A stretch of DNA of 64,000 nt from Teichococcus rhizosphaerae (lineage in GTDB: Bacteria > Pseudomonadota > Alphaproteobacteria > Acetobacterales > Acetobacteraceae): positions 62,001-126,000 of the forward strand of contig NZ_PDNU01000015.1 of assembly GCF_002631185.1 (NCBI RefSeq), given 5' to 3'. Positions 1 through 64,000 of this stretch are shown one piece after another. How positions within the stretch are numbered: the first letter of the stretch is position 1; each line of letters begins with the position of its first letter. Made by a program: the position numbers and the translations under genes. The notes under the pieces were generated by a model. That model had not been told where the DNA came from. It saw nothing but the letters and a program-made list of their open reading frames with translations, and searched no databases.

Positions 1-13
1 CCACAGGCGGCGA

Positions 14-23
14 GGAAGCTTCC
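14..23. repeat. 10-bp palindrome at the window edge
   Basis: GGAAGCTTCC is a perfect palindrome in the 100-bp AT-richer stretch before the first gene. It could be the stem of a terminator for a gene left of the window or an operator. Two TTGA-type hexamers follow (44-49 and 57-62), but I see no convincing -10 partner, so no promoter is called here. Confidence 0.25.
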
Positions 24-117
24 AGCGCTTCATAAACCTGTAGTTGAATTTTCCTCTTGAAGATGCCGCAATTGTTTGGTTGGCTAGGGTTGTGCTCACA
101 GAAACGTGATCGGACCC

Positions 118-1338
118 ATGGCGGCATTCGACAGCAGATCGATCGGTGATGCCCTGGCCCGTCGGGCGGGCATTCTGCTGTTCTCCGGCCGGGGCCAGGA
201 CACGCCGCAGCCGCGGCAAAGGCTGCACCTTTCCCCGCCCCACCTGGCGGGCGGCGAGCTGGCGACGCTGAGCCAGACCCTGTCCTCGGGCTGGATCGCC
301 CCCGCGGGCCCGATGCCCGCCGCCTTCGAGCGGGCCGTGGCCGAGACCACCGGCTTCGCCCACGCGGCGGCGGTGGCCTCGGGCACGGCGGCGCTGCACC
401 TGGCCTACCGGGTGCTGGGCGTCGAGCGCGGCGACGAGGTGTGGACGCAGAGCCTCACCTTCGTCGCCACCATCGCCCCCGCCGTGCAGATGGGCGCGCG
501 CCCCCGCTTCCTCGACGTGGCGGCCGAGAGCTGGACGCTCGACCCCAACGTGCTGGAGACCCAGCTCCGCGCCGCCGCCCGGCGCGGCCGCCTGCCGCGC
601 GCCGTGGTGCCGGTCGATCTCTACGGCCAGTCCTGCGACCTCGACGCCATCCTGGCGGTGTGCGGCCGCTGGGGCGTGCCGGTGCTGTGCGACAGCGCCG
701 AGGCGCTGGGGGCGCTCTACCGGGGCCGCCCCGTGGGCAAGGGGGCGGCGCTGGCCGCCTTCTCCTTCAACGGCAACAAGATCATCACCGCCGGCGGCGG
801 CGGCGCCCTGGTGTCGGACGACCCGGCGCTGATCGCCCGCGCCCGCCACCTGGCCAACCAGGCCAAGGAGGTGGCGCCGCACTACCAGCACGAGACCACC
901 GGCTATTCCTACGGCCTGTCCTCCGTGCTGGCGGCGGTGGGGCTGGCGCAGATCACCACGCTGCAGGCGCGCGTCGCGGCGCGGCGCGAGGTCTTCGCGC
1001 GCTATGCCGCGGGCCTGTCCGGCCTGCCCGGGCTGAGCCTGATGCCGGAGCCGGAATGGGGCCACGCCACGCGCTGGCTGAGCGTCATCCAGCTCGACCC
1101 GCGCCGCTTCGGCACCACGCCGGAGACGGTCCGCCGGGCCCTCGAATCGGCCAACATCGAGAGCCGGCCGGTGTGGAAGCCGCTGCACATGCAGCCCGCC
1201 TTCCGCGGCATACGCTGCCACGGGGACGGGCTTTCCAACCAGCTCTTCGAGCGCGGCCTCTGCCTGCCCAGCGGCGCGATGAGCGCGGAGGAGCAGGAGC
1301 GGGTGATCGCCGTGCTGCGCTCCTGCTGCCGGGGCTGA
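118..1338 (+). CDS. DegT/DnrJ/EryC1/StrS-family sugar aminotransferase (PglE-like)
   Basis: PLP-dependent transaminase expected to aminate C4 of a UDP-4-keto-6-deoxy-HexNAc in the cytoplasm. Counting from an upstream in-frame GTG at 106, the N-terminal RLHLSPPH block (39-46), the SGTAALHLA phosphate-binding loop (92-100), Asp196 (pyridine N) and Lys225 in FNGNKIITAGGGG (Schiff-base lysine) are all visible. The SPPH start and FNGNK motif resemble the PglE/LegC group more than the WbpE group. The ATG at 118 has a weak GGA ribosome site, which is why I prefer it; the GTG at 106 is possible. It lies 4 bp before the next gene in a polysaccharide operon that also encodes the 4,6-dehydratase which would supply its substrate. 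The exact sugar is inferred. Confidence 0.86.
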   Translation: MAAFDSRSIGDALARRAGILLFSGRGQDTPQPRQRLHLSPPHLAGGELATLSQTLSSGWIAPAGPMPAAFERAVAETTGFAHAAAVASGTAALHLAYRVLGVERGDEVWTQSLTFVATIAPAVQMGARPRFLDVAAESWTLDPNVLETQLRAAARRGRLPRAVVPVDLYGQSCDLDAILAVCGRWGVPVLCDSAEALGALYRGRPVGKGAALAAFSFNGNKIITAGGGGALVSDDPALIARARHLANQAKEVAPHYQHETTGYSYGLSSVLAAVGLAQITTLQARVAARREVFARYAAGLSGLPGLSLMPEPEWGHATRWLSVIQLDPRRFGTTPETVRRALESANIESRPVWKPLHMQPAFRGIRCHGDGLSNQLFERGLCLPSGAMSAEEQERVIAVLRSCCRG

Positions 1339-1342
1339 GTTC

Positions 1343-2587
1343 ATGCGCGTCCTCTACCTGCACCAGCACTATTCCGGCCCGGCCGGCGCCACCGCCACCC
1401 GCAGCCACGCCCTGGCCGGCGCCCTGGTGGCGCGCGGCCACCGCGTGACACTCGCCTGCGGCCACTATGACGGCGCGGTGACCGGCCTGTCCGGCGCCTT
1501 CCGCGGCGGCCGGCGGGAAGGGGTGCTGCGCGGCCTGCGCCTCGTCGAGTTCGACATCCCCTGCGGCAACGCGCAGGGGCTGGGCGGGCGCGGCCTGTCC
1601 TTCGGCCGCTACGCCGCCAGCGCCGCGCGCCTCGCCTTGGCCGAGAAGTGGGACCTGGTGATCGCCAGCTCCACGCCGCTCACCGTGCTGCTGCCGGCGC
1701 TGCTGGTGCGGCGGCTGCGCGGCACCCCCTTCCTCTACGAGATGCGCGATCCCTGGCCGGAGCTGCCGCGCGCCCTGGGCGGCGTGCCCGGCTGGGCGCT
1801 GGCGGGAATGGGGGCTCTGGCCAATGCCGCCTGCCGGAACGCCGCCGCCGTGGTGGCGCTGAGCGAGGGCATGGCCGGCACGGCGCTGGCGCGGGGGGCC
1901 GATCCGGGGCGGGTGCATGTCGTGCCGAATGGCTGCGACCTCGACCTGTTCGGCCCGCACCTGTCCCCCTGGCGCCCGCCCGAGGCGGCGCCGTGGGAGA
2001 TGCTGGCGGTCTATGCCGGGGCGCATGGCCGCGCCAACGGGCTGGACGCGCTGCTGGAGGCGGCCGCGGTGCTGCGCGCCCGGCAGGAGCGGCGCATCCG
2101 CCTCCTGCTGGTGGGGGAGGGCAGCGAGAAGCCGCGGCTGCGCGCCCTCGCCGCCAGCCGGGGGCTGCACAACGTCACCTTCCTGCCGCCCATGCCGAAG
2201 CGGCAGCTCGCATCGCTGCTGGCCGGCGCGCAGCTCGGCGTGCAGTGCCTGGCGCCGGTGCCGGAATTCGCCGAGCTGACCGCGCCCAACAAGCTGATGG
2301 ACTACCTCGCCGCCGGCCTGCCGGTGGTGGCCAACCTGCCCGGCCGCGCCGCCCGGCTGCTGGCCGAGGGCCCCTGCGGCATCGCGACGCCGCCCGGCGA
2401 CGCCGCGGCGCTGGCGGAGGCCCTGTGCTGGATGGCCGACAACCCCGCCCTGCGCCAGGGCATGGGACGCAGCGCGCGGGAACAGGCGGTGCGCCGCTGG
2501 GACCGCCGCCTGCTGGCCGGCCGCTTCGCCGAGATCGTCGAGGGGGCCGTGGCGCCGGCCCCGCTGGAGGCACTGGCCGCCGCATGA
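1343..2587 (+). CDS. glycosyltransferase family 4 (WbuB-like)
   Basis: Retaining GT-B glycosyltransferase of 414 residues that would add a nucleotide-activated sugar to a lipid-linked or nascent polysaccharide at the inner membrane face. The N terminus (LYLHQHYSGPAGATATRS) is typical of WbuB-type GT4 enzymes. The Glycos_transf_1 domain fills the C-terminal half, with the donor-site stretch from about residue 307 (PEFAELTAPNKLMDYLAAGL) carrying the E-x7-E-like arrangement. No signal peptide or membrane span is evident. Its stop overlaps the next start (ATGA), showing translational coupling. Donor and acceptor cannot be read from sequence. Confidence 0.88.
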   Translation: MRVLYLHQHYSGPAGATATRSHALAGALVARGHRVTLACGHYDGAVTGLSGAFRGGRREGVLRGLRLVEFDIPCGNAQGLGGRGLSFGRYAASAARLALAEKWDLVIASSTPLTVLLPALLVRRLRGTPFLYEMRDPWPELPRALGGVPGWALAGMGALANAACRNAAAVVALSEGMAGTALARGADPGRVHVVPNGCDLDLFGPHLSPWRPPEAAPWEMLAVYAGAHGRANGLDALLEAAAVLRARQERRIRLLLVGEGSEKPRLRALAASRGLHNVTFLPPMPKRQLASLLAGAQLGVQCLAPVPEFAELTAPNKLMDYLAAGLPVVANLPGRAARLLAEGPCGIATPPGDAAALAEALCWMADNPALRQGMGRSAREQAVRRWDRRLLAGRFAEIVEGAVAPAPLEALAAA

Positions 2588-3696
2588 CCACCACCCCGCC
2601 CGAGCTGCACCTGGTGGCCGCCGCCCGGCCCAACCTGCCCAAGCTGGCCGCGCTGTGGCACGCCCTTTCCGCCCGGCCGGAGCTGTGCCGCCCGCTGCTG
2701 CTGCACACCGGCCAGCACCAGGACCCGGCGATGTTCGGCGCCCACCTGGCCGGTCTCGGCCTGCCGCGGCCGGACCACGCGCTGGGCATCGCCGGCGGGG
2801 GCGGGCACGCCGCCGTCACCGGCCGCACCATGATGGCCTGCGCCGGCTTCTGGTCCGCCTGGCGCCCGGCGATGGTGGTGGTGGCGGGGGACGTGGACGG
2901 CTCGCTGGCGGCGGCGCTGGCGGCGCGCAAGCTCGGCATCCGGGTGGCGCATCTGGAGGCGGGGCTGCGCTGCGGCGACCGCGACATGCCGGAGGAGATC
3001 AACCGCCGCGCCATCGATGCCGTGAGCGACCTGCTCTGGGCGCCGGACGAGGACAGCGCCGCGCGGCTGCTGGCGGAAGGCCACGCTCCGGGCGCCGTGC
3101 GCGCGGTGGGCAACGCCATGATCGACACGCTGCTGGCCCGCCTGCCCGTCGCGCGCGGGCGGCCCCTGCCGGAAGGGCTCGTGCCGCAGGGCTATGGCGT
3201 CGTCACCCTGCACCGCCCGGCCAATGTGGACGACCCGGCGGTGCTGGCGCGGCTGCTGGCGGCGCTGGGCGTGGCCGCCGCGGCGCTGCCGCTGGTGTGG
3301 CCCATGCACCCGCGCACGGCGCGGCGGCTGGAGGAGGCGGGGCTGGCCCTGCCGCGCGGCGTGCGGGCGCTGCCGCCGCTGGGCTATCTCGACTTCCTGG
3401 GCCTGCTGGCGCGGGCGCGTCTCGTCGCCACCGACAGCGGCGGCGTGCAGGAGGAGGCCACGGCGCTCGACCTGCCCTGCCTGACGCTGCGCCCCTCCAC
3501 CGAGCGGCCGGTGACGCTGGAGGCCGGCTCCAACCGCCTGGTGCCGGCGGACCGGCTGGCCGAGTCGGTGGGCGCCGTGCTGGCTGGGCACTGGCCGCAT
3601 GCGCGGCCGATCCCGCTCTGGGACGGGCAGGCGGGGGCGCGCATGGCGGCACACCTGGCCGAGCTGCTGGTGCCCCGGCTGCGGGAAGTGGCCTGA
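2584..3696 (+). CDS. wecB: UDP-N-acetylglucosamine 2-epimerase (non-hydrolysing)
   Basis: Cytoplasmic enzyme of 370 residues interconverting UDP-GlcNAc and UDP-ManNAc. The family pattern is clear: an N-terminal sugar-binding fold, then HLEAGLR at 123-129, MPEEINRR near 137-144, the HRPANVD segment, and the UDP-binding DSGGVQEE at about 284-291 followed by the TERP loop. An unusual feature is the very GC-biased, alanine-rich surface sequence, shared by all its neighbours. The start is fixed by the ATGA overlap with the upstream glycosyltransferase, and its TGA overlaps the next ATG. With the downstream dehydrogenase it could feed UDP-ManNAcA synthesis; this pathway link is inference. Confidence 0.92.
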   Translation: MTTTPPELHLVAAARPNLPKLAALWHALSARPELCRPLLLHTGQHQDPAMFGAHLAGLGLPRPDHALGIAGGGGHAAVTGRTMMACAGFWSAWRPAMVVVAGDVDGSLAAALAARKLGIRVAHLEAGLRCGDRDMPEEINRRAIDAVSDLLWAPDEDSAARLLAEGHAPGAVRAVGNAMIDTLLARLPVARGRPLPEGLVPQGYGVVTLHRPANVDDPAVLARLLAALGVAAAALPLVWPMHPRTARRLEEAGLALPRGVRALPPLGYLDFLGLLARARLVATDSGGVQEEATALDLPCLTLRPSTERPVTLEAGSNRLVPADRLAESVGAVLAGHWPHARPIPLWDGQAGARMAAHLAELLVPRLREVA

Positions 3697-4832
3697 TGCC
3701 GGGCGCCGGCCGGCCCGCCCCGCTGGTCTGCATGCTGTCCGCCGCGCATCCGCCGGCGGACCTGCGGGTGGTGGGCAAGGAAGGGGCGGCCCTGGCCGAG
3801 GCGGGCTGGCGCGTGATGCATCTCTGCCCCGGCGGGGCAGGCGCGCCGGAGCGGCATGCCGGGGTGGCCATCCAGGGCTACCGGCGCGCGGCGGGCTGGC
3901 GTGGCCGCCTGCTGGGCATTCCCGCCCTGGCGCGGCGGGCGCGCGCCACCGGCGCCGCCGTGCTGCATGCCAGCGAGCCCGATGCCTGGGCGGCCGCGCT
4001 GCTGGCCGCGCGGCGGAGCGGCACGCGCGTGGTGCTCGACGTGCACGAGCACTACCCCTCGCGGCTGGACGGGCGGCTGCCGGGACCGCTGCGGCCGCTC
4101 GGCCGCGCCGCGCTCCGCCTCCTTTGCCGCGCCATGGCGCGGCGGGCCGACGCGGTGGTGGTGGCCAAGGACGGACTGGACGCGGATTTCGCCACCGCCC
4201 CCGAGACCATCGCCGTGCGCAACTACGCCGCCGCCGCGCCCGTCATGCCGCGCCGCCACGCGGAGGGGCCGCTCACCCTGGTGCATCTGGGCGCCCTGGG
4301 GCGGGAGCGCGGCGCGATGACCATGCTCGACGCACTGGCGCTCTGCCCGCCCGGCACGCGGCTGCGGCTGATCGGCCGCTTCACCGACGGCTCGGAGCCG
4401 GAGTTCCGCGCCCGCGCCGCCGCGCTGGGCCTCGCGGCGCAGGTGGAATGGCGCGGCTGGATGCCGCATGCCGACGCCCTGGCCGAGGCCGCCACCGCCG
4501 ATCTCGGGCTGGTGCTGTTCCAGCCGGGGGTGGAGAACCACCGCCTGGCCCTGCCGCACAAGCTGTTCGACTGCATGCTGGCCGGCCTGCCGGTGATCGC
4601 CCCCGCCTTCGCCACCGAGGTGGCGGCGATCATCCGCGACGCCGGCAACGGCGTGCTGGTGGACAGCGCCGACGCGGCCGCCATCGCCGCCGCCGTGGCC
4701 GCGCTGGCGGAGCCGGAGCGCCGCGCCGCGATGGCCGGGCGGGGGCGCGACGCCGCCCTCGGCCGCTATGGCTGGGCGGGCGAGGCGGAGCGGCTCGTGC
4801 GGCTCTACCGCCGGCTGGCGCCCTTGCCATGA
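3696..4832 (+). CDS. glycosyltransferase family 4
   Basis: A 378-residue GT-B protein, distinct from the first GT4 gene in the operon. The N-terminal part (VCMLSAAHPPADLRVVGKEG) matches the acceptor-binding half of GT4 enzymes, and the C-terminal half has the donor-site segment from about residue 279 (VENHRLALPHKLFDCMLAGL) with LPVIAP following. A DVHEHYPSRLD motif near residue 115-125 is typical of this subgroup. It is coupled by TGATG overlap to wecB and by ATGA to the dehydratase gene. It probably adds the second sugar of the repeat unit; the linkage is unknown. Confidence 0.87.
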   Translation: MPGAGRPAPLVCMLSAAHPPADLRVVGKEGAALAEAGWRVMHLCPGGAGAPERHAGVAIQGYRRAAGWRGRLLGIPALARRARATGAAVLHASEPDAWAAALLAARRSGTRVVLDVHEHYPSRLDGRLPGPLRPLGRAALRLLCRAMARRADAVVVAKDGLDADFATAPETIAVRNYAAAAPVMPRRHAEGPLTLVHLGALGRERGAMTMLDALALCPPGTRLRLIGRFTDGSEPEFRARAAALGLAAQVEWRGWMPHADALAEAATADLGLVLFQPGVENHRLALPHKLFDCMLAGLPVIAPAFATEVAAIIRDAGNGVLVDSADAAAIAAAVAALAEPERRAAMAGRGRDAALGRYGWAGEAERLVRLYRRLAPLP

Positions 4833-6853
4833 GCGCGGCGCGGGCCTGGCCGCGCGCCCGCGTGCAGGGCGGCGCTTCACCCACCCCCGCCCGGGGCCTA
4901 TACGCGGCCCTCATGGCCCTCACCCGCATTCTGCTGAATCTCGGCCTGGACGCGCTGCTCGCCGCCCTTGCCCTGCCGCTCGCCGTCTGGATGGCCTCGC
5001 CCGGCGGCTGGCCGCCCCCGCCGCTCTGGTGGCTGGGCGCCGTGCCCGGCGCGGTGGCGGCGCTGCTGCTGGCGGGGCTGCCGGTGCGGCTGCCCCAGCA
5101 ATACTGGCGCTTCGCCGCGCTGAAGGACCTCGTGGCCGCGGTCGCCGCCGGGGCGGGGGGGGCGGTGCTGTTCGCGCTCGGCCTCTTCCTCCTGGGCGCC
5201 TGGCGGCCGGACAACGCGGCCTTCCCGCTGATCCATGCCGGCACCCTGGCCGCGGCCCTGCTGGCGCCGCGCATGGCGGGCCGGCTGCGGCAGGAGCGGC
5301 GCGCCAACGGCCCGGCGGGCCTGGCCGTGGCGCAGCCCGCCCAGCCGGTGCTGCTGGTCGGCACGGGCGACGCCGCCGACCTGTTCATCCGCGCCCTGCT
5401 GCAGCAGCGCAGCCCCGGCTACCGCGTCATCGGCATCCTGGCGCGGCGGCCGCGCGCGGCGGGGCGGCGCATCCATGGCTATCCCATCCTCGGCGGCTTC
5501 GAGGAGGCGGCCGAGGTGCTGGACCGGCTGCGCGCCGAGGGCCGCCCGCCCGCGACCCTGGTGCTGGCCGATCCCGACCTGCAGGGCCCGGAGCTCGAGG
5601 ACCTGCTGGACGTGGCCGACCGCCACGGCGTGCTGGTCAAGCGCGCCCCGCGGATCACGGCGCTCGACCCGGCGCGGCGCGAGAACCCGGCCAGCCGCCG
5701 CTTCGACCTGCGCCCGGTGGCCATCGAGGAGCTGCTGGACCGCCCGCAGGTGCCGCTGGACCGCGAGGGCATGGCGCGGCTGGTGCAGGGGCGGCGCGTG
5801 CTGGTCACCGGCGCGGGCGGCACCATCGGCGGCGAGCTGGCGCGGCAGGTGGCGGCGCTCGGCCCCGCCCAGCTCGCCCTGCTCGACCATGGCGAGTTCG
5901 CCCTCTACTCGATCGACCTGGAGCTGGCCGAGAGCCATCCCGGCGTGCCGCGCCGCGCCGTGCTGGCCGATGTGCGGGACGCCGCGCGCGTCGCCGCCCT
6001 GATGGCCGATGTGCGGCCCGAGCTGGTGTTCCACGCCGCCGCGCTGAAGCACGTGCCGATGGTGGAGAACGACCCGCTGGAGGGCCTGCTGACCAACGCC
6101 CTCGGCACCCGCGTCATCGCCGACGCGGCCCGCGCGGTGGGCTGCCGCGCCATGGTGTTCATCTCCACCGACAAGGCGGTGAACCCGACCAGCGTGATGG
6201 GCGCCTCCAAGCGGCTGGCGGAGATGTACTGCCAGGCGCTGGACAAGCAGGCGCGCGCCAGCGCCCGCGGCATGCGCTGCGTCACCGTGCGCTTCGGCAA
6301 CGTGCTGGGCTCCACCGGCAGCGTGGTGCCGCTGTTCCGCCGCCAGCTCGAGCGCGGCGGGCCGCTCACCGTCACCCACCCCGACATGCGCCGCTACTTC
6401 ATGACCGTGCGCGAGGCGGTGGGGCTGGTGCTGCAGGCCAGCGTGATTGGCGCGGAAGACCGCCAGGACCAGCCGCCCGAGCTGGCCGAGGGCGGCATCT
6501 TCGTGCTCGACATGGGCAAGCCCGTGAAGATCGTGGACATGGCGCGGCGGATGATCCGCCTCGCCGGGCTGCGGCCGGACGAGGACATCGAGATCCGCTT
6601 CACCGGCCTGCGCCCGGGCGAGAAGCTCTACGAGGAGCTGTTCCACGGCCAGGAGCCGCCGCGGCCGACGCGCTTCGCCGGCCTGCTCGTGGCCACCCCC
6701 CGCACCACGGATGCCGATGCCGTGGGCGGCGCCATCGACGCCATCGCCGCCGCCGCGCGCCAGGGCCAGGCCAAGCCCGCCCTCGCGCGGCTGGCCGAGA
6801 TGGTCCCCGAGTTCGACCACAACCCGGGGGCTCCCCCCGTGACCAGGACCTGA
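4829..6853 (+). CDS. membrane-bound UDP-GlcNAc 4,6-dehydratase, WbpM/PglF/CapD family
   Basis: A 674-residue large-type nucleotide-sugar dehydratase. About four hydrophobic segments occupy roughly residues 28-145, then comes an unused CoA-binding-like Rossmann region, then the catalytic SDR domain beginning with GAGGTIGGELA at 328. Ser446-Thr447, Met457 and Lys461 form the altered S-M-K triad known from WbpM-type enzymes, where Met replaces the usual Tyr; this is normal for the family and not a lesion. The product would be a UDP-4-keto-6-deoxy sugar for the first aminotransferase gene of the locus. The ATGA overlap favours ATG 4829; ATG 4913 gives a shorter start just before the first membrane segment. 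Three bp separate it from the next gene. Confidence 0.9.
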   Translation: MSAARAWPRARVQGGASPTPARGLYAALMALTRILLNLGLDALLAALALPLAVWMASPGGWPPPPLWWLGAVPGAVAALLLAGLPVRLPQQYWRFAALKDLVAAVAAGAGGAVLFALGLFLLGAWRPDNAAFPLIHAGTLAAALLAPRMAGRLRQERRANGPAGLAVAQPAQPVLLVGTGDAADLFIRALLQQRSPGYRVIGILARRPRAAGRRIHGYPILGGFEEAAEVLDRLRAEGRPPATLVLADPDLQGPELEDLLDVADRHGVLVKRAPRITALDPARRENPASRRFDLRPVAIEELLDRPQVPLDREGMARLVQGRRVLVTGAGGTIGGELARQVAALGPAQLALLDHGEFALYSIDLELAESHPGVPRRAVLADVRDAARVAALMADVRPELVFHAAALKHVPMVENDPLEGLLTNALGTRVIADAARAVGCRAMVFISTDKAVNPTSVMGASKRLAEMYCQALDKQARASARGMRCVTVRFGNVLGSTGSVVPLFRRQLERGGPLTVTHPDMRRYFMTVREAVGLVLQASVIGAEDRQDQPPELAEGGIFVLDMGKPVKIVDMARRMIRLAGLRPDEDIEIRFTGLRPGEKLYEELFHGQEPPRPTRFAGLLVATPRTTDADAVGGAIDAIAAAARQGQAKPALARLAEMVPEFDHNPGAPPVTRT

Positions 6854-6855
6854 CC

Positions 6856-8499
6856 ATGACCGTCCTCTCTCCCCCCGGCGCCGCCGCCGCGCTGGCGGCT
6901 TCGCCGGACCGCCCGGTGCCGGGATGGGAAGGGAGGGAGGGCGGCCTGTTGGCCGAGGCGCTGGTGGCGCGGATCGCCGCGCGGACGGCCCGGGTGGGGG
7001 TGGTGGGGCTGGGCTATGCCGGGCTGCCGCTGGCCCTGCGCTTCGCCGAATGCGGCTTTCCCGTCTCGGGCTTCGACATCGACGCGGAAAAGGTGGCGGC
7101 CATCGCCGCCGGGCGCAGCCCGGTGCACGGCATCCCCGACGGGCGCGTGGCGGCGGCGCGCATCGCCGCCAGCGCGGACCCCGCCGGGGCGTGGGCGTGC
7201 GACGTGCTGATCATCTGCGTGCCGACGCCGATCGGCCGCCACAAGGAGCCGGATCTCGGCCCCGTCTCGGCCGCGCTGGCGGCGCTGCTGCCGCATCTGC
7301 GCCCCGGCCAGGTGCTGGCGCTGGAAAGCACCACCTATCCCGGCACCACGGAGGAATACGTGCTGCCCGCCCTGCGCGCCGCGGGCCTCACCCCGGGCCG
7401 CGACGCCTTCGTGCTCTACAGCCCGGAGCGCGAGGACCCCGGCAACCCGGAGGGCACGGTGGGCCGCGTGCCGAAGCTGCTGGGCGGCGCCACCCCCACC
7501 TGCCTCGCCGTGGGGCAGGCGCTCTACGGGCCGGTGGCGGGGCCGCTGGTGCCGGTCTCCTCGCTGCAGGTGGCGGAGCTGGCCAAGCTCTACGAGAACG
7601 TCTTCCGCGCGGTGAACATCGGCCTCGTCAACGAGCTGAAGCGGATCAGCCACGCCTTGGGCCTCGACGTGCACGAGGTGATCGACGCCGCCGCCACCAA
7701 GCCCTTCGGCTTCATGCCCTTCCGGCCCGGCCCCGGCCTCGGCGGCCACTGCATCCCGGTCGATCCCTACTACCTCGCCTGGAAGGCGCGCGAGCTCGGC
7801 GTGCCGAGCGACTTCGTGGAGCTCGCCGGCCGGGTGAACGACGCCATGCCGGGCTATGTCGTCTCGCGCCTGCGGGACGCGCTGGACGCGCGCGGCCGGG
7901 GCCTGCGCGGCGCCCGGCTGCTGCTGGTGGGGCTGGCCTACAAGCCCGGCGTGCCGGACACGCGGGAAAGCCCGGCGGCCGAGATCCTGCGGCTGCTGGA
8001 CGAGCGCGGCGCCGTCCTGTCCTACCACGACCCGCTGGTGCCGCGCTTTTCCCTGGCGCGCGGCGGGCGCGGCGCGCTGGCGCTGGAAAGCCAGCCCCTC
8101 GCGCCGGACCTCGTCGCCGCGCAGGACGCGGTGGTGGTGGTCACGCCGCAGCCGGGCATCGACTTCGCGGCGCTGCGCGCGGCCGCCCGGCTGGTGGTGG
8201 ACACGCGCGGCATCTACCGCGACGCGGCGGTGCAGCCGGACGGCACGGTGTTCCCAGGCTCCGTGTCCCCAGGCTCCGTGTCCCCAGGCTCCGTGTCCCC
8301 AGGCTCCGTGTCCCCAGGCTCCGTGTCCCCAGACTCCGTGTCTCCTGGCTCCAGCCCCTCCGCCGCCTGGCCGTCCGGCGCGCTCTGCCCCGGCACGCCG
8401 CCTTCGGGCGGCTTTTCCCTGGGCACGTTGCCCTTTGAAACGCGCGGTGATTTCCCTCCGCGGGCGGAACCGGCCTATCACCGCGTCATCCAGGCCTGA
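6856..8499 (+). CDS. wbpA: UDP-N-acetyl-hexosamine 6-dehydrogenase with a repeat-bearing C-terminal tail
   Basis: NAD-dependent four-electron oxidation of UDP-GlcNAc (or UDP-ManNAc) to the uronic acid. The protein has 547 residues: Rossmann GVVGLGYAGLPLA at 48-60, a central domain, and catalytic Cys299 in GLGGHCIPVDPYY, a motif set closest to WbpA. The conserved enzyme ends near residue 462 (VVDTRGIY). The remaining 85 residues are an unusual tail starting with six SPGSV/SPDSV pentads (466-495) encoded by a 15-bp tandem array, then low-complexity sequence. The usual length of the family is about 430 residues, so the tail is an addition. It lies in the polysaccharide operon between the dehydratase and the WbpE-like aminotransferase. 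Confidence 0.88.
   Translation: MTVLSPPGAAAALAASPDRPVPGWEGREGGLLAEALVARIAARTARVGVVGLGYAGLPLALRFAECGFPVSGFDIDAEKVAAIAAGRSPVHGIPDGRVAAARIAASADPAGAWACDVLIICVPTPIGRHKEPDLGPVSAALAALLPHLRPGQVLALESTTYPGTTEEYVLPALRAAGLTPGRDAFVLYSPEREDPGNPEGTVGRVPKLLGGATPTCLAVGQALYGPVAGPLVPVSSLQVAELAKLYENVFRAVNIGLVNELKRISHALGLDVHEVIDAAATKPFGFMPFRPGPGLGGHCIPVDPYYLAWKARELGVPSDFVELAGRVNDAMPGYVVSRLRDALDARGRGLRGARLLLVGLAYKPGVPDTRESPAAEILRLLDERGAVLSYHDPLVPRFSLARGGRGALALESQPLAPDLVAAQDAVVVVTPQPGIDFAALRAAARLVVDTRGIYRDAAVQPDGTVFPGSVSPGSVSPGSVSPGSVSPGSVSPDSVSPGSSPSAAWPSGALCPGTPPSGGFSLGTLPFETRGDFPPRAEPAYHRVIQA
8251..8355 (+). repeat. 15-bp tandem array inside the wbpA 3' end
   Basis: Six copies of a 15-mer (TCCCCAGGCTCCGTG; first copy starts TTC, sixth has one change) are followed by a degenerate seventh. 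The array is in frame and encodes SPGSV pentads. Copy boundaries are 8251, 8266, 8281, 8296, 8311, 8326 and 8341. Confidence 0.97.
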
Positions 8500-8521
8500 G
8501 GGCCGCCCCGCGGGGCGCCCC

Positions 8522-8547
8522 GCCGCCTGCGGATGCCGCCTGCGGAT
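8522..8547 (+). repeat. 13-bp direct duplication before the wbpE start
   Basis: GCCGCCTGCGGAT occurs twice head to tail, ending 18 bp before the ATG of the aminotransferase gene. Each copy contributes an ATG-like triplet that makes upstream false starts possible. Confidence 0.9.
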
Positions 8548-8565
8548 GACGGAGCACGACTGCCG

Positions 8566-9726
8566 ATGAACGCCGACACCTCCCCGCGCCCGATCGGGCT
8601 GTTCGACATGAAGGCGCAGCAGTCGCTGATCCGTGCCGAGATCGACCGCCGCGTCGCCGCCATCCTCGACAGCGGCGCCTTCATCAACGGCCCCGACGTG
8701 CGGGAGCTGGAGGAGAAGCTGGCCGAGTTCGCCGGCTGCGCGCACGCGGTGGGCGTCTCCTCCGGCACGGACGCGCTGCAGATCGCCATGATGGCCGAGA
8801 ACATCGGCCGCGGCGACGCCGTGTTCCTGCCCGCCTTCACCTATACCGCGACGGCCGAGGTGCCGCTGGTGCTTGGCGCCACGCCGGTCTTCGTCGATGT
8901 CGCCGAGGACGGCTTCAACATCGACCTCGCCGACCTGCGGCGGCGCATCGCGCTGGTGAAGGAGGAAGGGCGGCTGCGCCCGCGCGCCGTGGTGGGCGTG
9001 GACCTGTTCGGCCGCCCGGCCGACTGGCCGGCGATCCAGGAGATCTGCCGCGCGGAAGGCATGTTCGCGCTGGACGACGCGGCGCAGGCCTTCGGCGCCG
9101 CGCTGCACGGCAGGCGCCTCGGCCAATGGGGCGATGCCGCGGCGCTCAGCTTCTATCCCACCAAGACGCTGGGCTGCTACGGCGATGGCGGCGCCATCCT
9201 GACCAACGATGCCGGCCGCGCCGAGCTGTACCGTTCCCTCCGCACCCATGGCGAGGGCAAGACCCGCTACGAGGTGGAGCGCACCGGCATGAACGGGCGC
9301 CTCGACACCCTCCAGGCCGCCATCCTGCTGTGCAAGCTGCCGCTGCTGGAACAGGAGCTGAAGGACCGCGCCCGCGTCGCCCGCTTCTACGGCCAGCACC
9401 TGGCTGGCCATGTGACGGTGCCGGGCGAGATGCCGGGGGCGGAGAGCGCCTGGGGCCTCTACTCCATCCTGCTGCCGGATGCCGAGGCGCGCGGCCGCGT
9501 GCAGGCGGCGATGCAGGCGCGCGGCGTGCCCAGCGCCATCTACTACCCGAAGCCGCTGCACCGCCAGCCGGCCTATGCGAAGGCCCATGCCGAGGGGCTG
9601 CGCCAGGCGCCGCCCCTGCCGGTGAGCGAGAGCCTCTGCCAGCGCATCCTGTCCCTGCCGATGCACCCCTATCTGGACGAGGGGCAGCTCGAGCGCGTGG
9701 TGGCGGCGGTGACCGCCGGGCTCTGA
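8566..9726 (+). CDS. wbpE: DegT/DnrJ/EryC1/StrS aminotransferase, WbpE-like
   Basis: PLP-dependent 3-aminotransferase type acting on a UDP-3-keto-HexNAc uronate. The 386-residue protein has IGLFDMKAQQ at the N terminus, the SSGTDALQIA loop, DDAAQAFGA (Asp for the pyridine nitrogen) and Lys200 in FYPTKTLGCYGDGG, a combination characteristic of WbpE rather than PglE. The ATG at 8566 is chosen because alignment with WbpE-type proteins starts a few residues later; an in-frame ATG at 8533 lies inside a 13-bp duplication. WbpB-type oxidase and WbpD-type acetyltransferase partners are not in this window, so the full UDP-diNAc-uronate pathway cannot be completed here. Confidence 0.87.
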   Translation: MNADTSPRPIGLFDMKAQQSLIRAEIDRRVAAILDSGAFINGPDVRELEEKLAEFAGCAHAVGVSSGTDALQIAMMAENIGRGDAVFLPAFTYTATAEVPLVLGATPVFVDVAEDGFNIDLADLRRRIALVKEEGRLRPRAVVGVDLFGRPADWPAIQEICRAEGMFALDDAAQAFGAALHGRRLGQWGDAAALSFYPTKTLGCYGDGGAILTNDAGRAELYRSLRTHGEGKTRYEVERTGMNGRLDTLQAAILLCKLPLLEQELKDRARVARFYGQHLAGHVTVPGEMPGAESAWGLYSILLPDAEARGRVQAAMQARGVPSAIYYPKPLHRQPAYAKAHAEGLRQAPPLPVSESLCQRILSLPMHPYLDEGQLERVVAAVTAGL

Positions 9727-9776
9727 GCCTTCCGCCGGGCGGAGGCGGTGCTCAGCCCGGCGCCACGCTTTCCGAG

Positions 9777-9803
9777 CTCACGCTCCCAGGCTTACGCTCC
9801 AGG
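9777..9803 (-). repeat. near-duplicate 13-14-mer at the mutarotase gene end
   Basis: CTCACGCTCCCAGG and CTTACGCTCCAGG lie head to tail across the minus-strand stop codon of the aldose 1-epimerase-like gene. The one-base length difference means the copies are out of phase. Confidence 0.7.
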
Positions 9804-10650
9804 TGAAGCTGCGGCTTTCGCCGGGCCGCAGCACCAGCAGGCCCGGCTTGCCGGCGAACTCGCCATCCCAGCCCACCGGGCTCGCCATGCCGTGCCAGGG
9901 CTCGATGCAGAGGAAATCCGCGCCCTCGGGCTTCGACCAGATGCCGAGGTCCGGATAGCCCTCCCAACGCAGGGCCAGAGCCGTGCCGTCCGGCGCCTCG
10001 TAGCGCAGGGCGCGGCTCGCGACGCCGGGCAGGATCAGGGCGTCGCGCGCGAACAGCGCGGGCGAGAGGCGCAGCGCGCCGCCCTGGATGGGCGAGGGCT
10101 CGGCGGGGCCGAGCAGCCCCCCCTCCAGCCGGTGGGACGGGCCGGGTTCCGGCCGCTCGAACACCAGCCGGTGCGCTTCCCTGGCGGTGCCCGGCACCAG
10201 CGGCCAGCGGAAGGCGGGGTGTGCACCGATGGCGCAGGGCAGCGCCCCGCTTTCCGCCGGGTTGGCGATGGTGGCCTCCACCGTCAGCGTGCCGCCGGCC
10301 AGCGCATAGGCCAGCTCCAGGGCGAAGCCGAAGGGGAAGGCCGCGCGGGTCTCGGCGTCGTCGGTCAGGCGCAGGCGGCAGGCGGCGGCGCCGCGCTCCA
10401 CCCACTCGAAGCGCCGGTCGCGCGCGAAGCCGTGCTGCGTCATGCGGTGGGCGCGGCCCGCATGGCGCAGCGTGTCCCCCGCCAGCCGGCCGACGATGGG
10501 GAACAGCACCGGCGCGTGGCGGCGCCATTCCGGGCCGGCCTGCCAGAGATATTCCTCCCCCACGGCGTCGCGCAGGCTGGCCAGCTCGGCGCCATGGGCG
10601 AGGATGGTGGCGGAAAGGCCATCGGCCCCGATGTTGTGGCGGTCGCTCAT
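9778..10650 (-). CDS. aldose 1-epimerase (galactose mutarotase) family protein
   Basis: A 290-residue beta-sandwich protein of the GalM superfamily, closest in pattern to the LacX/YeaD-like branch. Candidate catalytic residues are His73 (QHGFARD), His144 (GAHPAFRW) and Glu250 (CIEPWHGM). It would interconvert anomers of a free or phosphorylated sugar in the cytoplasm. It is translationally coupled to panE: its ATG overlaps the panE stop (ATGA on the minus strand). The substrate is not deducible, and no sugar catabolic genes adjoin. Confidence 0.85.
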   Translation of the reverse strand: MSDRHNIGADGLSATILAHGAELASLRDAVGEEYLWQAGPEWRRHAPVLFPIVGRLAGDTLRHAGRAHRMTQHGFARDRRFEWVERGAAACRLRLTDDAETRAAFPFGFALELAYALAGGTLTVEATIANPAESGALPCAIGAHPAFRWPLVPGTAREAHRLVFERPEPGPSHRLEGGLLGPAEPSPIQGGALRLSPALFARDALILPGVASRALRYEAPDGTALALRWEGYPDLGIWSKPEGADFLCIEPWHGMASPVGWDGEFAGKPGLLVLRPGESRSFTWSVSLGA

Positions 10651-11609
10651 GCGGCGCGCCCCGCCGCCGCCTTGCGGCGGGCCTTCTCCTCCGCCCGCCT
10701 TTCCTCATAGGTCCTGGCATGGAGACAGGCGAGGGCGTGCAGGTCGCGCTCCACCCCGGCGCGCTCCGCCGCCGCCAGCAGATGGCCGAGGATGTGGTCG
10801 GCCTCGATGCGGCCGCCCTGCTCCAGGTCCCGCAGCATGCTGGCGGTGTAGCCGGCGGCGGGGTCGGCCAGCATGGCGCGGTATTCCGCCGCGAAGCTGG
10901 GCGGCATCGCCACCCCATGCGCGGCGGCGATGGCGATATTGCGCTCCAGCAGCCTGTGCATGAAGTCCACGCCCCCCGGCGCGCGGGCGATCTGCCCGGT
11001 GGAGCCGCGCATCAGCACGGTGGCGGCGGCCACGGTGCCGAGATGCACCAGCTTGGCCCACATGGCGGCGCGGATGTCGGGCACCGCCTCGGCCAGGATG
11101 CCGCCCCGGCGGGCCAGCGCCGCCAGCGCCTCGACGCGCGGCGTCATCCGCCCGTCCAGCTCGCCGAAGGCGAGGGCGCGCCAGTCCGAGAGGTTCCGCA
11201 CCTCGCCATCCGGCGTCAGGGTGGCGCGGATCCTGGCCAGCCCGCCCAGCACCGCCGCCTCGCCAAAGGCGGCGCGCAGCGTGTCGATGTGGGACAGGCC
11301 GTTCAGCACCGGCAGCACCGCCGTCTCCGGCCCCACCGCCGGGCGGACGGCCTCGATCGCGGTGTCGAGGTCGTAGGCCTTGCAGCTCAGCAGCACCACG
11401 TCCCAGCCCGGGCGGACCTCGCCGGCCAGCAGGGCGGTGACGGGCTGGCGCCAGTCGCCCAGCGCCGGGCAGCGCACCGAGAGCCCGTCGCGGCGCAGCT
11501 GCGCCTGGCGCCCGGGGCGCACCAGGAAGGCGAGCTCCGCGCCGGCCTCCAGCAGGCGGGCGCCGAAATAGCCGCCAAGCGCCCCCGCCCCCAGCACCAG
11601 GATTCGCAT
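10647..11609 (-). CDS. panE: 2-dehydropantoate 2-reductase
   Basis: NADPH-dependent reduction of ketopantoate to pantoate in CoA biosynthesis, or a related 2-ketoacid reduction. The 320-residue protein begins with the dinucleotide motif GAGALGGYFGARL (7-19). Lys77 lies in LLSCKAYDL and a second conserved lysine in MWAKLVHLG, matching the ApbA N- and C-terminal domains. It is the first gene of a two-gene minus-strand unit with the mutarotase-like gene. ApbA-family paralogues are common and not all make pantoate, so the specific substrate is moderately sure only. Confidence 0.85.
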   Translation of the reverse strand: MRILVLGAGALGGYFGARLLEAGAELAFLVRPGRQAQLRRDGLSVRCPALGDWRQPVTALLAGEVRPGWDVVLLSCKAYDLDTAIEAVRPAVGPETAVLPVLNGLSHIDTLRAAFGEAAVLGGLARIRATLTPDGEVRNLSDWRALAFGELDGRMTPRVEALAALARRGGILAEAVPDIRAAMWAKLVHLGTVAAATVLMRGSTGQIARAPGGVDFMHRLLERNIAIAAAHGVAMPPSFAAEYRAMLADPAAGYTASMLRDLEQGGRIEADHILGHLLAAAERAGVERDLHALACLHARTYEERRAEEKARRKAAAGRAA

Positions 11610-11971
11610 CCGCCGCAGCCCTTCCGCCTGTTTCCGGCGGCATGGGTTTCACAGCCGCCCCTGCTTGGCAATCCGTGCCTTGGCCTGGCGATCCGCAGGA
11701 GGGCGATCCGCGGGGGCCAATCCGCGGGGCCGATCCGGCCATGAGGGAGGGCTGAGCGAAAGTTGACGCCGGCGGCGGATTGCGGCCCGCGCCCCCGCCC
11801 GGCAGGATCGGCGCCATCCGGACCGGCATGGCATGGGTCCTGCGCGGCGCGGTGTCGCCTGCCCGTTGCGGAAGCCTGGGGCCTGGCCATTTCTCGATCT
11901 TTCCCGCCGGTCCTCCGGTGGCCACCCGCGTCCGGGCCGGCCATCGCCCGGGTGGCCCGCCCCCAGACCTG
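11610..11971. other. intergenic region between divergent panE and LOV kinase genes
   Basis: This 362-bp gap holds the divergent promoters by position. An open frame extends upstream from the kinase start to about 11780, but it encodes an Arg/Pro/Gly-rich stretch with no family resemblance, so I treat it as noncoding. The notable content is a 15-bp degenerate tandem array (11667-11740). I see no convincing -35/-10 pair. Confidence 0.6.
11667..11740. repeat. degenerate 15-bp tandem array, GATCCGC-core
   Basis: Units at 11687-11701, 11702-11716 and 11717-11731 share GGCGATCCGCGGG-like sequence, with a related ATCCG segment at 11667-11681 and a partial copy after 11732. It lies closer to panE than to the kinase gene. 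Confidence 0.75.
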
Positions 11972-13594
11972 ATGGAACTCCCGATGGAGCCTGATCCAGC
12001 CTCCCGCGTTTCCCGCTCGATCGCCGCCGGCAATGGCGGGAAGCAGTATGGCGACATCTTCTTCGCGGCCGTGGAAACCACGCGCATGCCGATGATCGTC
12101 ACGGATGCGCGGGCCAGGGACAACCCGATCATCTTCGCCAACAACGCCTTCCTGAAGATGACGGGCTACAGCCTGGAGGAGATCCTCGGCACCAATTGCC
12201 GCTTCCTGCAAGGGCCGGAAACCGATCGGAACACGGTGGACAGCGTCCGCGCCGCGATCCGGGAGCGGCGCGAGATCGCCACCGAGATCCTCAACTACCG
12301 CAAGAACGGCTCCAGCTTCTGGAACGCGCTGTTCGTGTCCCCGGTCTACAGCCCGGAAGGGGAGCTGATGTACTTCTTCGGCTCACAGCTCGACGTCAGC
12401 CGGCGGCGGGACGCCGAGGACGCGCTGCGGCAGAGCCAGAAGATGGAGGCGCTGGGCCAGCTCACCGGCGGCATCGCGCATGACTTCAACAATCTGCTGC
12501 AGGTGATGGTGGGCTATCTGGAGCTGACCGAGTTTGCCCTCGGCCGGCCGGAGCTGGACCGCAACCGCATGCGGCGGGGGCTCGAGAACGTGCGCGGCGC
12601 GGTGAACCGCGCCACCACCCTGACGCAGCAATTGCTGGCCTTCGCCCGCAAGCAGCGGCTCGACGGCCGCATCCTGAACCTCAACACCCTGGTCGAGGGC
12701 ATGCGCGACATGGCCCGCCGGACCCTGGGCGACGGCATCTCGCTGCGGCTGGACCTGGCGGAGGGCCTGGGCAATTGCCGCCTCGACCCCACCCAGGCCG
12801 AGGTGGCGCTGCTCAACATCCTGATCAACGCGCGCGACGTGCTGGCGGGGCAGCCGGAAGGCGAGCTGGTCATCGCCACCCGTGAGGTGGCGCTGAGCGC
12901 GGAGGAGGCCGCCAATATCGGCAATCTGGGGGCGGGGAACTACGTGCTGCTCTCCATCGCCGACAACGGGCCCGGCATGCCGCCCGACATCCTGGCGCGG
13001 GTGATGGACCCCTTCTTCACCACCAAGGAGGAGGGCAAGGGCACCGGGCTCGGCCTGTCGATGGTCTATGGCTTCGCCAAGCAGTCCGGCGGCGCGCTCT
13101 GCCTGGATTCCGGGCTGGGTTCCGGCACCACGGTCAGGCTCTACTTCCCGAGCCAGGGGGAGGAGGAGCGGCCGACCTCGCAGCGCGCCCTCCGCGTCAT
13201 AGACCGCCCCGGCACCGAACACATCCTGGTGGTGGACGACCGCGAGGAGGTGGCCGAGCTGGCCCGCGCCATCCTGGAGGATTTCGGCTACACGGTCCTG
13301 GTGGCCGGCAATGGGCGCGAGGCGCTGGAGGTGCTGGACCGCGCCGGACGGGTGGACCTGCTGTTCTCCGACCTGATCATGCCGGGCGGCATGAACGGCG
13401 TGATGCTGGCCCGCGAGGCGCGCCGCCGCCAGCCGAAGCTGAAGGTGCTGCTCACCACCGGCTATGCCGAGGCCTCGCTGGAGCGCAGCGACGCCGGCGG
13501 CTCCGAGTTCGACGTGATCAGCAAGCCCTATGGCCGGCTGGAGCTGGCCCGCAAGGTGCGGCTGATCCTGGACGGCCCGACCGGCATCGGCTGA
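11972..13594 (+). CDS. LOV-domain hybrid histidine kinase (blue-light sensor kinase with receiver)
   Basis: A 540-residue soluble sensor. The PAS/LOV core spans about residues 30-145 with the canonical flavin-adduct motif GTNCRFLQG (Cys76), [10 protein letters not shown] for the flavin ring and Gln139 in FFGSQLDV. HisKA follows with phospho-acceptor His170 (GGIAHDFNN), then HATPase_c (N box near 283, DNGPGMPP near 331, GTGLGLS), then a receiver domain from about 417 (VVDDREE) with phospho-acceptor Asp467 (FSDLIMP). This order is that of known bacterial LOV-HK-RR proteins. No transmembrane segment is present. Start is ATG 11972 or 11984; both precede the LOV core. No cognate regulator gene adjoins, so the output is unknown. 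Confidence 0.9.
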
Positions 13595-13617
13595 GGCGGG
13601 GCGGGCGCCACCCCGCC
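13595..13617. terminator. GC hairpin between convergent kinase and acs genes
   Basis: GGCGGGG pairs with CCCCGCC across a 9-nt loop in the 34-bp gap between two convergent genes. It has no T-run in the + direction, so termination strength is uncertain. Confidence 0.45.
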
Positions 13618-13628
13618 CCCCCCGCGGC

Positions 13629-15563
<1,935 letters not shown>

Positions 15564-15673
15564 GGTGTTCCTCCCGCTTTGATGGGGCCCCGGTTCCGGG
15601 AGCCTTGGCACAGTGTTTCAGCACCTATTGGGCCAAGCGGCCATGACCGGCGTCAAGTGAACCCCGCGAGGGA

Positions 15674-16024
15674 TTACGCCCCTGCATCGGCCGGCACCCA
15701 GACGGCGCCTTCCGCGTCGATCCGCGCCGGCACGGCCTCCAGCGAGTCTCCCGCGCAGGGGCCGGAGATGCAGAACCCGTCCTCCACCTGGAAGCGCGCG
15801 CCATGCACGGCGCACAGGATGTGCTCGCCCGCGCCGTCGAGGAAGCGGTCCGGCATCATCTCCAGCGCCACCCCCACATGCGGGCAGGAATTGACATAGA
15901 CATGCACCGCGCCGCCCCGCCGCACGGCGAACAGGCCGATGAAGCTGCCCGCCGCGCCGGGAAAGCCGCGCGCCTGCCCGTCGGGGATCTCGTCGAGGCG
16001 GCAAAGGCGGCGTTCGTCGGTCAT
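15674..16024 (-). CDS. Rieske [2Fe-2S] domain protein
   Basis: A small soluble ferredoxin-like protein of 116 residues consisting only of a Rieske fold. Ligands are Cys47-Pro-His49 and Cys71-Ala-Val-His74, the full C-x-H ... C-x2-H set. It lacks a membrane anchor, separating it from cytochrome bc1 Rieske proteins, and resembles NirD/biphenyl-dioxygenase-type ferredoxins. No oxygenase or reductase gene adjoins. The start at ATG 16024 (MTDERRLCRL) is chosen because upstream in-frame sequence is Arg/Pro-rich. It probably transfers electrons to an unlinked partner. Confidence 0.83.
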   Translation of the reverse strand: MTDERRLCRLDEIPDGQARGFPGAAGSFIGLFAVRRGGAVHVYVNSCPHVGVALEMMPDRFLDGAGEHILCAVHGARFQVEDGFCISGPCAGDSLEAVPARIDAEGAVWVPADAGA

Positions 16025-16169
16025 CGGGCGGGGGCTTCCTCGGGCGGGGTGGGGGAGCCAAGGGATCGCCCGGCGAAGCGGCCGAGGCAAGCGCCCCGGC
16101 CCTTCATGCCCTGGCAATATCCGCCGCCCATCCTGCCGGCGGGAACGGGCCGGCACGGAGCGGGGCGGG

Positions 16170-16637
16170 ATGCGACATCGTGGAGCCATGGCGGCGATCG
16201 GGGCGTGGCTGCTGCTGGCGGGGCCGGCGGCGGCGCAGACGCGGCCGGAGCTCGACCCCTGGGGCCGCTATGACGGCCGCACCGAGCAGCGTGGCGGCAC
16301 GCTCCGCCATTACGACGCCTGGGGCCGCCCGGAAGGCCATTCCGAACGCTCGGCCGGCGGCGGCGTGATGCGCCACTACGACGCCGATGGCCGCTATCTG
16401 GGCCGGAACGACATCGAGCGGGATTTCCGCCTGCGCCCGCCTGCGCCGCCGCCCTATCCGCGGCCGGCGCCGCCCCGCCCGGGCGGCCCGGGCCAGGGGC
16501 CGGGCGGCTACGGCCCGCCCGGCGTGCATGTCTATATCGATCCCGCGCCGCCGCTCTGGACGCCGGCCGAGCCGGACGGGGAGGGGCCGCGCGGCCGCAC
16601 GCCGTGGTTCAACGACCCGCGGCGCACCCGGCCCTGA
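16170..16637 (+). CDS. secreted hypothetical protein with YD-type repeats and Pro-rich tail
   Basis: Not a family I recognise. The 155-residue product starts with a probable signal peptide (cleavage after AAAQ near residue 23). Then come three related segments built on WGRYDGR, YDAWGRPEGHSER and YDADGRYLGRN, spaced about 22-25 residues apart and reminiscent of degenerate YD repeats. The C-terminal half is rich in Pro, Gly and Arg. The start could also be ATG 16188, which shortens the signal n-region. It is isolated between convergent neighbours. A cell-envelope or periplasmic location is inferred from the signal peptide only. Confidence 0.6.
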   Translation: MRHRGAMAAIGAWLLLAGPAAAQTRPELDPWGRYDGRTEQRGGTLRHYDAWGRPEGHSERSAGGGVMRHYDADGRYLGRNDIERDFRLRPPAPPPYPRPAPPRPGGPGQGPGGYGPPGVHVYIDPAPPLWTPAEPDGEGPRGRTPWFNDPRRTRP

Positions 16638-16652
16638 GCGGGGAAGAGGCCC

Positions 16653-17132
16653 TCAGCCCTCCCACCCGCCCATGCGGCAGAGCAGCGCCCAGTGCTCCGG
16701 CGCCACCGGCATCACCGACAGGCGGGACTGGCGGATCAGCCCGATCCCGGCCAGCGCCGGCTCGGCCTTGATCGCCGCCAGCGTCACCGGGCGGGGCATC
16801 GGCCCCACCGCCCGCATGTCGGTGCAGACCCAGCGCGGCGCGCGGCCCTCCGGCACCGCCTCGGTGGGGTCGGGATAGGCTTCCCGCGCCACCGAGACGA
16901 TGCCGACGATCTCCTTCCCCACATTGGAGTGGTAGAAGAAGGCGAGGTCCCCTTTCCGCATGGCGCGCAGGAAGCTGGCGGCCTGGGCGTTGCGCACGCC
17001 CGTCCAGGGCTCCGTGCCGTTCGCCACCTGCTGCTGCCAGGAAAAGGCGTCCGGCTCGCTCTTCACCAGCCAGTAGGCCGGCGCCTCCCGGGCCGGGCTG
17101 GCGGCCTCAGCCAATGCGGGCGCCGCCGGCAT
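16653..17132 (-). CDS. EVE-domain protein
   Basis: The body (YWLVKSEPDAFSWQQ, then WTGVRNAQAASFLRAMRKGDLAFFYHS, ending with PVAPEHWALLCRMG) is the EVE fold, a PUA-like domain thought to bind modified bases in nucleic acid. Length is 159 residues from ATG 17132, and that start overlaps the end of the YciI-type gene by 26 bp. A TTG start just before the domain is an alternative, since family members normally begin only a few residues before YWL. It is probably co-transcribed with the YciI gene upstream. EVE proteins often sit in housekeeping contexts, so no defence role is claimed. Confidence 0.85.
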   Translation of the reverse strand: MPAAPALAEAASPAREAPAYWLVKSEPDAFSWQQQVANGTEPWTGVRNAQAASFLRAMRKGDLAFFYHSNVGKEIVGIVSVAREAYPDPTEAVPEGRAPRWVCTDMRAVGPMPRPVTLAAIKAEPALAGIGLIRQSRLSVMPVAPEHWALLCRMGGWEG

Positions 17133-17400
17133 AGACCTGCCGGAAGGGGCGGATGGTGGTGCGGGCGAACAGCCCGGCCTTGGCATAGGGGTCCGCCGCC
17201 GCGAAGGCCTCCGCCGCCGCCTGGTCCTCGGCCTCGACGATCAGCACGCTGCCGCAGGGCTTGCCCTCGGCGTCCAGCACCGGGCCGGCCTGCACCAGCT
17301 TCTCCACCTGGCTGTCCAGGTATTCCAGATGGGTGGGGCGGGTGGCCAGGCGCAGCTCCAGCGCGCCGGGCTTGTCGTCGGCGATGATGGCGAACAGCAT
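17107..17400 (-). CDS. YciI family protein
   Basis: A 97-residue ferredoxin-fold protein: MLFAIIADDKPGALELRLATR at the start, His24 in THLEYL, and the conserved DPYAKAGLF and TIRPFRQV segments toward the C terminus. YciI-like proteins are small dimeric enzymes of mostly unknown reaction; one group is dehydrochlorinase-like, with His and Asp as key residues. It overlaps the EVE gene by 26 bp, so the two are likely one transcript. The ATG is followed directly by homology, so the start is secure. Confidence 0.85.
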   Translation of the reverse strand: MLFAIIADDKPGALELRLATRPTHLEYLDSQVEKLVQAGPVLDAEGKPCGSVLIVEAEDQAAAEAFAAADPYAKAGLFARTTIRPFRQVYAGGARIG

Positions 17401-17509
17401 GGGGAACGTCCTCTCCGGATGAGCACGGCGCCAGGCGCCGCTGTTGCATGACGTAACCGCGTGCGGCGATGGCTTCAATCCGGCGCCGCCAGCGCCTAGT
17501 TTGCCCCCC

Positions 17510-18412
17510 GTGAGCACCCCCGCGCCCCCTTCGGCCCCCCCCTCGGCCCCCCCCTCGGCCCCCCCCTCGGCCCCCCCCTCGGCCCCCCCCTCGGCCCCCC
17601 CCTCGGCCCCACGGCCCCTGCCCGCCAGCCCCGCGCGGCGCCCAGGCGTCCCGCCCGCCGGCGGCGGCCTGCACCGCTTCGCCAATCCCGGCCGCTTCCT
17701 GCGGCTGACCGACCGCGTGCTGCCCTGGCTGTGGGGCGCCGCCCTGCTGGTGCTGGGCGCCGGCGCCGCCTGGGCGCTGCTGTTCTCGCCGCCCGACTGG
17801 CAGCAGGGCGAGACGGTGCGCATCATGTATGTCCATGTCCCGATGGCCTGGCTGGCCATGGGCGGCTATCTGGGCCTGGCCATCGCCTCGCTGATGTCGC
17901 TGATCTGGCGCCACCCGCTGGCCGACCTCGCGGCGCGCGAGCTGTCGCCCGTTGGCGCCATGGTCACGGCGCTCTGCCTCGCCACGGGCAGCCTGTGGGG
18001 GCGGCCCATGTGGGGCACCTGGTGGGCCTGGGACGCGCGGATGACCTCCGTGCTGGTGCTGTTCTTCCTGTGGATGGGCCATGCCGCCCTGGTGCGCGCC
18101 TTCGACGAGGAGGAGCGCGGTGCCCGCGCCGGCGCCATCCTGGCCCTGATCGGGGCGGTGAACCTGCCGGTCATCAAGTGGAGCGTGGACTGGTTCAACA
18201 CGCTGCACCAGTCGGCCTCCGTCACGCGGGCGGCGGCGCCGGGGATGCATGTGGACATCCTCTACCCGCTGATGGTCTGTGCCCTGGGCTTCGGCCTCGC
18301 CTTCGCCGCGCTGGTGCTGGCGCGGACGCGGGCGGCGGTGATGGAGCGGCGGGTGCGGCAGCTCCAGCTGGCGCAGGCGCGGCGGCACGATGGCGGGGCG
18401 GCGGAGAAGTGA
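17510..18412 (+). CDS. ccmC: heme exporter/handling protein CcmC, with repeat-built N terminus
   Basis: Integral membrane protein of System I cytochrome c maturation that presents heme to CcmE. About six membrane segments lie from residue 75 on, and the tryptophan-rich periplasmic signature WGTWWAWD is at 168-175. Only a GTG at 17510 offers a sensible start in frame (the first ATG is deep inside the conserved region). From it the protein opens with seven SAPP tetrads encoded by a 12-bp array with C8 tracts. The family normally has only about 20 residues before its first membrane segment, so this 65-residue Pro/Ala/Ser extension is unusual. ccmA and ccmB are not adjacent. Confidence 0.9.
   Translation: MSTPAPPSAPPSAPPSAPPSAPPSAPPSAPPSAPRPLPASPARRPGVPPAGGGLHRFANPGRFLRLTDRVLPWLWGAALLVLGAGAAWALLFSPPDWQQGETVRIMYVHVPMAWLAMGGYLGLAIASLMSLIWRHPLADLAARELSPVGAMVTALCLATGSLWGRPMWGTWWAWDARMTSVLVLFFLWMGHAALVRAFDEEERGARAGAILALIGAVNLPVIKWSVDWFNTLHQSASVTRAAAPGMHVDILYPLMVCALGFGLAFAALVLARTRAAVMERRVRQLQLAQARRHDGGAAEK
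17531..17610 (+). repeat. 12-bp poly-C tandem array in the ccmC 5' end
   Basis: TCGGCCCCCCCC is repeated six times from 17531 to 17602, followed by a partial copy. Every unit has a run of eight C. Unit gain or loss keeps frame, whereas slippage within a C8 run would frameshift ccmC. Confidence 0.96.
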
Positions 18413-18521
18413 ATTTTCCCGCAGGCCCCCCATTTCCTGTTCCTGCCCATCACCATGCGAGCCCCAGAGGGAAACCGGCGATCTTGATGCAAGTCATGGA
18501 AATCACGGACAGAAAGACGCC

Positions 18522-18668
18522 ATGACGCAGCATTGGTGGCATGTGGCCATCTCCTGGGGGCTGGCGGCGCTCGGCTTCGGGGGCATGGCGATACTGGCCG
18601 CGTGGCGGCATGCGGCGGCGAAGCGGGATCTGGCCCGGCTGGACCCGCGCGAGAGGAGGCGGGCATGA
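18522..18668 (+). CDS. ccmD: heme exporter protein CcmD
   Basis: A 48-residue single-span protein (WHVAISWGLAALGFGGMAIL, then a basic cytoplasmic tail KRDLARLDPRERRRA) with the size and charge pattern of CcmD, which stabilises the CcmC/CcmE complex in the inner membrane. It starts 109 bp after ccmC, and its stop overlaps the ccmE ATG. Identification rests on position and topology because CcmD sequences are poorly conserved. Confidence 0.85.
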   Translation: MTQHWWHVAISWGLAALGFGGMAILAAWRHAAAKRDLARLDPRERRRA

Positions 18669-19222
18669 GACCGTCGCGCAAGCGGCGCCGGATGTGGATC
18701 GTGGTGCTGGCGGGGCTCGGCCTCGGCTCGGCCACGGCGCTCACCCTCACCGCCTTCCAGGACAACCTCGTCTTCTTCCTGGCGCCGAGCGACATCGCGG
18801 CGAAGAGCCCCGGGCCGGACCGCGCCTTCCGCCTGGGCGGGCTGGTCGAGGCCGGCAGCCTGCAGCGCGCGCAAGCCGCCGATGGCCGCACCGAGGCCCG
18901 CTTCCGCGTCACCGACGGGCCGGTGACCATCCCCGTCTCCTATGTCGGCGTGCTGCCGGACCTGTTCCGCGAGGGGCAGGGCGTCGTCACCCTGGGCAAG
19001 CTGGGGCCGGACGGGCTGTTCCGCGCCAGCGAGGTGCTGGCCCGCCATGACGAGACCTACATGCCGCCCGAGGTGGCCGACGCGCTGAAGCGCAGCGGCC
19101 ACTGGGACCCGGCGCAGGGCGCGGCCCCGCCGGCCGCTTCCTGGAACACCCTTTCGCCGGACACCCCCGCGCCCGGGGCGCAGGACAGGGCGGAGAACCC
19201 GCGGGAGCAGCGCGGCGGATGA
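18665..19222 (+). CDS. ccmE: cytochrome c maturation heme chaperone CcmE
   Basis: Membrane-anchored periplasmic chaperone that binds heme covalently and hands it to CcmF. The 185-residue protein has an N-terminal signal anchor (about 10-32), the OB-fold domain, and the heme-binding HDETYMPPEV, where His128 is the covalent attachment residue and Tyr132 a ligand. The last 40 residues are a flexible Pro/Ala tail. Its ATG overlaps the ccmD stop, and its own stop overlaps the ccmF ATG. Confidence 0.94.
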   Translation: MRPSRKRRRMWIVVLAGLGLGSATALTLTAFQDNLVFFLAPSDIAAKSPGPDRAFRLGGLVEAGSLQRAQAADGRTEARFRVTDGPVTIPVSYVGVLPDLFREGQGVVTLGKLGPDGLFRASEVLARHDETYMPPEVADALKRSGHWDPAQGAAPPAASWNTLSPDTPAPGAQDRAENPREQRGG

Positions 19223-21180
19223 TCGCGGAGCTTGGCCATTTCGCCCTCGCCCTCGCCCTCGCCCTGGCCCTGGCGCAGAGCCTGGTGCCGCTGCTCGGCG
19301 CCGCGCGCGGCGATGCCCGGCTGATGGCCGCCGCCGGCCCGCTGGCGGGCGGGCACCTGCTGGCGGTCGCCGCCGCCTTCGGCGCGCTGCTCTGGGCCTT
19401 CGCGGCGAACGACACCAGCGTGGTCAACGTGGTGCAGAACAGCCACTCGGCCAAGCCGCTGCTCTACAAGCTCTCCGGCGCCTGGGGGAACCACGAGGGT
19501 TCCATGGTGCTGTGGGCGCTGATCCTGGCGCTGTGCGGCGGCGCCGTGGCCGGCTTCGGGCGGGACCTGCCCTCGGCGCTGCGCGCCCGTGTGCTGGGCG
19601 TGCTGGGGCTGGTGGCGGTGGGCTTCCTGGCCTTCGTGCTGATCACCTCCAACCCGTTCGGCCGCGTCTGGCCGCCGCCGCCGGACGGCCAGGGGCTGAA
19701 CCCGGTGCTGCAGGACCCGGGCCTCGCCTTCCACCCACCGCTGCTCTACCTCGGCTATGTCGGCTACGCCGTCACCTTCGCCTTCGCCATCGCCGCCCTG
19801 CTGGAAGGGCGGGTGGACGCCGCCTGGGGCCGCTGGGTGCGCCCCTGGGCGCTGGCGGCCTGGGCCTTCCTCACCCTCGGCATCGCGCTCGGCTCCTGGT
19901 GGGCCTATTACGAGTTGGGCTGGGGCGGCTGGTGGTTCTGGGACCCGGTGGAGAACGCCTCCCTGCTGCCCTGGCTGGCCGGCACCGCCCTGCTGCACTC
20001 CGCCATCGTGGTGGAGAAGCGCGAGGCGCTGAAGGTCTGGACCGTGCTGCTGGCGCTGCTGGCCTTCGGCTTCTCGCTGCTCGGCACCTTCCTGGTGCGT
20101 TCGGGCGTGCTGAACTCGGTGCACGCCTTCGCCAACGACCCGGAGCGCGGCGTCTTCATCCTCGGCCTGCTGGCGTTCTACGTGGCGGGGGGCTTCGCGC
20201 TCTTCGCCTGGCGGGCGCCGGCCATGGCGCCGGCCGGGCTGTTCGCGCCGCTCTCGCGCGAGGGCGGGCTGGTGCTGAACAACCTGCTGCTCTGCTCCAT
20301 GACGGCCGTGGTGCTCGCCGGCACGCTCTGGCCGATGTTCGCCGACCTGCTGCTGGGCCAGAAGATCTCGGTGGGCCCGCCCTTCTTCAACACCGCCATG
20401 CTGCCGCTGGCCGTGCCGCTGGTGCTGGCCATGGCGGCCGGGCCGCTGCTGCCCTGGAAGCGGGCGCAGCTCTGGCCGGTGCTGCAGCGGCTGTGGTGGG
20501 CGGCGCTGCTGGCGGCGCTGACCGTGGCGCTGTGCCTCGCCTTCGCGGGCGTGCGGATCGGGCCGGCGCTGGGCTTCGCCGCCGCCGCCTGGCTGGTGGC
20601 GGGCGCGCTGGCCGACATCCTCGACCGCATCGCCCTGTTCCGCCGCCCGTCGGCCGCCTGGAGCCGCGCCCGCGGCCTGCCGCGCGCCGCCTGGGGCGCG
20701 GCCATCGCCCATGCCGGGCTTGGCATCTCCATCCTCGGCATGGCCGGCATGGGGCTGGCGACCGACCGGCTGGCCGCGCTGCGCCCCGGCGCCACCATCG
20801 CCCATGCCGGCTATGAATGGCGCCTGGACCGGGTGGAGGACGTGATCGGCCCCAACTGGACCTCGCGCCGCGCCACCGTGACGGTCAGCCGCGAGGGCGC
20901 GCCGGTTGCGGTGCTGACGCCGGAGCGGCGCTTCTTCCCCGTCGGCCGGATGAACACCACCGAGGCCGCCATCCACACCACCTGGCTGTCCGACCTCTAC
21001 GCGGTGATGGGCGAGGAGGAGGGCGGCACCGCCGTGCTGCGCATCCACCACAACCCGCTGGCGCCCTGGATCTGGCTGGGCGCCGCCATCATGGCGCTGG
21101 GGGGCGGCATCTCCCTCACCGACCGGCGCATCCGCGTGGCGGCGCCCGCCCCCAGGAGCCGCGCCGTGGCCCAGGCCTGA
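19219..21180 (+). CDS. ccmF: heme lyase subunit CcmF
   Basis: Large polytopic inner-membrane protein (653 residues, typical length) that joins heme to apocytochrome c with CcmH. The WWD signature is WWFWDPVENASLLPW beginning at residue 238; conserved His residues and the NPFGRVWPPPPDGQGLNP periplasmic segment are also visible. The N terminus is an ALALALA membrane segment. It overlaps ccmE by 4 bp. Short duplications follow it before ccmG. Confidence 0.95.
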   Translation: MIAELGHFALALALALALAQSLVPLLGAARGDARLMAAAGPLAGGHLLAVAAAFGALLWAFAANDTSVVNVVQNSHSAKPLLYKLSGAWGNHEGSMVLWALILALCGGAVAGFGRDLPSALRARVLGVLGLVAVGFLAFVLITSNPFGRVWPPPPDGQGLNPVLQDPGLAFHPPLLYLGYVGYAVTFAFAIAALLEGRVDAAWGRWVRPWALAAWAFLTLGIALGSWWAYYELGWGGWWFWDPVENASLLPWLAGTALLHSAIVVEKREALKVWTVLLALLAFGFSLLGTFLVRSGVLNSVHAFANDPERGVFILGLLAFYVAGGFALFAWRAPAMAPAGLFAPLSREGGLVLNNLLLCSMTAVVLAGTLWPMFADLLLGQKISVGPPFFNTAMLPLAVPLVLAMAAGPLLPWKRAQLWPVLQRLWWAALLAALTVALCLAFAGVRIGPALGFAAAAWLVAGALADILDRIALFRRPSAAWSRARGLPRAAWGAAIAHAGLGISILGMAGMGLATDRLAALRPGATIAHAGYEWRLDRVEDVIGPNWTSRRATVTVSREGAPVAVLTPERRFFPVGRMNTTEAAIHTTWLSDLYAVMGEEEGGTAVLRIHHNPLAPWIWLGAAIMALGGGISLTDRRIRVAAPAPRSRAVAQA

Positions 21181-21187
21181 GGGTCCG

Positions 21188-21257
21188 GCAGCCCAGGACG
21201 CAGCCCAGACGCAGCCCAGCCCATGCCCATGACCGGAGCCCGACCATGCCCATGACC
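21188..21257 (+). repeat. 11-12-bp and 23-bp direct repeats between ccmF and ccmG
   Basis: GCAGCCCAGAC-like units repeat three times (from 21188), then CCATGCCCATGACC occurs at 21221-21234 and again at 21244-21257, a 23-bp period. The second copy holds the ccmG start codon, so the first is a decoy duplicate of the start region. Confidence 0.85.
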
Positions 21258-21809
21258 TCCCGCCGCATGCTGATGCTGGCGCCGCTCGGCCTCGCCGTGG
21301 CGGGGGGCGCCGGCTTCTACGCCATGCTGCGCGGCATGGGCACGGGCAGCTACGACCCGCGCGGCGTGCCTTCCGTGCTGGTCGGCCGCGCCCCGCCGCC
21401 CTTCGTGCTGCCGCCGGTGGAGGCCGCCGGCCTGCCCGGCTTCGCCGCCGCCGAGCTGGGCGGGCTGCCGGCGCCGATGCTGGTGAACTTCTGGGCGAGC
21501 TGGTGCGTGCCCTGCATCATCGAGCACCCGCAGCTGATGCGCCTCGCGCGCGAGGGGGTCGCCGTCTGGGGCGTCAACTACAAGGACAAGCCGCAGGACG
21601 CGGCGCAGTTCCTCACCCGCCACGGCAACCCCTTCCAGCGGCTGGGCGCCGACCGGCCGGGGCGCGTCGCCATCGACTGGGGCGTCTATGGCGTGCCGGA
21701 GACCTATCTGCTGGACCGCAAGGGCATCGTCCGCTGGCGCTGGCCCGGGCCGGTGACGCCCGAGGTGCTGGAGCAGGACATCCGCCCGCTGCTGCGGCGC
21801 CACGCCTGA
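21246..21809 (+). CDS. ccmG: thiol:disulfide interchange protein CcmG/DsbE
   Basis: Membrane-anchored periplasmic thioredoxin that reduces apocytochrome c cysteines. The 187-residue protein has an N-terminal signal anchor (about 5-28) and a thioredoxin fold with WCVPC, active-site cysteines 87 and 90, and the VPETYLLDRKG segment with the cis-Pro region. The start ATG 21246 is the second member of a 23-bp duplication; the first copy (ATG 21222) is out of frame. TGATG overlap links it to ccmH. Confidence 0.94.
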   Translation: MPMTSRRMLMLAPLGLAVAGGAGFYAMLRGMGTGSYDPRGVPSVLVGRAPPPFVLPPVEAAGLPGFAAAELGGLPAPMLVNFWASWCVPCIIEHPQLMRLAREGVAVWGVNYKDKPQDAAQFLTRHGNPFQRLGADRPGRVAIDWGVYGVPETYLLDRKGIVRWRWPGPVTPEVLEQDIRPLLRRHA

Positions 21810-22291
21810 TGCGCCGCCTCGCGATCCTGGCGCTGCTGGCCTGGGCCGGCCTGTCCCATCCGGCGCTGGCGCCCGCTTCCGCCGTGGGCCTGCCTTCCGA
21901 GATGCTGCGCGACCCGGCGCAGGAGGAGCGCGCGCGCTCCATCGGGCGGGAGCTGCGCTGCCTCGTCTGCCAGAACCAGTCGATCGAGGACAGCGAGGCG
22001 GACCTCGCGCGCGACCTGCGCCGCATCGTGCGCGAGCGCATCGCCGCCGGCGAGAGCGACCGCGCCGTGCTGGACTACGTGCATGACCGCTACGGCGACT
22101 TCGTGCTGCTGCGGCCGCCCTTCTCGCTGGCCACCGCGCTGCTGTGGGGCATGCCGGTGCTGGCGCTGGGCGGCGGCGGGCTCGCCCTGCTGCTGCTGCG
22201 CCGCCGCCAGGGGGCGCGGCCCGAGCCGGCGCCGCTGACGCCCGAGGAACGCGCCCGCCTGGCGGCGCTGGAGGATGACCCCGCCCGATGA
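21809..22291 (+). CDS. ccmH: cytochrome c-type biogenesis protein CcmH/CycL
   Basis: Periplasmic apocytochrome c reductase subunit of the heme lyase complex. The 160-residue protein has an N-terminal signal peptide, the redox motif LRCLVCQNQS (Cys51, Cys54) and one C-terminal membrane span (about 110-130). This is the short CcmH form; the TPR part found fused in enterobacterial CcmH is encoded by the next gene. The start overlaps the ccmG stop. Confidence 0.93.
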   Translation: MRRLAILALLAWAGLSHPALAPASAVGLPSEMLRDPAQEERARSIGRELRCLVCQNQSIEDSEADLARDLRRIVRERIAAGESDRAVLDYVHDRYGDFVLLRPPFSLATALLWGMPVLALGGGGLALLLLRRRQGARPEPAPLTPEERARLAALEDDPAR

Positions 22292-23099
22292 CCTGGTTTC
22301 TGTTTTGATCTGGCTCCTCTTCCTGGGGCTGGCGGCGCTCGCCCTGGCGCCGCTCGGGCTTGCCCTGCTGCGTCCCGTCCGCCTCACCGGCCGGCGCGAG
22401 GCCGACCTCGCCCTTTACCGCGCCCAGCTCGCCGAGCTGGAGCGCGAGCGGGCCGCGGGGCGGCTGGACGAGGGGGCGCACCGCGCCGCCACGCTGGAGG
22501 TGCAGCGCCGCCTGCTGGCCAGCAGCGACGCGGGGGGCCAGAGCCATGGCGGGCGCGGCGCGGCCGTGCTGGCGGCGCTGCTGTTCCTGGTGCCGGCGCT
22601 GGGGTTCGGCGTTTATCTCCAGCGCGGCAACCCGGAGCTGCCGGCCGCGCCCTATGTGGAGCGGGCCGAGGCCGCGGCGCGCGACGACGCGCTGATGACC
22701 CAGCTCCGCGCCCGGCTGGAGCAGGTGCCGGCCGGCAGCGAGACGGCACGCCAGGGCTGGATCCTGCTCGGCAATGCCGAGCGCGGCCGCGGCCGCTGGG
22801 AGGCCGCCGCCGCTGCCTGGCGCCGCGCCCTGGAGGCGCGCTTCGAGGGACCGCTGGCGGCTGAGCTGGCCGAGCTGCTGATCGAGCATGGCGGGCTGGA
22901 CGAGGCCGCCTCCCTGCTCGCCCGCGCGCTGGCCGCCGAGCCGGAGCAGCCCCGCCTGCGCTACCTGTCCGGCCTGGGCGAGGCGCGCGCCGGCCGCACC
23001 GAGAACGCCCGCGCCACCTGGCGCGCCCTGTTGGCCCAGGCCCCGGCCGACGCGCCCTGGCGCGCCCTGGTGGAGCGGCGCCTGCAGGAGCTGCCCTGA
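22275..23099 (+). CDS. ccmI: cytochrome c biogenesis protein CcmI/CycH
   Basis: Apocytochrome c chaperone: two N-terminal membrane spans (about 8-30 and 93-112) with a heptad-rich LYRAQLAELERERAAGRLDE loop between them, then a periplasmic TPR-like region to residue 274. It overlaps ccmH by 17 bp and ends the ccm operon. Its last codons (QELP, stop) are the first unit of a downstream 15-bp tandem array that recreates an in-frame stop 15 bp later. Confidence 0.9.
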   Translation: MTPPDDLVSVLIWLLFLGLAALALAPLGLALLRPVRLTGRREADLALYRAQLAELERERAAGRLDEGAHRAATLEVQRRLLASSDAGGQSHGGRGAAVLAALLFLVPALGFGVYLQRGNPELPAAPYVERAEAAARDDALMTQLRARLEQVPAGSETARQGWILLGNAERGRGRWEAAAAAWRRALEARFEGPLAAELAELLIEHGGLDEAASLLARALAAEPEQPRLRYLSGLGEARAGRTENARATWRALLAQAPADAPWRALVERRLQELP

Positions 23100-23175
23100 G
23101 AAAGGCTGTCCTGAGAGAGGCTGTTCTGGGAGGAACTGCCCTGGGAGGAACTGCCCTGGGAGGAACTGCCATGCC
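23086..23175 (+). repeat. 15-bp tandem array spanning the ccmI stop codon
   Basis: Six 15-bp units start at 23086, 23101, 23116, 23131, 23146 and 23161. The first is the coding end of ccmI, and the fourth and fifth are identical (AGGAACTGCCCTGGG). The second unit carries another in-frame TGA. Confidence 0.93.
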
Positions 23176-23330
23176 GCGGGCGGCCGGGAAGGGGGCGCGG
23201 GGCTCCCGACGCTCCGCGCCGCGCCCTTGCGGGGCGGCCCTGGAACCGCACGCAGACTTGCACTCGTAACGGTTGCAGTCCTCCCCCCCGGATCGGCTTT
23301 GCTGGTCTCCGGACAGGCAGGAGGCTCGGT

Positions 23331-24059
23331 ATGCGTCGACGTTCCTTGCTGGCGGCGGGCGGGCTGGCGGCGGCCACCCTCCTGCCCGGGCGGACCAGGG
23401 CGGCGGAGGCGGTCGATGTCCTCCTTGTCCTGGCGGTCGATGTCTCGCGCTCGGTGGACGAGGACGAGGCGAGGCTGCAGCGCGAGGGCTACCGCGCCGC
23501 CATGTCCGACCCGAAGGTGGTGGAGGCGCTGCAGGGCGGCACGCTCGGCGCCATCGCCATCACCTATGTCGAATGGGCGGGGGCGGAGTACCAGCGCCAG
23601 GTGCTCCCCTGGATCCGCATCGGCGGCCAGCGGGAGGCGAATCGCTGGTCCGACATGCTGGCGGAGGCGCCGCGCGCCTCGCTGTCCTGGACCTCGATCT
23701 CCGCCGCCATCGATTTCAGCGCGCGCATGCTGGCGGAGGCGCCTTTCGAGGGCACGCGGCGCGTCATCGACATCTCGGGCGACGGGGTGAACAATTCCGG
23801 CGGCCCGGTGGAGGCAGCGCGGGACGCGGCGGTGGCGCAGGGCATCGTCATCAACGGCCTGCCCATCATCAACGACAACCCCACCTTCGGCCGCCGCCTC
23901 AGCATCCCGCTCGACCAGTACTATGCCGAATCGGTGATCGGGGGCGACGGCGCCTTTCTGGTGGCGGCGGACGACTTCGCGAGCTTCGGCGTCGCGGTTC
24001 GCCGCAAGCTGATCCGCGAGATTGCCGGGCTGGACGGGCCGGTGATGGAGCGCGCCTGA
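23331..24059 (+). CDS. DUF1194 (von Willebrand A-like) secreted protein
   Basis: A 242-residue protein with a twin-arginine-like signal (MRRRSLLAAGG ... GRTRAAEA) followed by a VWA fold: metal-ion-dependent adhesion site DVSRS at 37-41, and ISGDGVNNSGG near 145, where DGxxN continues the site. It fits the DUF1194 family, whose role is unknown. It is a single gene after the ccm operon and a 231-bp gap containing the ccmI array. Location is probably periplasmic. Confidence 0.85.
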   Translation: MRRRSLLAAGGLAAATLLPGRTRAAEAVDVLLVLAVDVSRSVDEDEARLQREGYRAAMSDPKVVEALQGGTLGAIAITYVEWAGAEYQRQVLPWIRIGGQREANRWSDMLAEAPRASLSWTSISAAIDFSARMLAEAPFEGTRRVIDISGDGVNNSGGPVEAARDAAVAQGIVINGLPIINDNPTFGRRLSIPLDQYYAESVIGGDGAFLVAADDFASFGVAVRRKLIREIAGLDGPVMERA

Positions 24060-24083
24060 GGAGAGGGCACCCACCGGGGCCGT

Positions 24084-24099
24084 GCCCCGCCGGCGGGGC
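24084..24099. terminator. GC-rich palindrome after the DUF1194 gene
   Basis: GCCCCGCC abuts GGCGGGGC with no spacer, 25 bp after the stop. It can form a strong hairpin but lacks a T-run. A 15-bp near-duplicate (24113-24142) follows before the convergent DUF3775 gene. Confidence 0.4.
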
Positions 24100-24112
24100 G
24101 GGGCAGGCGCCC

Positions 24113-24142
24113 GCCCCGGTTCCGCCCGCCCCCGTTCCGCCT
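24113..24142. repeat. 15-bp near-duplication between convergent genes
   Basis: GCCCCGGTTCCGCCC is followed directly by GCCCCCGTTCCGCCT, with two differences. Confidence 0.75.
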
Positions 24143-24162
24143 GGCCTGGCGGGCGGCGTGCC

Positions 24163-24573
24163 TCAGCGCTCGATTTCCTCGATGGCGATGCCGAAGGTGG
24201 CCAGGCCCTCGCTGATCAGGTCGCCCGCCATGTCCATGCTGAGCAGGTAGGCGGCGGTGTCGGTGCCGGCGCCGCGCTCCTTGGCGAGGCGCACCGCCTC
24301 CTCCCATTCCTCCGCCTCGTAGTCGCCCCGGCCGGTCCAGGCCAGGGCCACCAGCGCCGCCTGCTCGTCCTCGTTCAGCTCGTCGATGAAGGCGGCGAGG
24401 GTGCCCTCGTCGAAATCGTCCTCGCCGATCCCCTCCTCGTCCTCATCCTCGGTGTCGCGCTCATTGGTGTCCTCACCCTGGATGGCGCGGATGTGGTCGA
24501 CCACCGTCGCGACGGTTTCCAGGCTGACGCCCAGATCGACATCGCTCTCATCGTCCCGCGGCGTATCGCTCAT
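24163..24573 (-). CDS. DUF3775 domain protein
   Basis: An acidic 136-residue protein. The N-terminal part is Asp/Glu-rich (residues 30-56). The conserved part reads LAAFIDELNEDEQAALVALAW, GRGDYEAEEWEEAVRLA and TAAYLLSMDMAGDLISEGLA, the pattern of DUF3775, a small helical family of unknown function common in alphaproteobacteria. It is monocistronic and convergent with the DUF1194 gene. No catalytic motif is visible. Confidence 0.82.
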   Translation of the reverse strand: MSDTPRDDESDVDLGVSLETVATVVDHIRAIQGEDTNERDTEDEDEEGIGEDDFDEGTLAAFIDELNEDEQAALVALAWTGRGDYEAEEWEEAVRLAKERGAGTDTAAYLLSMDMAGDLISEGLATFGIAIEEIER

Positions 24574-24652
24574 GCGGCGTCCTCCTTTCCCTGGGTAAGG
24601 CTATGGCAACGCGAAGGCCGGATGGCAGGCCGGGGTTGCCCAAAAATTTTTG

Positions 24653-24670
24653 TGTTAGGGACATGCTAAC
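24653..24670. promoter_or_regulatory. GTTAG-N7-CTAAC dyad in an AT-rich patch
   Basis: The divergent gap between the DUF3775 gene and the next + strand gene contains a rare A/T run (24641-24651) followed by GTTAG and its inverse CTAAC separated by 7 bp. It could be an operator or an overlapping -10 region; no factor can be named. Confidence 0.3.
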
Positions 24671-24684
24671 CCGGCCCGGCAACG

Positions 24685-25095
24685 ATGCGAAAACCGCTTC
24701 GTTGGAATCGCATGCGCCGCTCAACGATCACCCCCCTCATCGCAGCGGTCGCCCTCGGAGCATCGATGTCCGCCCCCCGGGCCACCGTTTCCGACCAGCC
24801 CCTCCGCCCGCAGCCTGTCGCGCTGTTCCAGGCCGTGTCCGGGCCAGGATTGCCGGCCGCGCCCGGATGCGCCGAATCGGCGCCGCTGTTCCGCTCGCAC
24901 ATGCCCCGCCTGATCGGCTGGCGGCCGGTGGACACCGAGCTGCCCCGGGCCGAGCCCGGCCTTCCCCCCGGCCCCGAGGCCGAGAGCGGCGAGGTGCCGC
25001 CCGCCATGCACCAGGCGCTGCATCTGTGCGTGGTGGAGCGGTTCCAGCCCCGGCGCCCCTTCGGCGGAGCCAGCAAGGCGCTGTACCGGCTGTAG
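24685..25095 (+). CDS. hypothetical secreted protein
   Basis: Not recognised. From ATG 24685 the product is 136 residues; from ATG 24712 it is 127 and begins with a clean signal peptide (MRRSTITPLIAAVALGASMS, AxA-like site near residue 23). The mature part is Pro-rich with two cysteines (CAES and HLCVVE), possibly a disulfide in the periplasm. Open frames exist on the opposite strand over the same span but show no family features either. The signal peptide is the main support. Confidence 0.5.
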   Translation: MRKPLRWNRMRRSTITPLIAAVALGASMSAPRATVSDQPLRPQPVALFQAVSGPGLPAAPGCAESAPLFRSHMPRLIGWRPVDTELPRAEPGLPPGPEAESGEVPPAMHQALHLCVVERFQPRRPFGGASKALYRL

Positions 25096-25303
25096 AATCG
25101 GGCCACGCCCACCGCGCCCGGGAGGCAGCCCTGCATCCGCCGCCGGGATCGGGGGCGGGAAAAGCTCGCTTTTTCGGCCCGGGCATCCTATCTGTGCGCC
25201 GAAACAAGCCGCCAGGCCCGCCCTGCCCGACCCCGCCGCATGCCTGCGGACAGGGAAGTCGGGCCGTGTGCGTAGGCGGCGCAGCCTCGGGACTGCCCGC
25301 TTT

Positions 25304-27133
25304 ATGGAATTGCGCAACGTCGCTATCATCGCCCACGTCGATCATGGCAAGACCACGCTGGTCGACAACCTGCTGAAGCAGGCCGGCGCCTTCCGCGCCA
25401 ACCAGCAGGTCGCCGAACGCGCCATGGACCGCAACGACCTGGAGCGTGAGCGCGGCATCACCATTCTCGCCAAGTCCACCGCCGTCGAGTGGAAGGGCGT
25501 CAAGATCAACATCGTCGACACGCCTGGCCACGCCGATTTCGGTGGCGAGGTGGAGCGCATCCTCTCGATGGTCGACGGTGCCATCGTGCTCTGCGACGCG
25601 GCCGAGGGCCCGCTGCCGCAGACCAAGTTCGTGCTGACCAAGGCGCTGGCCCGCGGCCTGAAGCCGATCGTGGTCATCAACAAGGTCGACCGCCAGGACG
25701 CCCGCGCCGACGAGGTGCTGAACGAGGTGTTCGACCTGTTCGCGGCGCTCGGCGCCTCGGACGAGCAGCTCGACTTCCACACCATGTTCGCCTCCGGCCG
25801 CCAGGGCTGGGCCGACCTGACGATGGACGGTCCCCGCAAGGACCTGTCGCCGATGTTCGACCTGATCCTGAGCCATGTGCCGGCGCCGACGGTGGCGGTG
25901 GACAAGCCCTTCGCCATGAACGCGACCATCCTGGAGGCCGACCCGTTCCTGGGCCGCATCCTGACGGGCCGCATCGAGCAGGGCGTGGCGCGCACCAACA
26001 TGCCGGTGCGCGTGCTGCGCCAGGACGGCACGGTGGTGGAGACCGGCCGCCTGACCAAGCTGATGACCTTCTCCGGCCTGGAGCGCGTGCCGGTCGACGA
26101 GGTGCAGGCGGGCGACATCTGCGCCATCGCCGGCCTGTCGGACGCGACGATCCCCGACACCATCGCCTCCCCCGAGGTGGCGGAGCCGCTGCCGGCGATC
26201 CCGATCGACCCGCCGACGCTGTCCATGACCTTCCGCATCAATGACGGCCCGCTCGGTGGCCGCGAGGGCAAGAAGGTCACGTCGCGCCAGATCCGCGACC
26301 GGCTGTTCAAGGAGATCGAGGGCAACGTCGCCATCAAGGTGAAGGTGTCCGAGGAAGTCGACGCCTTCGAGGTGGCCGGCCGCGGCGAGCTCCAGCTCGG
26401 CGTGCTGATCGAGACGATGCGCCGCGAGGGTTTTGAACTCACCATCGGCCGCCCGCGCGTGCTCACCCAGATCAACCCGGAAACGGGCGAGAAGGAGGAG
26501 CCGTTCGAGGAGGCCGTCATCGACGTCGACGAGGAATACTCGGGCGTCGTCGTCGAGAAGATGTCGCTGCGCAAGGGCATGATGCAGGACATGCGCCCCT
26601 CCGGCGGCGGCAAGGTGCGCCTGACCTTCCACATCCCCTCGCGCGGGCTGATCGGCTACCACGGCGAGTTCATGACGGACACGCGCGGCACCGGCATGAT
26701 GAACCGCCTGTTCCTGGGCTACCAGCCCTGGGCCGGGCCGATCGAAGGCCGCATCAAGGGCAGCCTGATCTCCAACTCCGACGGCGAGGCGGTGCAGTAC
26801 GCGCTGTTCTCGCTCCAGGAGCGCGGCACGCTGTTCGTCGATCCGGGCGCCAAGGTCTATACCGGCCTGATCCTGGGCGAGCATTCGCGCGAGAACGACC
26901 TCGACGTGAACCCGATCAAGGAAAAGAAGCTGACCAACGTCCGCGCCGCCGGCAAGGACGAGGCGCTGCTGCTGGTGCCGCCGCGCCGGATGAGCCTGGA
27001 GCAGGCCATCGCCTATATCGAGGAGGACGAGCTGGTGGAGGTGACGCCCACCGCCATCCGCCTGCGCAAGCGCTACCTCGACCCGCATGAGCGCAAGAAG
27101 CACGCCAAGCGCTCCGACAGCGAGGCCGCCTGA
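25304..27133 (+). CDS. typA: translational GTPase TypA/BipA
   Basis: Ribosome-associated GTPase of 609 residues needed for stress and low-temperature growth and for 50S assembly in other bacteria. G1 is AHVDHGKTTL (10-19), G2 lies around RGIT (50-53), G3 is DTPGH (72-76) and G4 is NKVD (126-129). Domains II, III, V and the BipA-specific C-terminal domain follow with normal length. The start is directly before homology (MELRNVAIIAHVDHG). Codon use includes more GTC/ATC than neighbours, as expected of a well expressed gene. A 208-bp gap precedes it. Confidence 0.97.
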   Translation: MELRNVAIIAHVDHGKTTLVDNLLKQAGAFRANQQVAERAMDRNDLERERGITILAKSTAVEWKGVKINIVDTPGHADFGGEVERILSMVDGAIVLCDAAEGPLPQTKFVLTKALARGLKPIVVINKVDRQDARADEVLNEVFDLFAALGASDEQLDFHTMFASGRQGWADLTMDGPRKDLSPMFDLILSHVPAPTVAVDKPFAMNATILEADPFLGRILTGRIEQGVARTNMPVRVLRQDGTVVETGRLTKLMTFSGLERVPVDEVQAGDICAIAGLSDATIPDTIASPEVAEPLPAIPIDPPTLSMTFRINDGPLGGREGKKVTSRQIRDRLFKEIEGNVAIKVKVSEEVDAFEVAGRGELQLGVLIETMRREGFELTIGRPRVLTQINPETGEKEEPFEEAVIDVDEEYSGVVVEKMSLRKGMMQDMRPSGGGKVRLTFHIPSRGLIGYHGEFMTDTRGTGMMNRLFLGYQPWAGPIEGRIKGSLISNSDGEAVQYALFSLQERGTLFVDPGAKVYTGLILGEHSRENDLDVNPIKEKKLTNVRAAGKDEALLLVPPRRMSLEQAIAYIEEDELVEVTPTAIRLRKRYLDPHERKKHAKRSDSEAA

Positions 27134-27240
27134 TTCTCTGCGGGCTGCCAATCAGGGCCGAGACGCCGGCCGCTGCGCCGGATCGGGGCGAACCGGTCGG
27201 GCTCGGCGGTCCCGTCCTGACCATGAGCGGCGGCTGACGG

Positions 27241-27276
27241 AAAAAGGCCCGGGGAGTTCGCTCCCCGGGCCTTTTT
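27241..27276. terminator. bidirectional intrinsic terminator with UUCG loop
   Basis: A perfect 16-bp stem (AAAAAGGCCCGGGGAG and its complement) closes on a TTCG tetraloop and gives a T-run in both directions. It separates convergent typA and the XRE-cupin regulator, whose stop codon begins at the right edge. Confidence 0.95.
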
Positions 27277-27899
27277 CATGTCTCGCTCGCCGGCACCGTG
27301 ATCCAGAGGATGCGCGTCGGCGCCTCGGTCGGGTTGTCGAACATGTGCGGCACGGTGCTGGGGAAGCGGAAGCTGTCGCCTTCCTCCAGCAGGTGCGCCT
27401 CGTGGTCGAGCCACAGGCGCAGCGTGCCGGACAGCACATAGCCCGCCTTCTCCCCCTCGTGCCGGAAGAAGTCCGCACCGGACGAGCCGCCCGGGTTCAG
27501 CGTCAGCTCGTACATCTCCACGCTGCCCGGCGTGTCGGGGGCCAGCGCCTCCTTCAGCACGCCGGAAGAGGTCAGCCGCAGCAGGCGGCGCTGCGCGCGG
27601 CGCACGATGTGGCGCGGCGAGGCGCCGGTCGGCCGCTCCTCGAAGAAGAACGAGATCGGCACCCGCAGCGCCAGGCTGAGCAGCCGCAGCGTGCGGATGG
27701 AGGGCGTGGCCAGCCCGCGCTCCATCTGGCTGATCATGCCGGTGGACAGGCCGGTGCGCCGGCCCAGCTCCTGGATCGACAGCCCCATCCGCTGCCGCAG
27801 CACGCGCACGCATTCCCCCAGGCGGCGGTCGCTGGCGGCGTCGTCGGCGCTGGCGAGGTCCAGCGGGGGCATGGCGGCCAGCTCGGCCTCGGATTTCAT
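27276..27899 (-). CDS. XRE-family regulator with C-terminal cupin domain
   Basis: A 207-residue transcription factor: helix-turn-helix at about 28-84 (LGRRTGLSTGMISQMERGLA) and a cupin_2 effector domain at about 125-205. This architecture is that of PuuR-type regulators, which commonly control neighbouring amine, amino-acid or peptide uptake and oxidation genes. It is divergent from a binding protein and FAD-oxidase pair, the likely targets. Ligand unknown. The start at ATG 27899 is chosen because the upstream in-frame sequence would enter the divergent promoter region. Confidence 0.88.
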   Translation of the reverse strand: MKSEAELAAMPPLDLASADDAASDRRLGECVRVLRQRMGLSIQELGRRTGLSTGMISQMERGLATPSIRTLRLLSLALRVPISFFFEERPTGASPRHIVRRAQRRLLRLTSSGVLKEALAPDTPGSVEMYELTLNPGGSSGADFFRHEGEKAGYVLSGTLRLWLDHEAHLLEEGDSFRFPSTVPHMFDNPTEAPTRILWITVPASET

Positions 27900-27949
27900 G
27901 CGCCTCTCTCCTGCGGGTCGCCGCCGCCATGTCAGCCCTGCCGGACCGT

Positions 27950-28000
27950 TGCAAGATGATTGACAAGAAAATTTCATGAGAGTGAACATGAGGGCAAGGG
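27950..28000. promoter_or_regulatory. AT-rich divergent control region
   Basis: The centre of the 199-bp gap between the XRE-cupin gene and the binding-protein gene has TTGACA followed, 17 bp on, by TGAACA (+ direction), overlapping TTCA/TGAA and repeated CATGAG elements. It is a reasonable candidate promoter-operator for the regulator, by position and base composition. Confidence 0.4.
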
Positions 28001-28098
28001 TTTTGACCGGGCTGAAAAGACCCGCGCCGGGGAAGGGGCCGCGACCGGCCCGGCGCTGATCACGCGGCGGACGGCCCGGACCGTGGGAGACGAGAAGC

Positions 28099-29766
28099 AT
28101 GACGCATGACGAGACTGGCCCGCGCTGGCAGCGCATCCTCTCGCCCACGCGGCGCGGCCTGTTCGCCATTGGCGGCGGCGCGGCGGCGGCGCTGGCCGCC
28201 GGCCCGGCCCGGGCGCAGCCCCGCCCGCCCGAGAAGCCCAAGGGCCAGGTGGTGGCCGGCCTGTCGCAGGAGCCCACCGTCTTCCACCCGCTGATGCCGG
28301 GCATCGAGGTGGACCAGGGCGTGTGGTGGAACCTGTTCAGCACCCTCTGGTACATCGACCCGGACGGCAACTTCGTTCCCGACCTGGCGGCGGAGATGCC
28401 GAGCCAGCGGAACGGCGGCATCTCCGAGGACGGCCTGACCTGGAAGGTGAAGCTGCGCCAGGGCGTGAAGTGGCATGACGGCGCGCCCTTCACCGCCGAG
28501 GACGTGAAGTTCACCCTGGAGCTGATCAACAATCCCGGCTTTCGCGTCCGCAACCGCGTCGGGCACGGGCTGGTGCGGGACATCCAGGTGGTGGCGCCGG
28601 ACGAGATCCAGTGGCGGATGGAGACGGCCTACGCGCCCTATCTCTCCATCCTCTCGCTCACCTTCATCGTGCCGAAGCACAAGCTGGCCGACGCGGCGGA
28701 CCCCAACAACACGCCCTTCGCGGCGGCGCCCGTCGGCACCGGCGCGTTCCGCTGGGGCAGCCGCGCGGCGGGCGACCACATCCTGCTGAACGCCAACCCC
28801 GACTATCACGGCAAGGGGCCGTATGTGGAGCGGCTGGTGTTCAAGTACATCCCGGACCTGACGGTGCTCTACACCCAGTTCCGCACGGGCCAGGTCGACT
28901 ACACGGGCATCTCCGGCATCCTGCCCAATTTCGCGCGTGAGGCGCAGGGGCTGCGCGGCCGCAAGGTCCATGTGAACCCGATCGCCTCGGTGGAGAGCAT
29001 CGCGCCCAATCTCGGCTTCCCCGCCCTGGCCGACAAAACGGTACGCCAGGCGCTCTATCTGAGCATGAACAAGAAGGCGCTGATCGACGCCATCTATTAC
29101 GGCCTGCCGACGCCCACCGAATCCTTCCTGCCGCGGCAGAGCTGGGCCTACAACCCTGACCTGCCGCAGCACGAATACAACCCCGCCAAGGCCAATGCGC
29201 TGCTGGACGCGGCGGGCTGGAAGCGGGGCGCGGGCGGCATCCGCGAGAAGGACGGCGTGCGGCTGGAGTTCACCAACTCCACCACCACCGGCAACCAGGT
29301 GCGCGAGCAGGTGCAGCAATACCTGATGCAGGAATGGCAGGGCATCGGCGTCGGCATGAAGATCCAGAACATGCCCGCCGCCGTCATCTGGGGCGAGTTC
29401 TGGCAGCAGTCCAAGTTCAACTCCGTGCTGGTGAGCGTGAACTACATGCTGGGCAGCGACCCGGACGTGACGCCGCGCTTCAGCAGCAAGGCCATCCCCG
29501 CCAAGGGCGGGCGCGGGCAGAACACCTTCCAGTTCGAGAACGCCGAGGTGGACGCGCTGCTGCAGAAGGGCGCCACGCAGTTCGACCAGGCGGCGCGCAA
29601 GGCCACCTATGGCCGCATCCAGGAGATCATCCGCGACGAGCTGGCGATCCTGCCGATCTTCCAGCAGTCGCTGGTGGAAGGGGTGAAGGAGGGGCTGCAC
29701 GGCTTCCGCGCCAACATCAACACCTCCTCCAACTGCTGGAACATCCGCGAATGGTACTGGGCCTGA
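28099..29766 (+). CDS. ABC transporter substrate-binding protein, peptide/opine family (SBP_bac_5)
   Basis: A 555-residue periplasmic binding protein with a twin-arginine-like signal (TRRGLFAIGGG ... GPARA) and family-5 features: ATDL-like VADLAAEMP region, LRQGVKWHDGAPFTAEDVKFT near 117-137, and the C-terminal INTSSNCWNI. Family members bind oligopeptides, nickel or opines. No permease or ATPase gene is adjacent, so it must work with unlinked components. The final codons (WYWA, stop) are duplicated as a 15-bp unit with a second in-frame stop. It is divergent from the XRE-cupin regulator. Confidence 0.9.
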   Translation: MTHDETGPRWQRILSPTRRGLFAIGGGAAAALAAGPARAQPRPPEKPKGQVVAGLSQEPTVFHPLMPGIEVDQGVWWNLFSTLWYIDPDGNFVPDLAAEMPSQRNGGISEDGLTWKVKLRQGVKWHDGAPFTAEDVKFTLELINNPGFRVRNRVGHGLVRDIQVVAPDEIQWRMETAYAPYLSILSLTFIVPKHKLADAADPNNTPFAAAPVGTGAFRWGSRAAGDHILLNANPDYHGKGPYVERLVFKYIPDLTVLYTQFRTGQVDYTGISGILPNFAREAQGLRGRKVHVNPIASVESIAPNLGFPALADKTVRQALYLSMNKKALIDAIYYGLPTPTESFLPRQSWAYNPDLPQHEYNPAKANALLDAAGWKRGAGGIREKDGVRLEFTNSTTTGNQVREQVQQYLMQEWQGIGVGMKIQNMPAAVIWGEFWQQSKFNSVLVSVNYMLGSDPDVTPRFSSKAIPAKGGRGQNTFQFENAEVDALLQKGATQFDQAARKATYGRIQEIIRDELAILPIFQQSLVEGVKEGLHGFRANINTSSNCWNIREWYWA

Positions 29767-29781
29767 TGGTACTGGACCTGA
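29752..29781 (+). repeat. 15-bp duplication across the binding-protein stop codon
   Basis: ATGGTACTGGGCCTG is followed by ATGGTACTGGACCTG. Both copies contain TGA in the gene's frame once joined to the next base. Confidence 0.92.
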
Positions 29782-29795
29782 CGCGGGGCCGCATG

Positions 29796-29817
29796 GGGGC
29801 CGCCGGCGGGCGGCCCC
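29796..29817 (+). terminator. intrinsic terminator after the binding-protein gene
   Basis: A 9-bp stem GGGGCCGCC/GGCGGCCCC with a GGCG loop is followed by TTTCTCTT. It lies between the binding-protein gene and the oxidase gene and may be partial, allowing read-through. Confidence 0.7.
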
Positions 29818-29853
29818 TTTCTCTTCGCCCGACCCACAGCAAGGATTGCCTTC

Positions 29854-31182
29854 ATGTCGCCTCCTGTCGACCGCATCGCCAGCGATGAGAAGCTGCCGGA
29901 GGCGGTCGATGTCGTCGTCATCGGCGCCGGCATCATCGGCGTCGCCGCCGCCTACCATCTCGCGAAGAAGGGCCATTCGGTCGCGCTGATCGAGAAGGGG
30001 CATGTCGGGGCCGAGCAGTCCAGCCGCAACTGGGGCTGGTGCCGCCAGCAGGGGCGGGACCGGCACGAGATCCCGCTCGCCCGCGCCAGCCTCGAGATGT
30101 GGGGCACGCTGCACGAGGAGATCGGCGCCGATCTCGGCTTCCGCCGCAAGGGCGTGCTGTGGGTGACGCGGGACCCGAAGGAGCTGGCCGGCTGGGAGCG
30201 CTGGGCGAACGACGCGCGCCAGATGCAGGTGCACAGCCACATGCTGAGCGCCGCCGAGGTGGCCGAGCGCCTGCCCGGCAGCAACGAGGGCTGGATCGGC
30301 GGCATGGAAACGCCGAGCGACGGGCGCGCCGAGCCCTCGAAGGCCGCGCCCGCGCTGGCGGCGGCGGCGCGCCGGCTGGGCGTGAGGCTGTTCCAGAACT
30401 GCGCCGCGCGCGGGCTGGAAACCAGGGCCGGCGCCATCGACGCGGTGGTGACGGAGAAGGGCCGCATCCGCACGCAGACCGTGCTGCTGGCGGGCGGGGC
30501 GTGGTCCACTCTGTTCTGCCGCCGCCATGGCATCGACCTGCCGCAGGCCATGGTGACGGGCACCGCCTTCCGCACCACCGCCGCCCCCGCCCTGACCGAG
30601 GGCGCGCTGGGCACGCCCGGCTACTGCATGCGCCGGCGCGAGGATGGCGGCTTCACCGTGGCGCTGCGCGGCCGCGGCACGCTGCACCTGACGCCGGACG
30701 GGCTGCGCTACGCGCGCCAGTTCTGGCCCACCTTCCGCCAGCGCGCCGCCAAGCTGAAGATCCGCGTGGGCAAGCCGTTCCTGGACGGGCTGCTGGCCGG
30801 CGCCTCCTGGTCGCTCGACCGCGAGACGCCCTTCGAGCGCAACCGCGTGCTGGACCCCACGCCGGACATGACGCTGGTGGAGGAGGCGCTCGCCATGCTG
30901 CGCGCGGCGCATCCCTCGTTCGCCGGCATCGGCTGCGCCGAGGCCTGGGCCGGCTCCATCGACTCGACGCCGGACGCGGTGCCGGTGATCTCGGCGGTGG
31001 AGAAGCTCAAGGGCTTCCACCTGGCCACCGGCTTCAGCGGGCACGGCTTCGGCATCGGGCCGGCGGCGGGGCGGCTGGCGGCGGACATCGTGGCGGGCGA
31101 CGCGCCGATCGTCGATCCGCGCGCCTACCGCTACAGCCGGCTGGTGGACGGAACCTCGCTGGCGCCGGCCGGCGCGCTGTAG
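29854..31182 (+). CDS. FAD-dependent oxidoreductase, DAO family
   Basis: A 442-residue flavoprotein of the glycine/D-amino-acid oxidase superfamily. FAD is bound by VVIGAGIIGVAAAYHLA (21-37). SSRNWGWCRQQGRDR (57-71) contains the conserved region near the isoalloxazine, where Cys63 may carry covalent flavin, as in sarcosine- or PuuB-type enzymes (inference). GFSGHGFGIGPAAGR near the C terminus closes the FAD domain. Together with the upstream binding protein and the divergent cupin regulator it suggests uptake and oxidation of an amine, D-amino acid or N-alkyl amino acid. Confidence 0.88.
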   Translation: MSPPVDRIASDEKLPEAVDVVVIGAGIIGVAAAYHLAKKGHSVALIEKGHVGAEQSSRNWGWCRQQGRDRHEIPLARASLEMWGTLHEEIGADLGFRRKGVLWVTRDPKELAGWERWANDARQMQVHSHMLSAAEVAERLPGSNEGWIGGMETPSDGRAEPSKAAPALAAAARRLGVRLFQNCAARGLETRAGAIDAVVTEKGRIRTQTVLLAGGAWSTLFCRRHGIDLPQAMVTGTAFRTTAAPALTEGALGTPGYCMRRREDGGFTVALRGRGTLHLTPDGLRYARQFWPTFRQRAAKLKIRVGKPFLDGLLAGASWSLDRETPFERNRVLDPTPDMTLVEEALAMLRAAHPSFAGIGCAEAWAGSIDSTPDAVPVISAVEKLKGFHLATGFSGHGFGIGPAAGRLAADIVAGDAPIVDPRAYRYSRLVDGTSLAPAGAL

Positions 31183-31187
31183 CGACC

Positions 31188-31208
31188 GGCCCGGCGCGCC
31201 GCCGGGCC
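31188..31208 (+). terminator. GC hairpin after the FAD oxidoreductase gene
   Basis: GGCCCGGCG and CGCCGGGCC form a perfect 9-bp stem with a 3-nt loop, 6 bp after the stop. No T-run follows immediately; a pyrimidine-rich 13-bp array starts at 31246. Confidence 0.5.
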
Positions 31209-31245
31209 ATGGCGCTCCGCCCCGGCGAGGCCCCGCCTTCGCCCC

Positions 31246-31284
31246 CTTCTCCCGCTCCTTTCTCCCGCTCCTTTCTCCCGCTCC
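31246..31284 (+). repeat. 13-bp tandem array, pyrimidine-only core
   Basis: Three units of TTTCTCCCGCTCC (first begins CTT) lie head to tail between the oxidoreductase and the AGE-type isomerase gene. Confidence 0.92.
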
Positions 31285-31330
31285 GGCCGGCCGCTTGCGG
31301 AAGGAAGGGCGGGCGGGGTAACGCGGCGGC

Positions 31331-32422
31331 GTGGAACAACACGATCTCTGGCCCTGGCTGACACAGCGGGCCTGGCCCTGCTGGCTCGCCCATGGCGTCG
31401 ACTGGCGGGCCGGCGCCTTCCATGAGAGCCTCACCCTCGACGGATATGCCTGCGCGGCGGAGTTCCGCCGCCTGAGGGTGGCGGCGCGGCAGGTCTACAG
31501 CTTCTCGCTCGCCCACCGCGCGGGCCTGCCCCGCGCCGCCGAGGCGGTGGAGCTCGGCCTCGACTTCCTCCGCCGCCGCGCCCGCCAGCCGGATGGCGGC
31601 TATGCCTGGCGCTTCGACCTCTCGGGGCGCGTGGCGGACGACCGGCGCGACCTCTACGACCATGCCTTCGTGCTGCTGGCGCTCTCCGCCGCCACGGCCG
31701 TGCTGCCGGCCGCGCCGCTGCGCGAGATGGCGCTGGCGCTGGACGCCTTCATCGAGCGGCGCATGTCCCACCCGGCGGGCGGATACGTGGAAAGCCTGCC
31801 ACCCGCCCTGCCGCGCCGGCAGAACCCGCACATGCACCTGCTGGAGGCCCGCCTCGCCGCCCTGGAGGCGTTCGGCGAGCCGTGCTTCCTGGAAGGCGCC
31901 ACGCGGCTGCTGGCGCTGTTCCGCGCGCGCTTCTTCCAGCCGGCCAGCGGCACCCTGGCCGAGTTCCTGGACGACCGCCTGGCGCCGCCCGCCGCGCCGC
32001 ACCCGGTGGAGCCCGGGCATCACTGCGAATGGATCTGGCTGCTGCGCTGGCATGCGCGCCTCGCCGGAGGCCATGCCGCGCCGGCCGAGGCGGCGGCATT
32101 GCGCGCCTTTCTCGACCGCCCCGCCGCCCGCCGCCCCGAGGGCGCGCTGCGCGACGTGCTGGACAGCGGCGGCGCCGTGCTGGAGGAGGGCGCCCGCCTC
32201 TGGCCGCAGAGCGAGTGGCTGAAGGCCGCCGCCACGCCGGAGGAGCGGGCCGGCGCCGCCCGCGTGCTCGGCGCTTATCTGCGCCCCGACGGGCTGTGGC
32301 ACGAGCGCCGCCTGCCCGATGGCCGCCTCAGCGAGGAGCCGGCCCCGGCCAGCAGCCTGTATCATTTGAGCTGCGCCATTGCCGCCCTGGCCGCGCCCGC
32401 GGCGTTAAGCGGCAAGAGCTGA
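31331..32422 (+). CDS. AGE-family sugar epimerase/isomerase
   Basis: A 363-residue (alpha/alpha)6-barrel protein of the N-acylglucosamine 2-epimerase/mannose isomerase group. Family landmarks are the YDHAFVLLAL segment near 110, QNPHMHLLEARLAA near 160 with a conserved histidine pair, and PGHHCEWIWLLRW near 228, which holds another active-site His. Short length and absence of a phosphate-binding extension fit free-sugar isomerases. The GTG start at 31331 is taken from the position of homology. The gene precedes trkA by 13 bp, but a functional link is not obvious. Confidence 0.85.
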   Translation: MEQHDLWPWLTQRAWPCWLAHGVDWRAGAFHESLTLDGYACAAEFRRLRVAARQVYSFSLAHRAGLPRAAEAVELGLDFLRRRARQPDGGYAWRFDLSGRVADDRRDLYDHAFVLLALSAATAVLPAAPLREMALALDAFIERRMSHPAGGYVESLPPALPRRQNPHMHLLEARLAALEAFGEPCFLEGATRLLALFRARFFQPASGTLAEFLDDRLAPPAAPHPVEPGHHCEWIWLLRWHARLAGGHAAPAEAAALRAFLDRPAARRPEGALRDVLDSGGAVLEEGARLWPQSEWLKAAATPEERAGAARVLGAYLRPDGLWHERRLPDGRLSEEPAPASSLYHLSCAIAALAAPAALSGKS

Positions 32423-32435
32423 GCGGAGCGGGGCC

Positions 32436-33965
32436 ATGCGCATCATCGTCTGCGGCGCCGGGCAGGTCGGCACCACCATCGCGCGGCACCTGGCGCGGGA
32501 GGGCAACGACGTCACCGTCATCGACCTTTCGGAGGAGCAGGCCCGCCGCGCCGACGAGAGCTACGACGTGCGCGGCATGGCCGGCCACGCCTCCCACCCC
32601 GAGGTGCTGCGCCGCGCCGGGGCCAAGGACGCCGACCTGCTGATCGCCGTCACCCGCTCGGACGAGGTGAACATGGTGGCCTGCCAGGTGGCCTATTCCC
32701 TGTTCCGCGTGAAGCGGCGCATCGCCCGGCTGCGCCACCACGGCTACCTGGAGCCGATCTGGACCAACCTCTACGCCCAGGACCAGATGCCGGTGGACGT
32801 CATCATCTCGCCGGAGGTGGAGGTGGCGCGCGGCATCGCCCGGCGGCTGCGCACCCCCGGCGCCTTCGACATGGTGCCGCTGGCCGATGGCCGGGTGCAG
32901 CTGCTCGGCATCCATTGCGAGGACGCCGCATGCCACGTCGCCGGCAGGCCGCTGCGCGACCTGCGCCAGCGCGCCGCCGAGAACGGCTTCGTCGTCGTGG
33001 CCCTGGTGCGGGAAGGCCGCGCCTTCGTGCCGCGGCCGGAGGACGAGGTGCGCTGCGGCGACGATGTCTATGTCATCGCCCAGCCCGCCCAGGCGGACCA
33101 GGTGATGGCCGCCTTCGGCCACCGGGAGCAGGTGGCGCGGCGCGTGGTCATCGTCGGCGGCGGCCATGTCGGGCTGCACCTGGCGCGGATGCTGGGGCGG
33201 GAGGCGCTGGTCTCCCTCAAGGTCATCGAGCACAGCCCGGAGCGGGCCAGGGAGGTGGCGCAGGAGCTTGGCTCCTCCGTGGTCGTGCTGCAGGGCGACG
33301 CGCTGGACCGCGAGCTGCTGGAGGAGGCCAATATCGGCGCGGCGGAAACCGTGGTCGCCGTCACCAATGACGACGAGACCAACATCTTCGTCTCCGTGCT
33401 GGCCAAGCGGGCCGGCTGCCAGCGCGCCATCACCCTGGTGAACAAGGGCTCCTACGAGCCGATGATGGACACGCTCGGCGTCGACACGGTGGTCAGCCCC
33501 AGCAGCATCACCATCTCCTCCATTCTGCGGCATGTGCGGCGCGGCGCCATCGCGCAGGTCTATCAGCTGCGCGGCGATTTCGGCGAGGTGCTGGAAGCGA
33601 AGGCCCTGGCCGGCTCCCGCCTGGTCAGCGGCAGGTTGGGCGAGATCGGGCTGCCGCCGGGCATGCTGATCGGCGCCGTGCTGCGCGAGGGCGAGGCCAT
33701 CATCCCCAACGCCGCCACCCGCATCCAGCCGGGCGACGACATCATCGCCGTGGTCTCGCACGCGGCGCTGAAGCAGGCCGAGGCCGTGCTGACGGTGCCC
33801 GGCCACGAGGATGACCGCCCGCCGCCCGGCCCCGCCGGCCTCGACCCCGACAGCCTCGACCCCGACAGCCCCGCCCTCCACAGCTCCGGCCCCGACAGCT
33901 CTGGTCCCGACAGCTCCGGTCCTGCCCGTTCCCATCCCGCCGGCCGCGGCCCCGATGCGGCCTGA
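32436..33965 (+). CDS. trkA: Trk potassium uptake regulator TrkA with repeat-built C-terminal tail
   Basis: Peripheral membrane NAD(H)-binding gating subunit of the Trk potassium channel. Two RCK_N/RCK_C pairs are visible: GAGQVGTTIA at 7-16 and GGGHVGLHLA near 241-250. Typical TrkA proteins end at about 458 residues. Here 50 extra residues follow (PPGPAGLDPDSLDPDS and similar), encoded by six 15-bp units. The last 11 bp overlap the trkH ATG. The tail is unlike any part of the family and may be disordered. Confidence 0.94.
   Translation: MRIIVCGAGQVGTTIARHLAREGNDVTVIDLSEEQARRADESYDVRGMAGHASHPEVLRRAGAKDADLLIAVTRSDEVNMVACQVAYSLFRVKRRIARLRHHGYLEPIWTNLYAQDQMPVDVIISPEVEVARGIARRLRTPGAFDMVPLADGRVQLLGIHCEDAACHVAGRPLRDLRQRAAENGFVVVALVREGRAFVPRPEDEVRCGDDVYVIAQPAQADQVMAAFGHREQVARRVVIVGGGHVGLHLARMLGREALVSLKVIEHSPERAREVAQELGSSVVVLQGDALDRELLEEANIGAAETVVAVTNDDETNIFVSVLAKRAGCQRAITLVNKGSYEPMMDTLGVDTVVSPSSITISSILRHVRRGAIAQVYQLRGDFGEVLEAKALAGSRLVSGRLGEIGLPPGMLIGAVLREGEAIIPNAATRIQPGDDIIAVVSHAALKQAEAVLTVPGHEDDRPPPGPAGLDPDSLDPDSPALHSSGPDSSGPDSSGPARSHPAGRGPDAA
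33840..33929 (+). repeat. 15-bp tandem array in the trkA 3' end
   Basis: Units start at 33840, 33855, 33870, 33885, 33900 and 33915. The first two are identical (CTCGACCCCGACAGC); later units diverge but five of six end in ACAGC. The same DNA is open in the trkH frame. Confidence 0.92.
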
Positions 33966-35457
33966 AGCGCCGCGCCCGGCGGGGCTGGGAGGCTGGTCGC
34001 CGCCGCCGCTGCGGCCGGTGCTGCACCTCACCAGCGGCATGCTGCTGGCCCTGGCCGCCTTCATGCTGCTGCCGGCGGCGCTCGACGCGGCGCATGGCCA
34101 TCCGGACTGGAAGCCCTTCGCCACGGCGAGCCTCGGCCTGCTGGCCGGCGCGGGGCTGCTGTTCCGTGCCACGCGCTGCCCGCTGGCGGAGGGGCTGACG
34201 CTGCGCCAGGCCTTCGTGCTGACGCCGCTGAGCTGGGCCACCATCACCGCCTGCGCCGCCATCCCGCTCTACCTGTCGCAGCACCCCGGCCTCGGCGGCA
34301 GCCTGACCAACGCCTATTTCGAGGCGGTCTCGGGCCTCACCACCACCGGCGCCACCGTGGTCACGGGGCTGGACCACGCGCCGCCCGGCATCCTGCTCTG
34401 GCGCTCGCTGCTGCAATGGCTGGGCGGCATCGGCATCATCGCCACGGCCGTGGCCATCCTGCCGGCGCTCGGCGTCGGCGGCATGCAGCTCTTCCGCACG
34501 GAAAGCTCGGACCGCTCGGAGAAGGTGCTGCCGCGCGCGCGCCAGATCGCCACGGCCATCACCCTGGTCTATGTGGGCCTGACGGCGGCCTGCGCCCTGG
34601 CCTACCTGGCCGCCGGCATGGCGGCGTTCGACGCGGTGGTGCACGCGCTCAGCACCATCTCCACCGCCGGCTTCTCCACCTCCGACGCCTCCCTGGCCCG
34701 CTGGGACAGCCCGGCCGTCCACTGGATCGCCACGGTGGGGATGCTGGCCGGCGCGCTGCCCTTCGTGCTCTACCTGCGCGCCCTGCGCCGGGACTGGGAG
34801 ATCCTGCGGGACCCGCAGGTGCGGGCGCTGCTCGGCCTGCTGCTGGGCGCCACCCTGCTGGTGGCGGCCATCCTGCTGGTCCGCGGCGTCTATGGCGTGG
34901 AGGAGGCGCTGCGCCACGCGGCGCTCAGCGTGGTCTCGGTGGTCACCACCACCGGCTATGCCTCGGCCGACTACACGAAGTGGGGCGGGGCGGCCGTCGG
35001 CATCTTCTTCGCGCTGATGTTCGTGGGCGGCTGCACCGGCTCCACGGCGGGCGGCATGAAGATCTTCCGCTTCCTGGTGGTGGCCATCATGCTGCGGGCG
35101 CACTTCCTGCGGCTGCTCTACCCGCGCGGCGTGTTTCCCCGCGTCTATGCCGGCCGCCCCCTGCCGGACGACGTGATCGGCTCCGTCGTGGTGTTCTTCG
35201 CCCTCTACTTCTTCTGCTACGGCGCCATCACCATCGCGCTGATGGCGATGGAGCTGGACTTCCTCACCAGCGCCAGCACCGCGGTCAGCATGCTCTCCAA
35301 TGTCGGCCCCGGCCTCGGGCCGCTCACCGGGCCGGAAGGCAACTTCTCGGCCATGCCGGAGGCGGCGAAGTGGCTGCTCTGCTTCGCCATGCTGCTCGGC
35401 CGGCTGGAGCTGTTCACCGTGCTGATCCTGTTCATGCCGCGCTTCTGGCGCGGCTGA
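33955..35457 (+). CDS. trkH: Trk potassium transporter membrane subunit TrkH
   Basis: Potassium channel-like subunit, 500 residues with about ten membrane segments arranged as four M1-P-M2 repeats. Filter regions include TTTGATV (first loop), STAGFSTSD, TTTGYASADY and LSNVGPGLG. ATG 33955 overlaps trkA by 11 bp and is chosen as the start; an in-frame ATG at 33811 would add a Pro/Thr/Ala-rich 48-residue leader read from the trkA repeat array. The 3' end runs into a 16-bp tandem array that includes its stop codon. Confidence 0.93.
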   Translation: MRPEAPRPAGLGGWSPPPLRPVLHLTSGMLLALAAFMLLPAALDAAHGHPDWKPFATASLGLLAGAGLLFRATRCPLAEGLTLRQAFVLTPLSWATITACAAIPLYLSQHPGLGGSLTNAYFEAVSGLTTTGATVVTGLDHAPPGILLWRSLLQWLGGIGIIATAVAILPALGVGGMQLFRTESSDRSEKVLPRARQIATAITLVYVGLTAACALAYLAAGMAAFDAVVHALSTISTAGFSTSDASLARWDSPAVHWIATVGMLAGALPFVLYLRALRRDWEILRDPQVRALLGLLLGATLLVAAILLVRGVYGVEEALRHAALSVVSVVTTTGYASADYTKWGGAAVGIFFALMFVGGCTGSTAGGMKIFRFLVVAIMLRAHFLRLLYPRGVFPRVYAGRPLPDDVIGSVVVFFALYFFCYGAITIALMAMELDFLTSASTAVSMLSNVGPGLGPLTGPEGNFSAMPEAAKWLLCFAMLLGRLELFTVLILFMPRFWRG

Positions 35458-35510
35458 CCCTCGGCGCGGCTGACCCTCGGCGCGGCTGCTCCGGGGCGCG
35501 GCTGCTCCGG
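35447..35510 (+). repeat. 16-bp tandem array across the trkH stop codon
   Basis: Four units begin at 35447, 35463, 35479 and 35495. The first two are GGCGCGGCTGACCCTC, the last two GGCGCGGCTGCTCCGG. Unlike the other arrays, the unit is not a multiple of three. Confidence 0.95.
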
Positions 35511-35527
35511 CGCATCCGGCCAGCGCC

Positions 35528-35710
35528 TCATTCGCCGAGCAGCAGGCTCCCGCCCCAGGAAAGCCCGATCATCGCCGCCACCATTCCCGCGGCGGTGCGG
35601 GGGTGGCGCGCGGCGCGGTCGAGGAACAGCCCGGCCAGGCCCGCCCCGAGCGCGAAAAGCGACAGCACCAGCAGGAAGCCGGCCAGCACCGGCATGCCAG
35701 CCGTCACCAT
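35528..35710 (-). CDS. small two-span membrane protein
   Basis: A 60-residue hydrophobic protein of no family known to me. Two membrane segments are likely (about 6-29 and 42-57) with a short basic loop DRAARHPRT between them. It lies 10 bp after the 99-residue gene and is probably co-transcribed with it. There is no strong ribosome site, so coupling to the upstream gene is likely if it is real. Confidence 0.5.
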   Translation of the reverse strand: MVTAGMPVLAGFLLVLSLFALGAGLAGLFLDRAARHPRTAAGMVAAMIGLSWGGSLLLGE

Positions 35711-35720
35711 GGCGGTGGGC

Positions 35721-36020
35721 TCATGCCGTGAACGGGCCAGCCCGCCGCGCCGCCTTGCGCTCGGCGCGCAGGCGGGCGCGCTCCGTGTCGCTCAGATGCG
35801 CGTAGAGCGCCCGGGAGGTGCCAAGCCAGGCCGCGCGGGCCCCCGGAACCGGCGCGCCGGCGCGCGCCGCCCCCCGCGGTGGCGCCGCGTGCCGGCCCTC
35901 GGCCTCCTCCTCGAAGCCGGGCGGCGCCTCGGCCGCCGCCTCCTTCTCCACGGAAGGATGGGCCGCGAGCCAGCCCATCAGCGCCAGCGGCCAGAGCCGA
36001 AGTCCAGACTTGTCCGTCAT
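35721..36020 (-). CDS. hypothetical protein with C-terminal basic helix
   Basis: Unrecognised 99-residue protein. It starts MTDKSGLRLWPLALMGWLAA, a weak hydrophobic stretch, continues with an acidic/Pro/Ala linker, and ends with LYAHLSDTERARLRAERKAARRA, a charged helix. A GGAGGG sequence precedes ATG 36020. It is divergent from hrcA over a 160-bp AT-richer gap. Another frame on the same strand is also open but is Gly/Arg-biased and lacks a plausible start. Confidence 0.55.
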   Translation of the reverse strand: MTDKSGLRLWPLALMGWLAAHPSVEKEAAAEAPPGFEEEAEGRHAAPPRGAARAGAPVPGARAAWLGTSRALYAHLSDTERARLRAERKAARRAGPFTA

Positions 36021-36106
36021 GAGGCCCTCCGCGCTTGTCGGCGCCCTGTGGCGCACCAATACGATAGAAGAAGTGCAATGCATTCATGGCCAGGATGTGT
36101 CGGCGC

Positions 36107-36132
36107 GTGACAAGATTGGGGCGAAGTGTCAC
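36107..36132. promoter_or_regulatory. GTGACA-N14-TGTCAC dyad upstream of hrcA
   Basis: A 6-bp inverted repeat lies 49 bp before the hrcA ATG. It does not match the classical CIRCE element. Further upstream TTGTCG and TACGAT suggest a promoter for hrcA. Assignment is tentative. Confidence 0.35.
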
Positions 36133-36180
36133 CCATTTGCTTCACGGCTGCTCGAAACTGGCCCGAAACGCTGCAAAGTG

Positions 36181-37287
36181 ATGAAGGAACCGAAGAACTT
36201 GGCCAAGGGAAAGGGGGTGCCGCCGCTGTTCACCGGCCATCGCGGGGGGCTGAACCTCCTGCCGGGGCTCGACAGCCGCGGCGCGGCCATTCTGCGGCAG
36301 GTGGTGGAGCTTTACGTGGAAACGGGCGAGCCGGTCGGCTCCCGCACCCTGTCCCGCCGGCTGCCGCTGGCGCTTTCCCCGGCCACCATCCGCAACGCCA
36401 TGGCCGACCTGGAGGAGGCGGGGCTGCTCTACGCCCCCCACACCTCCGCCGGGCGGCTGCCCACCGAGCAGGGGCTGCGCCTCTTCGTGGATGGCCTGCT
36501 GGAATTCGGCGACCTTTCGGACGAGGACCGGGAGGCGATCGCCGCGCGCTGCGCCGCCGCCGGCCGCAGCATGGAGGAAACCCTGTCCGAGGCCGGGCAG
36601 ATGCTGTCCGGCCTGGCCGGCGCGGCCGGCCTCGTGGTGGCGCCCAAGACCGAGGCGGCGGTGCGGCACATCGAGTTCGTCGCCCTGTCGCCGGGGCGGG
36701 CGCTGGTGGTGCTGGTCAACGCGCACGGGCAGGTCGAGAACCGCGTCATCGAGGTGCCGCCCGGCCTGCCGCCCAGCGCCTTCACCCAGGCCAGCAACTT
36801 CCTCAACGCCCGCCTGTCCGGCCGCACGCTGGAGGAGACGCGCGGCGTGGTGGCCGAGGAGATCCAGGCCAACCGCACCGCGCTGGACGCGCTGACCCAG
36901 CAGATGATCGAGCAGGGGCTGGCCACCTGGGCGGGCGGCGGCGGCGGCTCGCTGATCCTGCGCGGCCAGGCCAAGCTGCTGGAGAACCTCGACCAGATCG
37001 CCCGCGTGCAGGAGATCCAGGCGCTGTTCGAGCGGCTGGAGGCGCAGGAGACCATGCTGCGCCTGCTGGAGCTGGCGCAGCGCGGGCAGGGGGTGCAGAT
37101 CTTCATCGGCGCCGAGTCCGGCCTGTTCAACAGCGCCGGGCTTTCCATGGTGGTGGCGCCCTTCCGCGACGGGCAGGAGCAGATCGTCGGCGCCATCGGC
37201 GTCATCGGCCCGACGCGGATCAACTATGGCCGTGTGATCCCGGTGGTGGACTACACGGCGCGGGTGATCGGCCAGATCCTGGGGTAG
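36181..37287 (+). CDS. hrcA: heat-inducible transcriptional repressor HrcA
   Basis: Repressor of class I heat-shock genes that binds CIRCE operators and is modulated by GroEL. The 368-residue protein has an N-terminal winged helix (RQVVELYVETGEPVGSRTLS, then LSPATIRNAMADLEEAGLL), a central GAF-like domain with an inserted domain, and the C-terminal GPTRINYGRVIPVVDYTA signature. It is slightly longer than usual because of the first 20 residues. ATG 36181 directly follows an in-frame GTG. grpE does not follow here; the downstream gene is convergent. Confidence 0.95.
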   Translation: MKEPKNLAKGKGVPPLFTGHRGGLNLLPGLDSRGAAILRQVVELYVETGEPVGSRTLSRRLPLALSPATIRNAMADLEEAGLLYAPHTSAGRLPTEQGLRLFVDGLLEFGDLSDEDREAIAARCAAAGRSMEETLSEAGQMLSGLAGAAGLVVAPKTEAAVRHIEFVALSPGRALVVLVNAHGQVENRVIEVPPGLPPSAFTQASNFLNARLSGRTLEETRGVVAEEIQANRTALDALTQQMIEQGLATWAGGGGGSLILRGQAKLLENLDQIARVQEIQALFERLEAQETMLRLLELAQRGQGVQIFIGAESGLFNSAGLSMVVAPFRDGQEQIVGAIGVIGPTRINYGRVIPVVDYTARVIGQILG

Positions 37288-37298
37288 CCCCGCCCCCC

Positions 37299-38096
37299 TC
37301 AGGCCGCCTGGTGCCGCGCGCGCGCCGCCAGCACCTCATAGGCCGCCCGCACCGCGCCCGCGCCATGGACGCGCTCCAACCGGCGCACGGTGAAGTGGGC
37401 CCGCGCCACCGCGCGGAAATGCTCCAGGAAGGCGAGGTTCACCGCCGCCCCCGCCGCCGCCCCCACCACCGGCGCCGCCTGGGCGGACAGCTTGATGCTG
37501 AGCGGCCCGATGAAGCGCGCGGCGATGGCGCCGACGAAGCCCGGCAGCAGCGCCGCGCTCATGTTGGGCAGGAACTGCGCGAGCGCCAGGCGGGTGGCGA
37601 AGTAGCCCGTCTCCGCCGCGTCGTCCGAGGGGCTGGGACCGCCGAGGGCGAACACCTTCAGGCACTCGGCGCCGGTCATCGGGTCGGACAGGTCCTCGCC
37701 GGCGGCGGCCGCCTCGGCGCCGATCTGGCGCAGCAGCACGGTGGTGGAGACGGGCAGCTCCACCAGCGTGCCGGGCAGGCCGAAGGCGCCGCCCGCGGCG
37801 CCGGCGGCCACGGCCAGGCCCCGGTGCAGCCAGTCCGGCGCCAGCCCGGCCGGGCTGCGGTCGGGGCGGCTGCGCAGCGCGGCGTCCAGGGCGGTGGAGA
37901 GCGCGCGGCGCACCGCCTTGTCCAGCATCCCCTGGGCGGAGGCGGGCAGGCGGCGGCGCAGCGCCTCGATCGGCGTGCCCGCCATCTGCGCCATGCGGAC
38001 GGCGAGCGAGGTCTCGTCCAGCACGCGCCGCGCCTCGGCCAGCTCCGCCTCGGCCTCGGCGGGAAGGGGCAGGGTGGCGGGAAGGGTCTGGCTCAT
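37299..38096 (-). CDS. EcsC family protein
   Basis: A 265-residue protein with the EcsC pattern: amphipathic N-terminal helices, a hydrophobic Gly/Ala-rich stretch around 88-115 (AAGAAGGAFGLPGTLVELPV, then TTVLLRQIG), and AQAAPVVGAAAGAAVNLAF near 205-225. EcsC-family proteins are membrane-associated and of uncertain role. It lies 23 bp upstream of hslU's end on the same strand and may be downstream in its transcript order or separate. No enzymatic motif can be pointed to. Confidence 0.85.
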   Translation of the reverse strand: MSQTLPATLPLPAEAEAELAEARRVLDETSLAVRMAQMAGTPIEALRRRLPASAQGMLDKAVRRALSTALDAALRSRPDRSPAGLAPDWLHRGLAVAAGAAGGAFGLPGTLVELPVSTTVLLRQIGAEAAAAGEDLSDPMTGAECLKVFALGGPSPSDDAAETGYFATRLALAQFLPNMSAALLPGFVGAIAARFIGPLSIKLSAQAAPVVGAAAGAAVNLAFLEHFRAVARAHFTVRRLERVHGAGAVRAAYEVLAARARHQAA

Positions 38097-38119
38097 GGCG
38101 CGGCGTGCTCCGGACAGGC

Positions 38120-39448
38120 TTACAGGATGAAGCGGCTGAGGTCGGCGCTGGCGGCCAGCGGCGCGACCTTCTCCTTCACATAGGCCGCATCGACGCGGAC
38201 CGTTTCACCGTTGCGGTCGCTGGCGCTGAAGGAAACCTCCTCCAGCAGCTTCTCCAGCACGGTGGCGAGGCGGCGGGCGCCGATGTTCTCGACCCGCGCG
38301 TTGATCTCGGCCGCGAGGTCGGCCACCGCCTCGATGGCGTCCTCGGTCAGCTCCAGCGTCACGCCCTCGGTGGAAAGCAGCGCCACGTACTGCTTGGCCA
38401 GGGAGTGCTCCGGCTCGGTCAGGATGCGGCGGAAATCCTCCCGCGTCAGCGCGCCGAGCTCGACGCGGATCGGCAGGCGGCCCTGCAGCTCCGGCAGCAG
38501 GTCGGAAGGCTTGGCGATGTGGAAGGCGCCGGAGGCCACGAACAGGATGTGGTCCGTCTTCACCGGCCCGTGCTTGGTGGCGACCGTGGTGCCCTCGATC
38601 AGCGGCAGCAGGTCGCGCTGCACACCCTCGCGGGAGACGTCGCCGCCACGGCCGCCGCCCTCGGAGGTGCGGGCGCAGACCTTGTCGATCTCGTCGAGGA
38701 AGACGATGCCGTGGTTCTCGGCATGCGCCACCGCCTCGCGGGTCAGCTTCTCCGCGTCCAGCAGGCGGTCGGCCTCGTCCTGGGTGAGGGCGGTGCGCGC
38801 CTCGGCCACGGTCAGCTTGCGGGCCTTGGCCTGGCGGCCGAACATCTTGCCCATCATCTCCTGGATGTTGGCCATCTGCCCGGGCGGCATCCCCGGCATG
38901 TCCATCATGCCGACGGGCGTGGCGCCGCCCTGGTCGGACACCTGGACCTCCACCTCCTTCTGCTCGAGCTGCCCCTCGCGCAGCATGCGGCGGAACTTCA
39001 TCCGCGTCTCGCCGGAGGCGCCCTCGCCCACCAGCGCGGTGATCAGCCGCTCCTCCGCCGCCAGCTCCGCCTTGGCCTGCACCTCCTTGCGCGCGGTCTC
39101 CCGCATGCGGTTGATGGAGATCTCCACCAGGTCGCGCACGATGCTGTCCACGTCGCGGCCGACATAGCCGACCTCGGTGAACTTGGTGGCCTCCACCTTG
39201 ATGAAGGGGGCGTCCGCCAGCTTGGCCAGCCGCCGCGCGATCTCGGTCTTGCCGCAGCCGGTGGGCCCGATCATCAGGATGTTCTTGGGCACCACCTCCT
39301 CGCGCATCGCCTCGGGGAGCTGCTGGCGGCGCCAGCGGTTGCGCAGCGCGATGGCGACGGCGCGCTTGGCCTCGTGCTGGCCGATGATGAAGCGGTCCAG
39401 CTCGGAGACGATCTCGCGCGGGGAAAGGTTCACGGTCTCGGGGGCCAT
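38120..39448 (-). CDS. hslU: ATP-dependent protease ATPase subunit HslU
   Basis: AAA+ unfoldase of the HslVU protease, 442 residues. Walker A is [10 protein letters not shown] (61-70), the pore loop is in [10 protein letters not shown] (Tyr-Val-Gly), the intermediate I-domain follows, Walker B is [10 protein letters not shown] near 254, and the extreme C terminus is LSRFIL, which inserts into HslV to activate it. Two bp separate it from hslV, which is transcribed first. It acts in cytoplasmic protein quality control, often in heat-shock regulons. Confidence 0.97.
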
Positions 39449-39450
39449 GG

Positions 39451-40017
39451 TCAGATCGTCTCCAGCACGTAGCGGCCATTGGTGTAGACGCAGATCTCCG
39501 CGGCGATGCCCATGGCCTTGCGGGCGATGGCCTCGGCCGTCATGCCATCCACGTCGATCAGCGCGCGCGCCGCGGCCAGCGCGTAGTTGCCGCCCGAACC
39601 GATGCCGATGATCTGGTCCTCCGGCTCCAGCACGTCGCCCTGGCCGGTGATGAGGAGGGAGCGGTCCTTGTCGGCCACCGCCAGCAGCGCCTCCAGCCGG
39701 CGCAGGTAGCGGTCGGTGCGCCAGTCCTTGGCCAGTTCCACCGCCGCGCGCTCCAGCTGGTCGGGGAAGCGCTCTAGCTTGGCCTCCAGCCGCTCCAGCA
39801 GCGTGAAGGCATCCGCCGTGGCGCCGGCGAAGCCGGTGATGACCTTGCCGCCGGCGATGCGGCGGACCTTGCGGGCATTGTTCTTGACCACGGTCTGGCC
39901 CATGGAGACCTGGCCGTCCCCGGCCATGGCCACCTGCCCGTCCTTGCGCACGCAAAGGATGGTGGTGCCATGCCAGCCGAGGGGATCGTGGGAGGAGGCG
40001 TGAAACGTCGCGTTCAT
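39451..40017 (-). CDS. hslV: ATP-dependent protease peptidase subunit HslV
   Basis: N-terminal-threonine peptidase of the HslVU complex, 188 residues. The mature Thr nucleophile is Thr18 in [11 protein letters not shown], implying removal of a 17-residue propeptide; this is longer than in E. coli HslV, where only Met is removed, and is common in alphaproteobacteria. Lys and Gly residues of the proteasome fold ([18 protein letters not shown]) are conserved. It is divergent from hisB across a 141-bp gap. Confidence 0.96.
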
Positions 40018-40158
40018 GCCGCCGGAGATGGCATCGCCGACGCGGCGCAACAAGCGGGGGCCCGGCTTTGGCCGCCATGCCCGGGCCTGGGGGGTGGCAA
40101 CCCTCCCGCGCGCTTCTACCTCTGGGCAAGCCCCCCTCACGCGGTCTAGGAAGCCCCC

Positions 40159-40764
40159 ATGGACGCCAAGCCCCGCACCGCCGACATCGCCCGCAGCACC
40201 AGCGAGACGGAGATCCGCGTCTCGCTCGACCTGGATGGCACCGGGAAGAGCCGCGTCGGCACGGGCATCGGCTTCCTCGACCACATGCTGACGGCGCTGG
40301 CGCGGCACAGCCTGCTCGACATGGATGTCGAGGCGAAGGGCGACCTGCACATCGACTTCCACCACACCACCGAGGATGTGGGCATCGTGCTCGGCCAGGC
40401 GGTGCGGCGGGCTCTGGGCGACAAGCGCGGCATCCGCCGCTATGGCCATGCCGTGGTGCCGATGGACGAGACGCTGGCCGAGGCCGCCATCGACATCTCC
40501 GGCCGCCCCTTCCTGGCCTGGAGCGTGACCTTCCCGCGCGACAAGATCGGCGAGATGGACACCGAGCTGTTCGAGGAGTTCTTCCGCGCCTTCGCGATGA
40601 ACGCGGGCATCACCCTGCACGTCACGCAGCGCGCCGGCACCAACGCGCACCACATCGCCGAGGGCGTGTTCAAGGCCGTGGCCCGCGCGCTCCGCGCCGC
40701 GGTGGAGCCCGACCCGCGCGCGGCCGGCGTGATCCCCTCCACCAAGGGGGTGCTGGAGGGGTGA
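40159..40764 (+). CDS. hisB: imidazoleglycerol-phosphate dehydratase
   Basis: Sixth step of histidine synthesis, converting IGP to imidazole-acetol phosphate with bound Mn(II). The 201-residue monofunctional form carries the two metal-binding repeats: [13 protein letters not shown] with [14 protein letters not shown], and the duplicated half with [21 protein letters not shown]. No phosphatase domain is fused. Its stop overlaps the DUF2628 ATG. Confidence 0.97.
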
Positions 40765-41207
40765 TGCGCGCCTGGACGGTGCACAGCCCGCCCATTTCCG
40801 GCCAGGCCGCCGCGCCGGGCCGGGCGCGGCGCGCGCAGGGGCTGGCCCTGGTGCCGGAGGGCTTCTCCCTGGCCGCGGCCCTGCTGCCGCCGCTGTGGTT
40901 CCTGCGGCACGGGCTGTGGCTGGTGCTGGTGCTCTACCTGGCGCTTTCCGTGCTGGCGGCCCTGCTGCTGCCGGAGGCCCTGCGCCCTTACGCGTGGCTG
41001 GGCGCGCACTGGCTGATCGGGCTGCACGCGCAGGACCTGCGGCGCTGGACGCTGGCGCGGCGCGGCCTGCCCGTCGCCGCCGTGGTGCTCGGCGCGGACG
41101 AGGAGGCGGCGCTGCTGCGCGCGCTCGACGCGCGCCCCGCCTTGGCACGGGCCGAAGCGCCGCGCGCGATGGATGCGGCGGGCATGATGGAAGGAAAGGC
41201 GGCATGA
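40764..41207 (+). CDS. DUF2628 membrane protein
   Basis: A 147-residue protein with a basic N terminus and two or three membrane segments (about 38-90: [20 protein letters not shown] and onward), followed by a soluble tail. The pattern fits DUF2628, a family of unknown role often found between hisB and hisH in alphaproteobacteria. It overlaps hisB (TGATG) and hisH (ATGA) at its two ends, so all three are translated as a chain. Confidence 0.8.
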
Positions 41208-41857
41208 AGGTCGCGGTCGTCGATCCGGGTTCGGGCAACCTCGCCTCGGTGCTGCGCGCGCTGCACCGCGCGGCGCATGACGCGGGGCTCGATGCCGCCA
41301 TCACCGTCGAGACGGCCGCCGAGGCGGTGGCGGCGGCGGACCGCATCGTCATGCCGGGGCAGGGCGCCTTCGCCGCCTGCCGGCGCGGGCTGGAGGCCAT
41401 GCCCGGCATCATCGAGGCGGTGGACGAGGCGGTGACGCGCCGCGCCGTGCCCTTTCTCGGCATCTGCGTCGGCATGCAGCTGATGGCGCGGCGCGGGCTG
41501 GAGCATGGCGAGACGCCGGGCCTCGGCTGGCTGGAAGGCGAGATCGCGCCGCTCGACCCGCGCGACGCGTCCGGCGCGCCCCTGCCGCTGCCGCAGATGG
41601 GCTGGAACGCGCTGCGCTTCACCCCCGGCGTCCACCCCGTCCTGGCCGGGCTGGAGCCCGGCGCGCACGCCTATTTCGTGCATTCCTACGCGCTGTCCGG
41701 CGGCCGGCCGGAGCAGGTGCTGGCCACCGCCGACTATGGCGGCCCCGTCGCCGCCGTGGTGGGGCGGGACAACATGGTCGGCACCCAGTTCCATGTGGAG
41801 AAGAGCCAGTTCACCGGCCTTCGCATGCTGGCCAACTTCCTCGCATGGCACCCCTGA
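41204..41857 (+). CDS. hisH: imidazole glycerol phosphate synthase glutaminase subunit HisH
   Basis: Class I glutamine amidotransferase supplying ammonia to HisF. The 217-residue protein has the nucleophile Cys88 in [10 protein letters not shown], and the His-x-Glu pair in QFHVEKSQ near residue 196-199, completing the triad. It overlaps the DUF2628 gene by 4 bp and directly abuts a GNAT gene. hisA and hisF, which often follow hisH, are not in the window and must be elsewhere. Confidence 0.96.
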
Positions 41858-42436
41858 ATGTCCGCCTCGCAGCATGAACTGATGATCGAGCGCGCCGAGG
41901 CGCTCGACGAGCTGGACCTCGCCGACCTGTGCGAGGCCACCGACGCCGCCATCATCGAGGGGGGCGGCTTCGGCTGGGTGGAGCCGCAGGGGCGGGAGGC
42001 GCTGGCGCGGCATTTCCGCGGCGTGCTGCTGGTGCCGGGCAGCGAGCTGTTCATCGCGCGCCTCGACGGCGTGCCGGTGGGCTCGGCCCAGCTCATCCGC
42101 CCGCCGCGCAACAACGAGGCGCAGGCCTTCGGCGCCCAGCTCACCCATGCCTACATCGCGCCCTATGCGCGCGGCCACGGCCTCGCCCGGCTGATGGTGC
42201 GCCGGGTGGAGGAGCGCGCCGCCGCCCTCGGCCACCGCGTGCTGAACCTCGACGTGCGGGAAACGCAGAGCACCGCCATCGCGCTGTTCGAGGCGCTGGG
42301 CTACACGCGCTGGGGCACCCACCCGGCCTATGCCCGGGTGCGCGGCCGCACCGTGGCCGGCCACTACTACTACAAGCTGCTGGAGCCGCCGCGCGGCCGG
42401 GCGCTCGACATGCGCGCCGGCCCGCCGCAGAACTGA
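41858..42436 (+). CDS. GNAT family N-acetyltransferase
   Basis: A 192-residue acetyl-CoA-dependent acetyltransferase. The core has the pyrophosphate-binding segment ARGHGLARLMVRRVEERA near 105-122 (a Q/R-x-x-G-x-G/A variant) and LNLDVRETQSTAIALFEALGYTRWGT, the motif B region. The substrate is unknown. It follows hisH without a gap, a position where hisA would be common. The stop codon lies in a 15-bp duplication that supplies a second in-frame stop. Confidence 0.87.
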   Translation: MSASQHELMIERAEALDELDLADLCEATDAAIIEGGGFGWVEPQGREALARHFRGVLLVPGSELFIARLDGVPVGSAQLIRPPRNNEAQAFGAQLTHAYIAPYARGHGLARLMVRRVEERAAALGHRVLNLDVRETQSTAIALFEALGYTRWGTHPAYARVRGRTVAGHYYYKLLEPPRGRALDMRAGPPQN

Positions 42437-42460
42437 GCGCTACATAACTGAGCGCCGCCG
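42431..42460 (+). repeat. 15-bp duplication across the GNAT stop codon
   Basis: AACTGAGCGCTACAT is followed by AACTGAGCGCCGCCG. Both TGA codons are in the GNAT reading frame. Confidence 0.88.
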
Positions 42461-42527
42461 CGGCCCTGGACGCCGGGCCCGCCGCCTCCCATCTTCCGGG
42501 GCACGGGCTTGCGGAGGGAACAGGGCC

Positions 42528-42914
42528 ATGCTGGGCAAATTGCTGGGCGCCATCACCGGCGATGCCGGACAGGTGCGGCCGGAGGAACTCGGCCCCCGCT
42601 TCCAGGAGGCGCTGCTGCCGGGCGAGGCGGTGCTGGCGGCCTTCCGCACCGTGCGGGATGGCTTCGCCCTGACCGACTGGCGGCTGCTGGTGACGAACCG
42701 CCAGGGCATCACCGGCTCCAAGACCGAGATCCTGAGCATTCCCTACAGGTCCATCCGGCGCTTCGCCGTCGAGGTCGGCGGCACGGCCGAGCTGGAGGAG
42801 GAGCTGAAGGTCTGGGACCATGGCGGCGAGCCCGTCACGCTCGGCTTCCGGCGCGGCGGCGGCGCGGCCATGGCCGCCCAGGCCGTGCTGGCCCAGCGCC
42901 TGCGGGGCGCGTGA
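42528..42914 (+). CDS. bacterial PH-domain protein
   Basis: A 128-residue protein matching the bPH_1 pattern: LLPGEAVLAAFRTVRDGFALT, a beta-strand TDWRLLVTNRQGITGSKTEI with a YRSIRRFAVE edge strand, and a C-terminal amphipathic helix. These small proteins form ring-shaped oligomers in known structures; their role is unclear. A GGAGGGAA ribosome site precedes the ATG. It is followed by the TusA-like gene after 86 bp. Confidence 0.78.
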   Translation: MLGKLLGAITGDAGQVRPEELGPRFQEALLPGEAVLAAFRTVRDGFALTDWRLLVTNRQGITGSKTEILSIPYRSIRRFAVEVGGTAELEEELKVWDHGGEPVTLGFRRGGGAAMAAQAVLAQRLRGA

Positions 42915-43000
42915 TGCCGGGCGACGGAGCGGGGCAGGGCGCCCCTCCGCGCGGGGAGGCCGCTTGCGCCGCGGCCGCGCCGGTGGTCCAGTCTCTTCCC

Positions 43001-43255
43001 ATGAGCGAGACCACGCTGGATGTTCAGGGCCTCACCTGCCCACTGCCCGTGCTGAAGGCCAACAAGGCCCTGCGCGGCCTCCCCCCCGGCGCGAAGCTGA
43101 CGGTGCTGGCCACCGACCCGGCCAGCGTCAAGGATTTCCAGGCCTATAGCCGCGAGACCGGACACGCGCTGGTGGCCTTCAGCGAATCCGCCGGGCTGTA
43201 CCGCTTCACCCTGCGCAAGCGGGAGGACCAGCCCGCCGCGCCGGCGAAGGACTGA
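43001..43255 (+). CDS. TusA/SirA-family sulfurtransferase-like protein
   Basis: An 84-residue two-layer fold with the signature LTCPLPVLKA, where Cys13 is the persulfide-carrying residue. The family includes TusA (2-thiouridine tRNA modification) and homologues that relay sulfur in other pathways. No TusBCD or sulfur-oxidation genes adjoin, so which branch this is remains open. It lies 10 bp before the deacetylase-like gene, suggesting co-transcription. Confidence 0.88.
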   Translation: MSETTLDVQGLTCPLPVLKANKALRGLPPGAKLTVLATDPASVKDFQAYSRETGHALVAFSESAGLYRFTLRKREDQPAAPAKD

Positions 43256-43265
43256 CGCGCGCGCC

Positions 43266-44195
43266 ATGAGCGTCCTCCTGGTCTCGCACCGCGCCTGCCT
43301 CGGCCATGAGAACGGCGAGGGGTACCCGGAATGCCCCGACCGCCTGCGCGCCGTGCTGACGGCGCTGGAAGCGGAGGAGTTCGCCACCCTGATCCGCGAG
43401 GAGGCGCCGCGCGCGACGCCCGAGCAGCTCGCCCTCGCCCACCCCCCCGACTATGTGCGCGCCATCCTGGGCATCCGCCCGGAGCCGGGCGAGATGGTGA
43501 TGCTGGATGGCGACACCGGCATGAACGAGCACAGCGCCGAGGCGGCGCTGCGCGCGGCGGGGGCCGGCATCGCGGCGGTGGACGCGGTGTGCCGGGCCGA
43601 GGTGCGGCGCGCCTTCTGCGCCGTGCGCCCGCCCGGCCACCATGCCGAGCCGCGCCGGCCCATGGGCTTCTGCCTGTTCGGCAACGCCGTCATCGCCGCC
43701 CGCCACGCCCAGCGCGCGCACGGCATCGCCCGCGTGGCGGTGCTGGATTTCGACGTCCACCACGGCAACGGCACCCAGGCGGCGGTGGAGGCGGACCCTT
43801 CCATCCTGTTCCTGTCCTCGCACCAGTCGCCCTGCTACCCGGGCACGGGGATGGAGCACGAGACGGGGATGGGCAACGTGATGAACGTCACGCTGGAGCC
43901 GGGGGCGGACGCCGCCGCCTTCCGCGCCGCGTGGCGGGAGCGGCTGCTGCCGGCGCTGGAGGCATTCCGCCCCGGCCTCATCGTCGTCTCCGCCGGCTTC
44001 GATGCCCATGCGCGCGACCCGCTGGCGCAGCTGCGCGTGCGGGAGGCCGATTTCGGCTGGCTCACCGGCCAAATCTGCGGCATTGCGGACCGCTTGTGCG
44101 GCGGCCGGGTCGTCTCGACGCTCGAAGGCGGCTATGATCTGGAAGCGCTGGCGGCCTCCGCCGCCAGCCATGTCCGGGCGCTGATGAACGCCTGA
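43266..44195 (+). CDS. histone-deacetylase family (class II-like) amidohydrolase
   Basis: Zinc-dependent deacetylase of 309 residues, probably acting on acetylated polyamines or other small amides. Active-site motifs are complete: RPPGHHAE with His125-His126, DFDVHHGNGTQ with zinc ligands Asp163 and His165, and SAGFDAHARDPL with ligand Asp246, plus LEGGYDL near the C terminus. The substrate cannot be read from sequence. It is placed between the TusA-like gene and xseB. Confidence 0.93.
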   Translation: MSVLLVSHRACLGHENGEGYPECPDRLRAVLTALEAEEFATLIREEAPRATPEQLALAHPPDYVRAILGIRPEPGEMVMLDGDTGMNEHSAEAALRAAGAGIAAVDAVCRAEVRRAFCAVRPPGHHAEPRRPMGFCLFGNAVIAARHAQRAHGIARVAVLDFDVHHGNGTQAAVEADPSILFLSSHQSPCYPGTGMEHETGMGNVMNVTLEPGADAAAFRAAWRERLLPALEAFRPGLIVVSAGFDAHARDPLAQLRVREADFGWLTGQICGIADRLCGGRVVSTLEGGYDLEALAASAASHVRALMNA

Positions 44196-44245
44196 CGCGC
44201 CGCCCTGCCCACCTGCCCCACACTTGGCCCCGAGGTTGCTGCCCC

Positions 44246-44500
44246 ATGCCTGAGACGCCCAACCGTCCGGACGTCGCTTCCCTGTCCTTCGAGGCCGCCC
44301 TGGCCGAGCTGGATGCGATCGTGAAGAAGCTGGAGGGTGGCCAGGCCCGGCTGGAGGAGGCGATCGCCGACTATGAGCGGGGCGCGGCGCTGCGCCGCCA
44401 TTGCGAGGCGAAGCTGGCCGAGGCGGAGCAGAAGGTGCAGGCGATCGTCGCCGGCCCCGGCGGCGGCCCCGAGGGCGCCACGCTCCGCGAGATGGCCTGA
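44246..44500 (+). CDS. xseB: exodeoxyribonuclease VII small subunit
   Basis: An 84-residue helical protein: LSFEAALAELDAIVKKLEGG, LEEAIADYERGAALRRHCEAKLAEAEQKV, the family's entire conserved span. It binds XseA to form ExoVII for single-strand DNA degradation. It sits immediately upstream of ispA (6 bp), the usual xseB-ispA-dxs arrangement; xseA is not in the window. Confidence 0.95.
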   Translation: MPETPNRPDVASLSFEAALAELDAIVKKLEGGQARLEEAIADYERGAALRRHCEAKLAEAEQKVQAIVAGPGGGPEGATLREMA

Positions 44501-44505
44501 GCGCC

Positions 44506-45414
44506 GTGAGCCAGACCCTGCCCGCCGCCCTGCCCGAGGCGCTGCGCGCCGCGGCGGCCGAGATCGAGCACACGCTGGACACCCTGCTGCCGGCGGAGGA
44601 CGGGGCGGAAGCCCGCCTCTACGCCGCCATGCGCCACGCCGCGCTGGGGGGCGGCAAGCGGATGCGCGGCTTCCTGGTGCTGGAGGGGGCGGCGCAGTTC
44701 GGCGTCTCGCGCACCTCGGCGCTGCGCGTCGCCGCCGCCATCGAGATGCTGCACGCCTATTCGCTGGTGCATGACGACCTGCCGGCGATGGACAATGACG
44801 ACATGCGCCGCGGCAAGCCCACCGTCCACAAGGCCTTCGACGAGGCCACCGCCATCCTGGCGGGCGACGCGCTGCAGGCCCACGCCTTCGCCGTGCTGGC
44901 GCATGAGGACACCCATTCCTACCCCGCCGTGCGGGCCGAGCTGTGCCTGCGCCTGGCGCTGGCCGCCGGGGCGCGCGGCATGTGCGGCGGCCAGATGCTG
45001 GACATGCTGGCCGAGAACGGCGCCGAGCCGCCGACCGAGGCGGCCATCGGCCGGCTGCAGCTGCTCAAGACCGGCAAGCTGATCGAGTTCTCGGCCGAGG
45101 CGGGCGCCGTTCTCGGCAAGGCGCCGGGGCCGCAGCGCCACGCCCTCTGCGCCTATGGGCGCGAGCTGGGCGCCGCCTTCCAGATCGCCGACGACATCCT
45201 GGACGCGACCGCCAGCGCGGCCGAGACCGGCAAGCGCACCGGCAAGGACGCCGCGGCCGGCAAGGCGACCCTGGTGGGGCTGCTCGGGCTGGAGCGCGCC
45301 CGGGTGCAGGCCGAAAGGCTGGCCGCGCAGGCCCGCGCGCATCTCGACAGCTTCGGCGCGCGTGCCGATCTGTTGCGGATGCTGGCCGACTACACGATTG
45401 CCCGGAGGTCCTGA
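44506..45414 (+). CDS. ispA: farnesyl diphosphate synthase (geranyltranstransferase)
   Basis: Condenses IPP with DMAPP and GPP to farnesyl diphosphate. The 302-residue protein has [12 protein letters not shown], the first Asp-rich motif [11 protein letters not shown] (Asp90-91 onward) and the second DDILD near 229, with the KTGKL loop between. The start is GTG 44506, the first codon consistent with the family N terminus ([16 protein letters not shown]). It is flanked by xseB and dxs within a few bp, so FPP synthesis and DXP entry are co-expressed. Confidence 0.94.
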
Positions 45415-45416
45415 GG

Positions 45417-47399
45417 ATGGCGAACCCCCCGAACCCGTTCGCCCCCGGCGCGTTGCCGGCGACGCCGCTGCTGGACCGCGTGCGCGTGCCCGCCGACCTG
45501 CGCAACTTCTCGGCCGAGCAGCTCCGCCAGCTGGCCGACGAGCTGCGCGCCGAGACGGTCCACGCCGTGTCCCAGACGGGCGGCCATCTCGGCGCCTCGC
45601 TCGGCGTGGTGGAGCTGACCGTGGCGATCCACGCCGTGTTCGACACGCCGCGCGACCGGCTGATCTGGGATGTCGGCCACCAGACTTACCCGCACAAGAT
45701 CCTGACGGGGCGGCGCGACCGCATCCGCACGCTGCGCCAGGGCGGCGGCCTGTCCGGCTTCACCCGGCGCAGCGAGAGCGAGTACGACCCGTTCGGCGCG
45801 GCGCACTCCTCCACCTCCATCTCGGCCGGCCTCGGCATGGCGGTGGCGCGCGACCTGAAGCACGCCGCCGCGCGCCGCGCGCCCTCGAGGCGCGACGAGC
45901 AGAACGTCATCGCCGTGATCGGCGACGGGGCGATGAGCGCGGGCATGGCCTATGAGGCGATGAACAACGCCGGCGCCATGCGCTCCCGCCTGATCGTGGT
46001 GCTGAACGACAACGACATGTCGATCGCACCCCCCGTGGGCGCCATGTCGGCCTATCTGTCGCGGCTGATCTCGTCCCGCCCCTTCCTCTCCTTGCGCGAG
46101 ATGATGGCCAAGCTGGCGCGGCGCTTCCCCGCCCCGCTGGAGCGCGCCGCCCGCCGCGCCGACGAGTACGCCCGCGGCCTGCTGACCGGCGGCACGCTGT
46201 TCGAGGAGCTGGGCTTCTACTATGTCGGCCCGGTGGACGGGCACAATCTCGACCACCTGCTGCCGCTGCTGCGCAACCTGCGCGACGCGGAGGACGGCGC
46301 GCCGATCCTGCTGCATGTCGTGACGCAGAAGGGCAAGGGCTATGCCCCGGCCGAGGCGAGCGCCGACAAGTACCACGCCGTCTCGAAGTTCAACGTCATC
46401 ACCGGCACCCAGGCCAAGGCGCCGCCGGGGCCGCCCACCTACACCAAGGTGTTCGCGCAGAGCCTGATCGCCGAGGCGGAGGCCGATGACCGCATCGTCG
46501 GCATCACCGCCGCCATGCCGTCGGGCACCGGCATCGACGCCTTCCAGAAGCGTTTCCCCCGCCGTACCTTCGATGTCGGCATCGCCGAGCAGCACGCCGT
46601 CACCTTCGCCGCCGGCATGGCGACGGAGGGGATGAAGCCCTTTGTCGCGATCTACTCCACCTTCCTCCAGCGCGCCTATGACCAGGTGGTGCACGACGTG
46701 GCGTTGCAGAAGCTGCCCGTGCGCTTCGCCATGGACCGCGCCGGGTTGGTCGGCGCCGATGGCGCCACCCATGCCGGCGCCTATGACATCGCCTATCTCG
46801 GCTGCATCCCCGAGATGGTGCTGATGGCCTCGGCCGACGAGGTGGAGCTGGCCCACATGGTGGCCACCTGCGCCGCCTATGACGAGGGCCCCACCGCGCT
46901 GCGCTTCCCGCGCGGCGAGGGCTTCGGGCTGGAGCCGGTGCCGGCGCGCGGCACGGTGCTGGAGATCGGGCGCGGGCGCGTGCTGCGCGAGGGCGGCAAG
47001 GTGGCCATCCTCAGCTACGGCGCCCGCCTGCAGGAATGCCTCAAGGCGGCGGAGGAGCTGGGCGCGCGGGGCCTGCCCTGCACGGTCGCCGATGCCCGCT
47101 TCGCCAAGCCGCTGGACACCGCCCTGGTGGAGCGGCTGGCGCGCGAGCACGAGGTGCTGATCACCATCGAGGAGGGGTCGGTCTGCGGCTTCGGCGCGCT
47201 GGTGATGCAGCACCTGGCCTGGAAGGGCGCCTTCGACCACGGGCTGAAGTTCCGCCCCATGGTGCTGCCGGACGCGTTCATCGACCACGACACGCCCAAG
47301 GCGCAGTACGAGGCCGCCGGCCTGTCCGCCCGTTCCGTGGTGGAAACCGCCCTCGCCGCCCTCGGCGCGGAAAGCGCTGCCCGCCCCGCCCGCGCTTAA
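45417..47399 (+). CDS. dxs: 1-deoxy-D-xylulose-5-phosphate synthase
   Basis: Thiamine-diphosphate enzyme making DXP from pyruvate and glyceraldehyde-3-phosphate, the entry step of the MEP isoprenoid pathway. The 660-residue protein is full length: [10 protein letters not shown] near the N terminus, ThDP-Mg motif [19 protein letters not shown], catalytic Glu391 in [14 protein letters not shown], and the C-terminal transketolase domain. An AGGTCCTGAGG ribosome site overlaps the ispA stop region. Confidence 0.97.
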
Positions 47400-47412
47400 C
47401 CTGAGGCGGGGT

Positions 47413-47461
47413 CCGGGGTGACACTGTCACCCCGGCGGGGTTCCAGGGGCAGCGCCCCTGG
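47413..47461 (+). terminator. two adjacent hairpins between dxs and tlyA
   Basis: The first is an 11-bp perfect inverted repeat with a single centre base (CCGGGGTGACA, C, TGTCACCCCGG; 47413-47435). The second is CCAGGGGC-AGC-GCCCCTGG (47443-47461). Neither has a T-run. They may attenuate dxs read-through or be members of a dispersed palindromic repeat family. Confidence 0.55.
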
Positions 47462-47484
47462 CTCCTGTTCCTGGAGTTTCAAAG

Positions 47485-48225
47485 ATGCCCAAGCAACGCG
47501 CCGACGTCGCCCTGGTGGAGCGCGGCCTGGTGGAAAGCCGCGCCCGGGCGCAGGCGCTGATCATGGCCGGCAAGGTGTTCTCCAACACGAAGCGGGTGGA
47601 GAAGCCCGGCCAGCCCGTGGCCGGGGACACGCCGCTGGAGGTGAAGGGCCAGGAGCACCCCTGGGTCAGCCGCGGCGGCATGAAGCTCTCGCACGCGCTG
47701 GAGCATTTCGGGCTGGACCCGGCCGGCCGCGTGGCGGTGGATGTCGGCGCGTCCACGGGCGGCTTCACCGACGTGCTGCTGCACCATGGCGCGGCGAAGG
47801 TCTATGCCGTGGATGTGGGCCATGGCCAGCTTGCCTGGAAGCTGCGGAGCGACGCGCGGGTGGTGGTGCTGGAGAAGACCAATGCCCGCCGCCTGGATGC
47901 CGCGCTGATCCCCGAGCCGCCCGGCGTGGTGGTGTGCGATGCCAGCTTCATCGGGCTGGCCACCGTGCTGCCGGCGGCGCTGGCGCTGGCGGCGCCCGGT
48001 GCCTGGGCCGTGGCGCTGATCAAGCCGCAGTTCGAGGCGGGGCCGGAGCTGGTGGGGAAGGGTGGCGTGGTGCGCGACCCGGCGGTGCATCAGGCGGTGT
48101 GCGACCGGGTGGTGGCCTGGTGGTCGGGCCTCGGGGGCTGGAAGGTGCTGGGGGTGGAGCCGAGCCCGATCCTCGGGCCGGAGGGCAACCGGGAATTCCT
48201 GATCGCCGCCCGGCGCGAGGCCTGA
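47485..48225 (+). CDS. tlyA: TlyA family rRNA 2'-O-methyltransferase
   Basis: A 246-residue protein with an N-terminal S4 RNA-binding domain (about 4-62: RADVALVERGLVESRARAQA) and a Rossmann methyltransferase with VDVGASTGGFTDVLL as the SAM site. The K-D-K-E set of FtsJ-like enzymes is visible (Lys after SRGG, CDASF, KPQFE). In mycobacteria TlyA methylates 16S and 23S rRNA; the shorter type I TlyA acts on 23S. It is a frequent neighbour of dxs. Confidence 0.92.
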   Translation: MPKQRADVALVERGLVESRARAQALIMAGKVFSNTKRVEKPGQPVAGDTPLEVKGQEHPWVSRGGMKLSHALEHFGLDPAGRVAVDVGASTGGFTDVLLHHGAAKVYAVDVGHGQLAWKLRSDARVVVLEKTNARRLDAALIPEPPGVVVCDASFIGLATVLPAALALAAPGAWAVALIKPQFEAGPELVGKGGVVRDPAVHQAVCDRVVAWWSGLGGWKVLGVEPSPILGPEGNREFLIAARREA

Positions 48226-48230
48226 GAACC

Positions 48231-48377
48231 TCAGGCGGCGCGCGGGACGTTGCCCTTTCGCGCGCCGGAGATTTCCTGCAGCAGCGACCAGACGCGATGC
48301 GGATCCATCTGGACCTCGGGATCGTTCAGCAGACGATCGAGCTCCAGCAGCTTGGCTTCCATTTCACGGTCCGACAT
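48231..48377 (-). CDS. 48-residue protein resembling the N-terminal helix of peptide release factor 1
   Basis: The product (MSDREMEAKLLELDRLLNDP, then EVQMDPHRVWSLLQEIS and a short basic tail) is a charged helical peptide. Its LLELDRLLNDPEV segment resembles the first helix of RF1/RF2 proteins, which normally are about 350 residues long; no GGQ or PxT domain follows, so it cannot be a release factor. It may be an independent small protein conserved in this lineage. It is convergent with tlyA and preceded by an AT-rich region with a palindrome. Confidence 0.6.
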   Translation of the reverse strand: MSDREMEAKLLELDRLLNDPEVQMDPHRVWSLLQEISGARKGNVPRAA

Positions 48378-48487
48378 CGGGTGGAACCCCTGGGTGCGGC
48401 GGTTGCGGGAAGGATGCAACACAGCATGCCGGAAAAAGTGGCTCTTCTGTGACCCCATTTTATGGCCAGGGCAAAGATTCAGGTCAC

Positions 48488-48500
48488 GTTTAAGTTAAAC
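48488..48500. promoter_or_regulatory. perfect AT-rich palindrome GTTTAAGTTAAAC
   Basis: Two 6-bp arms (GTTTAA and TTAAAC) flank one base inside the most AT-rich patch of the window (about 48455-48535), upstream of the 48-residue gene. A TAAAAT sequence (minus strand, about 48458-48463) could be its -10 region. This is a candidate operator or promoter element. Confidence 0.4.
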
Positions 48501-48521
48501 TAAATAGACATCGAGAAAATT

Positions 48522-49745
48522 TTAGACAGTGGATGCAATCGCCGCATGCAACCCTGAAGAACGGGCCTGCGGATGCAGCTGGTTGCGGAACCGCAATTCT
48601 CCTTCCGCCGCCCCGTCCGGCGCGGGAATGCCGAAGAACTCCATGCGGGTGACGCAGCTCGCGGCGATGATCCGCTGCGCGCCAGGGGTGGTGAAGAAGC
48701 GCCGCACCGTGCCTTCCAGCTCCAGCGTCTCGCGCAGGCTGCGCCACTCGGCCCGCTCGATGTCCTCCAGGAACACCGAGACGATGCCGGGCCGCGTGCC
48801 GGACAGGCGGCGGGCGGCCGCCTGCTCCAACCGGGCGGTGATGGCGGCGGCCACGCCGTTCTCCCGCCCGGCGCGGGCGGCCATGACGAACATGCTGTTG
48901 CCCCCCGGCGCCGCCGCCACGGCCAGGTGCGCGTCGGGGCCGAACAGGCTGCGCAGGTGCTGCGGCAGGGCGGCGCCCGACATCTGCGCGCCGGCCAGCA
49001 CCAGCGGGTCCAGCTTCAGCACGGCGGAGGCGGAGCTGTCCTGGCGCCGGTGGTCGGCGAGCAGGGCGCTGACGCGGCGTTGCAGCTCGGCCAGCTCCTG
49101 CGGGCCGCTGATGCCCTCGGGCAGGGTCATCTTCAGCACGTAGCGGCCGGGATGCGCCGCCAGCCAGGTCTGCAGGTCGGGGTTGATGCCGTCCACCAGC
49201 GCGAACCAGTCGCCGCGGTGCAGCTGGCGGCCTTCCTCGGCCGAGACGGTTTCGCAGACCAGCTCGGCCGACTCGCCCTCGCGGCTCAGCAGCAGGTCGT
49301 GCGGCGTGCCCTCGGCGAGGCCGGTGAAGGCCACGCTGAAGCCGCGCGCCCGCTGGCGCGCCGCCTCCCGCAGCAGGTGGAACAGCGGGATCAGGGTGCC
49401 CTCGCCCGTCAGCCCTTCCAGCAGGCGCTGGCGCAGCCGCTCCCGCGAATCCCGCGGCAGGGTGTCGGCCAGGTCCAGCGCCTCCCGCACCAGGGCCAGG
49501 ATGCGCCGCTCGGCGGGGCTGAGGGCAGCGGAAGGGCCGGCGCTCTCGCGCGGGTCGGCGAGGCGGGCCAGCAGCAGCTCCAGCGCGTGGCGCTGCTGCG
49601 CCGCGCGGCCCGACCAGGAGCGCGGCCGTGCCCGCTCCGCGATGTCCGCCATGCGCCGGCTCCAGGAGTCTGGCCCGGCCAGCGACAGGAAGTGCCGGCA
49701 GGTCGCGGTCGGGTCCATGTCGGCCGGTGGAGCATCGAGGAACAT
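48522..49745 (-). CDS. unrecognised 407-residue protein
   Basis: I do not recognise a family. From ATG 49745 (MFLDAPPADMDPTATCRHFL) the protein is soluble and mixed alpha/beta, with no signal peptide. Visible landmarks are a long helical segment ILALVREALDLADTLPRDSR near 117-136, GDWFALVDGINPDLQTWL near 216-233, and AHLAVAAAPGGNSMFVMAAR near 305-324. The last 50 residues are less biased in composition and include two cysteines apart. Codon usage matches the neighbours. It is an isolated minus-strand gene before aroC. A surface or regulatory role cannot be inferred. Confidence 0.75.
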   Translation of the reverse strand: MFLDAPPADMDPTATCRHFLSLAGPDSWSRRMADIAERARPRSWSGRAAQQRHALELLLARLADPRESAGPSAALSPAERRILALVREALDLADTLPRDSRERLRQRLLEGLTGEGTLIPLFHLLREAARQRARGFSVAFTGLAEGTPHDLLLSREGESAELVCETVSAEEGRQLHRGDWFALVDGINPDLQTWLAAHPGRYVLKMTLPEGISGPQELAELQRRVSALLADHRRQDSSASAVLKLDPLVLAGAQMSGAALPQHLRSLFGPDAHLAVAAAPGGNSMFVMAARAGRENGVAAAITARLEQAAARRLSGTRPGIVSVFLEDIERAEWRSLRETLELEGTVRRFFTTPGAQRIIAASCVTRMEFFGIPAPDGAAEGELRFRNQLHPQARSSGLHAAIASTV

Positions 49746-49852
49746 GCGGAAGCCTCGGCTGGTCTGGTCTGCCTTTCTAATCCTGAGGCCCCGCCGAATA
49801 GTCAAGCGCGCCGCTCGGGATTGGGGCCGCCCCCTCCCGGCGCTCGCGCTCA

Positions 49853-49903
49853 ATTGCGCGGAAGCATCGGTTGCGCGGCAGGCTCAGTTGCGCGGAAGGC
49901 GGG
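49853..49903 (-). repeat. 17-bp tandem array across the aroC stop codon
   Basis: Three 17-bp units at 49853, 49870 and 49887 share TTGCGCGG-AG cores. The middle unit ends in the minus-strand stop of aroC. Confidence 0.85.
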
Positions 49904-50990
49904 GCCGCTCCGGCGCATCGGGGTTCTGGGCGCGGTGGCGCAACAGGTGGTCGGCCAGCACACAGGCCAGCATCGCCTCGCCCACCGGCACGGCGCGGAT
50001 GCCGACGCAGGGGTCGTGCCGGCCCAGGGTCCGCACCTCCACCTCCTGGCCGAAGCGGTCCACCGAGCGGCGCGGCGTCAGGATGGAGGAGGTGGGCTTC
50101 ACCGCGAAGCGCGCCACGATGGGCTGGCCGGTGGAGATGCCGCCGAGGATGCCGCCCGCATGGTTGGACAGGAACGCCACCTCGCCATCCTCCCCCATGC
50201 GCATCTCGTCCGCATTGGCCTCGCCATCCAGCGCGGCGCTCGCGAAGCCCTCGCCGATCTCGACGCCCTTGACCGCGTTGATGCTCATCAGCGCGCCCGC
50301 GAGCTCGGCGTCCAGCTTGCCGTAGAGGGGGGCGCCGAGGCCCGCCGGCACGCCTTCCGCCACCAGCTCGATGACGGCGCCCAGCGAGGAGCCGGCCTTG
50401 CGCGTGGCGGCCAGCTTCTCCTCCCACGCCGGCACGGCGGTGGGGTCGGGGCAGAAGAAGGGGTTCCTGTCGGTTTCCGCCCAGTCGAGCCGGGCGCGGT
50501 CGATGCCGAGCGGGCCCATGGCCACCATGGCGCCGCGGATGGATACGCCCGCGCCCAGCACCTTGCGGGCGATGGCGCCGGCCGCCACGCGCACCGCCGT
50601 TTCCCGCGCGCTGGAGCGGCCGCCGCCGCGATAGTCCCGCACGCCGTATTTCAGGTGGTAGGCGAGGTCGGCATGGCCGGGCCGGAAGCGGTCCCTGATC
50701 TCGCCATAGTCCTTGCTGCGCTGGTCCTGGTTCTCGATCAGCAGCGAGATGGGCGTGCCGGTGGTCAGCCCCTCGAACACGCCGGACAGGATGCGCACCT
50801 GGTCCGGCTCCTGCCGCTGGGTGACGAACCTGCTCTGGCCCGGGCGGCGCCTGTCGAGAAAGGGCTGGATGTCCGCCTCGGTGAGCGGAATGCCGGCCGG
50901 GCAGCCATCCACCACGCCGCCGATCGCCGGGCCGTGGCTCTCGCCCCAGGAGGTGACGCGGAAAAGATGGCCGAAGCTGTTGTGCGACAT
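49884..50990 (-). CDS. aroC: chorismate synthase
   Basis: Last shikimate-pathway step, EPSP to chorismate, requiring reduced FMN. The 368-residue protein is complete: [18 protein letters not shown] (signature 1), [38 protein letters not shown] (signature 2), and the C-terminal [17 protein letters not shown] signature. It starts at the residue expected for the family ([20 protein letters not shown]). The last residues and stop lie in a 17-bp tandem array. Confidence 0.97.
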
Positions 50991-51071
50991 GGCGGGACAC
51001 CGGCGAGGCTGCTGGGCCGCCGGTTATGGGCGAAGCCCCGCCCCACCGCAAATCCGCGCCGGAAGGCGGGA

Positions 51072-51106
51072 GGCCAGGGGCGTTCCATCCCCCGGCCCCC
51101 CTGGCC
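51072..51106 (-). terminator. hairpin downstream of the small-protein cluster
   Basis: GGCCAGGGG pairs with CCCCTGGCC across a 17-nt loop. It lies between the end of the 89-residue gene and the aroC start, where it would end the upstream minus-strand transcript. Confidence 0.5.
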
Positions 51107-51117
51107 CCTTCTGGCGT

Positions 51118-51387
51118 TCAGTCCCCGCTCTGCGGCGGCTTGCGCCGCCCGCCGGCCGGAAAGACGTCGACCGGGCCGCCCAGCGTGGCGGCCAGCTCGT
51201 TGGTCTCGCCCGGCTGCACCTCGCCGGGCGGGATCGGCTGGCGGATGGTGCCGCTGGCCTTCTCCTGCTGCCCGTCATCCCCGCTCCGCCCGGCATCTTC
51301 CGCGTGGCTGTGGCGGATGGTGCCGCTGCCGCCGCCCGCTTCCCCGCCGGGCGGGGTGCGCTGCGCCATTGGTTGCTTCTCGGCCAT
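51118..51387 (-). CDS. small disordered hydrophilic protein A
   Basis: An 89-residue protein of low complexity (Gly, Pro, Gln, Ser, Glu) with two GTIR(H/Q) segments (SGTIRHSHAED and SGTIRQPIPP) and a C-terminal LAATLGGPVDVFPAGGRRKPP. A strong AAGGGAG ribosome site precedes its ATG, which supports expression. It belongs to no family I know and is the last of four consecutive small genes. Predicted disorder and high charge resemble stress-related hydrophilins, but this is analogy only. Confidence 0.6.
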   Translation of the reverse strand: MAEKQPMAQRTPPGGEAGGGSGTIRHSHAEDAGRSGDDGQQEKASGTIRQPIPPGEVQPGETNELAATLGGPVDVFPAGGRRKPPQSGD

Positions 51388-51398
51388 GGCGGCTCCCT

Positions 51399-51620
51399 TC
51401 AGCTCTTGTGGGCGGGGTGGTGGACGTGGTGCCGGTCCCGCTCCCCGCCGCCGCCGGAAACGCGGCTGTGGTCGGGGTTGGTGGGCGAGCCCGGGTCCGG
51501 CCCCTCATGGGAGCCGCCGCCCTTCCTGCCGGTGGGGGCGGATTTCGAGGGGTCCTGGCGGTTCTGGTGGCTGCTGCCGGGGCCGCCATGGCGCTCCGCG
51601 TCGGGGTGCTTGTCCGGCAT
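51399..51620 (-). CDS. small disordered hydrophilic protein B
   Basis: A 73-residue protein rich in His, Gly, Pro, Asp and Ser, ending HHVHHPAHKS, a possible metal-binding His cluster (inferred). The ATG lies 2 bp after the stop of protein C's gene, with an AGGA sequence about 9 bases before it, so translation coupling is likely. No family recognised. Confidence 0.55.
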   Translation of the reverse strand: MPDKHPDAERHGGPGSSHQNRQDPSKSAPTGRKGGGSHEGPDPGSPTNPDHSRVSGGGGERDRHHVHHPAHKS

Positions 51621-51622
51621 GA

Positions 51623-51811
51623 TCAGCGGTCCTGCTGGTGGCCCTGGTTGCGGGTGTTCTGCATCAGGTTGTCGCTGCGGCCCTGGTGCTGCGGGACGTT
51701 GTCCTGCGGCCGGGCCTGCTGCTGGCTCTTCTGCTCGGGCGTCTCGGCCGCGCCGCCCGGGCCCTTGGGCCGGTTGGCGGGTGGCACGGGCGGCATGTGC
51801 GCCTTGCTCAT
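51623..51811 (-). CDS. small disordered hydrophilic protein C
   Basis: A 62-residue Gln/Pro/Asn-rich protein (PEQKSQQQARPQDNVPQHQG, then SDNLMQNTRNQGHQQDR). A GAGGAG ribosome site sits seven bases before the ATG. It contains no hydrophobic core, so it is likely unstructured alone. It is co-transcribed by spacing with B and A. No family recognised. Confidence 0.55.
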   Translation of the reverse strand: MSKAHMPPVPPANRPKGPGGAAETPEQKSQQQARPQDNVPQHQGRSDNLMQNTRNQGHQQDR

Positions 51812-51881
51812 GGCGTTCTCCTCGTTCCCTGGAATGGCCCGCCGACTTCCCGGCGGGGGCGTCCTTTAGCGGAGGCGGTGC

Positions 51882-52103
51882 TCAGCGCAGGTTCCGCGCG
51901 GCGGCCCGGGCGCGCCCGGCGCGGCCATCCCGCCCGGCATCCCCGGCAATCTCCGTGGCGGCCTCGCCGGAGCCATCCGCCACCTGCCGCTCCGCCGCGG
52001 CGGCATCGTCCTGGGCGCCGGGGGAGGCGGGTGCGGTGGGGGCGCCGGACAGGGGCGTGGTTCCCCGGGCGCCCGGCGGCAGTGGCGGCTCGTGCTGGCT
52101 CAT
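51882..52103 (-). CDS. small disordered hydrophilic protein D
   Basis: A 73-residue protein with an N-terminal Pro/Gly part (MSQHEPPLPPGARGTTPLSG) and an Ala/Asp/Glu/Arg-rich C-terminal part that could form one helix. An AGGGGATG-type ribosome site precedes ATG 52103. It is the first of the four small minus-strand genes, 70 bp upstream of protein C. No family recognised. Confidence 0.5.
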   Translation of the reverse strand: MSQHEPPLPPGARGTTPLSGAPTAPASPGAQDDAAAAERQVADGSGEAATEIAGDAGRDGRAGRARAAARNLR

Positions 52104-52200
52104 GCGCGCATCCCCTGGCGCGGCCCGGATTGGCCGCGCGGGAAAGGAACCGCCCGGAAGGGGAGAGGTTGCCGCGCCGTGTCGGCGGGGCGGCGCGGGA

Positions 52201-52216
52201 GGGGCCGCGAGGCCCC
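52201..52216 (-). terminator. GC hairpin downstream of fabI
   Basis: GGGGCC-GCGA-GGCCCC forms a 6-bp stem with a tetraloop just beyond the fabI stop on the minus strand. No T-run follows. Confidence 0.4.
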
Positions 52217-52224
52217 GCCAGGGC

Positions 52225-53064
52225 TCAGGTGGCGACGGCGATGTCCGGCGCGTCCTCGGCCTTCATGCCGACGACGTGGTAGCCGCAATCGACGTGGTGC
52301 ACCTCGCCCGTGACGCCGGAGCCGAGGCCGGAAAGCAGGTAGAGGCCGGCGCCGCCCACATCGTCGATGGTGACGTTGCGCTTCAGCGGCGCGTTGTACT
52401 GGTTCCACTTCAGGATGTAGCGGAAGTCGCCGATGCCGCTGGCCGCCAGCGTCTTGATCGGGCCGGCGCTGATGGCGTTCACGCGGATGCCCCGGTTGCC
52501 GACGTCGACGGCCATGTAGCGCACGCTGGCCTCCAGCGCCGCCTTGGCCACGCCCATGACGTTGTAGTGCGGCGTGACGCGCTCGGCCCCCAGATAGGTC
52601 AGGGTGAGCAGGCTGCCGCCATCCGGCATCAGCGCCACGGCGCGGCGGCTGACGGAGGCGAAGGAATAGCAGGAGATGTCCATCGCCTGCAGGAAGGCGT
52701 CGCGCGGCGTGTCCATGTAGCGGCCGCGCAGATACTGCTTGTCGGCATAGGCGATGGCGTGCACCAGGAAGTCCAGCCGGCCCCAGCGCTGTTCCAGCGC
52801 GGCGAAGGTGGCATCGACGCTGGCCTCGTCCGCCACGTCGCAGGGCAGCACGATGTCGCTGCCGACGCTGGCCGCCAGCGGCCGGACGCGCTTCTCGAGC
52901 GCCTCCCCCTGATAGGTGAAGGCCAGCTCGGCCCCCTGCGCGGCCACGGCGCGGGCAATGCCCCAGGCGATGGACTTCTCGTTGGCCAAGCCCATGATGA
53001 GGCCACGCTTTCCGGCCATCAGCGTGCCGGTGGCGGGGGTTGCGTGCGGGGCAGCAGCTTCCAT
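52225..53064 (-). CDS. fabI: enoyl-[acyl-carrier-protein] reductase (NADH), FabI
   Basis: Final reduction of the fatty-acid elongation cycle. The 279-residue SDR protein has the FabI-type nucleotide site GLIMGLANEKSIAWGIA (21-37), the catalytic Tyr167-x6-Lys174 of YNVMGVAK with Tyr157 upstream, and NAISAGPIKTLAASGI. ATG 53064 adds 15 residues to a likely alternative start at Met16 (MAGKRGLIMG). It is divergent from pdxH. Triclosan-type sensitivity would be expected of this class but is not shown. Confidence 0.96.
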   Translation of the reverse strand: MEAAAPHATPATGTLMAGKRGLIMGLANEKSIAWGIARAVAAQGAELAFTYQGEALEKRVRPLAASVGSDIVLPCDVADEASVDATFAALEQRWGRLDFLVHAIAYADKQYLRGRYMDTPRDAFLQAMDISCYSFASVSRRAVALMPDGGSLLTLTYLGAERVTPHYNVMGVAKAALEASVRYMAVDVGNRGIRVNAISAGPIKTLAASGIGDFRYILKWNQYNAPLKRNVTIDDVGGAGLYLLSGLGSGVTGEVHHVDCGYHVVGMKAEDAPDIAVAT

Positions 53065-53172
53065 TTTCGGGCAGGACCGCTCTGATCGGGGTTGCGAGGG
53101 CAGGGGATGTCCCCGGTTGCAAGGGTCTGGCCCTGGTGGCACACCCCCGAGGCCTGGGCAAGGGGGAGCCGT

Positions 53173-53823
53173 ATGACCGCGCCTGATCCGTCCGCCACTG
53201 TGTCCCGCATGGAGGCCGATGCCGGGGCCGCCGGCCCCTTCGCGCTGTTCGCCGCCTGGCTGGCCGAGGCCGAGGCCAGCGAGCCGAACGACCCCAACGC
53301 CATGTGCCTGGCCACCACCACGCCGGAGGGCTTCCCTTCCGCCCGGATGGTGCTGCTGAAGGGGCTGGACGCGCGCGGCTTTGTCTTCTTCACCAACAGG
53401 GAAAGCCGCAAGGGCGACGAACTGGGGGCCAATCCGCGCGCCGCCCTTCTGTTCCACTGGAAGACGCTGCGCCGGCAGGTGCGGGTGGAAGGCCGGGTGG
53501 AGGAGGTGACGGCGGAGGAGTCGGACGCCTACTACGCCACCCGCCCGCGCCTTTCGCGCCTCGGCGCCTGGGCCTCGCGGCAGTCCCGCCCGCTGTCCGG
53601 CCGGGCCGAGCTGGAGGAGGCGCTGCGCGAGGCCGAGGCGCGCTTCCCCGGCGCCGAGATCCCGCGCCCGCCCCATTGGGGCGGCTACCGCGTGCTGCCG
53701 GAGCGGCTGGAATTCTGGCGCGACATGCCCTTCCGCCTGCACGACCGGCAGATCTTCCGGGCCGATGCGGGGGGAGGCACCGGAGCAGGCGGCGGCTGGC
53801 GCACCGAATCCCTCTACCCGTGA
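53173..53823 (+). CDS. pdxH: pyridoxine/pyridoxamine 5'-phosphate oxidase
   Basis: FMN enzyme that makes PLP from PNP or PMP. The 216-residue protein shows the family blocks: [48 protein letters not shown], and the C-terminal [24 protein letters not shown] region, which holds PLP contacts. An AGGGGGA ribosome site precedes ATG 53173. The normal C-terminal RLAP ending is replaced by a glycine-rich stretch and WRTESLYP, a mild divergence. It overlaps the next gene by 4 bp (GTGA). Confidence 0.94.
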
Positions 53824-55268
53824 GCATACCCGAGGCGCAGCGGCCGGCGGCGGCGCTGCTGGCCCGGCTGACCGGCGACGACACGCCGGTGGAGACGCAC
53901 ATCTCCGCCATCTTCATCGGCCCCGACCGCGTGCTGAAGCTGAAGAAGGCGGTGAGCCTCGGCTTCCTCGACTTCACCGCCCTGGCCGACCGCGAGCATT
54001 TCTGCCGCCGCGAACACGCGCTGAACGCCCCGTCGGCGCCGGGCCTGTATCGCGGCGTGCGCAGGCTGGCGCGCGGCGCCGATGGCGCGCTGGCGCTGGA
54101 GGGGGAGGGGCCGGCCGAGGAATGGGTGCTGGAGATGGCCCCGCTTCCCGCCGCCGACTTCCTCGACGCCATCGCCCGGCGCGGCGCGCTCGATGCCGCT
54201 CTCCAGGATGCGCTGGGGGACACGGTGGCGGCGCTGCATGCGGGGCTGGCGCCGGTTGCCGGATGGGACGCGCCCGCCCGCATGGGCGCGGTGCTGGAGG
54301 GCAATGTGGCCGCCGCGCTGGAGGCCGGCCTGCCGGAGGCGCGGGTGGCGGCCTGGGCGGAGGCGGCGCGCGGCTGGCTGTCCCGCCTGGCGCCCGTGCT
54401 CGCGGCGCGGGCCGCGGCCGGCATGGTGCGCCGCTGCCATGGCGACCTGCATCTCGGCAACCTGGTGCTCTGGCAGGGCCGCCCCGTGCCGTTCGACGCG
54501 CTGGAGTTCGATGAGGCGCTGGCCACCATCGACACCGGCTACGACCTCGCCTTCCTGCTGGCCGACCTGGAGCGGCGGGTGGACCGCGCCGCCGCCAACC
54601 GGGTGCTGAACCGCTACGTGGCCCGCACCGGCGATGCCGGGCTGCTGGCCGGCCTGCCCTTGTGGCTGTCGCTGCGGAGCATGATCCGCGCCCATTGCCT
54701 GCACCGCGTGGGGCAGGACGGCCTGCCCTTCCTGGCGGCGGCGGAGGCGGCGCTGCGGCCGGCGCCGCCGCGCCTGGTCGCGGTGGGCGGGCTGCAGGGC
54801 ACCGGCAAGTCGCACGCGGCGCGGCTCTGGGCGCCGGGGATCGGCGCCGCGCCCGGCGCGCTGGTGCTGCGCAGCGACGAGATCCGCAAGCGGCTGCACG
54901 GCATGGCGCCCGAGGACCGCCTGCCGCCCGAGGCTTATGCCCCGGAGGCCAGCGCCGCCGTGCAGGCCGAGCTTTGCGCCCTGGCGGGGCAGGCGCTGCG
55001 GGCCGGGCACGGCGTCATCGCCGATTCGGTGTTCCTGGAGCCCGCGCTGCGCGCCCGCATCGCGGCGGTGGCGGCGGCGGCGGGCGTTCCCTTCCAGGGC
55101 GTCTGGCTGGAGGCGCCGCTGCCGCTGCTGCGCGCCCGGGTGGCGGCGCGGCGCGGCGACGCCTCGGATGCCGGGCTCGCCGTGCTGGAGCAGACGGCCC
55201 GGCGCGACCCCGGCCCGATCGCGTGGCGGCGGCTGGATGCCAGCCGGCCGTTGCCCAACGAGATTTAA
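53820..55268 (+). CDS. two-domain kinase: aminoglycoside-phosphotransferase-like N domain fused to a P-loop kinase C domain
   Basis: A 482-residue protein. Residues about 1-300 resemble the APH/choline-kinase fold: [13 protein letters not shown] (His207 and Asp209 of Brenner's motif) and [20 protein letters not shown] for the metal-binding aspartates. Residues about 318-482 form an AAA_33/zeta-like P-loop kinase with [14 protein letters not shown] (324-337) and [12 protein letters not shown]. This COG2187-COG0645 type fusion is found in many proteobacteria, but its substrate is unknown. The GTG start overlaps the pdxH stop, so both are translationally coupled. Confidence 0.88.
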
Positions 55269-55412
55269 CGAGGCGATCCGCCGGCCAGGCTCTAGCCTCC
55301 ACCCCCCGCCGGAAGGGCGGAGGATGGCGGGCGGGACGCGCGCCGCCGCGCCGTGTTACAATGCTCCGCGCCCGGTCGTCCGGGTGCCGGATTGGAGGAA
55401 GGAGACCAACCG

Positions 55413-56288
55413 ATGGCCTACCGCCGGCTGTTGCTGCCGCTGACCGGAACCGCCGCCGGCGAAGCGGCGCTGAAAACCGCGCTGATGGTGGCGCGGACCT
55501 GGAACGCGCATGTGCATTGCCTGCATGTCCGCGTCGATGCGCGCGACGTGGCGCCGCTGGCGGGCGAGGGCCTTTCGGGCGCCATGATCGAGGAGATGAT
55601 GGCGGCCACCGAGCGCGAGAGCGGCGAGCGCGCGGGGCGCGTGCGCAGCCTGTTCGAGAAGTTCGTGCAGGGGCGGGACGTGACCATCGCGCTTTCCGCC
55701 GAGAGCGCGCTGAAGACCGAGGGACCGACCTTGTCCTTCGAGTCGATCGCGGGGCGCGAAGAGGACGTGGTGGCGCAGCAGTCGCGCCTCTACGACATGG
55801 CGGTGGTGCCGCACCCGGAGGCGGACGAGGACGTCTCCTCCTCCGATGCGCTGCATGCCGTGCTGTTCGATTCCGGCCGCCCCGTGCTGATCGCCCCGCG
55901 CGAGCCGCCCGTCACCATCGGCACGCGGGTCTGCTGCGCCTGGAACGGCACGGCGGAAAGCGCCGCGGCGGTGGCGGCGGCGCTGCCCTGGCTGCACCAT
56001 GCCGAGGCGGTGCGCATCCTGCACAGCCAGGACTACCAGCGCCGCGGCCCGGATGCGGAGGGGCTGAAGGCCTATCTGCGCTGGCACAGCATCCAGGCCG
56101 AGGCGGTGCCGTTCAAGCCGCAGACGCGCGAGGTGGGCGCGGGCCTGCTCGGCGCGGCGCGGGACTTCAACGCGGACCTGCTGTGCATGGGCGCCTACAG
56201 CCATTCCCGCCTGCGCCAGCTGATCCTGGGCGGCGTGACGCGGCATGTGCTGGAGAACGCGGACATCCCCGTCCTGATGTGCCGCTGA
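55413..56288 (+). CDS. universal stress protein (tandem UspA-type)
   Basis: A 291-residue cytoplasmic protein with two Usp-like halves. The first (MAYRRLLLPLTGTAAGEAAL, with HVHCLHVRVD) lacks a clear ATP loop. The second ends ADLLCMGAYSHSRLRQLILGG VTRHVLENADIPVLM, the G-x2-x-...GG-V/S-T pattern of ATP-binding UspA proteins. A strong AGGAAGGAG ribosome site precedes ATG 55413. It stands alone between a 144-bp gap and a terminator. Confidence 0.9.
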   Translation: MAYRRLLLPLTGTAAGEAALKTALMVARTWNAHVHCLHVRVDARDVAPLAGEGLSGAMIEEMMAATERESGERAGRVRSLFEKFVQGRDVTIALSAESALKTEGPTLSFESIAGREEDVVAQQSRLYDMAVVPHPEADEDVSSSDALHAVLFDSGRPVLIAPREPPVTIGTRVCCAWNGTAESAAAVAAALPWLHHAEAVRILHSQDYQRRGPDAEGLKAYLRWHSIQAEAVPFKPQTREVGAGLLGAARDFNADLLCMGAYSHSRLRQLILGGVTRHVLENADIPVLMCR

Positions 56289-56306
56289 GGCTGGCGAGGA
56301 ACGAGC

Positions 56307-56335
56307 GAGCCGGGGAGAAGGAATTCCCCCGGCTC
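56307..56335 (+). terminator. hairpin between the convergent stress-protein and VOC genes
   Basis: GAGCCGGGG and CCCCGGCTC form a 9-bp stem with an 11-nt loop, 18 bp after the stress-protein stop, followed by CCTTC. It can serve both convergent genes. Confidence 0.65.
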
Positions 56336-56338
56336 CCT

Positions 56339-56368
56339 TCACGCGCCAGCCAGTCACGCGCCGGCCAG
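56339..56368 (-). repeat. 15-bp duplication across the VOC gene stop codon
   Basis: TCACGCGCCAGCCAG and TCACGCGCCGGCCAG are adjacent. Each starts with the complement of TGA, so the VOC gene has a second in-frame stop 15 bp beyond the first. Confidence 0.93.
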
Positions 56369-57190
56369 CCGCACCCGGTTGCCCGAAGGGTCGGCCCCGC
56401 TCCCCAGCCCCGCCGCCGCCCTGGCGTGGGCCTCCGGGCCGCTGGCCCGCAGCTCCAGCGCCACCAGCCCCGCGAGCCCTTCCGGCCGCACGCCGCCGCT
56501 GCGCCACGCATTCAACGCGACATGATGGTGGTAGCCGCCGCTGCCGAGGAAGCTCGCCCGCGGCATGCGCTGCGTCACCGCTAGGCCGAGCGCGGCGTAC
56601 CACGCCTCCGTGGCGGCGAGATCCCCCGCGCGCAGGTGCACATGGCCGATATGGGTGTCGCCGGGCGCCAGGGCGGGGCCGGGGGCCGCGGCCAGCAGGA
56701 GGGGCAGGTCCAGCCGCCGCGTCACCATCGCCACGCCCTCGCCCGAGGGCGGGCGCGGCCACTCGGCGCGCGGCCGGTCGGCATAGACCTCGATGCCGTT
56801 GCCCTCGGGGTCGGAAAGGTAGAGCGCGTCGCTGACGCCATGGTCCGAGGCGCCTTCCAGCCGCGTGCCTTGCGCCAGGGCATGGTGCAGCCATCCGGCC
56901 AGGGCGGCGCGGCCGGGCAGCAGGAAGGCGGCGTGGAACAGGCCCGGCTCGTCGCCGCGCTCCGGCCGCGCCTGCGGGCGGTGCAGCAGCCGCAGCAGCG
57001 GCCGCCCGGCGGGGCCGACCCGCAGGGCGCCCGGCTCCGCCGGGTCGGGCCGGGACTCGAAGCCGAACAGCCCGGCATAGAACGCCGCGAGCCGGGGCGC
57101 GTCGCGCGCCGCCAGGGTCACGCCGGCAATGGCGAGCGGCGCCCCGGCGGGATGCGGGTCGGGGGTGGGGGGATGCGGGGCTTCGGACAT
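56354..57190 (-). CDS. VOC family (glyoxalase/extradiol-dioxygenase-like) protein
   Basis: A 278-residue protein with two vicinal-oxygen-chelate repeats, resembling CatE-type catechol 2,3-dioxygenases. Metal ligand candidates are the His in GLFHAAFLLPG, the Glu in DPEGNGIEVYADRP and the His in DTHIGHVHLR of the second half. SASDHGVSDALYLSDPEGNG-type sequence in the first repeat is diagnostic. ATG 57190 is preferred over an upstream in-frame ATG at 57226. The substrate is unknown. It is convergent with the universal stress protein gene. Confidence 0.87.
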   Translation of the reverse strand: MSEAPHPPTPDPHPAGAPLAIAGVTLAARDAPRLAAFYAGLFGFESRPDPAEPGALRVGPAGRPLLRLLHRPQARPERGDEPGLFHAAFLLPGRAALAGWLHHALAQGTRLEGASDHGVSDALYLSDPEGNGIEVYADRPRAEWPRPPSGEGVAMVTRRLDLPLLLAAAPGPALAPGDTHIGHVHLRAGDLAATEAWYAALGLAVTQRMPRASFLGSGGYHHHVALNAWRSGGVRPEGLAGLVALELRASGPEAHARAAAGLGSGADPSGNRVRLAGA

Positions 57191-57406
57191 GCGGGCCTTC
57201 CGGACGGGGCGGTGGATGGCCAGCATCTGGGGCGCGCGGCGCGCAAGGGGGAGGCCCCGCCCGTGAACGCCCCCGGCGGCGCTTCCGCTATCCGCCCCTC
57301 TGTTCCCCCTGCCGGCCCGCTCCTATCGTGGCAGCCGATGCCGCCCGGCGCGAAGCCGCGTGCCCGGGCAAGGGGCCTGCCGGCGCCGGCACGATGCTCG
57401 GGCGGG

Positions 57407-57538
57407 ATGCTGATGGAAAAGGGGGCGCCACTGGGCATGGCCGATTTCACGTTGCGGAGCCTGGAGGCCCGCGCCGCCGGCATGTGGCGGGCGGCGGGGC
57501 GGCCGCCTTCCGCCCCGCGCCCCGGAAAGGGCGGGTGA
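57407..57538 (+). CDS. possible 43-residue leader-type ORF
   Basis: An open frame (MLMEKGAPLGMADFTLRSLE and onward, ending GKGG) stops at the base where the hydrolase ATG begins, giving a TGATG overlap. The peptide has no recognised motif. Coupled spacing is the only support, and chance is a real alternative at this GC content. Confidence 0.25.
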   Translation: MLMEKGAPLGMADFTLRSLEARAAGMWRAAGRPPSAPRPGKGG

Positions 57539-58338
57539 TGCCCGATATCGGCCTTTCCCCGCCGCCCGGCAGCGCCGCGGCGCGGCCGGGAATGCGGCAC
57601 TTCCCCGCGGTGGGCGCCCCGGCCCTGCTGTTCCTGCACGGCGCCGGTTGCGGCGGCTGGGTGTGGGAGGAAGGCTTCGCGGCGCATCTCGCCGGGGCGG
57701 GGTTTCCCGGCTGGGTGCTCGACCTGGCGCGGCAGGCGCACCACAACGCCGCGGGCCTGACCGACTATGTGGTGCAGGCGCGCGCCGCGCTGGCGCGGAT
57801 CGGCCGGCCGGTGGTGCTGGTCGGGCATTCGCTGGGCGCGCTGGTGGCGCAGCGCCTGCTGCTGGAGCCCGCCGTGTGCGGCGCCGTGCTGCTCGCGCCC
57901 GTGCCGCCCGAGGGGCTCTGGCTTTCCTCCACCCGGCTGGCGCTGACCGACCCGGCGCTGTGGGCCGAGGCGGCGCGAATGGACGCGCCCATCGGCAGCG
58001 CCCCGCCGGAGCTGGCGGACACCCTGTTCGGCCCCGCCATGCCGCGCGCCAGGGCGCAGGCCCTGCTGGCGCGGATGGGCGGCGAGTCGCGCGCCGCCCT
58101 GCTGGAGGCGCAGCTGCCGCAGCCCGTGCCGCATGGCTGGCTGCATGGCCGCCGGGTGCTGGTGCTGGGCGCCGGCGGAGACAGGCTGATCGCCTCCGAC
58201 GCGGTGCGGCGCTGCGCCCTGTGGCACGGCACGCGGGCGGAGTTCCTGCCGGGGATGGGCCACCTGATGATGCTGGAGCCCGGCTGGCCCGGCCTGGCCG
58301 CGCGGATCGAGGAATGGCTGCGCCACGCGCCGCCCTGA
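57538..58338 (+). CDS. alpha/beta hydrolase
   Basis: A 266-residue serine hydrolase of broad alpha/beta type. Oxyanion segment LLFLHGAGCGGWVW near 35-48, nucleophile elbow GHSLG with Ser98, an Asp candidate in LGAGGDRLI, and His in LPGMGHLMML near the C terminus complete the triad. Predicted substrates (esters, lactones, amides) cannot be narrowed. ATG 57538 follows an in-frame GTG; earlier in-frame starts to 57328 give Gly/Arg-rich sequence with no homology. Confidence 0.86.
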   Translation: MPDIGLSPPPGSAAARPGMRHFPAVGAPALLFLHGAGCGGWVWEEGFAAHLAGAGFPGWVLDLARQAHHNAAGLTDYVVQARAALARIGRPVVLVGHSLGALVAQRLLLEPAVCGAVLLAPVPPEGLWLSSTRLALTDPALWAEAARMDAPIGSAPPELADTLFGPAMPRARAQALLARMGGESRAALLEAQLPQPVPHGWLHGRRVLVLGAGGDRLIASDAVRRCALWHGTRAEFLPGMGHLMMLEPGWPGLAARIEEWLRHAPP

Positions 58339-58437
58339 GGGCAGCGGCTCCGGGGAAGGCGTGCCCTTGCCGCGTTGGCAGGGCGGCGAAGCCGGCGCAG
58401 ACTGCCCGCCCAACGCCAGGAATGAGGGAGACAGCGA

Positions 58438-59436
58438 ATGGCTGAGCGGAACCGGCAGATTCTGTTGAAGGCCCGCCCGAAGGACCGCCCCGGCCCGGAG
58501 CATTTCGAGCTGGCCGAGACGCCGCTGCCGGAGATCGGCAAGAACGAGGTGCTGGTGCGGCACCGCTTCCTGTCGCTCGACCCCTACATGCGCGGCCGGA
58601 TGGATGACAGCGCCTCCTATGCCGCGCCCGTGCCGCTGGGCGGCGTGATGGAGGGCGAGTGCGTGGGCGAGGTGGTGGAAAGCCGCCACCCCGGCTTCGC
58701 GCCCGGCGACTGGGTGGGCGGCGCGCGCGGCTGGCAGCTCTATTCCGCCGCCCCCGGCCACACCGTGCAGAAGCTGCCCGCGGTGGAGGGCGTGCCGCCC
58801 AGCGCCTATCTCGGCGTGCTCGGCATGCCGGGCACCACGGCCTGGGTCGGCGTCACCGAGATCGGCCAGCCGAAGCCCGGGGAAACCTTCGTGGTCGCCG
58901 CCGCCTCCGGCGCGGTGGGCGGCATCGCCGGGCAGATCGCCAGGCGCATGGGCTGCCGCGTCATCGGCATCGCGGGCGGCGCGGAGAAGTGCCGCTACGT
59001 GACGGAGGAGCTGGGCTTCGACGCCTGCCTCGACCATCGCGGCGACCTGGGCCGGCAGCTCGACGAGGCCTGCCCGAACGGCATCGACGTGTATTTCGAG
59101 AATGTCGGCGGCGCGGTGCTGCAGGCGGTGTTCCCGCGCATGCGGGATTTCGGCCGCATCGCCTTCTGCGGCATGGTGGCGGACTACAATGTCCGCCCCC
59201 TGCCGCCCGGGCCGAGCCTGGCCAGCGTGGTGCGCAAGCGCCTGCGGCTGCAGGGCTTCATCGTCACCGACCATCCGCGCGCCTGGCCGAGCTGGCGCGA
59301 GCACGGCGCCGCCTGGGTCCGCGACGGCAGCCTGCGCTGGAAGGAGGACATGGCGGAAGGGCTGGAGAACGCGCCCGCCGCCTTCACCGGGCTGCTCGAA
59401 GGAAAGAACTTCGGCAAGCTGGTGGTGAAGCTCTGA
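58438..59436 (+). CDS. NADP-dependent MDR-family oxidoreductase (CurA/prostaglandin-reductase type)
   Basis: Zinc-independent medium-chain reductase of 332 residues expected to reduce the C=C bond of alpha,beta-unsaturated ketones or aldehydes. N-terminal SLDPYMRGRMDDSASYAAPV is the family signature. The NADP site is ASGAVGGIAGQIARRMG near 159-175, with VIGIAGGAEKC following, and YFENVGG near 218-224. No zinc-ligand cysteines are present. It is a single gene with its own ribosome site (GAGGGAGA). Confidence 0.92.
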   Translation: MAERNRQILLKARPKDRPGPEHFELAETPLPEIGKNEVLVRHRFLSLDPYMRGRMDDSASYAAPVPLGGVMEGECVGEVVESRHPGFAPGDWVGGARGWQLYSAAPGHTVQKLPAVEGVPPSAYLGVLGMPGTTAWVGVTEIGQPKPGETFVVAAASGAVGGIAGQIARRMGCRVIGIAGGAEKCRYVTEELGFDACLDHRGDLGRQLDEACPNGIDVYFENVGGAVLQAVFPRMRDFGRIAFCGMVADYNVRPLPPGPSLASVVRKRLRLQGFIVTDHPRAWPSWREHGAAWVRDGSLRWKEDMAEGLENAPAAFTGLLEGKNFGKLVVKL

Positions 59437-59441
59437 GGCGG

Positions 59442-59468
59442 GGGCCGGGGGAGAGGATCCCCCGGCCC
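59442..59468 (+). terminator. strong GC hairpin after the MDR reductase gene
   Basis: A perfect 10-bp stem (GGGCCGGGGG/CCCCCGGCCC) with a 7-nt loop sits 6 bp past the stop. It lacks a T-run, as most hairpins here do. Confidence 0.65.
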
Positions 59469-59598
59469 GCCGCGCCGCCCCGGCGGCGGGCCGGTGCCGC
59501 GCAGCCCGCGTAAGGCCCTGGAAAGCGGGGCCGGAGGCCGTTCCCGGGGCTTGGGCCGGGCCTTTCCGCGGGGCGTCGTAATTTTGTCAAAACCCCCG

Positions 59599-59627
59599 TT
59601 GACGGCGCCCCGCCGCCCCCATAAAAG
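59599..59627 (+). promoter_or_regulatory. promoter for tRNA-Leu
   Basis: TTGACG at 59599-59604 is followed by CATAAAAG at 59620-59627, the only A/T cluster there. Depending on which hexamer is the -10, the spacer is 15-17 bp. It lies 33 bp before the tRNA, a sensible leader length. Confidence 0.6.
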
Positions 59628-59659
59628 CCCTCCCACGCCAAACGGCGGTTCGCCCCCTT

Positions 59660-59743
<84 letters not shown>

Positions 59744-59793
59744 TATCTCCTCCGCGGCGCCCTGGCGCGGCAGCGAGGATCGGAAGGCAGGGG

Positions 59794-60456
59794 ATGGCGA
59801 AGATGGCGAGCACGCTGTTCGCGGCCAACACCACCATCAAGCTCCACAGGCACGACCTGCCGCCGGATGTCGATCTCGGCCCCGTCGTCGCCATCGACAC
59901 CGAGACGATGGGCCTCGACCCGCGGCGCGACCGGCTCTGCCTGGTGCAGCTCTCGGCCGGCGACGGCACGGCGCATTGCGTGCAGATCATCCCCGAGAGC
60001 CTCGGCGGGCGCGGCGCGGACTGCCCCAACCTCAAGGCGCTGCTGGCGCGGCCGGACGTGGTGAAGCTGTTCCACTTCGCCCGCTTCGACGTCGCCATCC
60101 TGCGCGCGGCGCTGGGCGTGGAATGCGCGCCGGTGCGCTGCACCAAGGTCGCCGCCAAGCTGGTCCGCACCTTCACCGAGCGGCACGGTCTGAAGGACCT
60201 TTGCCGCGAGCTGCTGGGTGTGGACATCTCCAAGCAGCAGCAGAGCTCCGACTGGGGCGCGGCCGAGCTGACGCCCGAGCAGCTCGCCTATGCCGCCTCC
60301 GACGTGCTGCACCTGCACGCGCTCTGGGACAGGCTGGAGGCGCTGCTGCGGCGCGAGGGGCGGCTGGAACTGGCCGAGGCCTGCTTCCGCTTCCTGCCCA
60401 CGCGCGGGGCGCTTGACCTGATGGGTTATGATGAGCCGGACATTTTCGCCCACTGA
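59794..60456 (+). CDS. rnd: ribonuclease D-type 3'-5' exonuclease
   Basis: A 220-residue DEDDy exoribonuclease acting on tRNA 3' ends. Asp35 and Glu37 lie in AIDTETMGLD (Exo I), the Asp in FHFARFDVAIL near 98 (Exo II), and Tyr166 with Asp170 in YAASDVLHLHAL (Exo III). The C-terminal HRDC domains of E. coli RNase D are absent, giving the short form common in alphaproteobacteria. It begins 51 bp after tRNA-Leu with no terminator between, so one transcript may carry a tRNA and its potential processing enzyme. Confidence 0.92.
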   Translation: MAKMASTLFAANTTIKLHRHDLPPDVDLGPVVAIDTETMGLDPRRDRLCLVQLSAGDGTAHCVQIIPESLGGRGADCPNLKALLARPDVVKLFHFARFDVAILRAALGVECAPVRCTKVAAKLVRTFTERHGLKDLCRELLGVDISKQQQSSDWGAAELTPEQLAYAASDVLHLHALWDRLEALLRREGRLELAEACFRFLPTRGALDLMGYDEPDIFAH

Positions 60457-60511
60457 GCGGAATGCGGCGAAAACTTGGCATGCTTTTTGATTCGGGCGGC
60501 GCCCCGGCGCG

Positions 60512-60540
60512 TTGACCCTGCCCCTGCGCGGCCCCATACA
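60512..60540 (+). promoter_or_regulatory. candidate promoter for lptC-lptA-lptB-rpoN
   Basis: TTGACC (60512-60517) and CATACA (60535-60540) are separated by exactly 17 bp. This is the best sigma-70-like pair in the 187-bp gap before lptC. Upstream at 60475 a TTGGCATG...TTTGA sequence resembles a sigma-54 site but lacks its -12 GC. Confidence 0.5.
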
Positions 60541-60643
60541 GGGTGGGTGAGGTTTTTCCCCGTCCCGCCCGGCCCGTCCTTCCCGCCCGCGTGGCCCTGC
60601 GCCGGCCGGGGCTGAACGTCGCCGGATCAGCGAAGCCCGAAGA

Positions 60644-61342
60644 ATGACGCCCTCCACCCCGCCCCGCGACGCGCTTGCCGCGCAACGTGCCGCCCGCGCC
60701 CCAGGCCGCGCGCGCGCGACGCTGCCTTCCCGCGCGCGCGTGACGATGGATGCCGGCGCCCTGGCGCGGCGACGCCTGCTGGTGCGGCTGGCCAAGTGGC
60801 TGCTGCCGGTGGGCGCGCTCGGCCTGCTGGCGGCCATCGCCCTGTGGCCGGAGTTCGATTCGGCCGAGGAGCGGGGGCGGCTCGCCTTTCGTCGCGTGGC
60901 GCAGACCTCGGCCGAGGCCATGCGCATCGCCGCGGCCCGCTACCAGGGGCTGGACGAGCAGAACCGCCCCTACAACGTGACCGCCACCACTGCCACGCAG
61001 CAGGCCAACACCGACCTCATCGACCTCGAGCGGCCGCGCGCCGACCTGTTCATGTCGGATGGCGCCTGGGTGCTGCTGGAGGCGCAGCAGGGCCGCTACG
61101 CGCGCATGAGCAACCAGCTCGCCCTGTCCGGCCAGGTGACGCTGTGGCACGACGACGGCAGCACGCTGCGCACCGAGGCCGCGCAGATCGACGTGGCGGG
61201 CGGCAATGCCCGGGGCGACCGCCCCGTGGCGGCGCAGGGCCCCTTCGGCACGCTGGTCAGCGAGGGCTTCCGGCTGGAGAATCGCGGCCAGGTGGTGGTG
61301 TTCACCGGCAATGCCAAGGCTGTCCTGGAGGGCGGACGATGA
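60644..61342 (+). CDS. lptC: LPS export ABC transporter periplasmic protein LptC
   Basis: A 232-residue single-span protein of the Lpt bridge, linking LptB2FG to LptA. A basic N terminus (about 42 residues, rich in Arg/Ala) precedes a membrane segment near 46-66 (KWLLPVGALGLLAAIALWP). The rest is the LptC/YrbK beta-jellyroll, including YNVTATTATQ and LSGQVTLWHDDGS. The real start may be ATG 60749 directly before the span; ATG 60644 is kept as the longest. Its stop overlaps lptA's ATG. Confidence 0.87.
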   Translation: MTPSTPPRDALAAQRAARAPGRARATLPSRARVTMDAGALARRRLLVRLAKWLLPVGALGLLAAIALWPEFDSAEERGRLAFRRVAQTSAEAMRIAAARYQGLDEQNRPYNVTATTATQQANTDLIDLERPRADLFMSDGAWVLLEAQQGRYARMSNQLALSGQVTLWHDDGSTLRTEAAQIDVAGGNARGDRPVAAQGPFGTLVSEGFRLENRGQVVVFTGNAKAVLEGGR

Positions 61343-62330
61343 TTGAGAAGCACCGCGGCCTTCCGGCGGCCATCCTTGCCGCCTGCGCGCTGCTGGCCGC
61401 CGCTCCGCTGGCGCTCGCCCCGCGTGCCGCCGCCGCCCAGGCGCTGGACCTGAGCCAGGGCGGCCCGGTGGAGGTGACCGCCACCGACGGCATCGAGTGG
61501 CGCCAGCAGGAGCAGGTGGTGATCGCCCGCGGCAATGCCCGCGCCGTGCGCCAGGGCGTGACCCTGACCGCCGACCGGCTGATCGCCCGCTACCGCCCCC
61601 GCGCGGGCCAGCCGGCCGGCGTGTCCCCGGGCGCGGACACGCCGATGTCGGGCGGCGAGATCTGGCGGCTGGAGGCGGAGGGCAATGTCCGCATCGACAG
61701 CGCCACCGACCATGCCGAGGGCGACCGTGCCATCTACGACATGGACCAGTCCGTGCTGGTGATGACGGGGCGTGCCCTGAAGCTGACCACGCCCGGCAAC
61801 ACCCTGACCGCGCGCGACAGCATGGAATACTGGCCGGGCCGCCGCATGGCGGTGGCGCGCGGCGCCGCCGTGGTGGTGACCGAGGACCAGCGGCGCATCG
61901 CCGCCGACACGCTGGTGGGCTACTTCCTGGAGCAGGGCGGCGCCCGCCGGGCCGCGGCGCCCGCCGCGGCCCAGGCCCCGGGCGGTGCCGCCACCCCCGG
62001 CCAGGGCAGCCAGCTCGAGCGCGTCGAGGCGTTCGGCAATGTCGAGATCCGCACCCCCGGCGAGGTGGTGCGCGGCGACCGCGGCGTTTATTCGGAAGTG
62101 ACCGGCATGGCCCGGCTGCTGGGCGGCGTGCGCATCACGCGCGGCGACAACCAGCTCAACGGACAGGAGGCGATCGTCAACATGCGCAGCGGCGTGGCGC
62201 GGCTGGTGTCCACCCCCGGCCAGCGCGTCCAGGGCCTCATCATCCCGCAGCAGGGGCAGCAGGCGCTTCAGCCGCAGGGCCAGGGCCAGAGACAGCAAAG
62301 CCAGGGGCAGCAATCCCAGGGGCAGCCGCG

Positions 62331-62334
<4 letters not shown>
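61339..62334 (+). CDS. lptA: LPS transport periplasmic protein LptA (long form)
   Basis: Periplasmic bridge protein, 331 residues. A signal peptide (to about residue 33, AAAAQ) precedes the OstA-like beta-jellyroll: VEVTATDGIEWRQQEQVVIA, ARGNARAVRQGVTLTADRL and GVRITRGDNQLNGQEAIVN. Typical LptA proteins are 170-200 residues. Here an Ala/Pro/Gln linker (about 212-236) interrupts the domain, and the C terminus ends in a Gln/Gly tail (QGQGQRQQSQGQQSQGQPR). It overlaps lptC and lptB by 4 bp each. Confidence 0.88.
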
Positions 62335-63083
<749 letters not shown>

Positions 63084-63159
63084 GATGCGTCTGCTGCACC
63101 GGTCCCGTGCGGCGGACGTCCCTTCCCCGCCACCCCGCCTGAAGGCAGGCTGAGCCTCC

Positions 63160-64000
63160 ATGGCCATCGGCCCGCGCCTGGACCTGCGGCACGCCCAGTC
63201 GCTGGTGATGACGCCGCAGCTGCGGCAGGCGATCAAGCTGCTGCAATCCTCCAACCTCGAGGTCATCGCCTTTGTCGAGGAGGAGCTGGAGCGCAACCCG
63301 CTGCTGGAGCGCGACGAGCGCCCCGACGGCCCGCCGGCCGATGCCCATGCCGGGCGCGAGCCGGCCGCGCCGCCGCCCGCCCCGGCCGACAGCTTCGAGA
63401 GCAGCACCGCCGCCGCCCTGCCACCCGAGGGAGACGCGCCGCTCGACATCCGCGACTGGTCGAACGTCTATGACGACGAGGCCCCGCGCGGCGGCCGCGC
63501 CGATTTCGACGAGGATGCGCGCGGCATCGAGGCGCTGGCGGCCGAGCGGCCGCGCAGCCTGCGCGAGGAGCTGGGCGAGCAGCTCCGCCTCACCTTCGCC
63601 GACCCGATGGACCGGATGATCGGCGCGCAGCTCATCGCGCTGCTCGACGCGGCGGGGCGGCTGCCGGCGCCGGATGCCGCCATCGCCGCCGCGCTGGGCT
63701 GCGCGGAGGCGCGGGTGGCGCGCATCCGCGCGCGCATGCAGCGCTTCGAGCCGGTGGGCATGTTCTGCCGCTCGCTCGGCGAGTGCCTGGCCGTGCAGCT
63801 GGCCGAGCGCGACCGGCTGGACCCCGCCATGGCCGCGCTGTTGCGGAACCTGGAGATGCTGGCGCGGCGCGACATGCGCGGGCTGATGCGCGCCTGCGGC
63901 GTCGATGCCGAGGACCTGGCCGACATGGTGGCCGAGCTGAGGCGCCTCGATCCCAAGCCCGGCGCCGGCTTCGACGCCGTTCCCGCCCCCTCGCTGGTGC
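63160..64000 (+). CDS. rpoN: RNA polymerase sigma-54 factor RpoN (partial, runs off the window)
   Basis: The first 280 codons of sigma-54 are visible. Region I is present (RLDLRHAQSLVMTPQLRQAI, KLLQSSNLEV), the Gln/Leu-rich domain that contacts activators and the -12 element. An acidic linker about 55-135 follows (region II), then the core-binding domain begins (LREELGEQLRLTF). The DNA-binding HTH and RpoN box lie beyond the window edge. It is downstream of lptB in the usual order for proteobacteria. Confidence 0.94.
   Translation, partial: MAIGPRLDLRHAQSLVMTPQLRQAIKLLQSSNLEVIAFVEEELERNPLLERDERPDGPPADAHAGREPAAPPPAPADSFESSTAAALPPEGDAPLDIRDWSNVYDDEAPRGGRADFDEDARGIEALAAERPRSLREELGEQLRLTFADPMDRMIGAQLIALLDAAGRLPAPDAAIAAALGCAEARVARIRARMQRFEPVGMFCRSLGECLAVQLAERDRLDPAMAALLRNLEMLARRDMRGLMRACGVDAEDLADMVAELRRLDPKPGAGFDAVPAPSLV

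What the first reader, a model, noticed from the sequence alone, without database searches (positions are those of the whole stretch)
8251..56368. Recurring 11-17-bp tandem duplications at gene ends, many spanning stop codons
At least a dozen short tandem arrays occur in 64 kb: 8251, 8522, 9777, 11667, 17531, 21188, 23086, 24113, 29752, 31246, 33840, 35447, 42431, 49853 and 56339. Units are 11-17 bp apart from one 23-bp period, most often exactly 15 bp, and nearly all touch a gene's first or last codons or lie just outside. In ccmI, the binding protein, GNAT and VOC genes the unit holds the stop codon and recreates an in-frame stop 15 bp on. In wbpA and trkA the same kind of array is translated as a tail. 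A plausible model is slippage-driven duplication at gene ends, with stop loss converting silent copies into new C-terminal sequence.
Basis: partly seen in the sequence, partly recalled or inferred. Interest (0 to 1): 0.72.

Follow-up and report, generated by a model that had tools for sequence, protein, structure and literature searches.

The report
Short tandem duplications between bacterial genes
This high-GC bacterium has many recent head-to-tail duplications of roughly 10-19 bases in the gaps between genes and across stop codons, probably because duplications do little harm there; they do not seem to be building new protein ends.

Summary
The arrays are real. TRF confirms 13 of the 15 listed sites; 9777 and 42431 have no row even at score 30. 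In 646 kb of this genome 37 of 100 arrays lie in spacers or across stops (placement 10-11, shuffles 2-4); stops are crossed 12 times, starts never. Exact spacer duplications are all 10-19 bp, without a clear 15-bp preference. Of 25 arrays mappable in a syntenic sister species, 24 are not arrayed there.

The stop-loss model is not supported. ccmI, a binding protein, trkH and chorismate synthase keep the same last residues and stop in both species; the VOC gene is colinear to its stop. The translated tails of a UDP-sugar dehydrogenase and TrkA are in-frame insertions before a shared stop. No clearly translated stop-bearing copy was seen; one sister-species tail is ambiguous.

Best reading: ordinary short tandem duplication followed by slippage, with selection removing most copies in genes and at starts but not in spacers or across stops, where translation ends in the first copy. 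The kind is known. Narrow size range, little junction homology without Ku, and a local cluster here are the less ordinary features.

The parts
8248..8352 (+).
   Evidence: TRF score 174-182; family TIGR03026 over its cut-off; absent in sister, whose protein ends in the same AEPAYHRVIQA and stop
8522..8548 (.). 13-bp x 2.1 exact duplication in the spacer 8500-8565
   Evidence: scored as one copy in the sister (alignment)
11689..11737 (.). 13-bp x 3.5 imperfect array in the spacer 11610-11983
   Evidence: absent in sister
17525..17610 (.). 12-bp x 7.2 C-rich array between divergent called genes (would read as PPSA repeats if the right-hand gene began at the TTG at 17444)
   Evidence: scored 'present' in the sister by the automatic count, but the alignment shows no clear array there
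21188..21257 (.). 11-bp x 2.8 array (21188-21219) in the spacer 21181-21245; a looser 23-bp row (21185-21257) runs over the called start at 21246
   Evidence: 11-bp array absent in sister
23090..23170 (+). two adjoining 15-bp arrays: x2.3 over the ccmI stop (TGA 23097-23099) with an in-frame TGA 15 bp on, and x3.0 exact just downstream
   Evidence: ccmI by TIGR03142; protein end identical in sister
24108..24141 (.). 15-bp x 2.3 array in a convergent spacer
   Evidence: absent in sister
29751..29781 (+). 15-bp x 2.1 array over the stop of a substrate-binding protein gene (28099-29766), second in-frame TGA 15 bp on
   Evidence: scored single copy in sister, which ends at the same codon and, by eye, has diverged 15-bp-spaced copies of its own
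31247..31284 (.). 13-bp x 2.9 exact array in the spacer 31183-31330
   Evidence: absent in sister
33826..33919 (+). 15-bp x 6.3 array translated in the C-terminal tail of trkA (32436-33965)
   Evidence: TrkA NF007031; in-frame tail insertion, 509 vs 478 aa, same final stop as sister
35447..35510 (+). 16-bp arrays (x2.6 and x2.0) beginning over the trkH stop (gene 33955-35457); 16 bp, so the second TGA is out of frame
   Evidence: trkH end identical in sister
42428..42462 (+). weak 15-bp-spaced partial repeat (AACTGAGCGC, seen by eye) over the stop of a GNAT gene (41882-42436)
   Evidence: no TRF row at score 30; extra sequence relative to sister; GNAT PF00583
49848..49900 (-). 17-bp x 3.1 array over the stop of chorismate synthase (49884-50990, minus strand)
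   Evidence: PF01264; sister has one copy, interval 35 bp shorter
56339..56368 (-). 15-bp x 2.0 array over the stop of a VOC/glyoxalase gene (56354-57226, minus strand)
   Evidence: PF00903; coding ends colinear with sister to the stop; the sister has a different 11-bp array in the same spacer
62285..62326 (+).
   Evidence: PF03968; the sister also has a 15-bp array in its Gln-rich tail

Best explanation
The arrays are the standing record of ordinary short tandem-duplication mutation (mostly 10-19 bp), filtered by purifying selection. A duplication inside a gene is mostly tolerated only if in frame and in a low-complexity tail. One across a start or promoter tends to be removed. One in a spacer is silent, and one across a stop is silent at any length because translation ends in the first copy. 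Two-copy duplications then grow or shrink by replication slippage and are replaced within the time that separates sister species. Shown: the excess, the location bias, the size range, the lineage specificity and the conserved stops. Inferred: the molecular event (slippage or template switching at a stalled polymerase) and that selection rather than mutation bias makes the pattern.
For: Excess in spacers and over stops versus placement and shuffles. Over-stop to over-start arrays 25 to 2 in three species (12/7/6 and 0/1/1), where placement expects 9.5 to 6.6 (p = 0.0002). Arrays per available site similar at stops and in spacers in this genome and G020. Stop-spanning periods are divisible by three in only 9 of 25, as expected if any length is silent. 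Unit sequences differ from locus to locus, by eye. Turnover: 24 of 25 mappable arrays scored as not arrayed in the sister, 9 of 10 the other way. Clean one-unit insertions. Stops conserved. MutS present. Coding exact duplications have period 12, 15 or 24 only, 36 of 36, but see against.
Against: The multiple-of-three rule in coding DNA is partly a codon-composition effect: codon and synonymous shuffles also favour 12, 15, 18 and 21. Classical slippage uses pre-existing short repeats, but among 19 exact duplications with fewer than 2.6 copies the extra match beyond two copies is 0 in 7 and 1 in 6 (mean 1.63, chance 0.90; 4 of 19 at four or more, chance 3.6%), so only some show microhomology. 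A 3'-side bias that selection alone need not give: convergent spacers 7 vs 1.8 expected here, 3 vs 1.4 in G020, 0 vs 0.2 in G008. The window is a local cluster (13 arrays, scan P = 0.004) without a known cause. G008 does not fit equal site density: 6/12,680 at stops, 2/29,389 in spacers. Strains of one species could not be compared, and the outgroup G008 mapped only 9 of 37 arrays, so gain and loss are mostly not polarised.
Confidence: 0.77

Rival explanations
1. One reading: slippage targets gene ends, and stop loss turns silent copies into new C-terminal protein sequence.
For: Arrays cross stops more than placement predicts (12 vs about 4). Two window genes have translated arrays in their tails. 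Pairs with an array at or near the stop differ more often in stop register (8 of 27 vs 52 of 368, Fisher p = 0.047). In one pair (G000:C1|44) the sister's tail is replaced next to a 9-copy array.
Against: Stops conserved at the window's stop-spanning arrays; tail arrays are in-frame insertions upstream of the old stop; no clearly translated stop-bearing copy in the differing pairs. Stop-spanning sites are hit no more often than spacer sites in this genome.
Confidence: 0.07
2. The duplications serve as backup in-frame stop codons kept by selection.
For: ccmI, the binding protein, GNAT and VOC show a second stop 15 bp on, in frame (by eye).
Against: Only 9 of 25 stop-spanning arrays have periods divisible by three, close to one third. 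A systematic study finds no compelling evidence of selection for extra stops in eubacteria (PMC6764699, abstract and section list read).
Confidence: 0.03
3. Fill-in of staggered breaks or paired nicks followed by Ku/LigD end joining makes short duplications of overhang length (mechanism recalled).
For: Bounded size and frequent absence of microhomology.
Against: No Ku (PF02735) match in this genome or in G020, though 11 of 17 genomes of the genus have one; G020 also shows the arrays.
Confidence: 0.04
4. The arrays are functional 3' regulatory elements (mRNA stability, termination, protein binding).
For: Bias to gene 3' sides and convergent spacers.
Against: Unit sequences differ from locus to locus, by eye, and orthologous spacers in the sister mostly lack the arrays.
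Confidence: 0.05

Closest known systems
Bacterial VNTR / minisatellite loci (recalled as a class)
   Same: Head-to-tail units of about 10-20 bp, few copies, fast turnover
   Different: Copy-number variation among strains of one species was not testable; seen here only between species
Tandem repeats of archaeal Borg elements (PMC9879509, passages read)
   Same: Recently formed, absent at the same place in relatives, unit length divisible by three inside ORFs but mostly not in intergenic regions; about half intergenic or starting at gene ends
   Different: Borg repeats are perfect and A-enriched and lie in extrachromosomal elements; these are GC-rich, often imperfect, and beside housekeeping genes of a bacterial genome
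Micro-tandem duplications as the main class of short insertions in flies and primates (PMC2374710, passages read)
   Same: Short insertions that copy the adjoining sequence
   Different: Eukaryotes; no stop-codon analysis in the passages read
TAACTGA heptamer direct repeats of Beggiatoaceae and others (PMC4679880, abstract and section list read)
   Same: Many small direct-repeat sets scattered in intergenic DNA
   Different: One fixed 7-bp unit, in that genome mostly just upstream of starts; here no shared unit is seen and starts are avoided

Membership tests
VNTR / minisatellite tandem repeat | Head-to-tail repeats of units of about 10 bp or more | tested here: met
VNTR / minisatellite tandem repeat | Copy number differs between close relatives | tested here: met
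   24 of 25 mappable arrays scored as not arrayed in the sister species; 12 of 37 had no mapped interval, partly because the matching stretch was not fetched
VNTR / minisatellite tandem repeat | Copy number differs between strains of one species | not testable with these tools
   the genome set holds one genome per species
Shared-unit repeat family (such as TAACTGA) | One repeat unit common to many loci | tested here: not met
   units of the 37 spacer/stop arrays compared by eye only
Borg-type tandem repeats | Perfect, A-enriched units | tested here: not met
   GC-rich, often imperfect units
Backup (additional) stop codons | In-frame second stop kept by selection | tested here: not met
   9 of 25 stop-spanning periods divisible by three
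Ku-dependent end-joining duplications | Ku present in the genome | tested here: not met
   no PF02735 match in G000, a draft genome rated 100% complete

The most novel reading that the evidence does not exclude
A Ku-independent process in this genus makes tandem duplications of sharply bounded size (10-19 bp; none of 20-80 bp among exact spacer cases, 4 of 65 with one mismatch allowed), often without microhomology and biased to gene 3' sides and convergent spacers. It would point to a specific replication or transcription-collision lesion rather than generic slippage, with gene ends as true mutational hotspots.
Probability: 0.15. Interest if true: 0.5.

Novelty: new member of a known kind. Interest (0 to 1): 0.27.

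Why it matters
It shows with counts how a tandem-duplication process leaves its mark where selection is blind: spacers, and stop codons, where a duplication of any length is silent. It also warns against reading stop-spanning repeats as stop-loss innovation. The arrays could serve as typing markers for Pseudoroseomonas-like species. The narrow size range and the frequent lack of junction homology are a small open question that mutation accumulation could answer.

Tried and rejected
Mismatch-repair loss: a MutS match is present in this genome (MutL not tested). Ku end joining: no Ku match in this genome or G020. A shared unit or mobile repeat: units differ by eye. Replication terminus as cause of the window cluster: GC skew is weak with no clear switch in C21, so inconclusive. 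15-bp preference: weak.

Dropped or limited data: the G006 stretches (gene model failed, coding 0.38) and 20 kb of G010 were not used in the genus survey. 12 of 17 genomes of the genus were counted; G005, G006, G010, G023 and G024 were not. Genes were called by my own dicodon script, not a standard program, so gene starts are less certain than stops. The one-mismatch scan finds one start-crossing duplication in this genome (G000:C2:178798, period 14) that the TRF count does not have. Site counts assume a nominal array width of 38 bases. The control of 80 loci includes two of this genus (L061, L062) and had low called coding fractions at low GC, so its spacer counts are rough; of its 8 spacer/stop hits 4 come from one locus, L124, and its 66-70% GC group reaches 2.2 per 100 kb, within the range of the genus.

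Papers: searches; no paper in the held library has Roseomonas together with tandem repeats and intergenic. One search on C-terminal extension by duplication did not run, so I claim nothing about what is not in print there.

Full report
What the window is. It is bases 62001-126000 of a 176-kb contig in a 4.65-Mb draft genome of 113 contigs. The nearest named relatives found with TrkA are Pseudoroseomonas aestuarii (92% over 458 residues) and P. aerophila (74%). G020 is taken to be P. aestuarii because contig length and position agree. It is colinear with nearly the whole window at 85-92% nucleotide identity in 12 blocks.

Check of the observation. TRF confirms 13 of the 15 listed arrays at score >=50; 9777 and 42431 have no row at score 30. 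The window has 22 arrays of period 9-40: 8 intergenic, 5 over a stop, 3 C-terminal coding, 2 N-terminal coding, 4 interior. Family scans name the relevant genes: a UDP-sugar dehydrogenase, ccmI, a substrate-binding protein, trkA, trkH, a GNAT protein, chorismate synthase, a VOC protein and an LptD_N-domain (LptA-like) protein; the binding-protein and trkH names rest on NCBIfam matches below the curated cut-offs.

More than chance. In 646,175 bases of this genome 100 arrays were found. Over stops there are 12 (placement 4.1-4.3; shuffles 0.2-1.1), in spacers 25 (placement 5.9-7.1; shuffles 2.1-2.9), over starts 0 (placement 3.0), interior 35 (placement 60.7-61.6; shuffles 12.8-22.7). A separate scan for exact tandem duplications of period 12-80 in spacers extended 30 bases into genes found 20, 7 and 4 in G000, G020 and G008, against 0.2, 0 and 0 in shuffles; every exact one has a period of 19 or less. 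Of 63 TRF spacer/stop arrays in the three species 54 have a period of 19 or less. Other species of the genus show 0-4 TRF spacer/stop arrays per 100 kb (9 genomes, 80-100 kb each). In a rough control of 80 alphaproteobacterial and a few other loci (two of them of this genus) there are 8 exact spacer/stop cases of period 12-80 in 1.4 Mb, 4 of them in one locus; the 66-70% GC group has 2.2 per 100 kb, against 3.1, 1.0 and 1.1 in G000, G020 and G008. So the arrays are an excess over shuffled sequence, but this genome is not shown to be unique.

Period. There is no clear 15-bp rule: exact spacer/stop cases of period 11 or more are 11 (3), 12 (6), 13 (7), 14 (5), 15 (6), 16 (3), 17 (1), 19 (2). In TRF counts 15 is the commonest period, 16 of 63. 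Coding exact cases have period 12, 15 or 24 only, 36 of 36. That is what frame selection predicts, but codon composition alone also favours multiples of three (shuffles).

Lineage specificity. For 25 of 37 spacer/stop arrays an orthologous interval was found in G020; by automatic scoring 15 were absent, 9 had a single copy and 1 was called present (a C-rich array that the alignment does not support). In reverse 10 of 18 mapped: 5 absent, 4 single, 1 present. In two intervals each species has an array of its own with a different unit. The outgroup G008 mapped only 9 of the 37 (3 absent, 5 single, 1 present). Unmapped arrays are partly due to stretches not fetched. Some insertions equal exactly one unit: +15 bp at G000:C1:37487 and +16 bp in G020 at position 68699 of the C74 piece that begins at contig base 20001. 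At window 49848 the sister has one copy where this genome has three.

Stop codons. ccmI, the binding protein, trkH and chorismate synthase share their last 14 residues with their sister orthologs. The UDP-sugar dehydrogenase and GNAT ends differ by one and three of 14 residues and keep the same stop, and the VOC gene is colinear to its stop. TrkA (509 vs 478 aa) and the dehydrogenase (547 vs 494 aa) differ by in-frame insertions upstream of a shared stop. Among 395 ortholog pairs 27 have an array at or near the stop in one or both species: 19 keep the stop register and 8 do not, against 316 and 52 of the 368 without (p = 0.047, uncorrected). Of the 8, five were read at DNA level and the LptA-like pair; two were seen only as protein tails. 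In three of the five the stop position itself differs by 4-5 codons, each with the array in G020. In two of these (G000:C1|93, G000:C2|52) the first copy holds the sister's stop. In the third (G000:C1|44) the sister's tail is unlike ours and adjoins a 9-copy array that TRF starts at the stop; whether the tail itself came from an array cannot be told. So stop loss is not shown anywhere, and at the listed window genes it is contradicted.

Why gene ends. Arrays per available site are similar for stop-spanning sites and spacers in this genome (12/22,840 vs 25/43,127) and G020 (7/20,800 vs 11/40,817), but not in G008 (6/12,680 vs 2/29,389). Over-stop to over-start counts are 25 to 2 in the three species against a placement ratio of 9.5 to 6.6, p = 0.0002 (arrays taken as independent). 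A duplication across a stop is silent at any length because translation ends in the first copy; only 9 of 25 such arrays have lengths divisible by three, so a second in-frame stop is not visibly selected. A 3'-side bias (convergent spacers 7 vs 1.8 expected in G000, 3 vs 1.4 in G020, 0 vs 0.2 in G008; in tandem spacers closer to the stop 8:3, 5:2, 1:0) fits avoidance of promoters but could also be mutational.

How they arise. Junction homology is short: of 19 exact cases with fewer than 2.6 copies 7 have none and 6 have one base beyond two copies, though 4 of 19 have four or more against 3.6% by chance. This suggests a first duplication that needs little homology, then growth by slippage; this step is inference. 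No Ku match is found here or in G020, and a MutS match is present.

Local cluster. 13 of the 37 spacer/stop arrays lie in this 64-kb window, which holds 10.7% of the sampled spacer DNA. Without it this genome (24 in 582 kb) is not clearly denser than G020 (18 in 597 kb; p = 0.36).

Known or new. The closest parallels are bacterial VNTR loci (recalled), the tandem repeats of Borg elements, which show the same contrast of frame-keeping in ORFs and freedom elsewhere (PMC9879509, passages), and the finding in flies and primates that most short insertions are tandem duplications (PMC2374710, passages). Nothing here needs a new kind of system.

Noticed in passing
G000:C1:242739-243283 (locus L039, 2739-3283): A 19-bp x 28.7 array of 545 bp between two convergent called genes, the highest-scoring spacer/stop array of the sampled sequence of this genome.
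   Followed up: no
window 62285-62326: 15-bp Gln-rich repeat in the tail of an LptA-like gene; the sister species also has a 15-bp array there, unlike the spacer arrays.
   Followed up: partly
window 1-64000: Local cluster of spacer/stop arrays (13 of 37 in about 10% of the sampled sequence) with no cause found.
   Followed up: partly
locus L162, 11011-11146 (G020:C19): 15-bp x 9.1 array starting at a gene's stop in the sister species, where the protein tail also differs from this genome's ortholog.
   Followed up: partly
locus L188, 7918-8059 (G008:C1): 16-bp x 8.9 exact spacer array in a third species of the genus.
   Followed up: no
genus survey, 17 genomes: Ku (PF02735) is patchy in the genus: 11 of 17 genomes have a match; this genome and G020 do not.
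   Followed up: no
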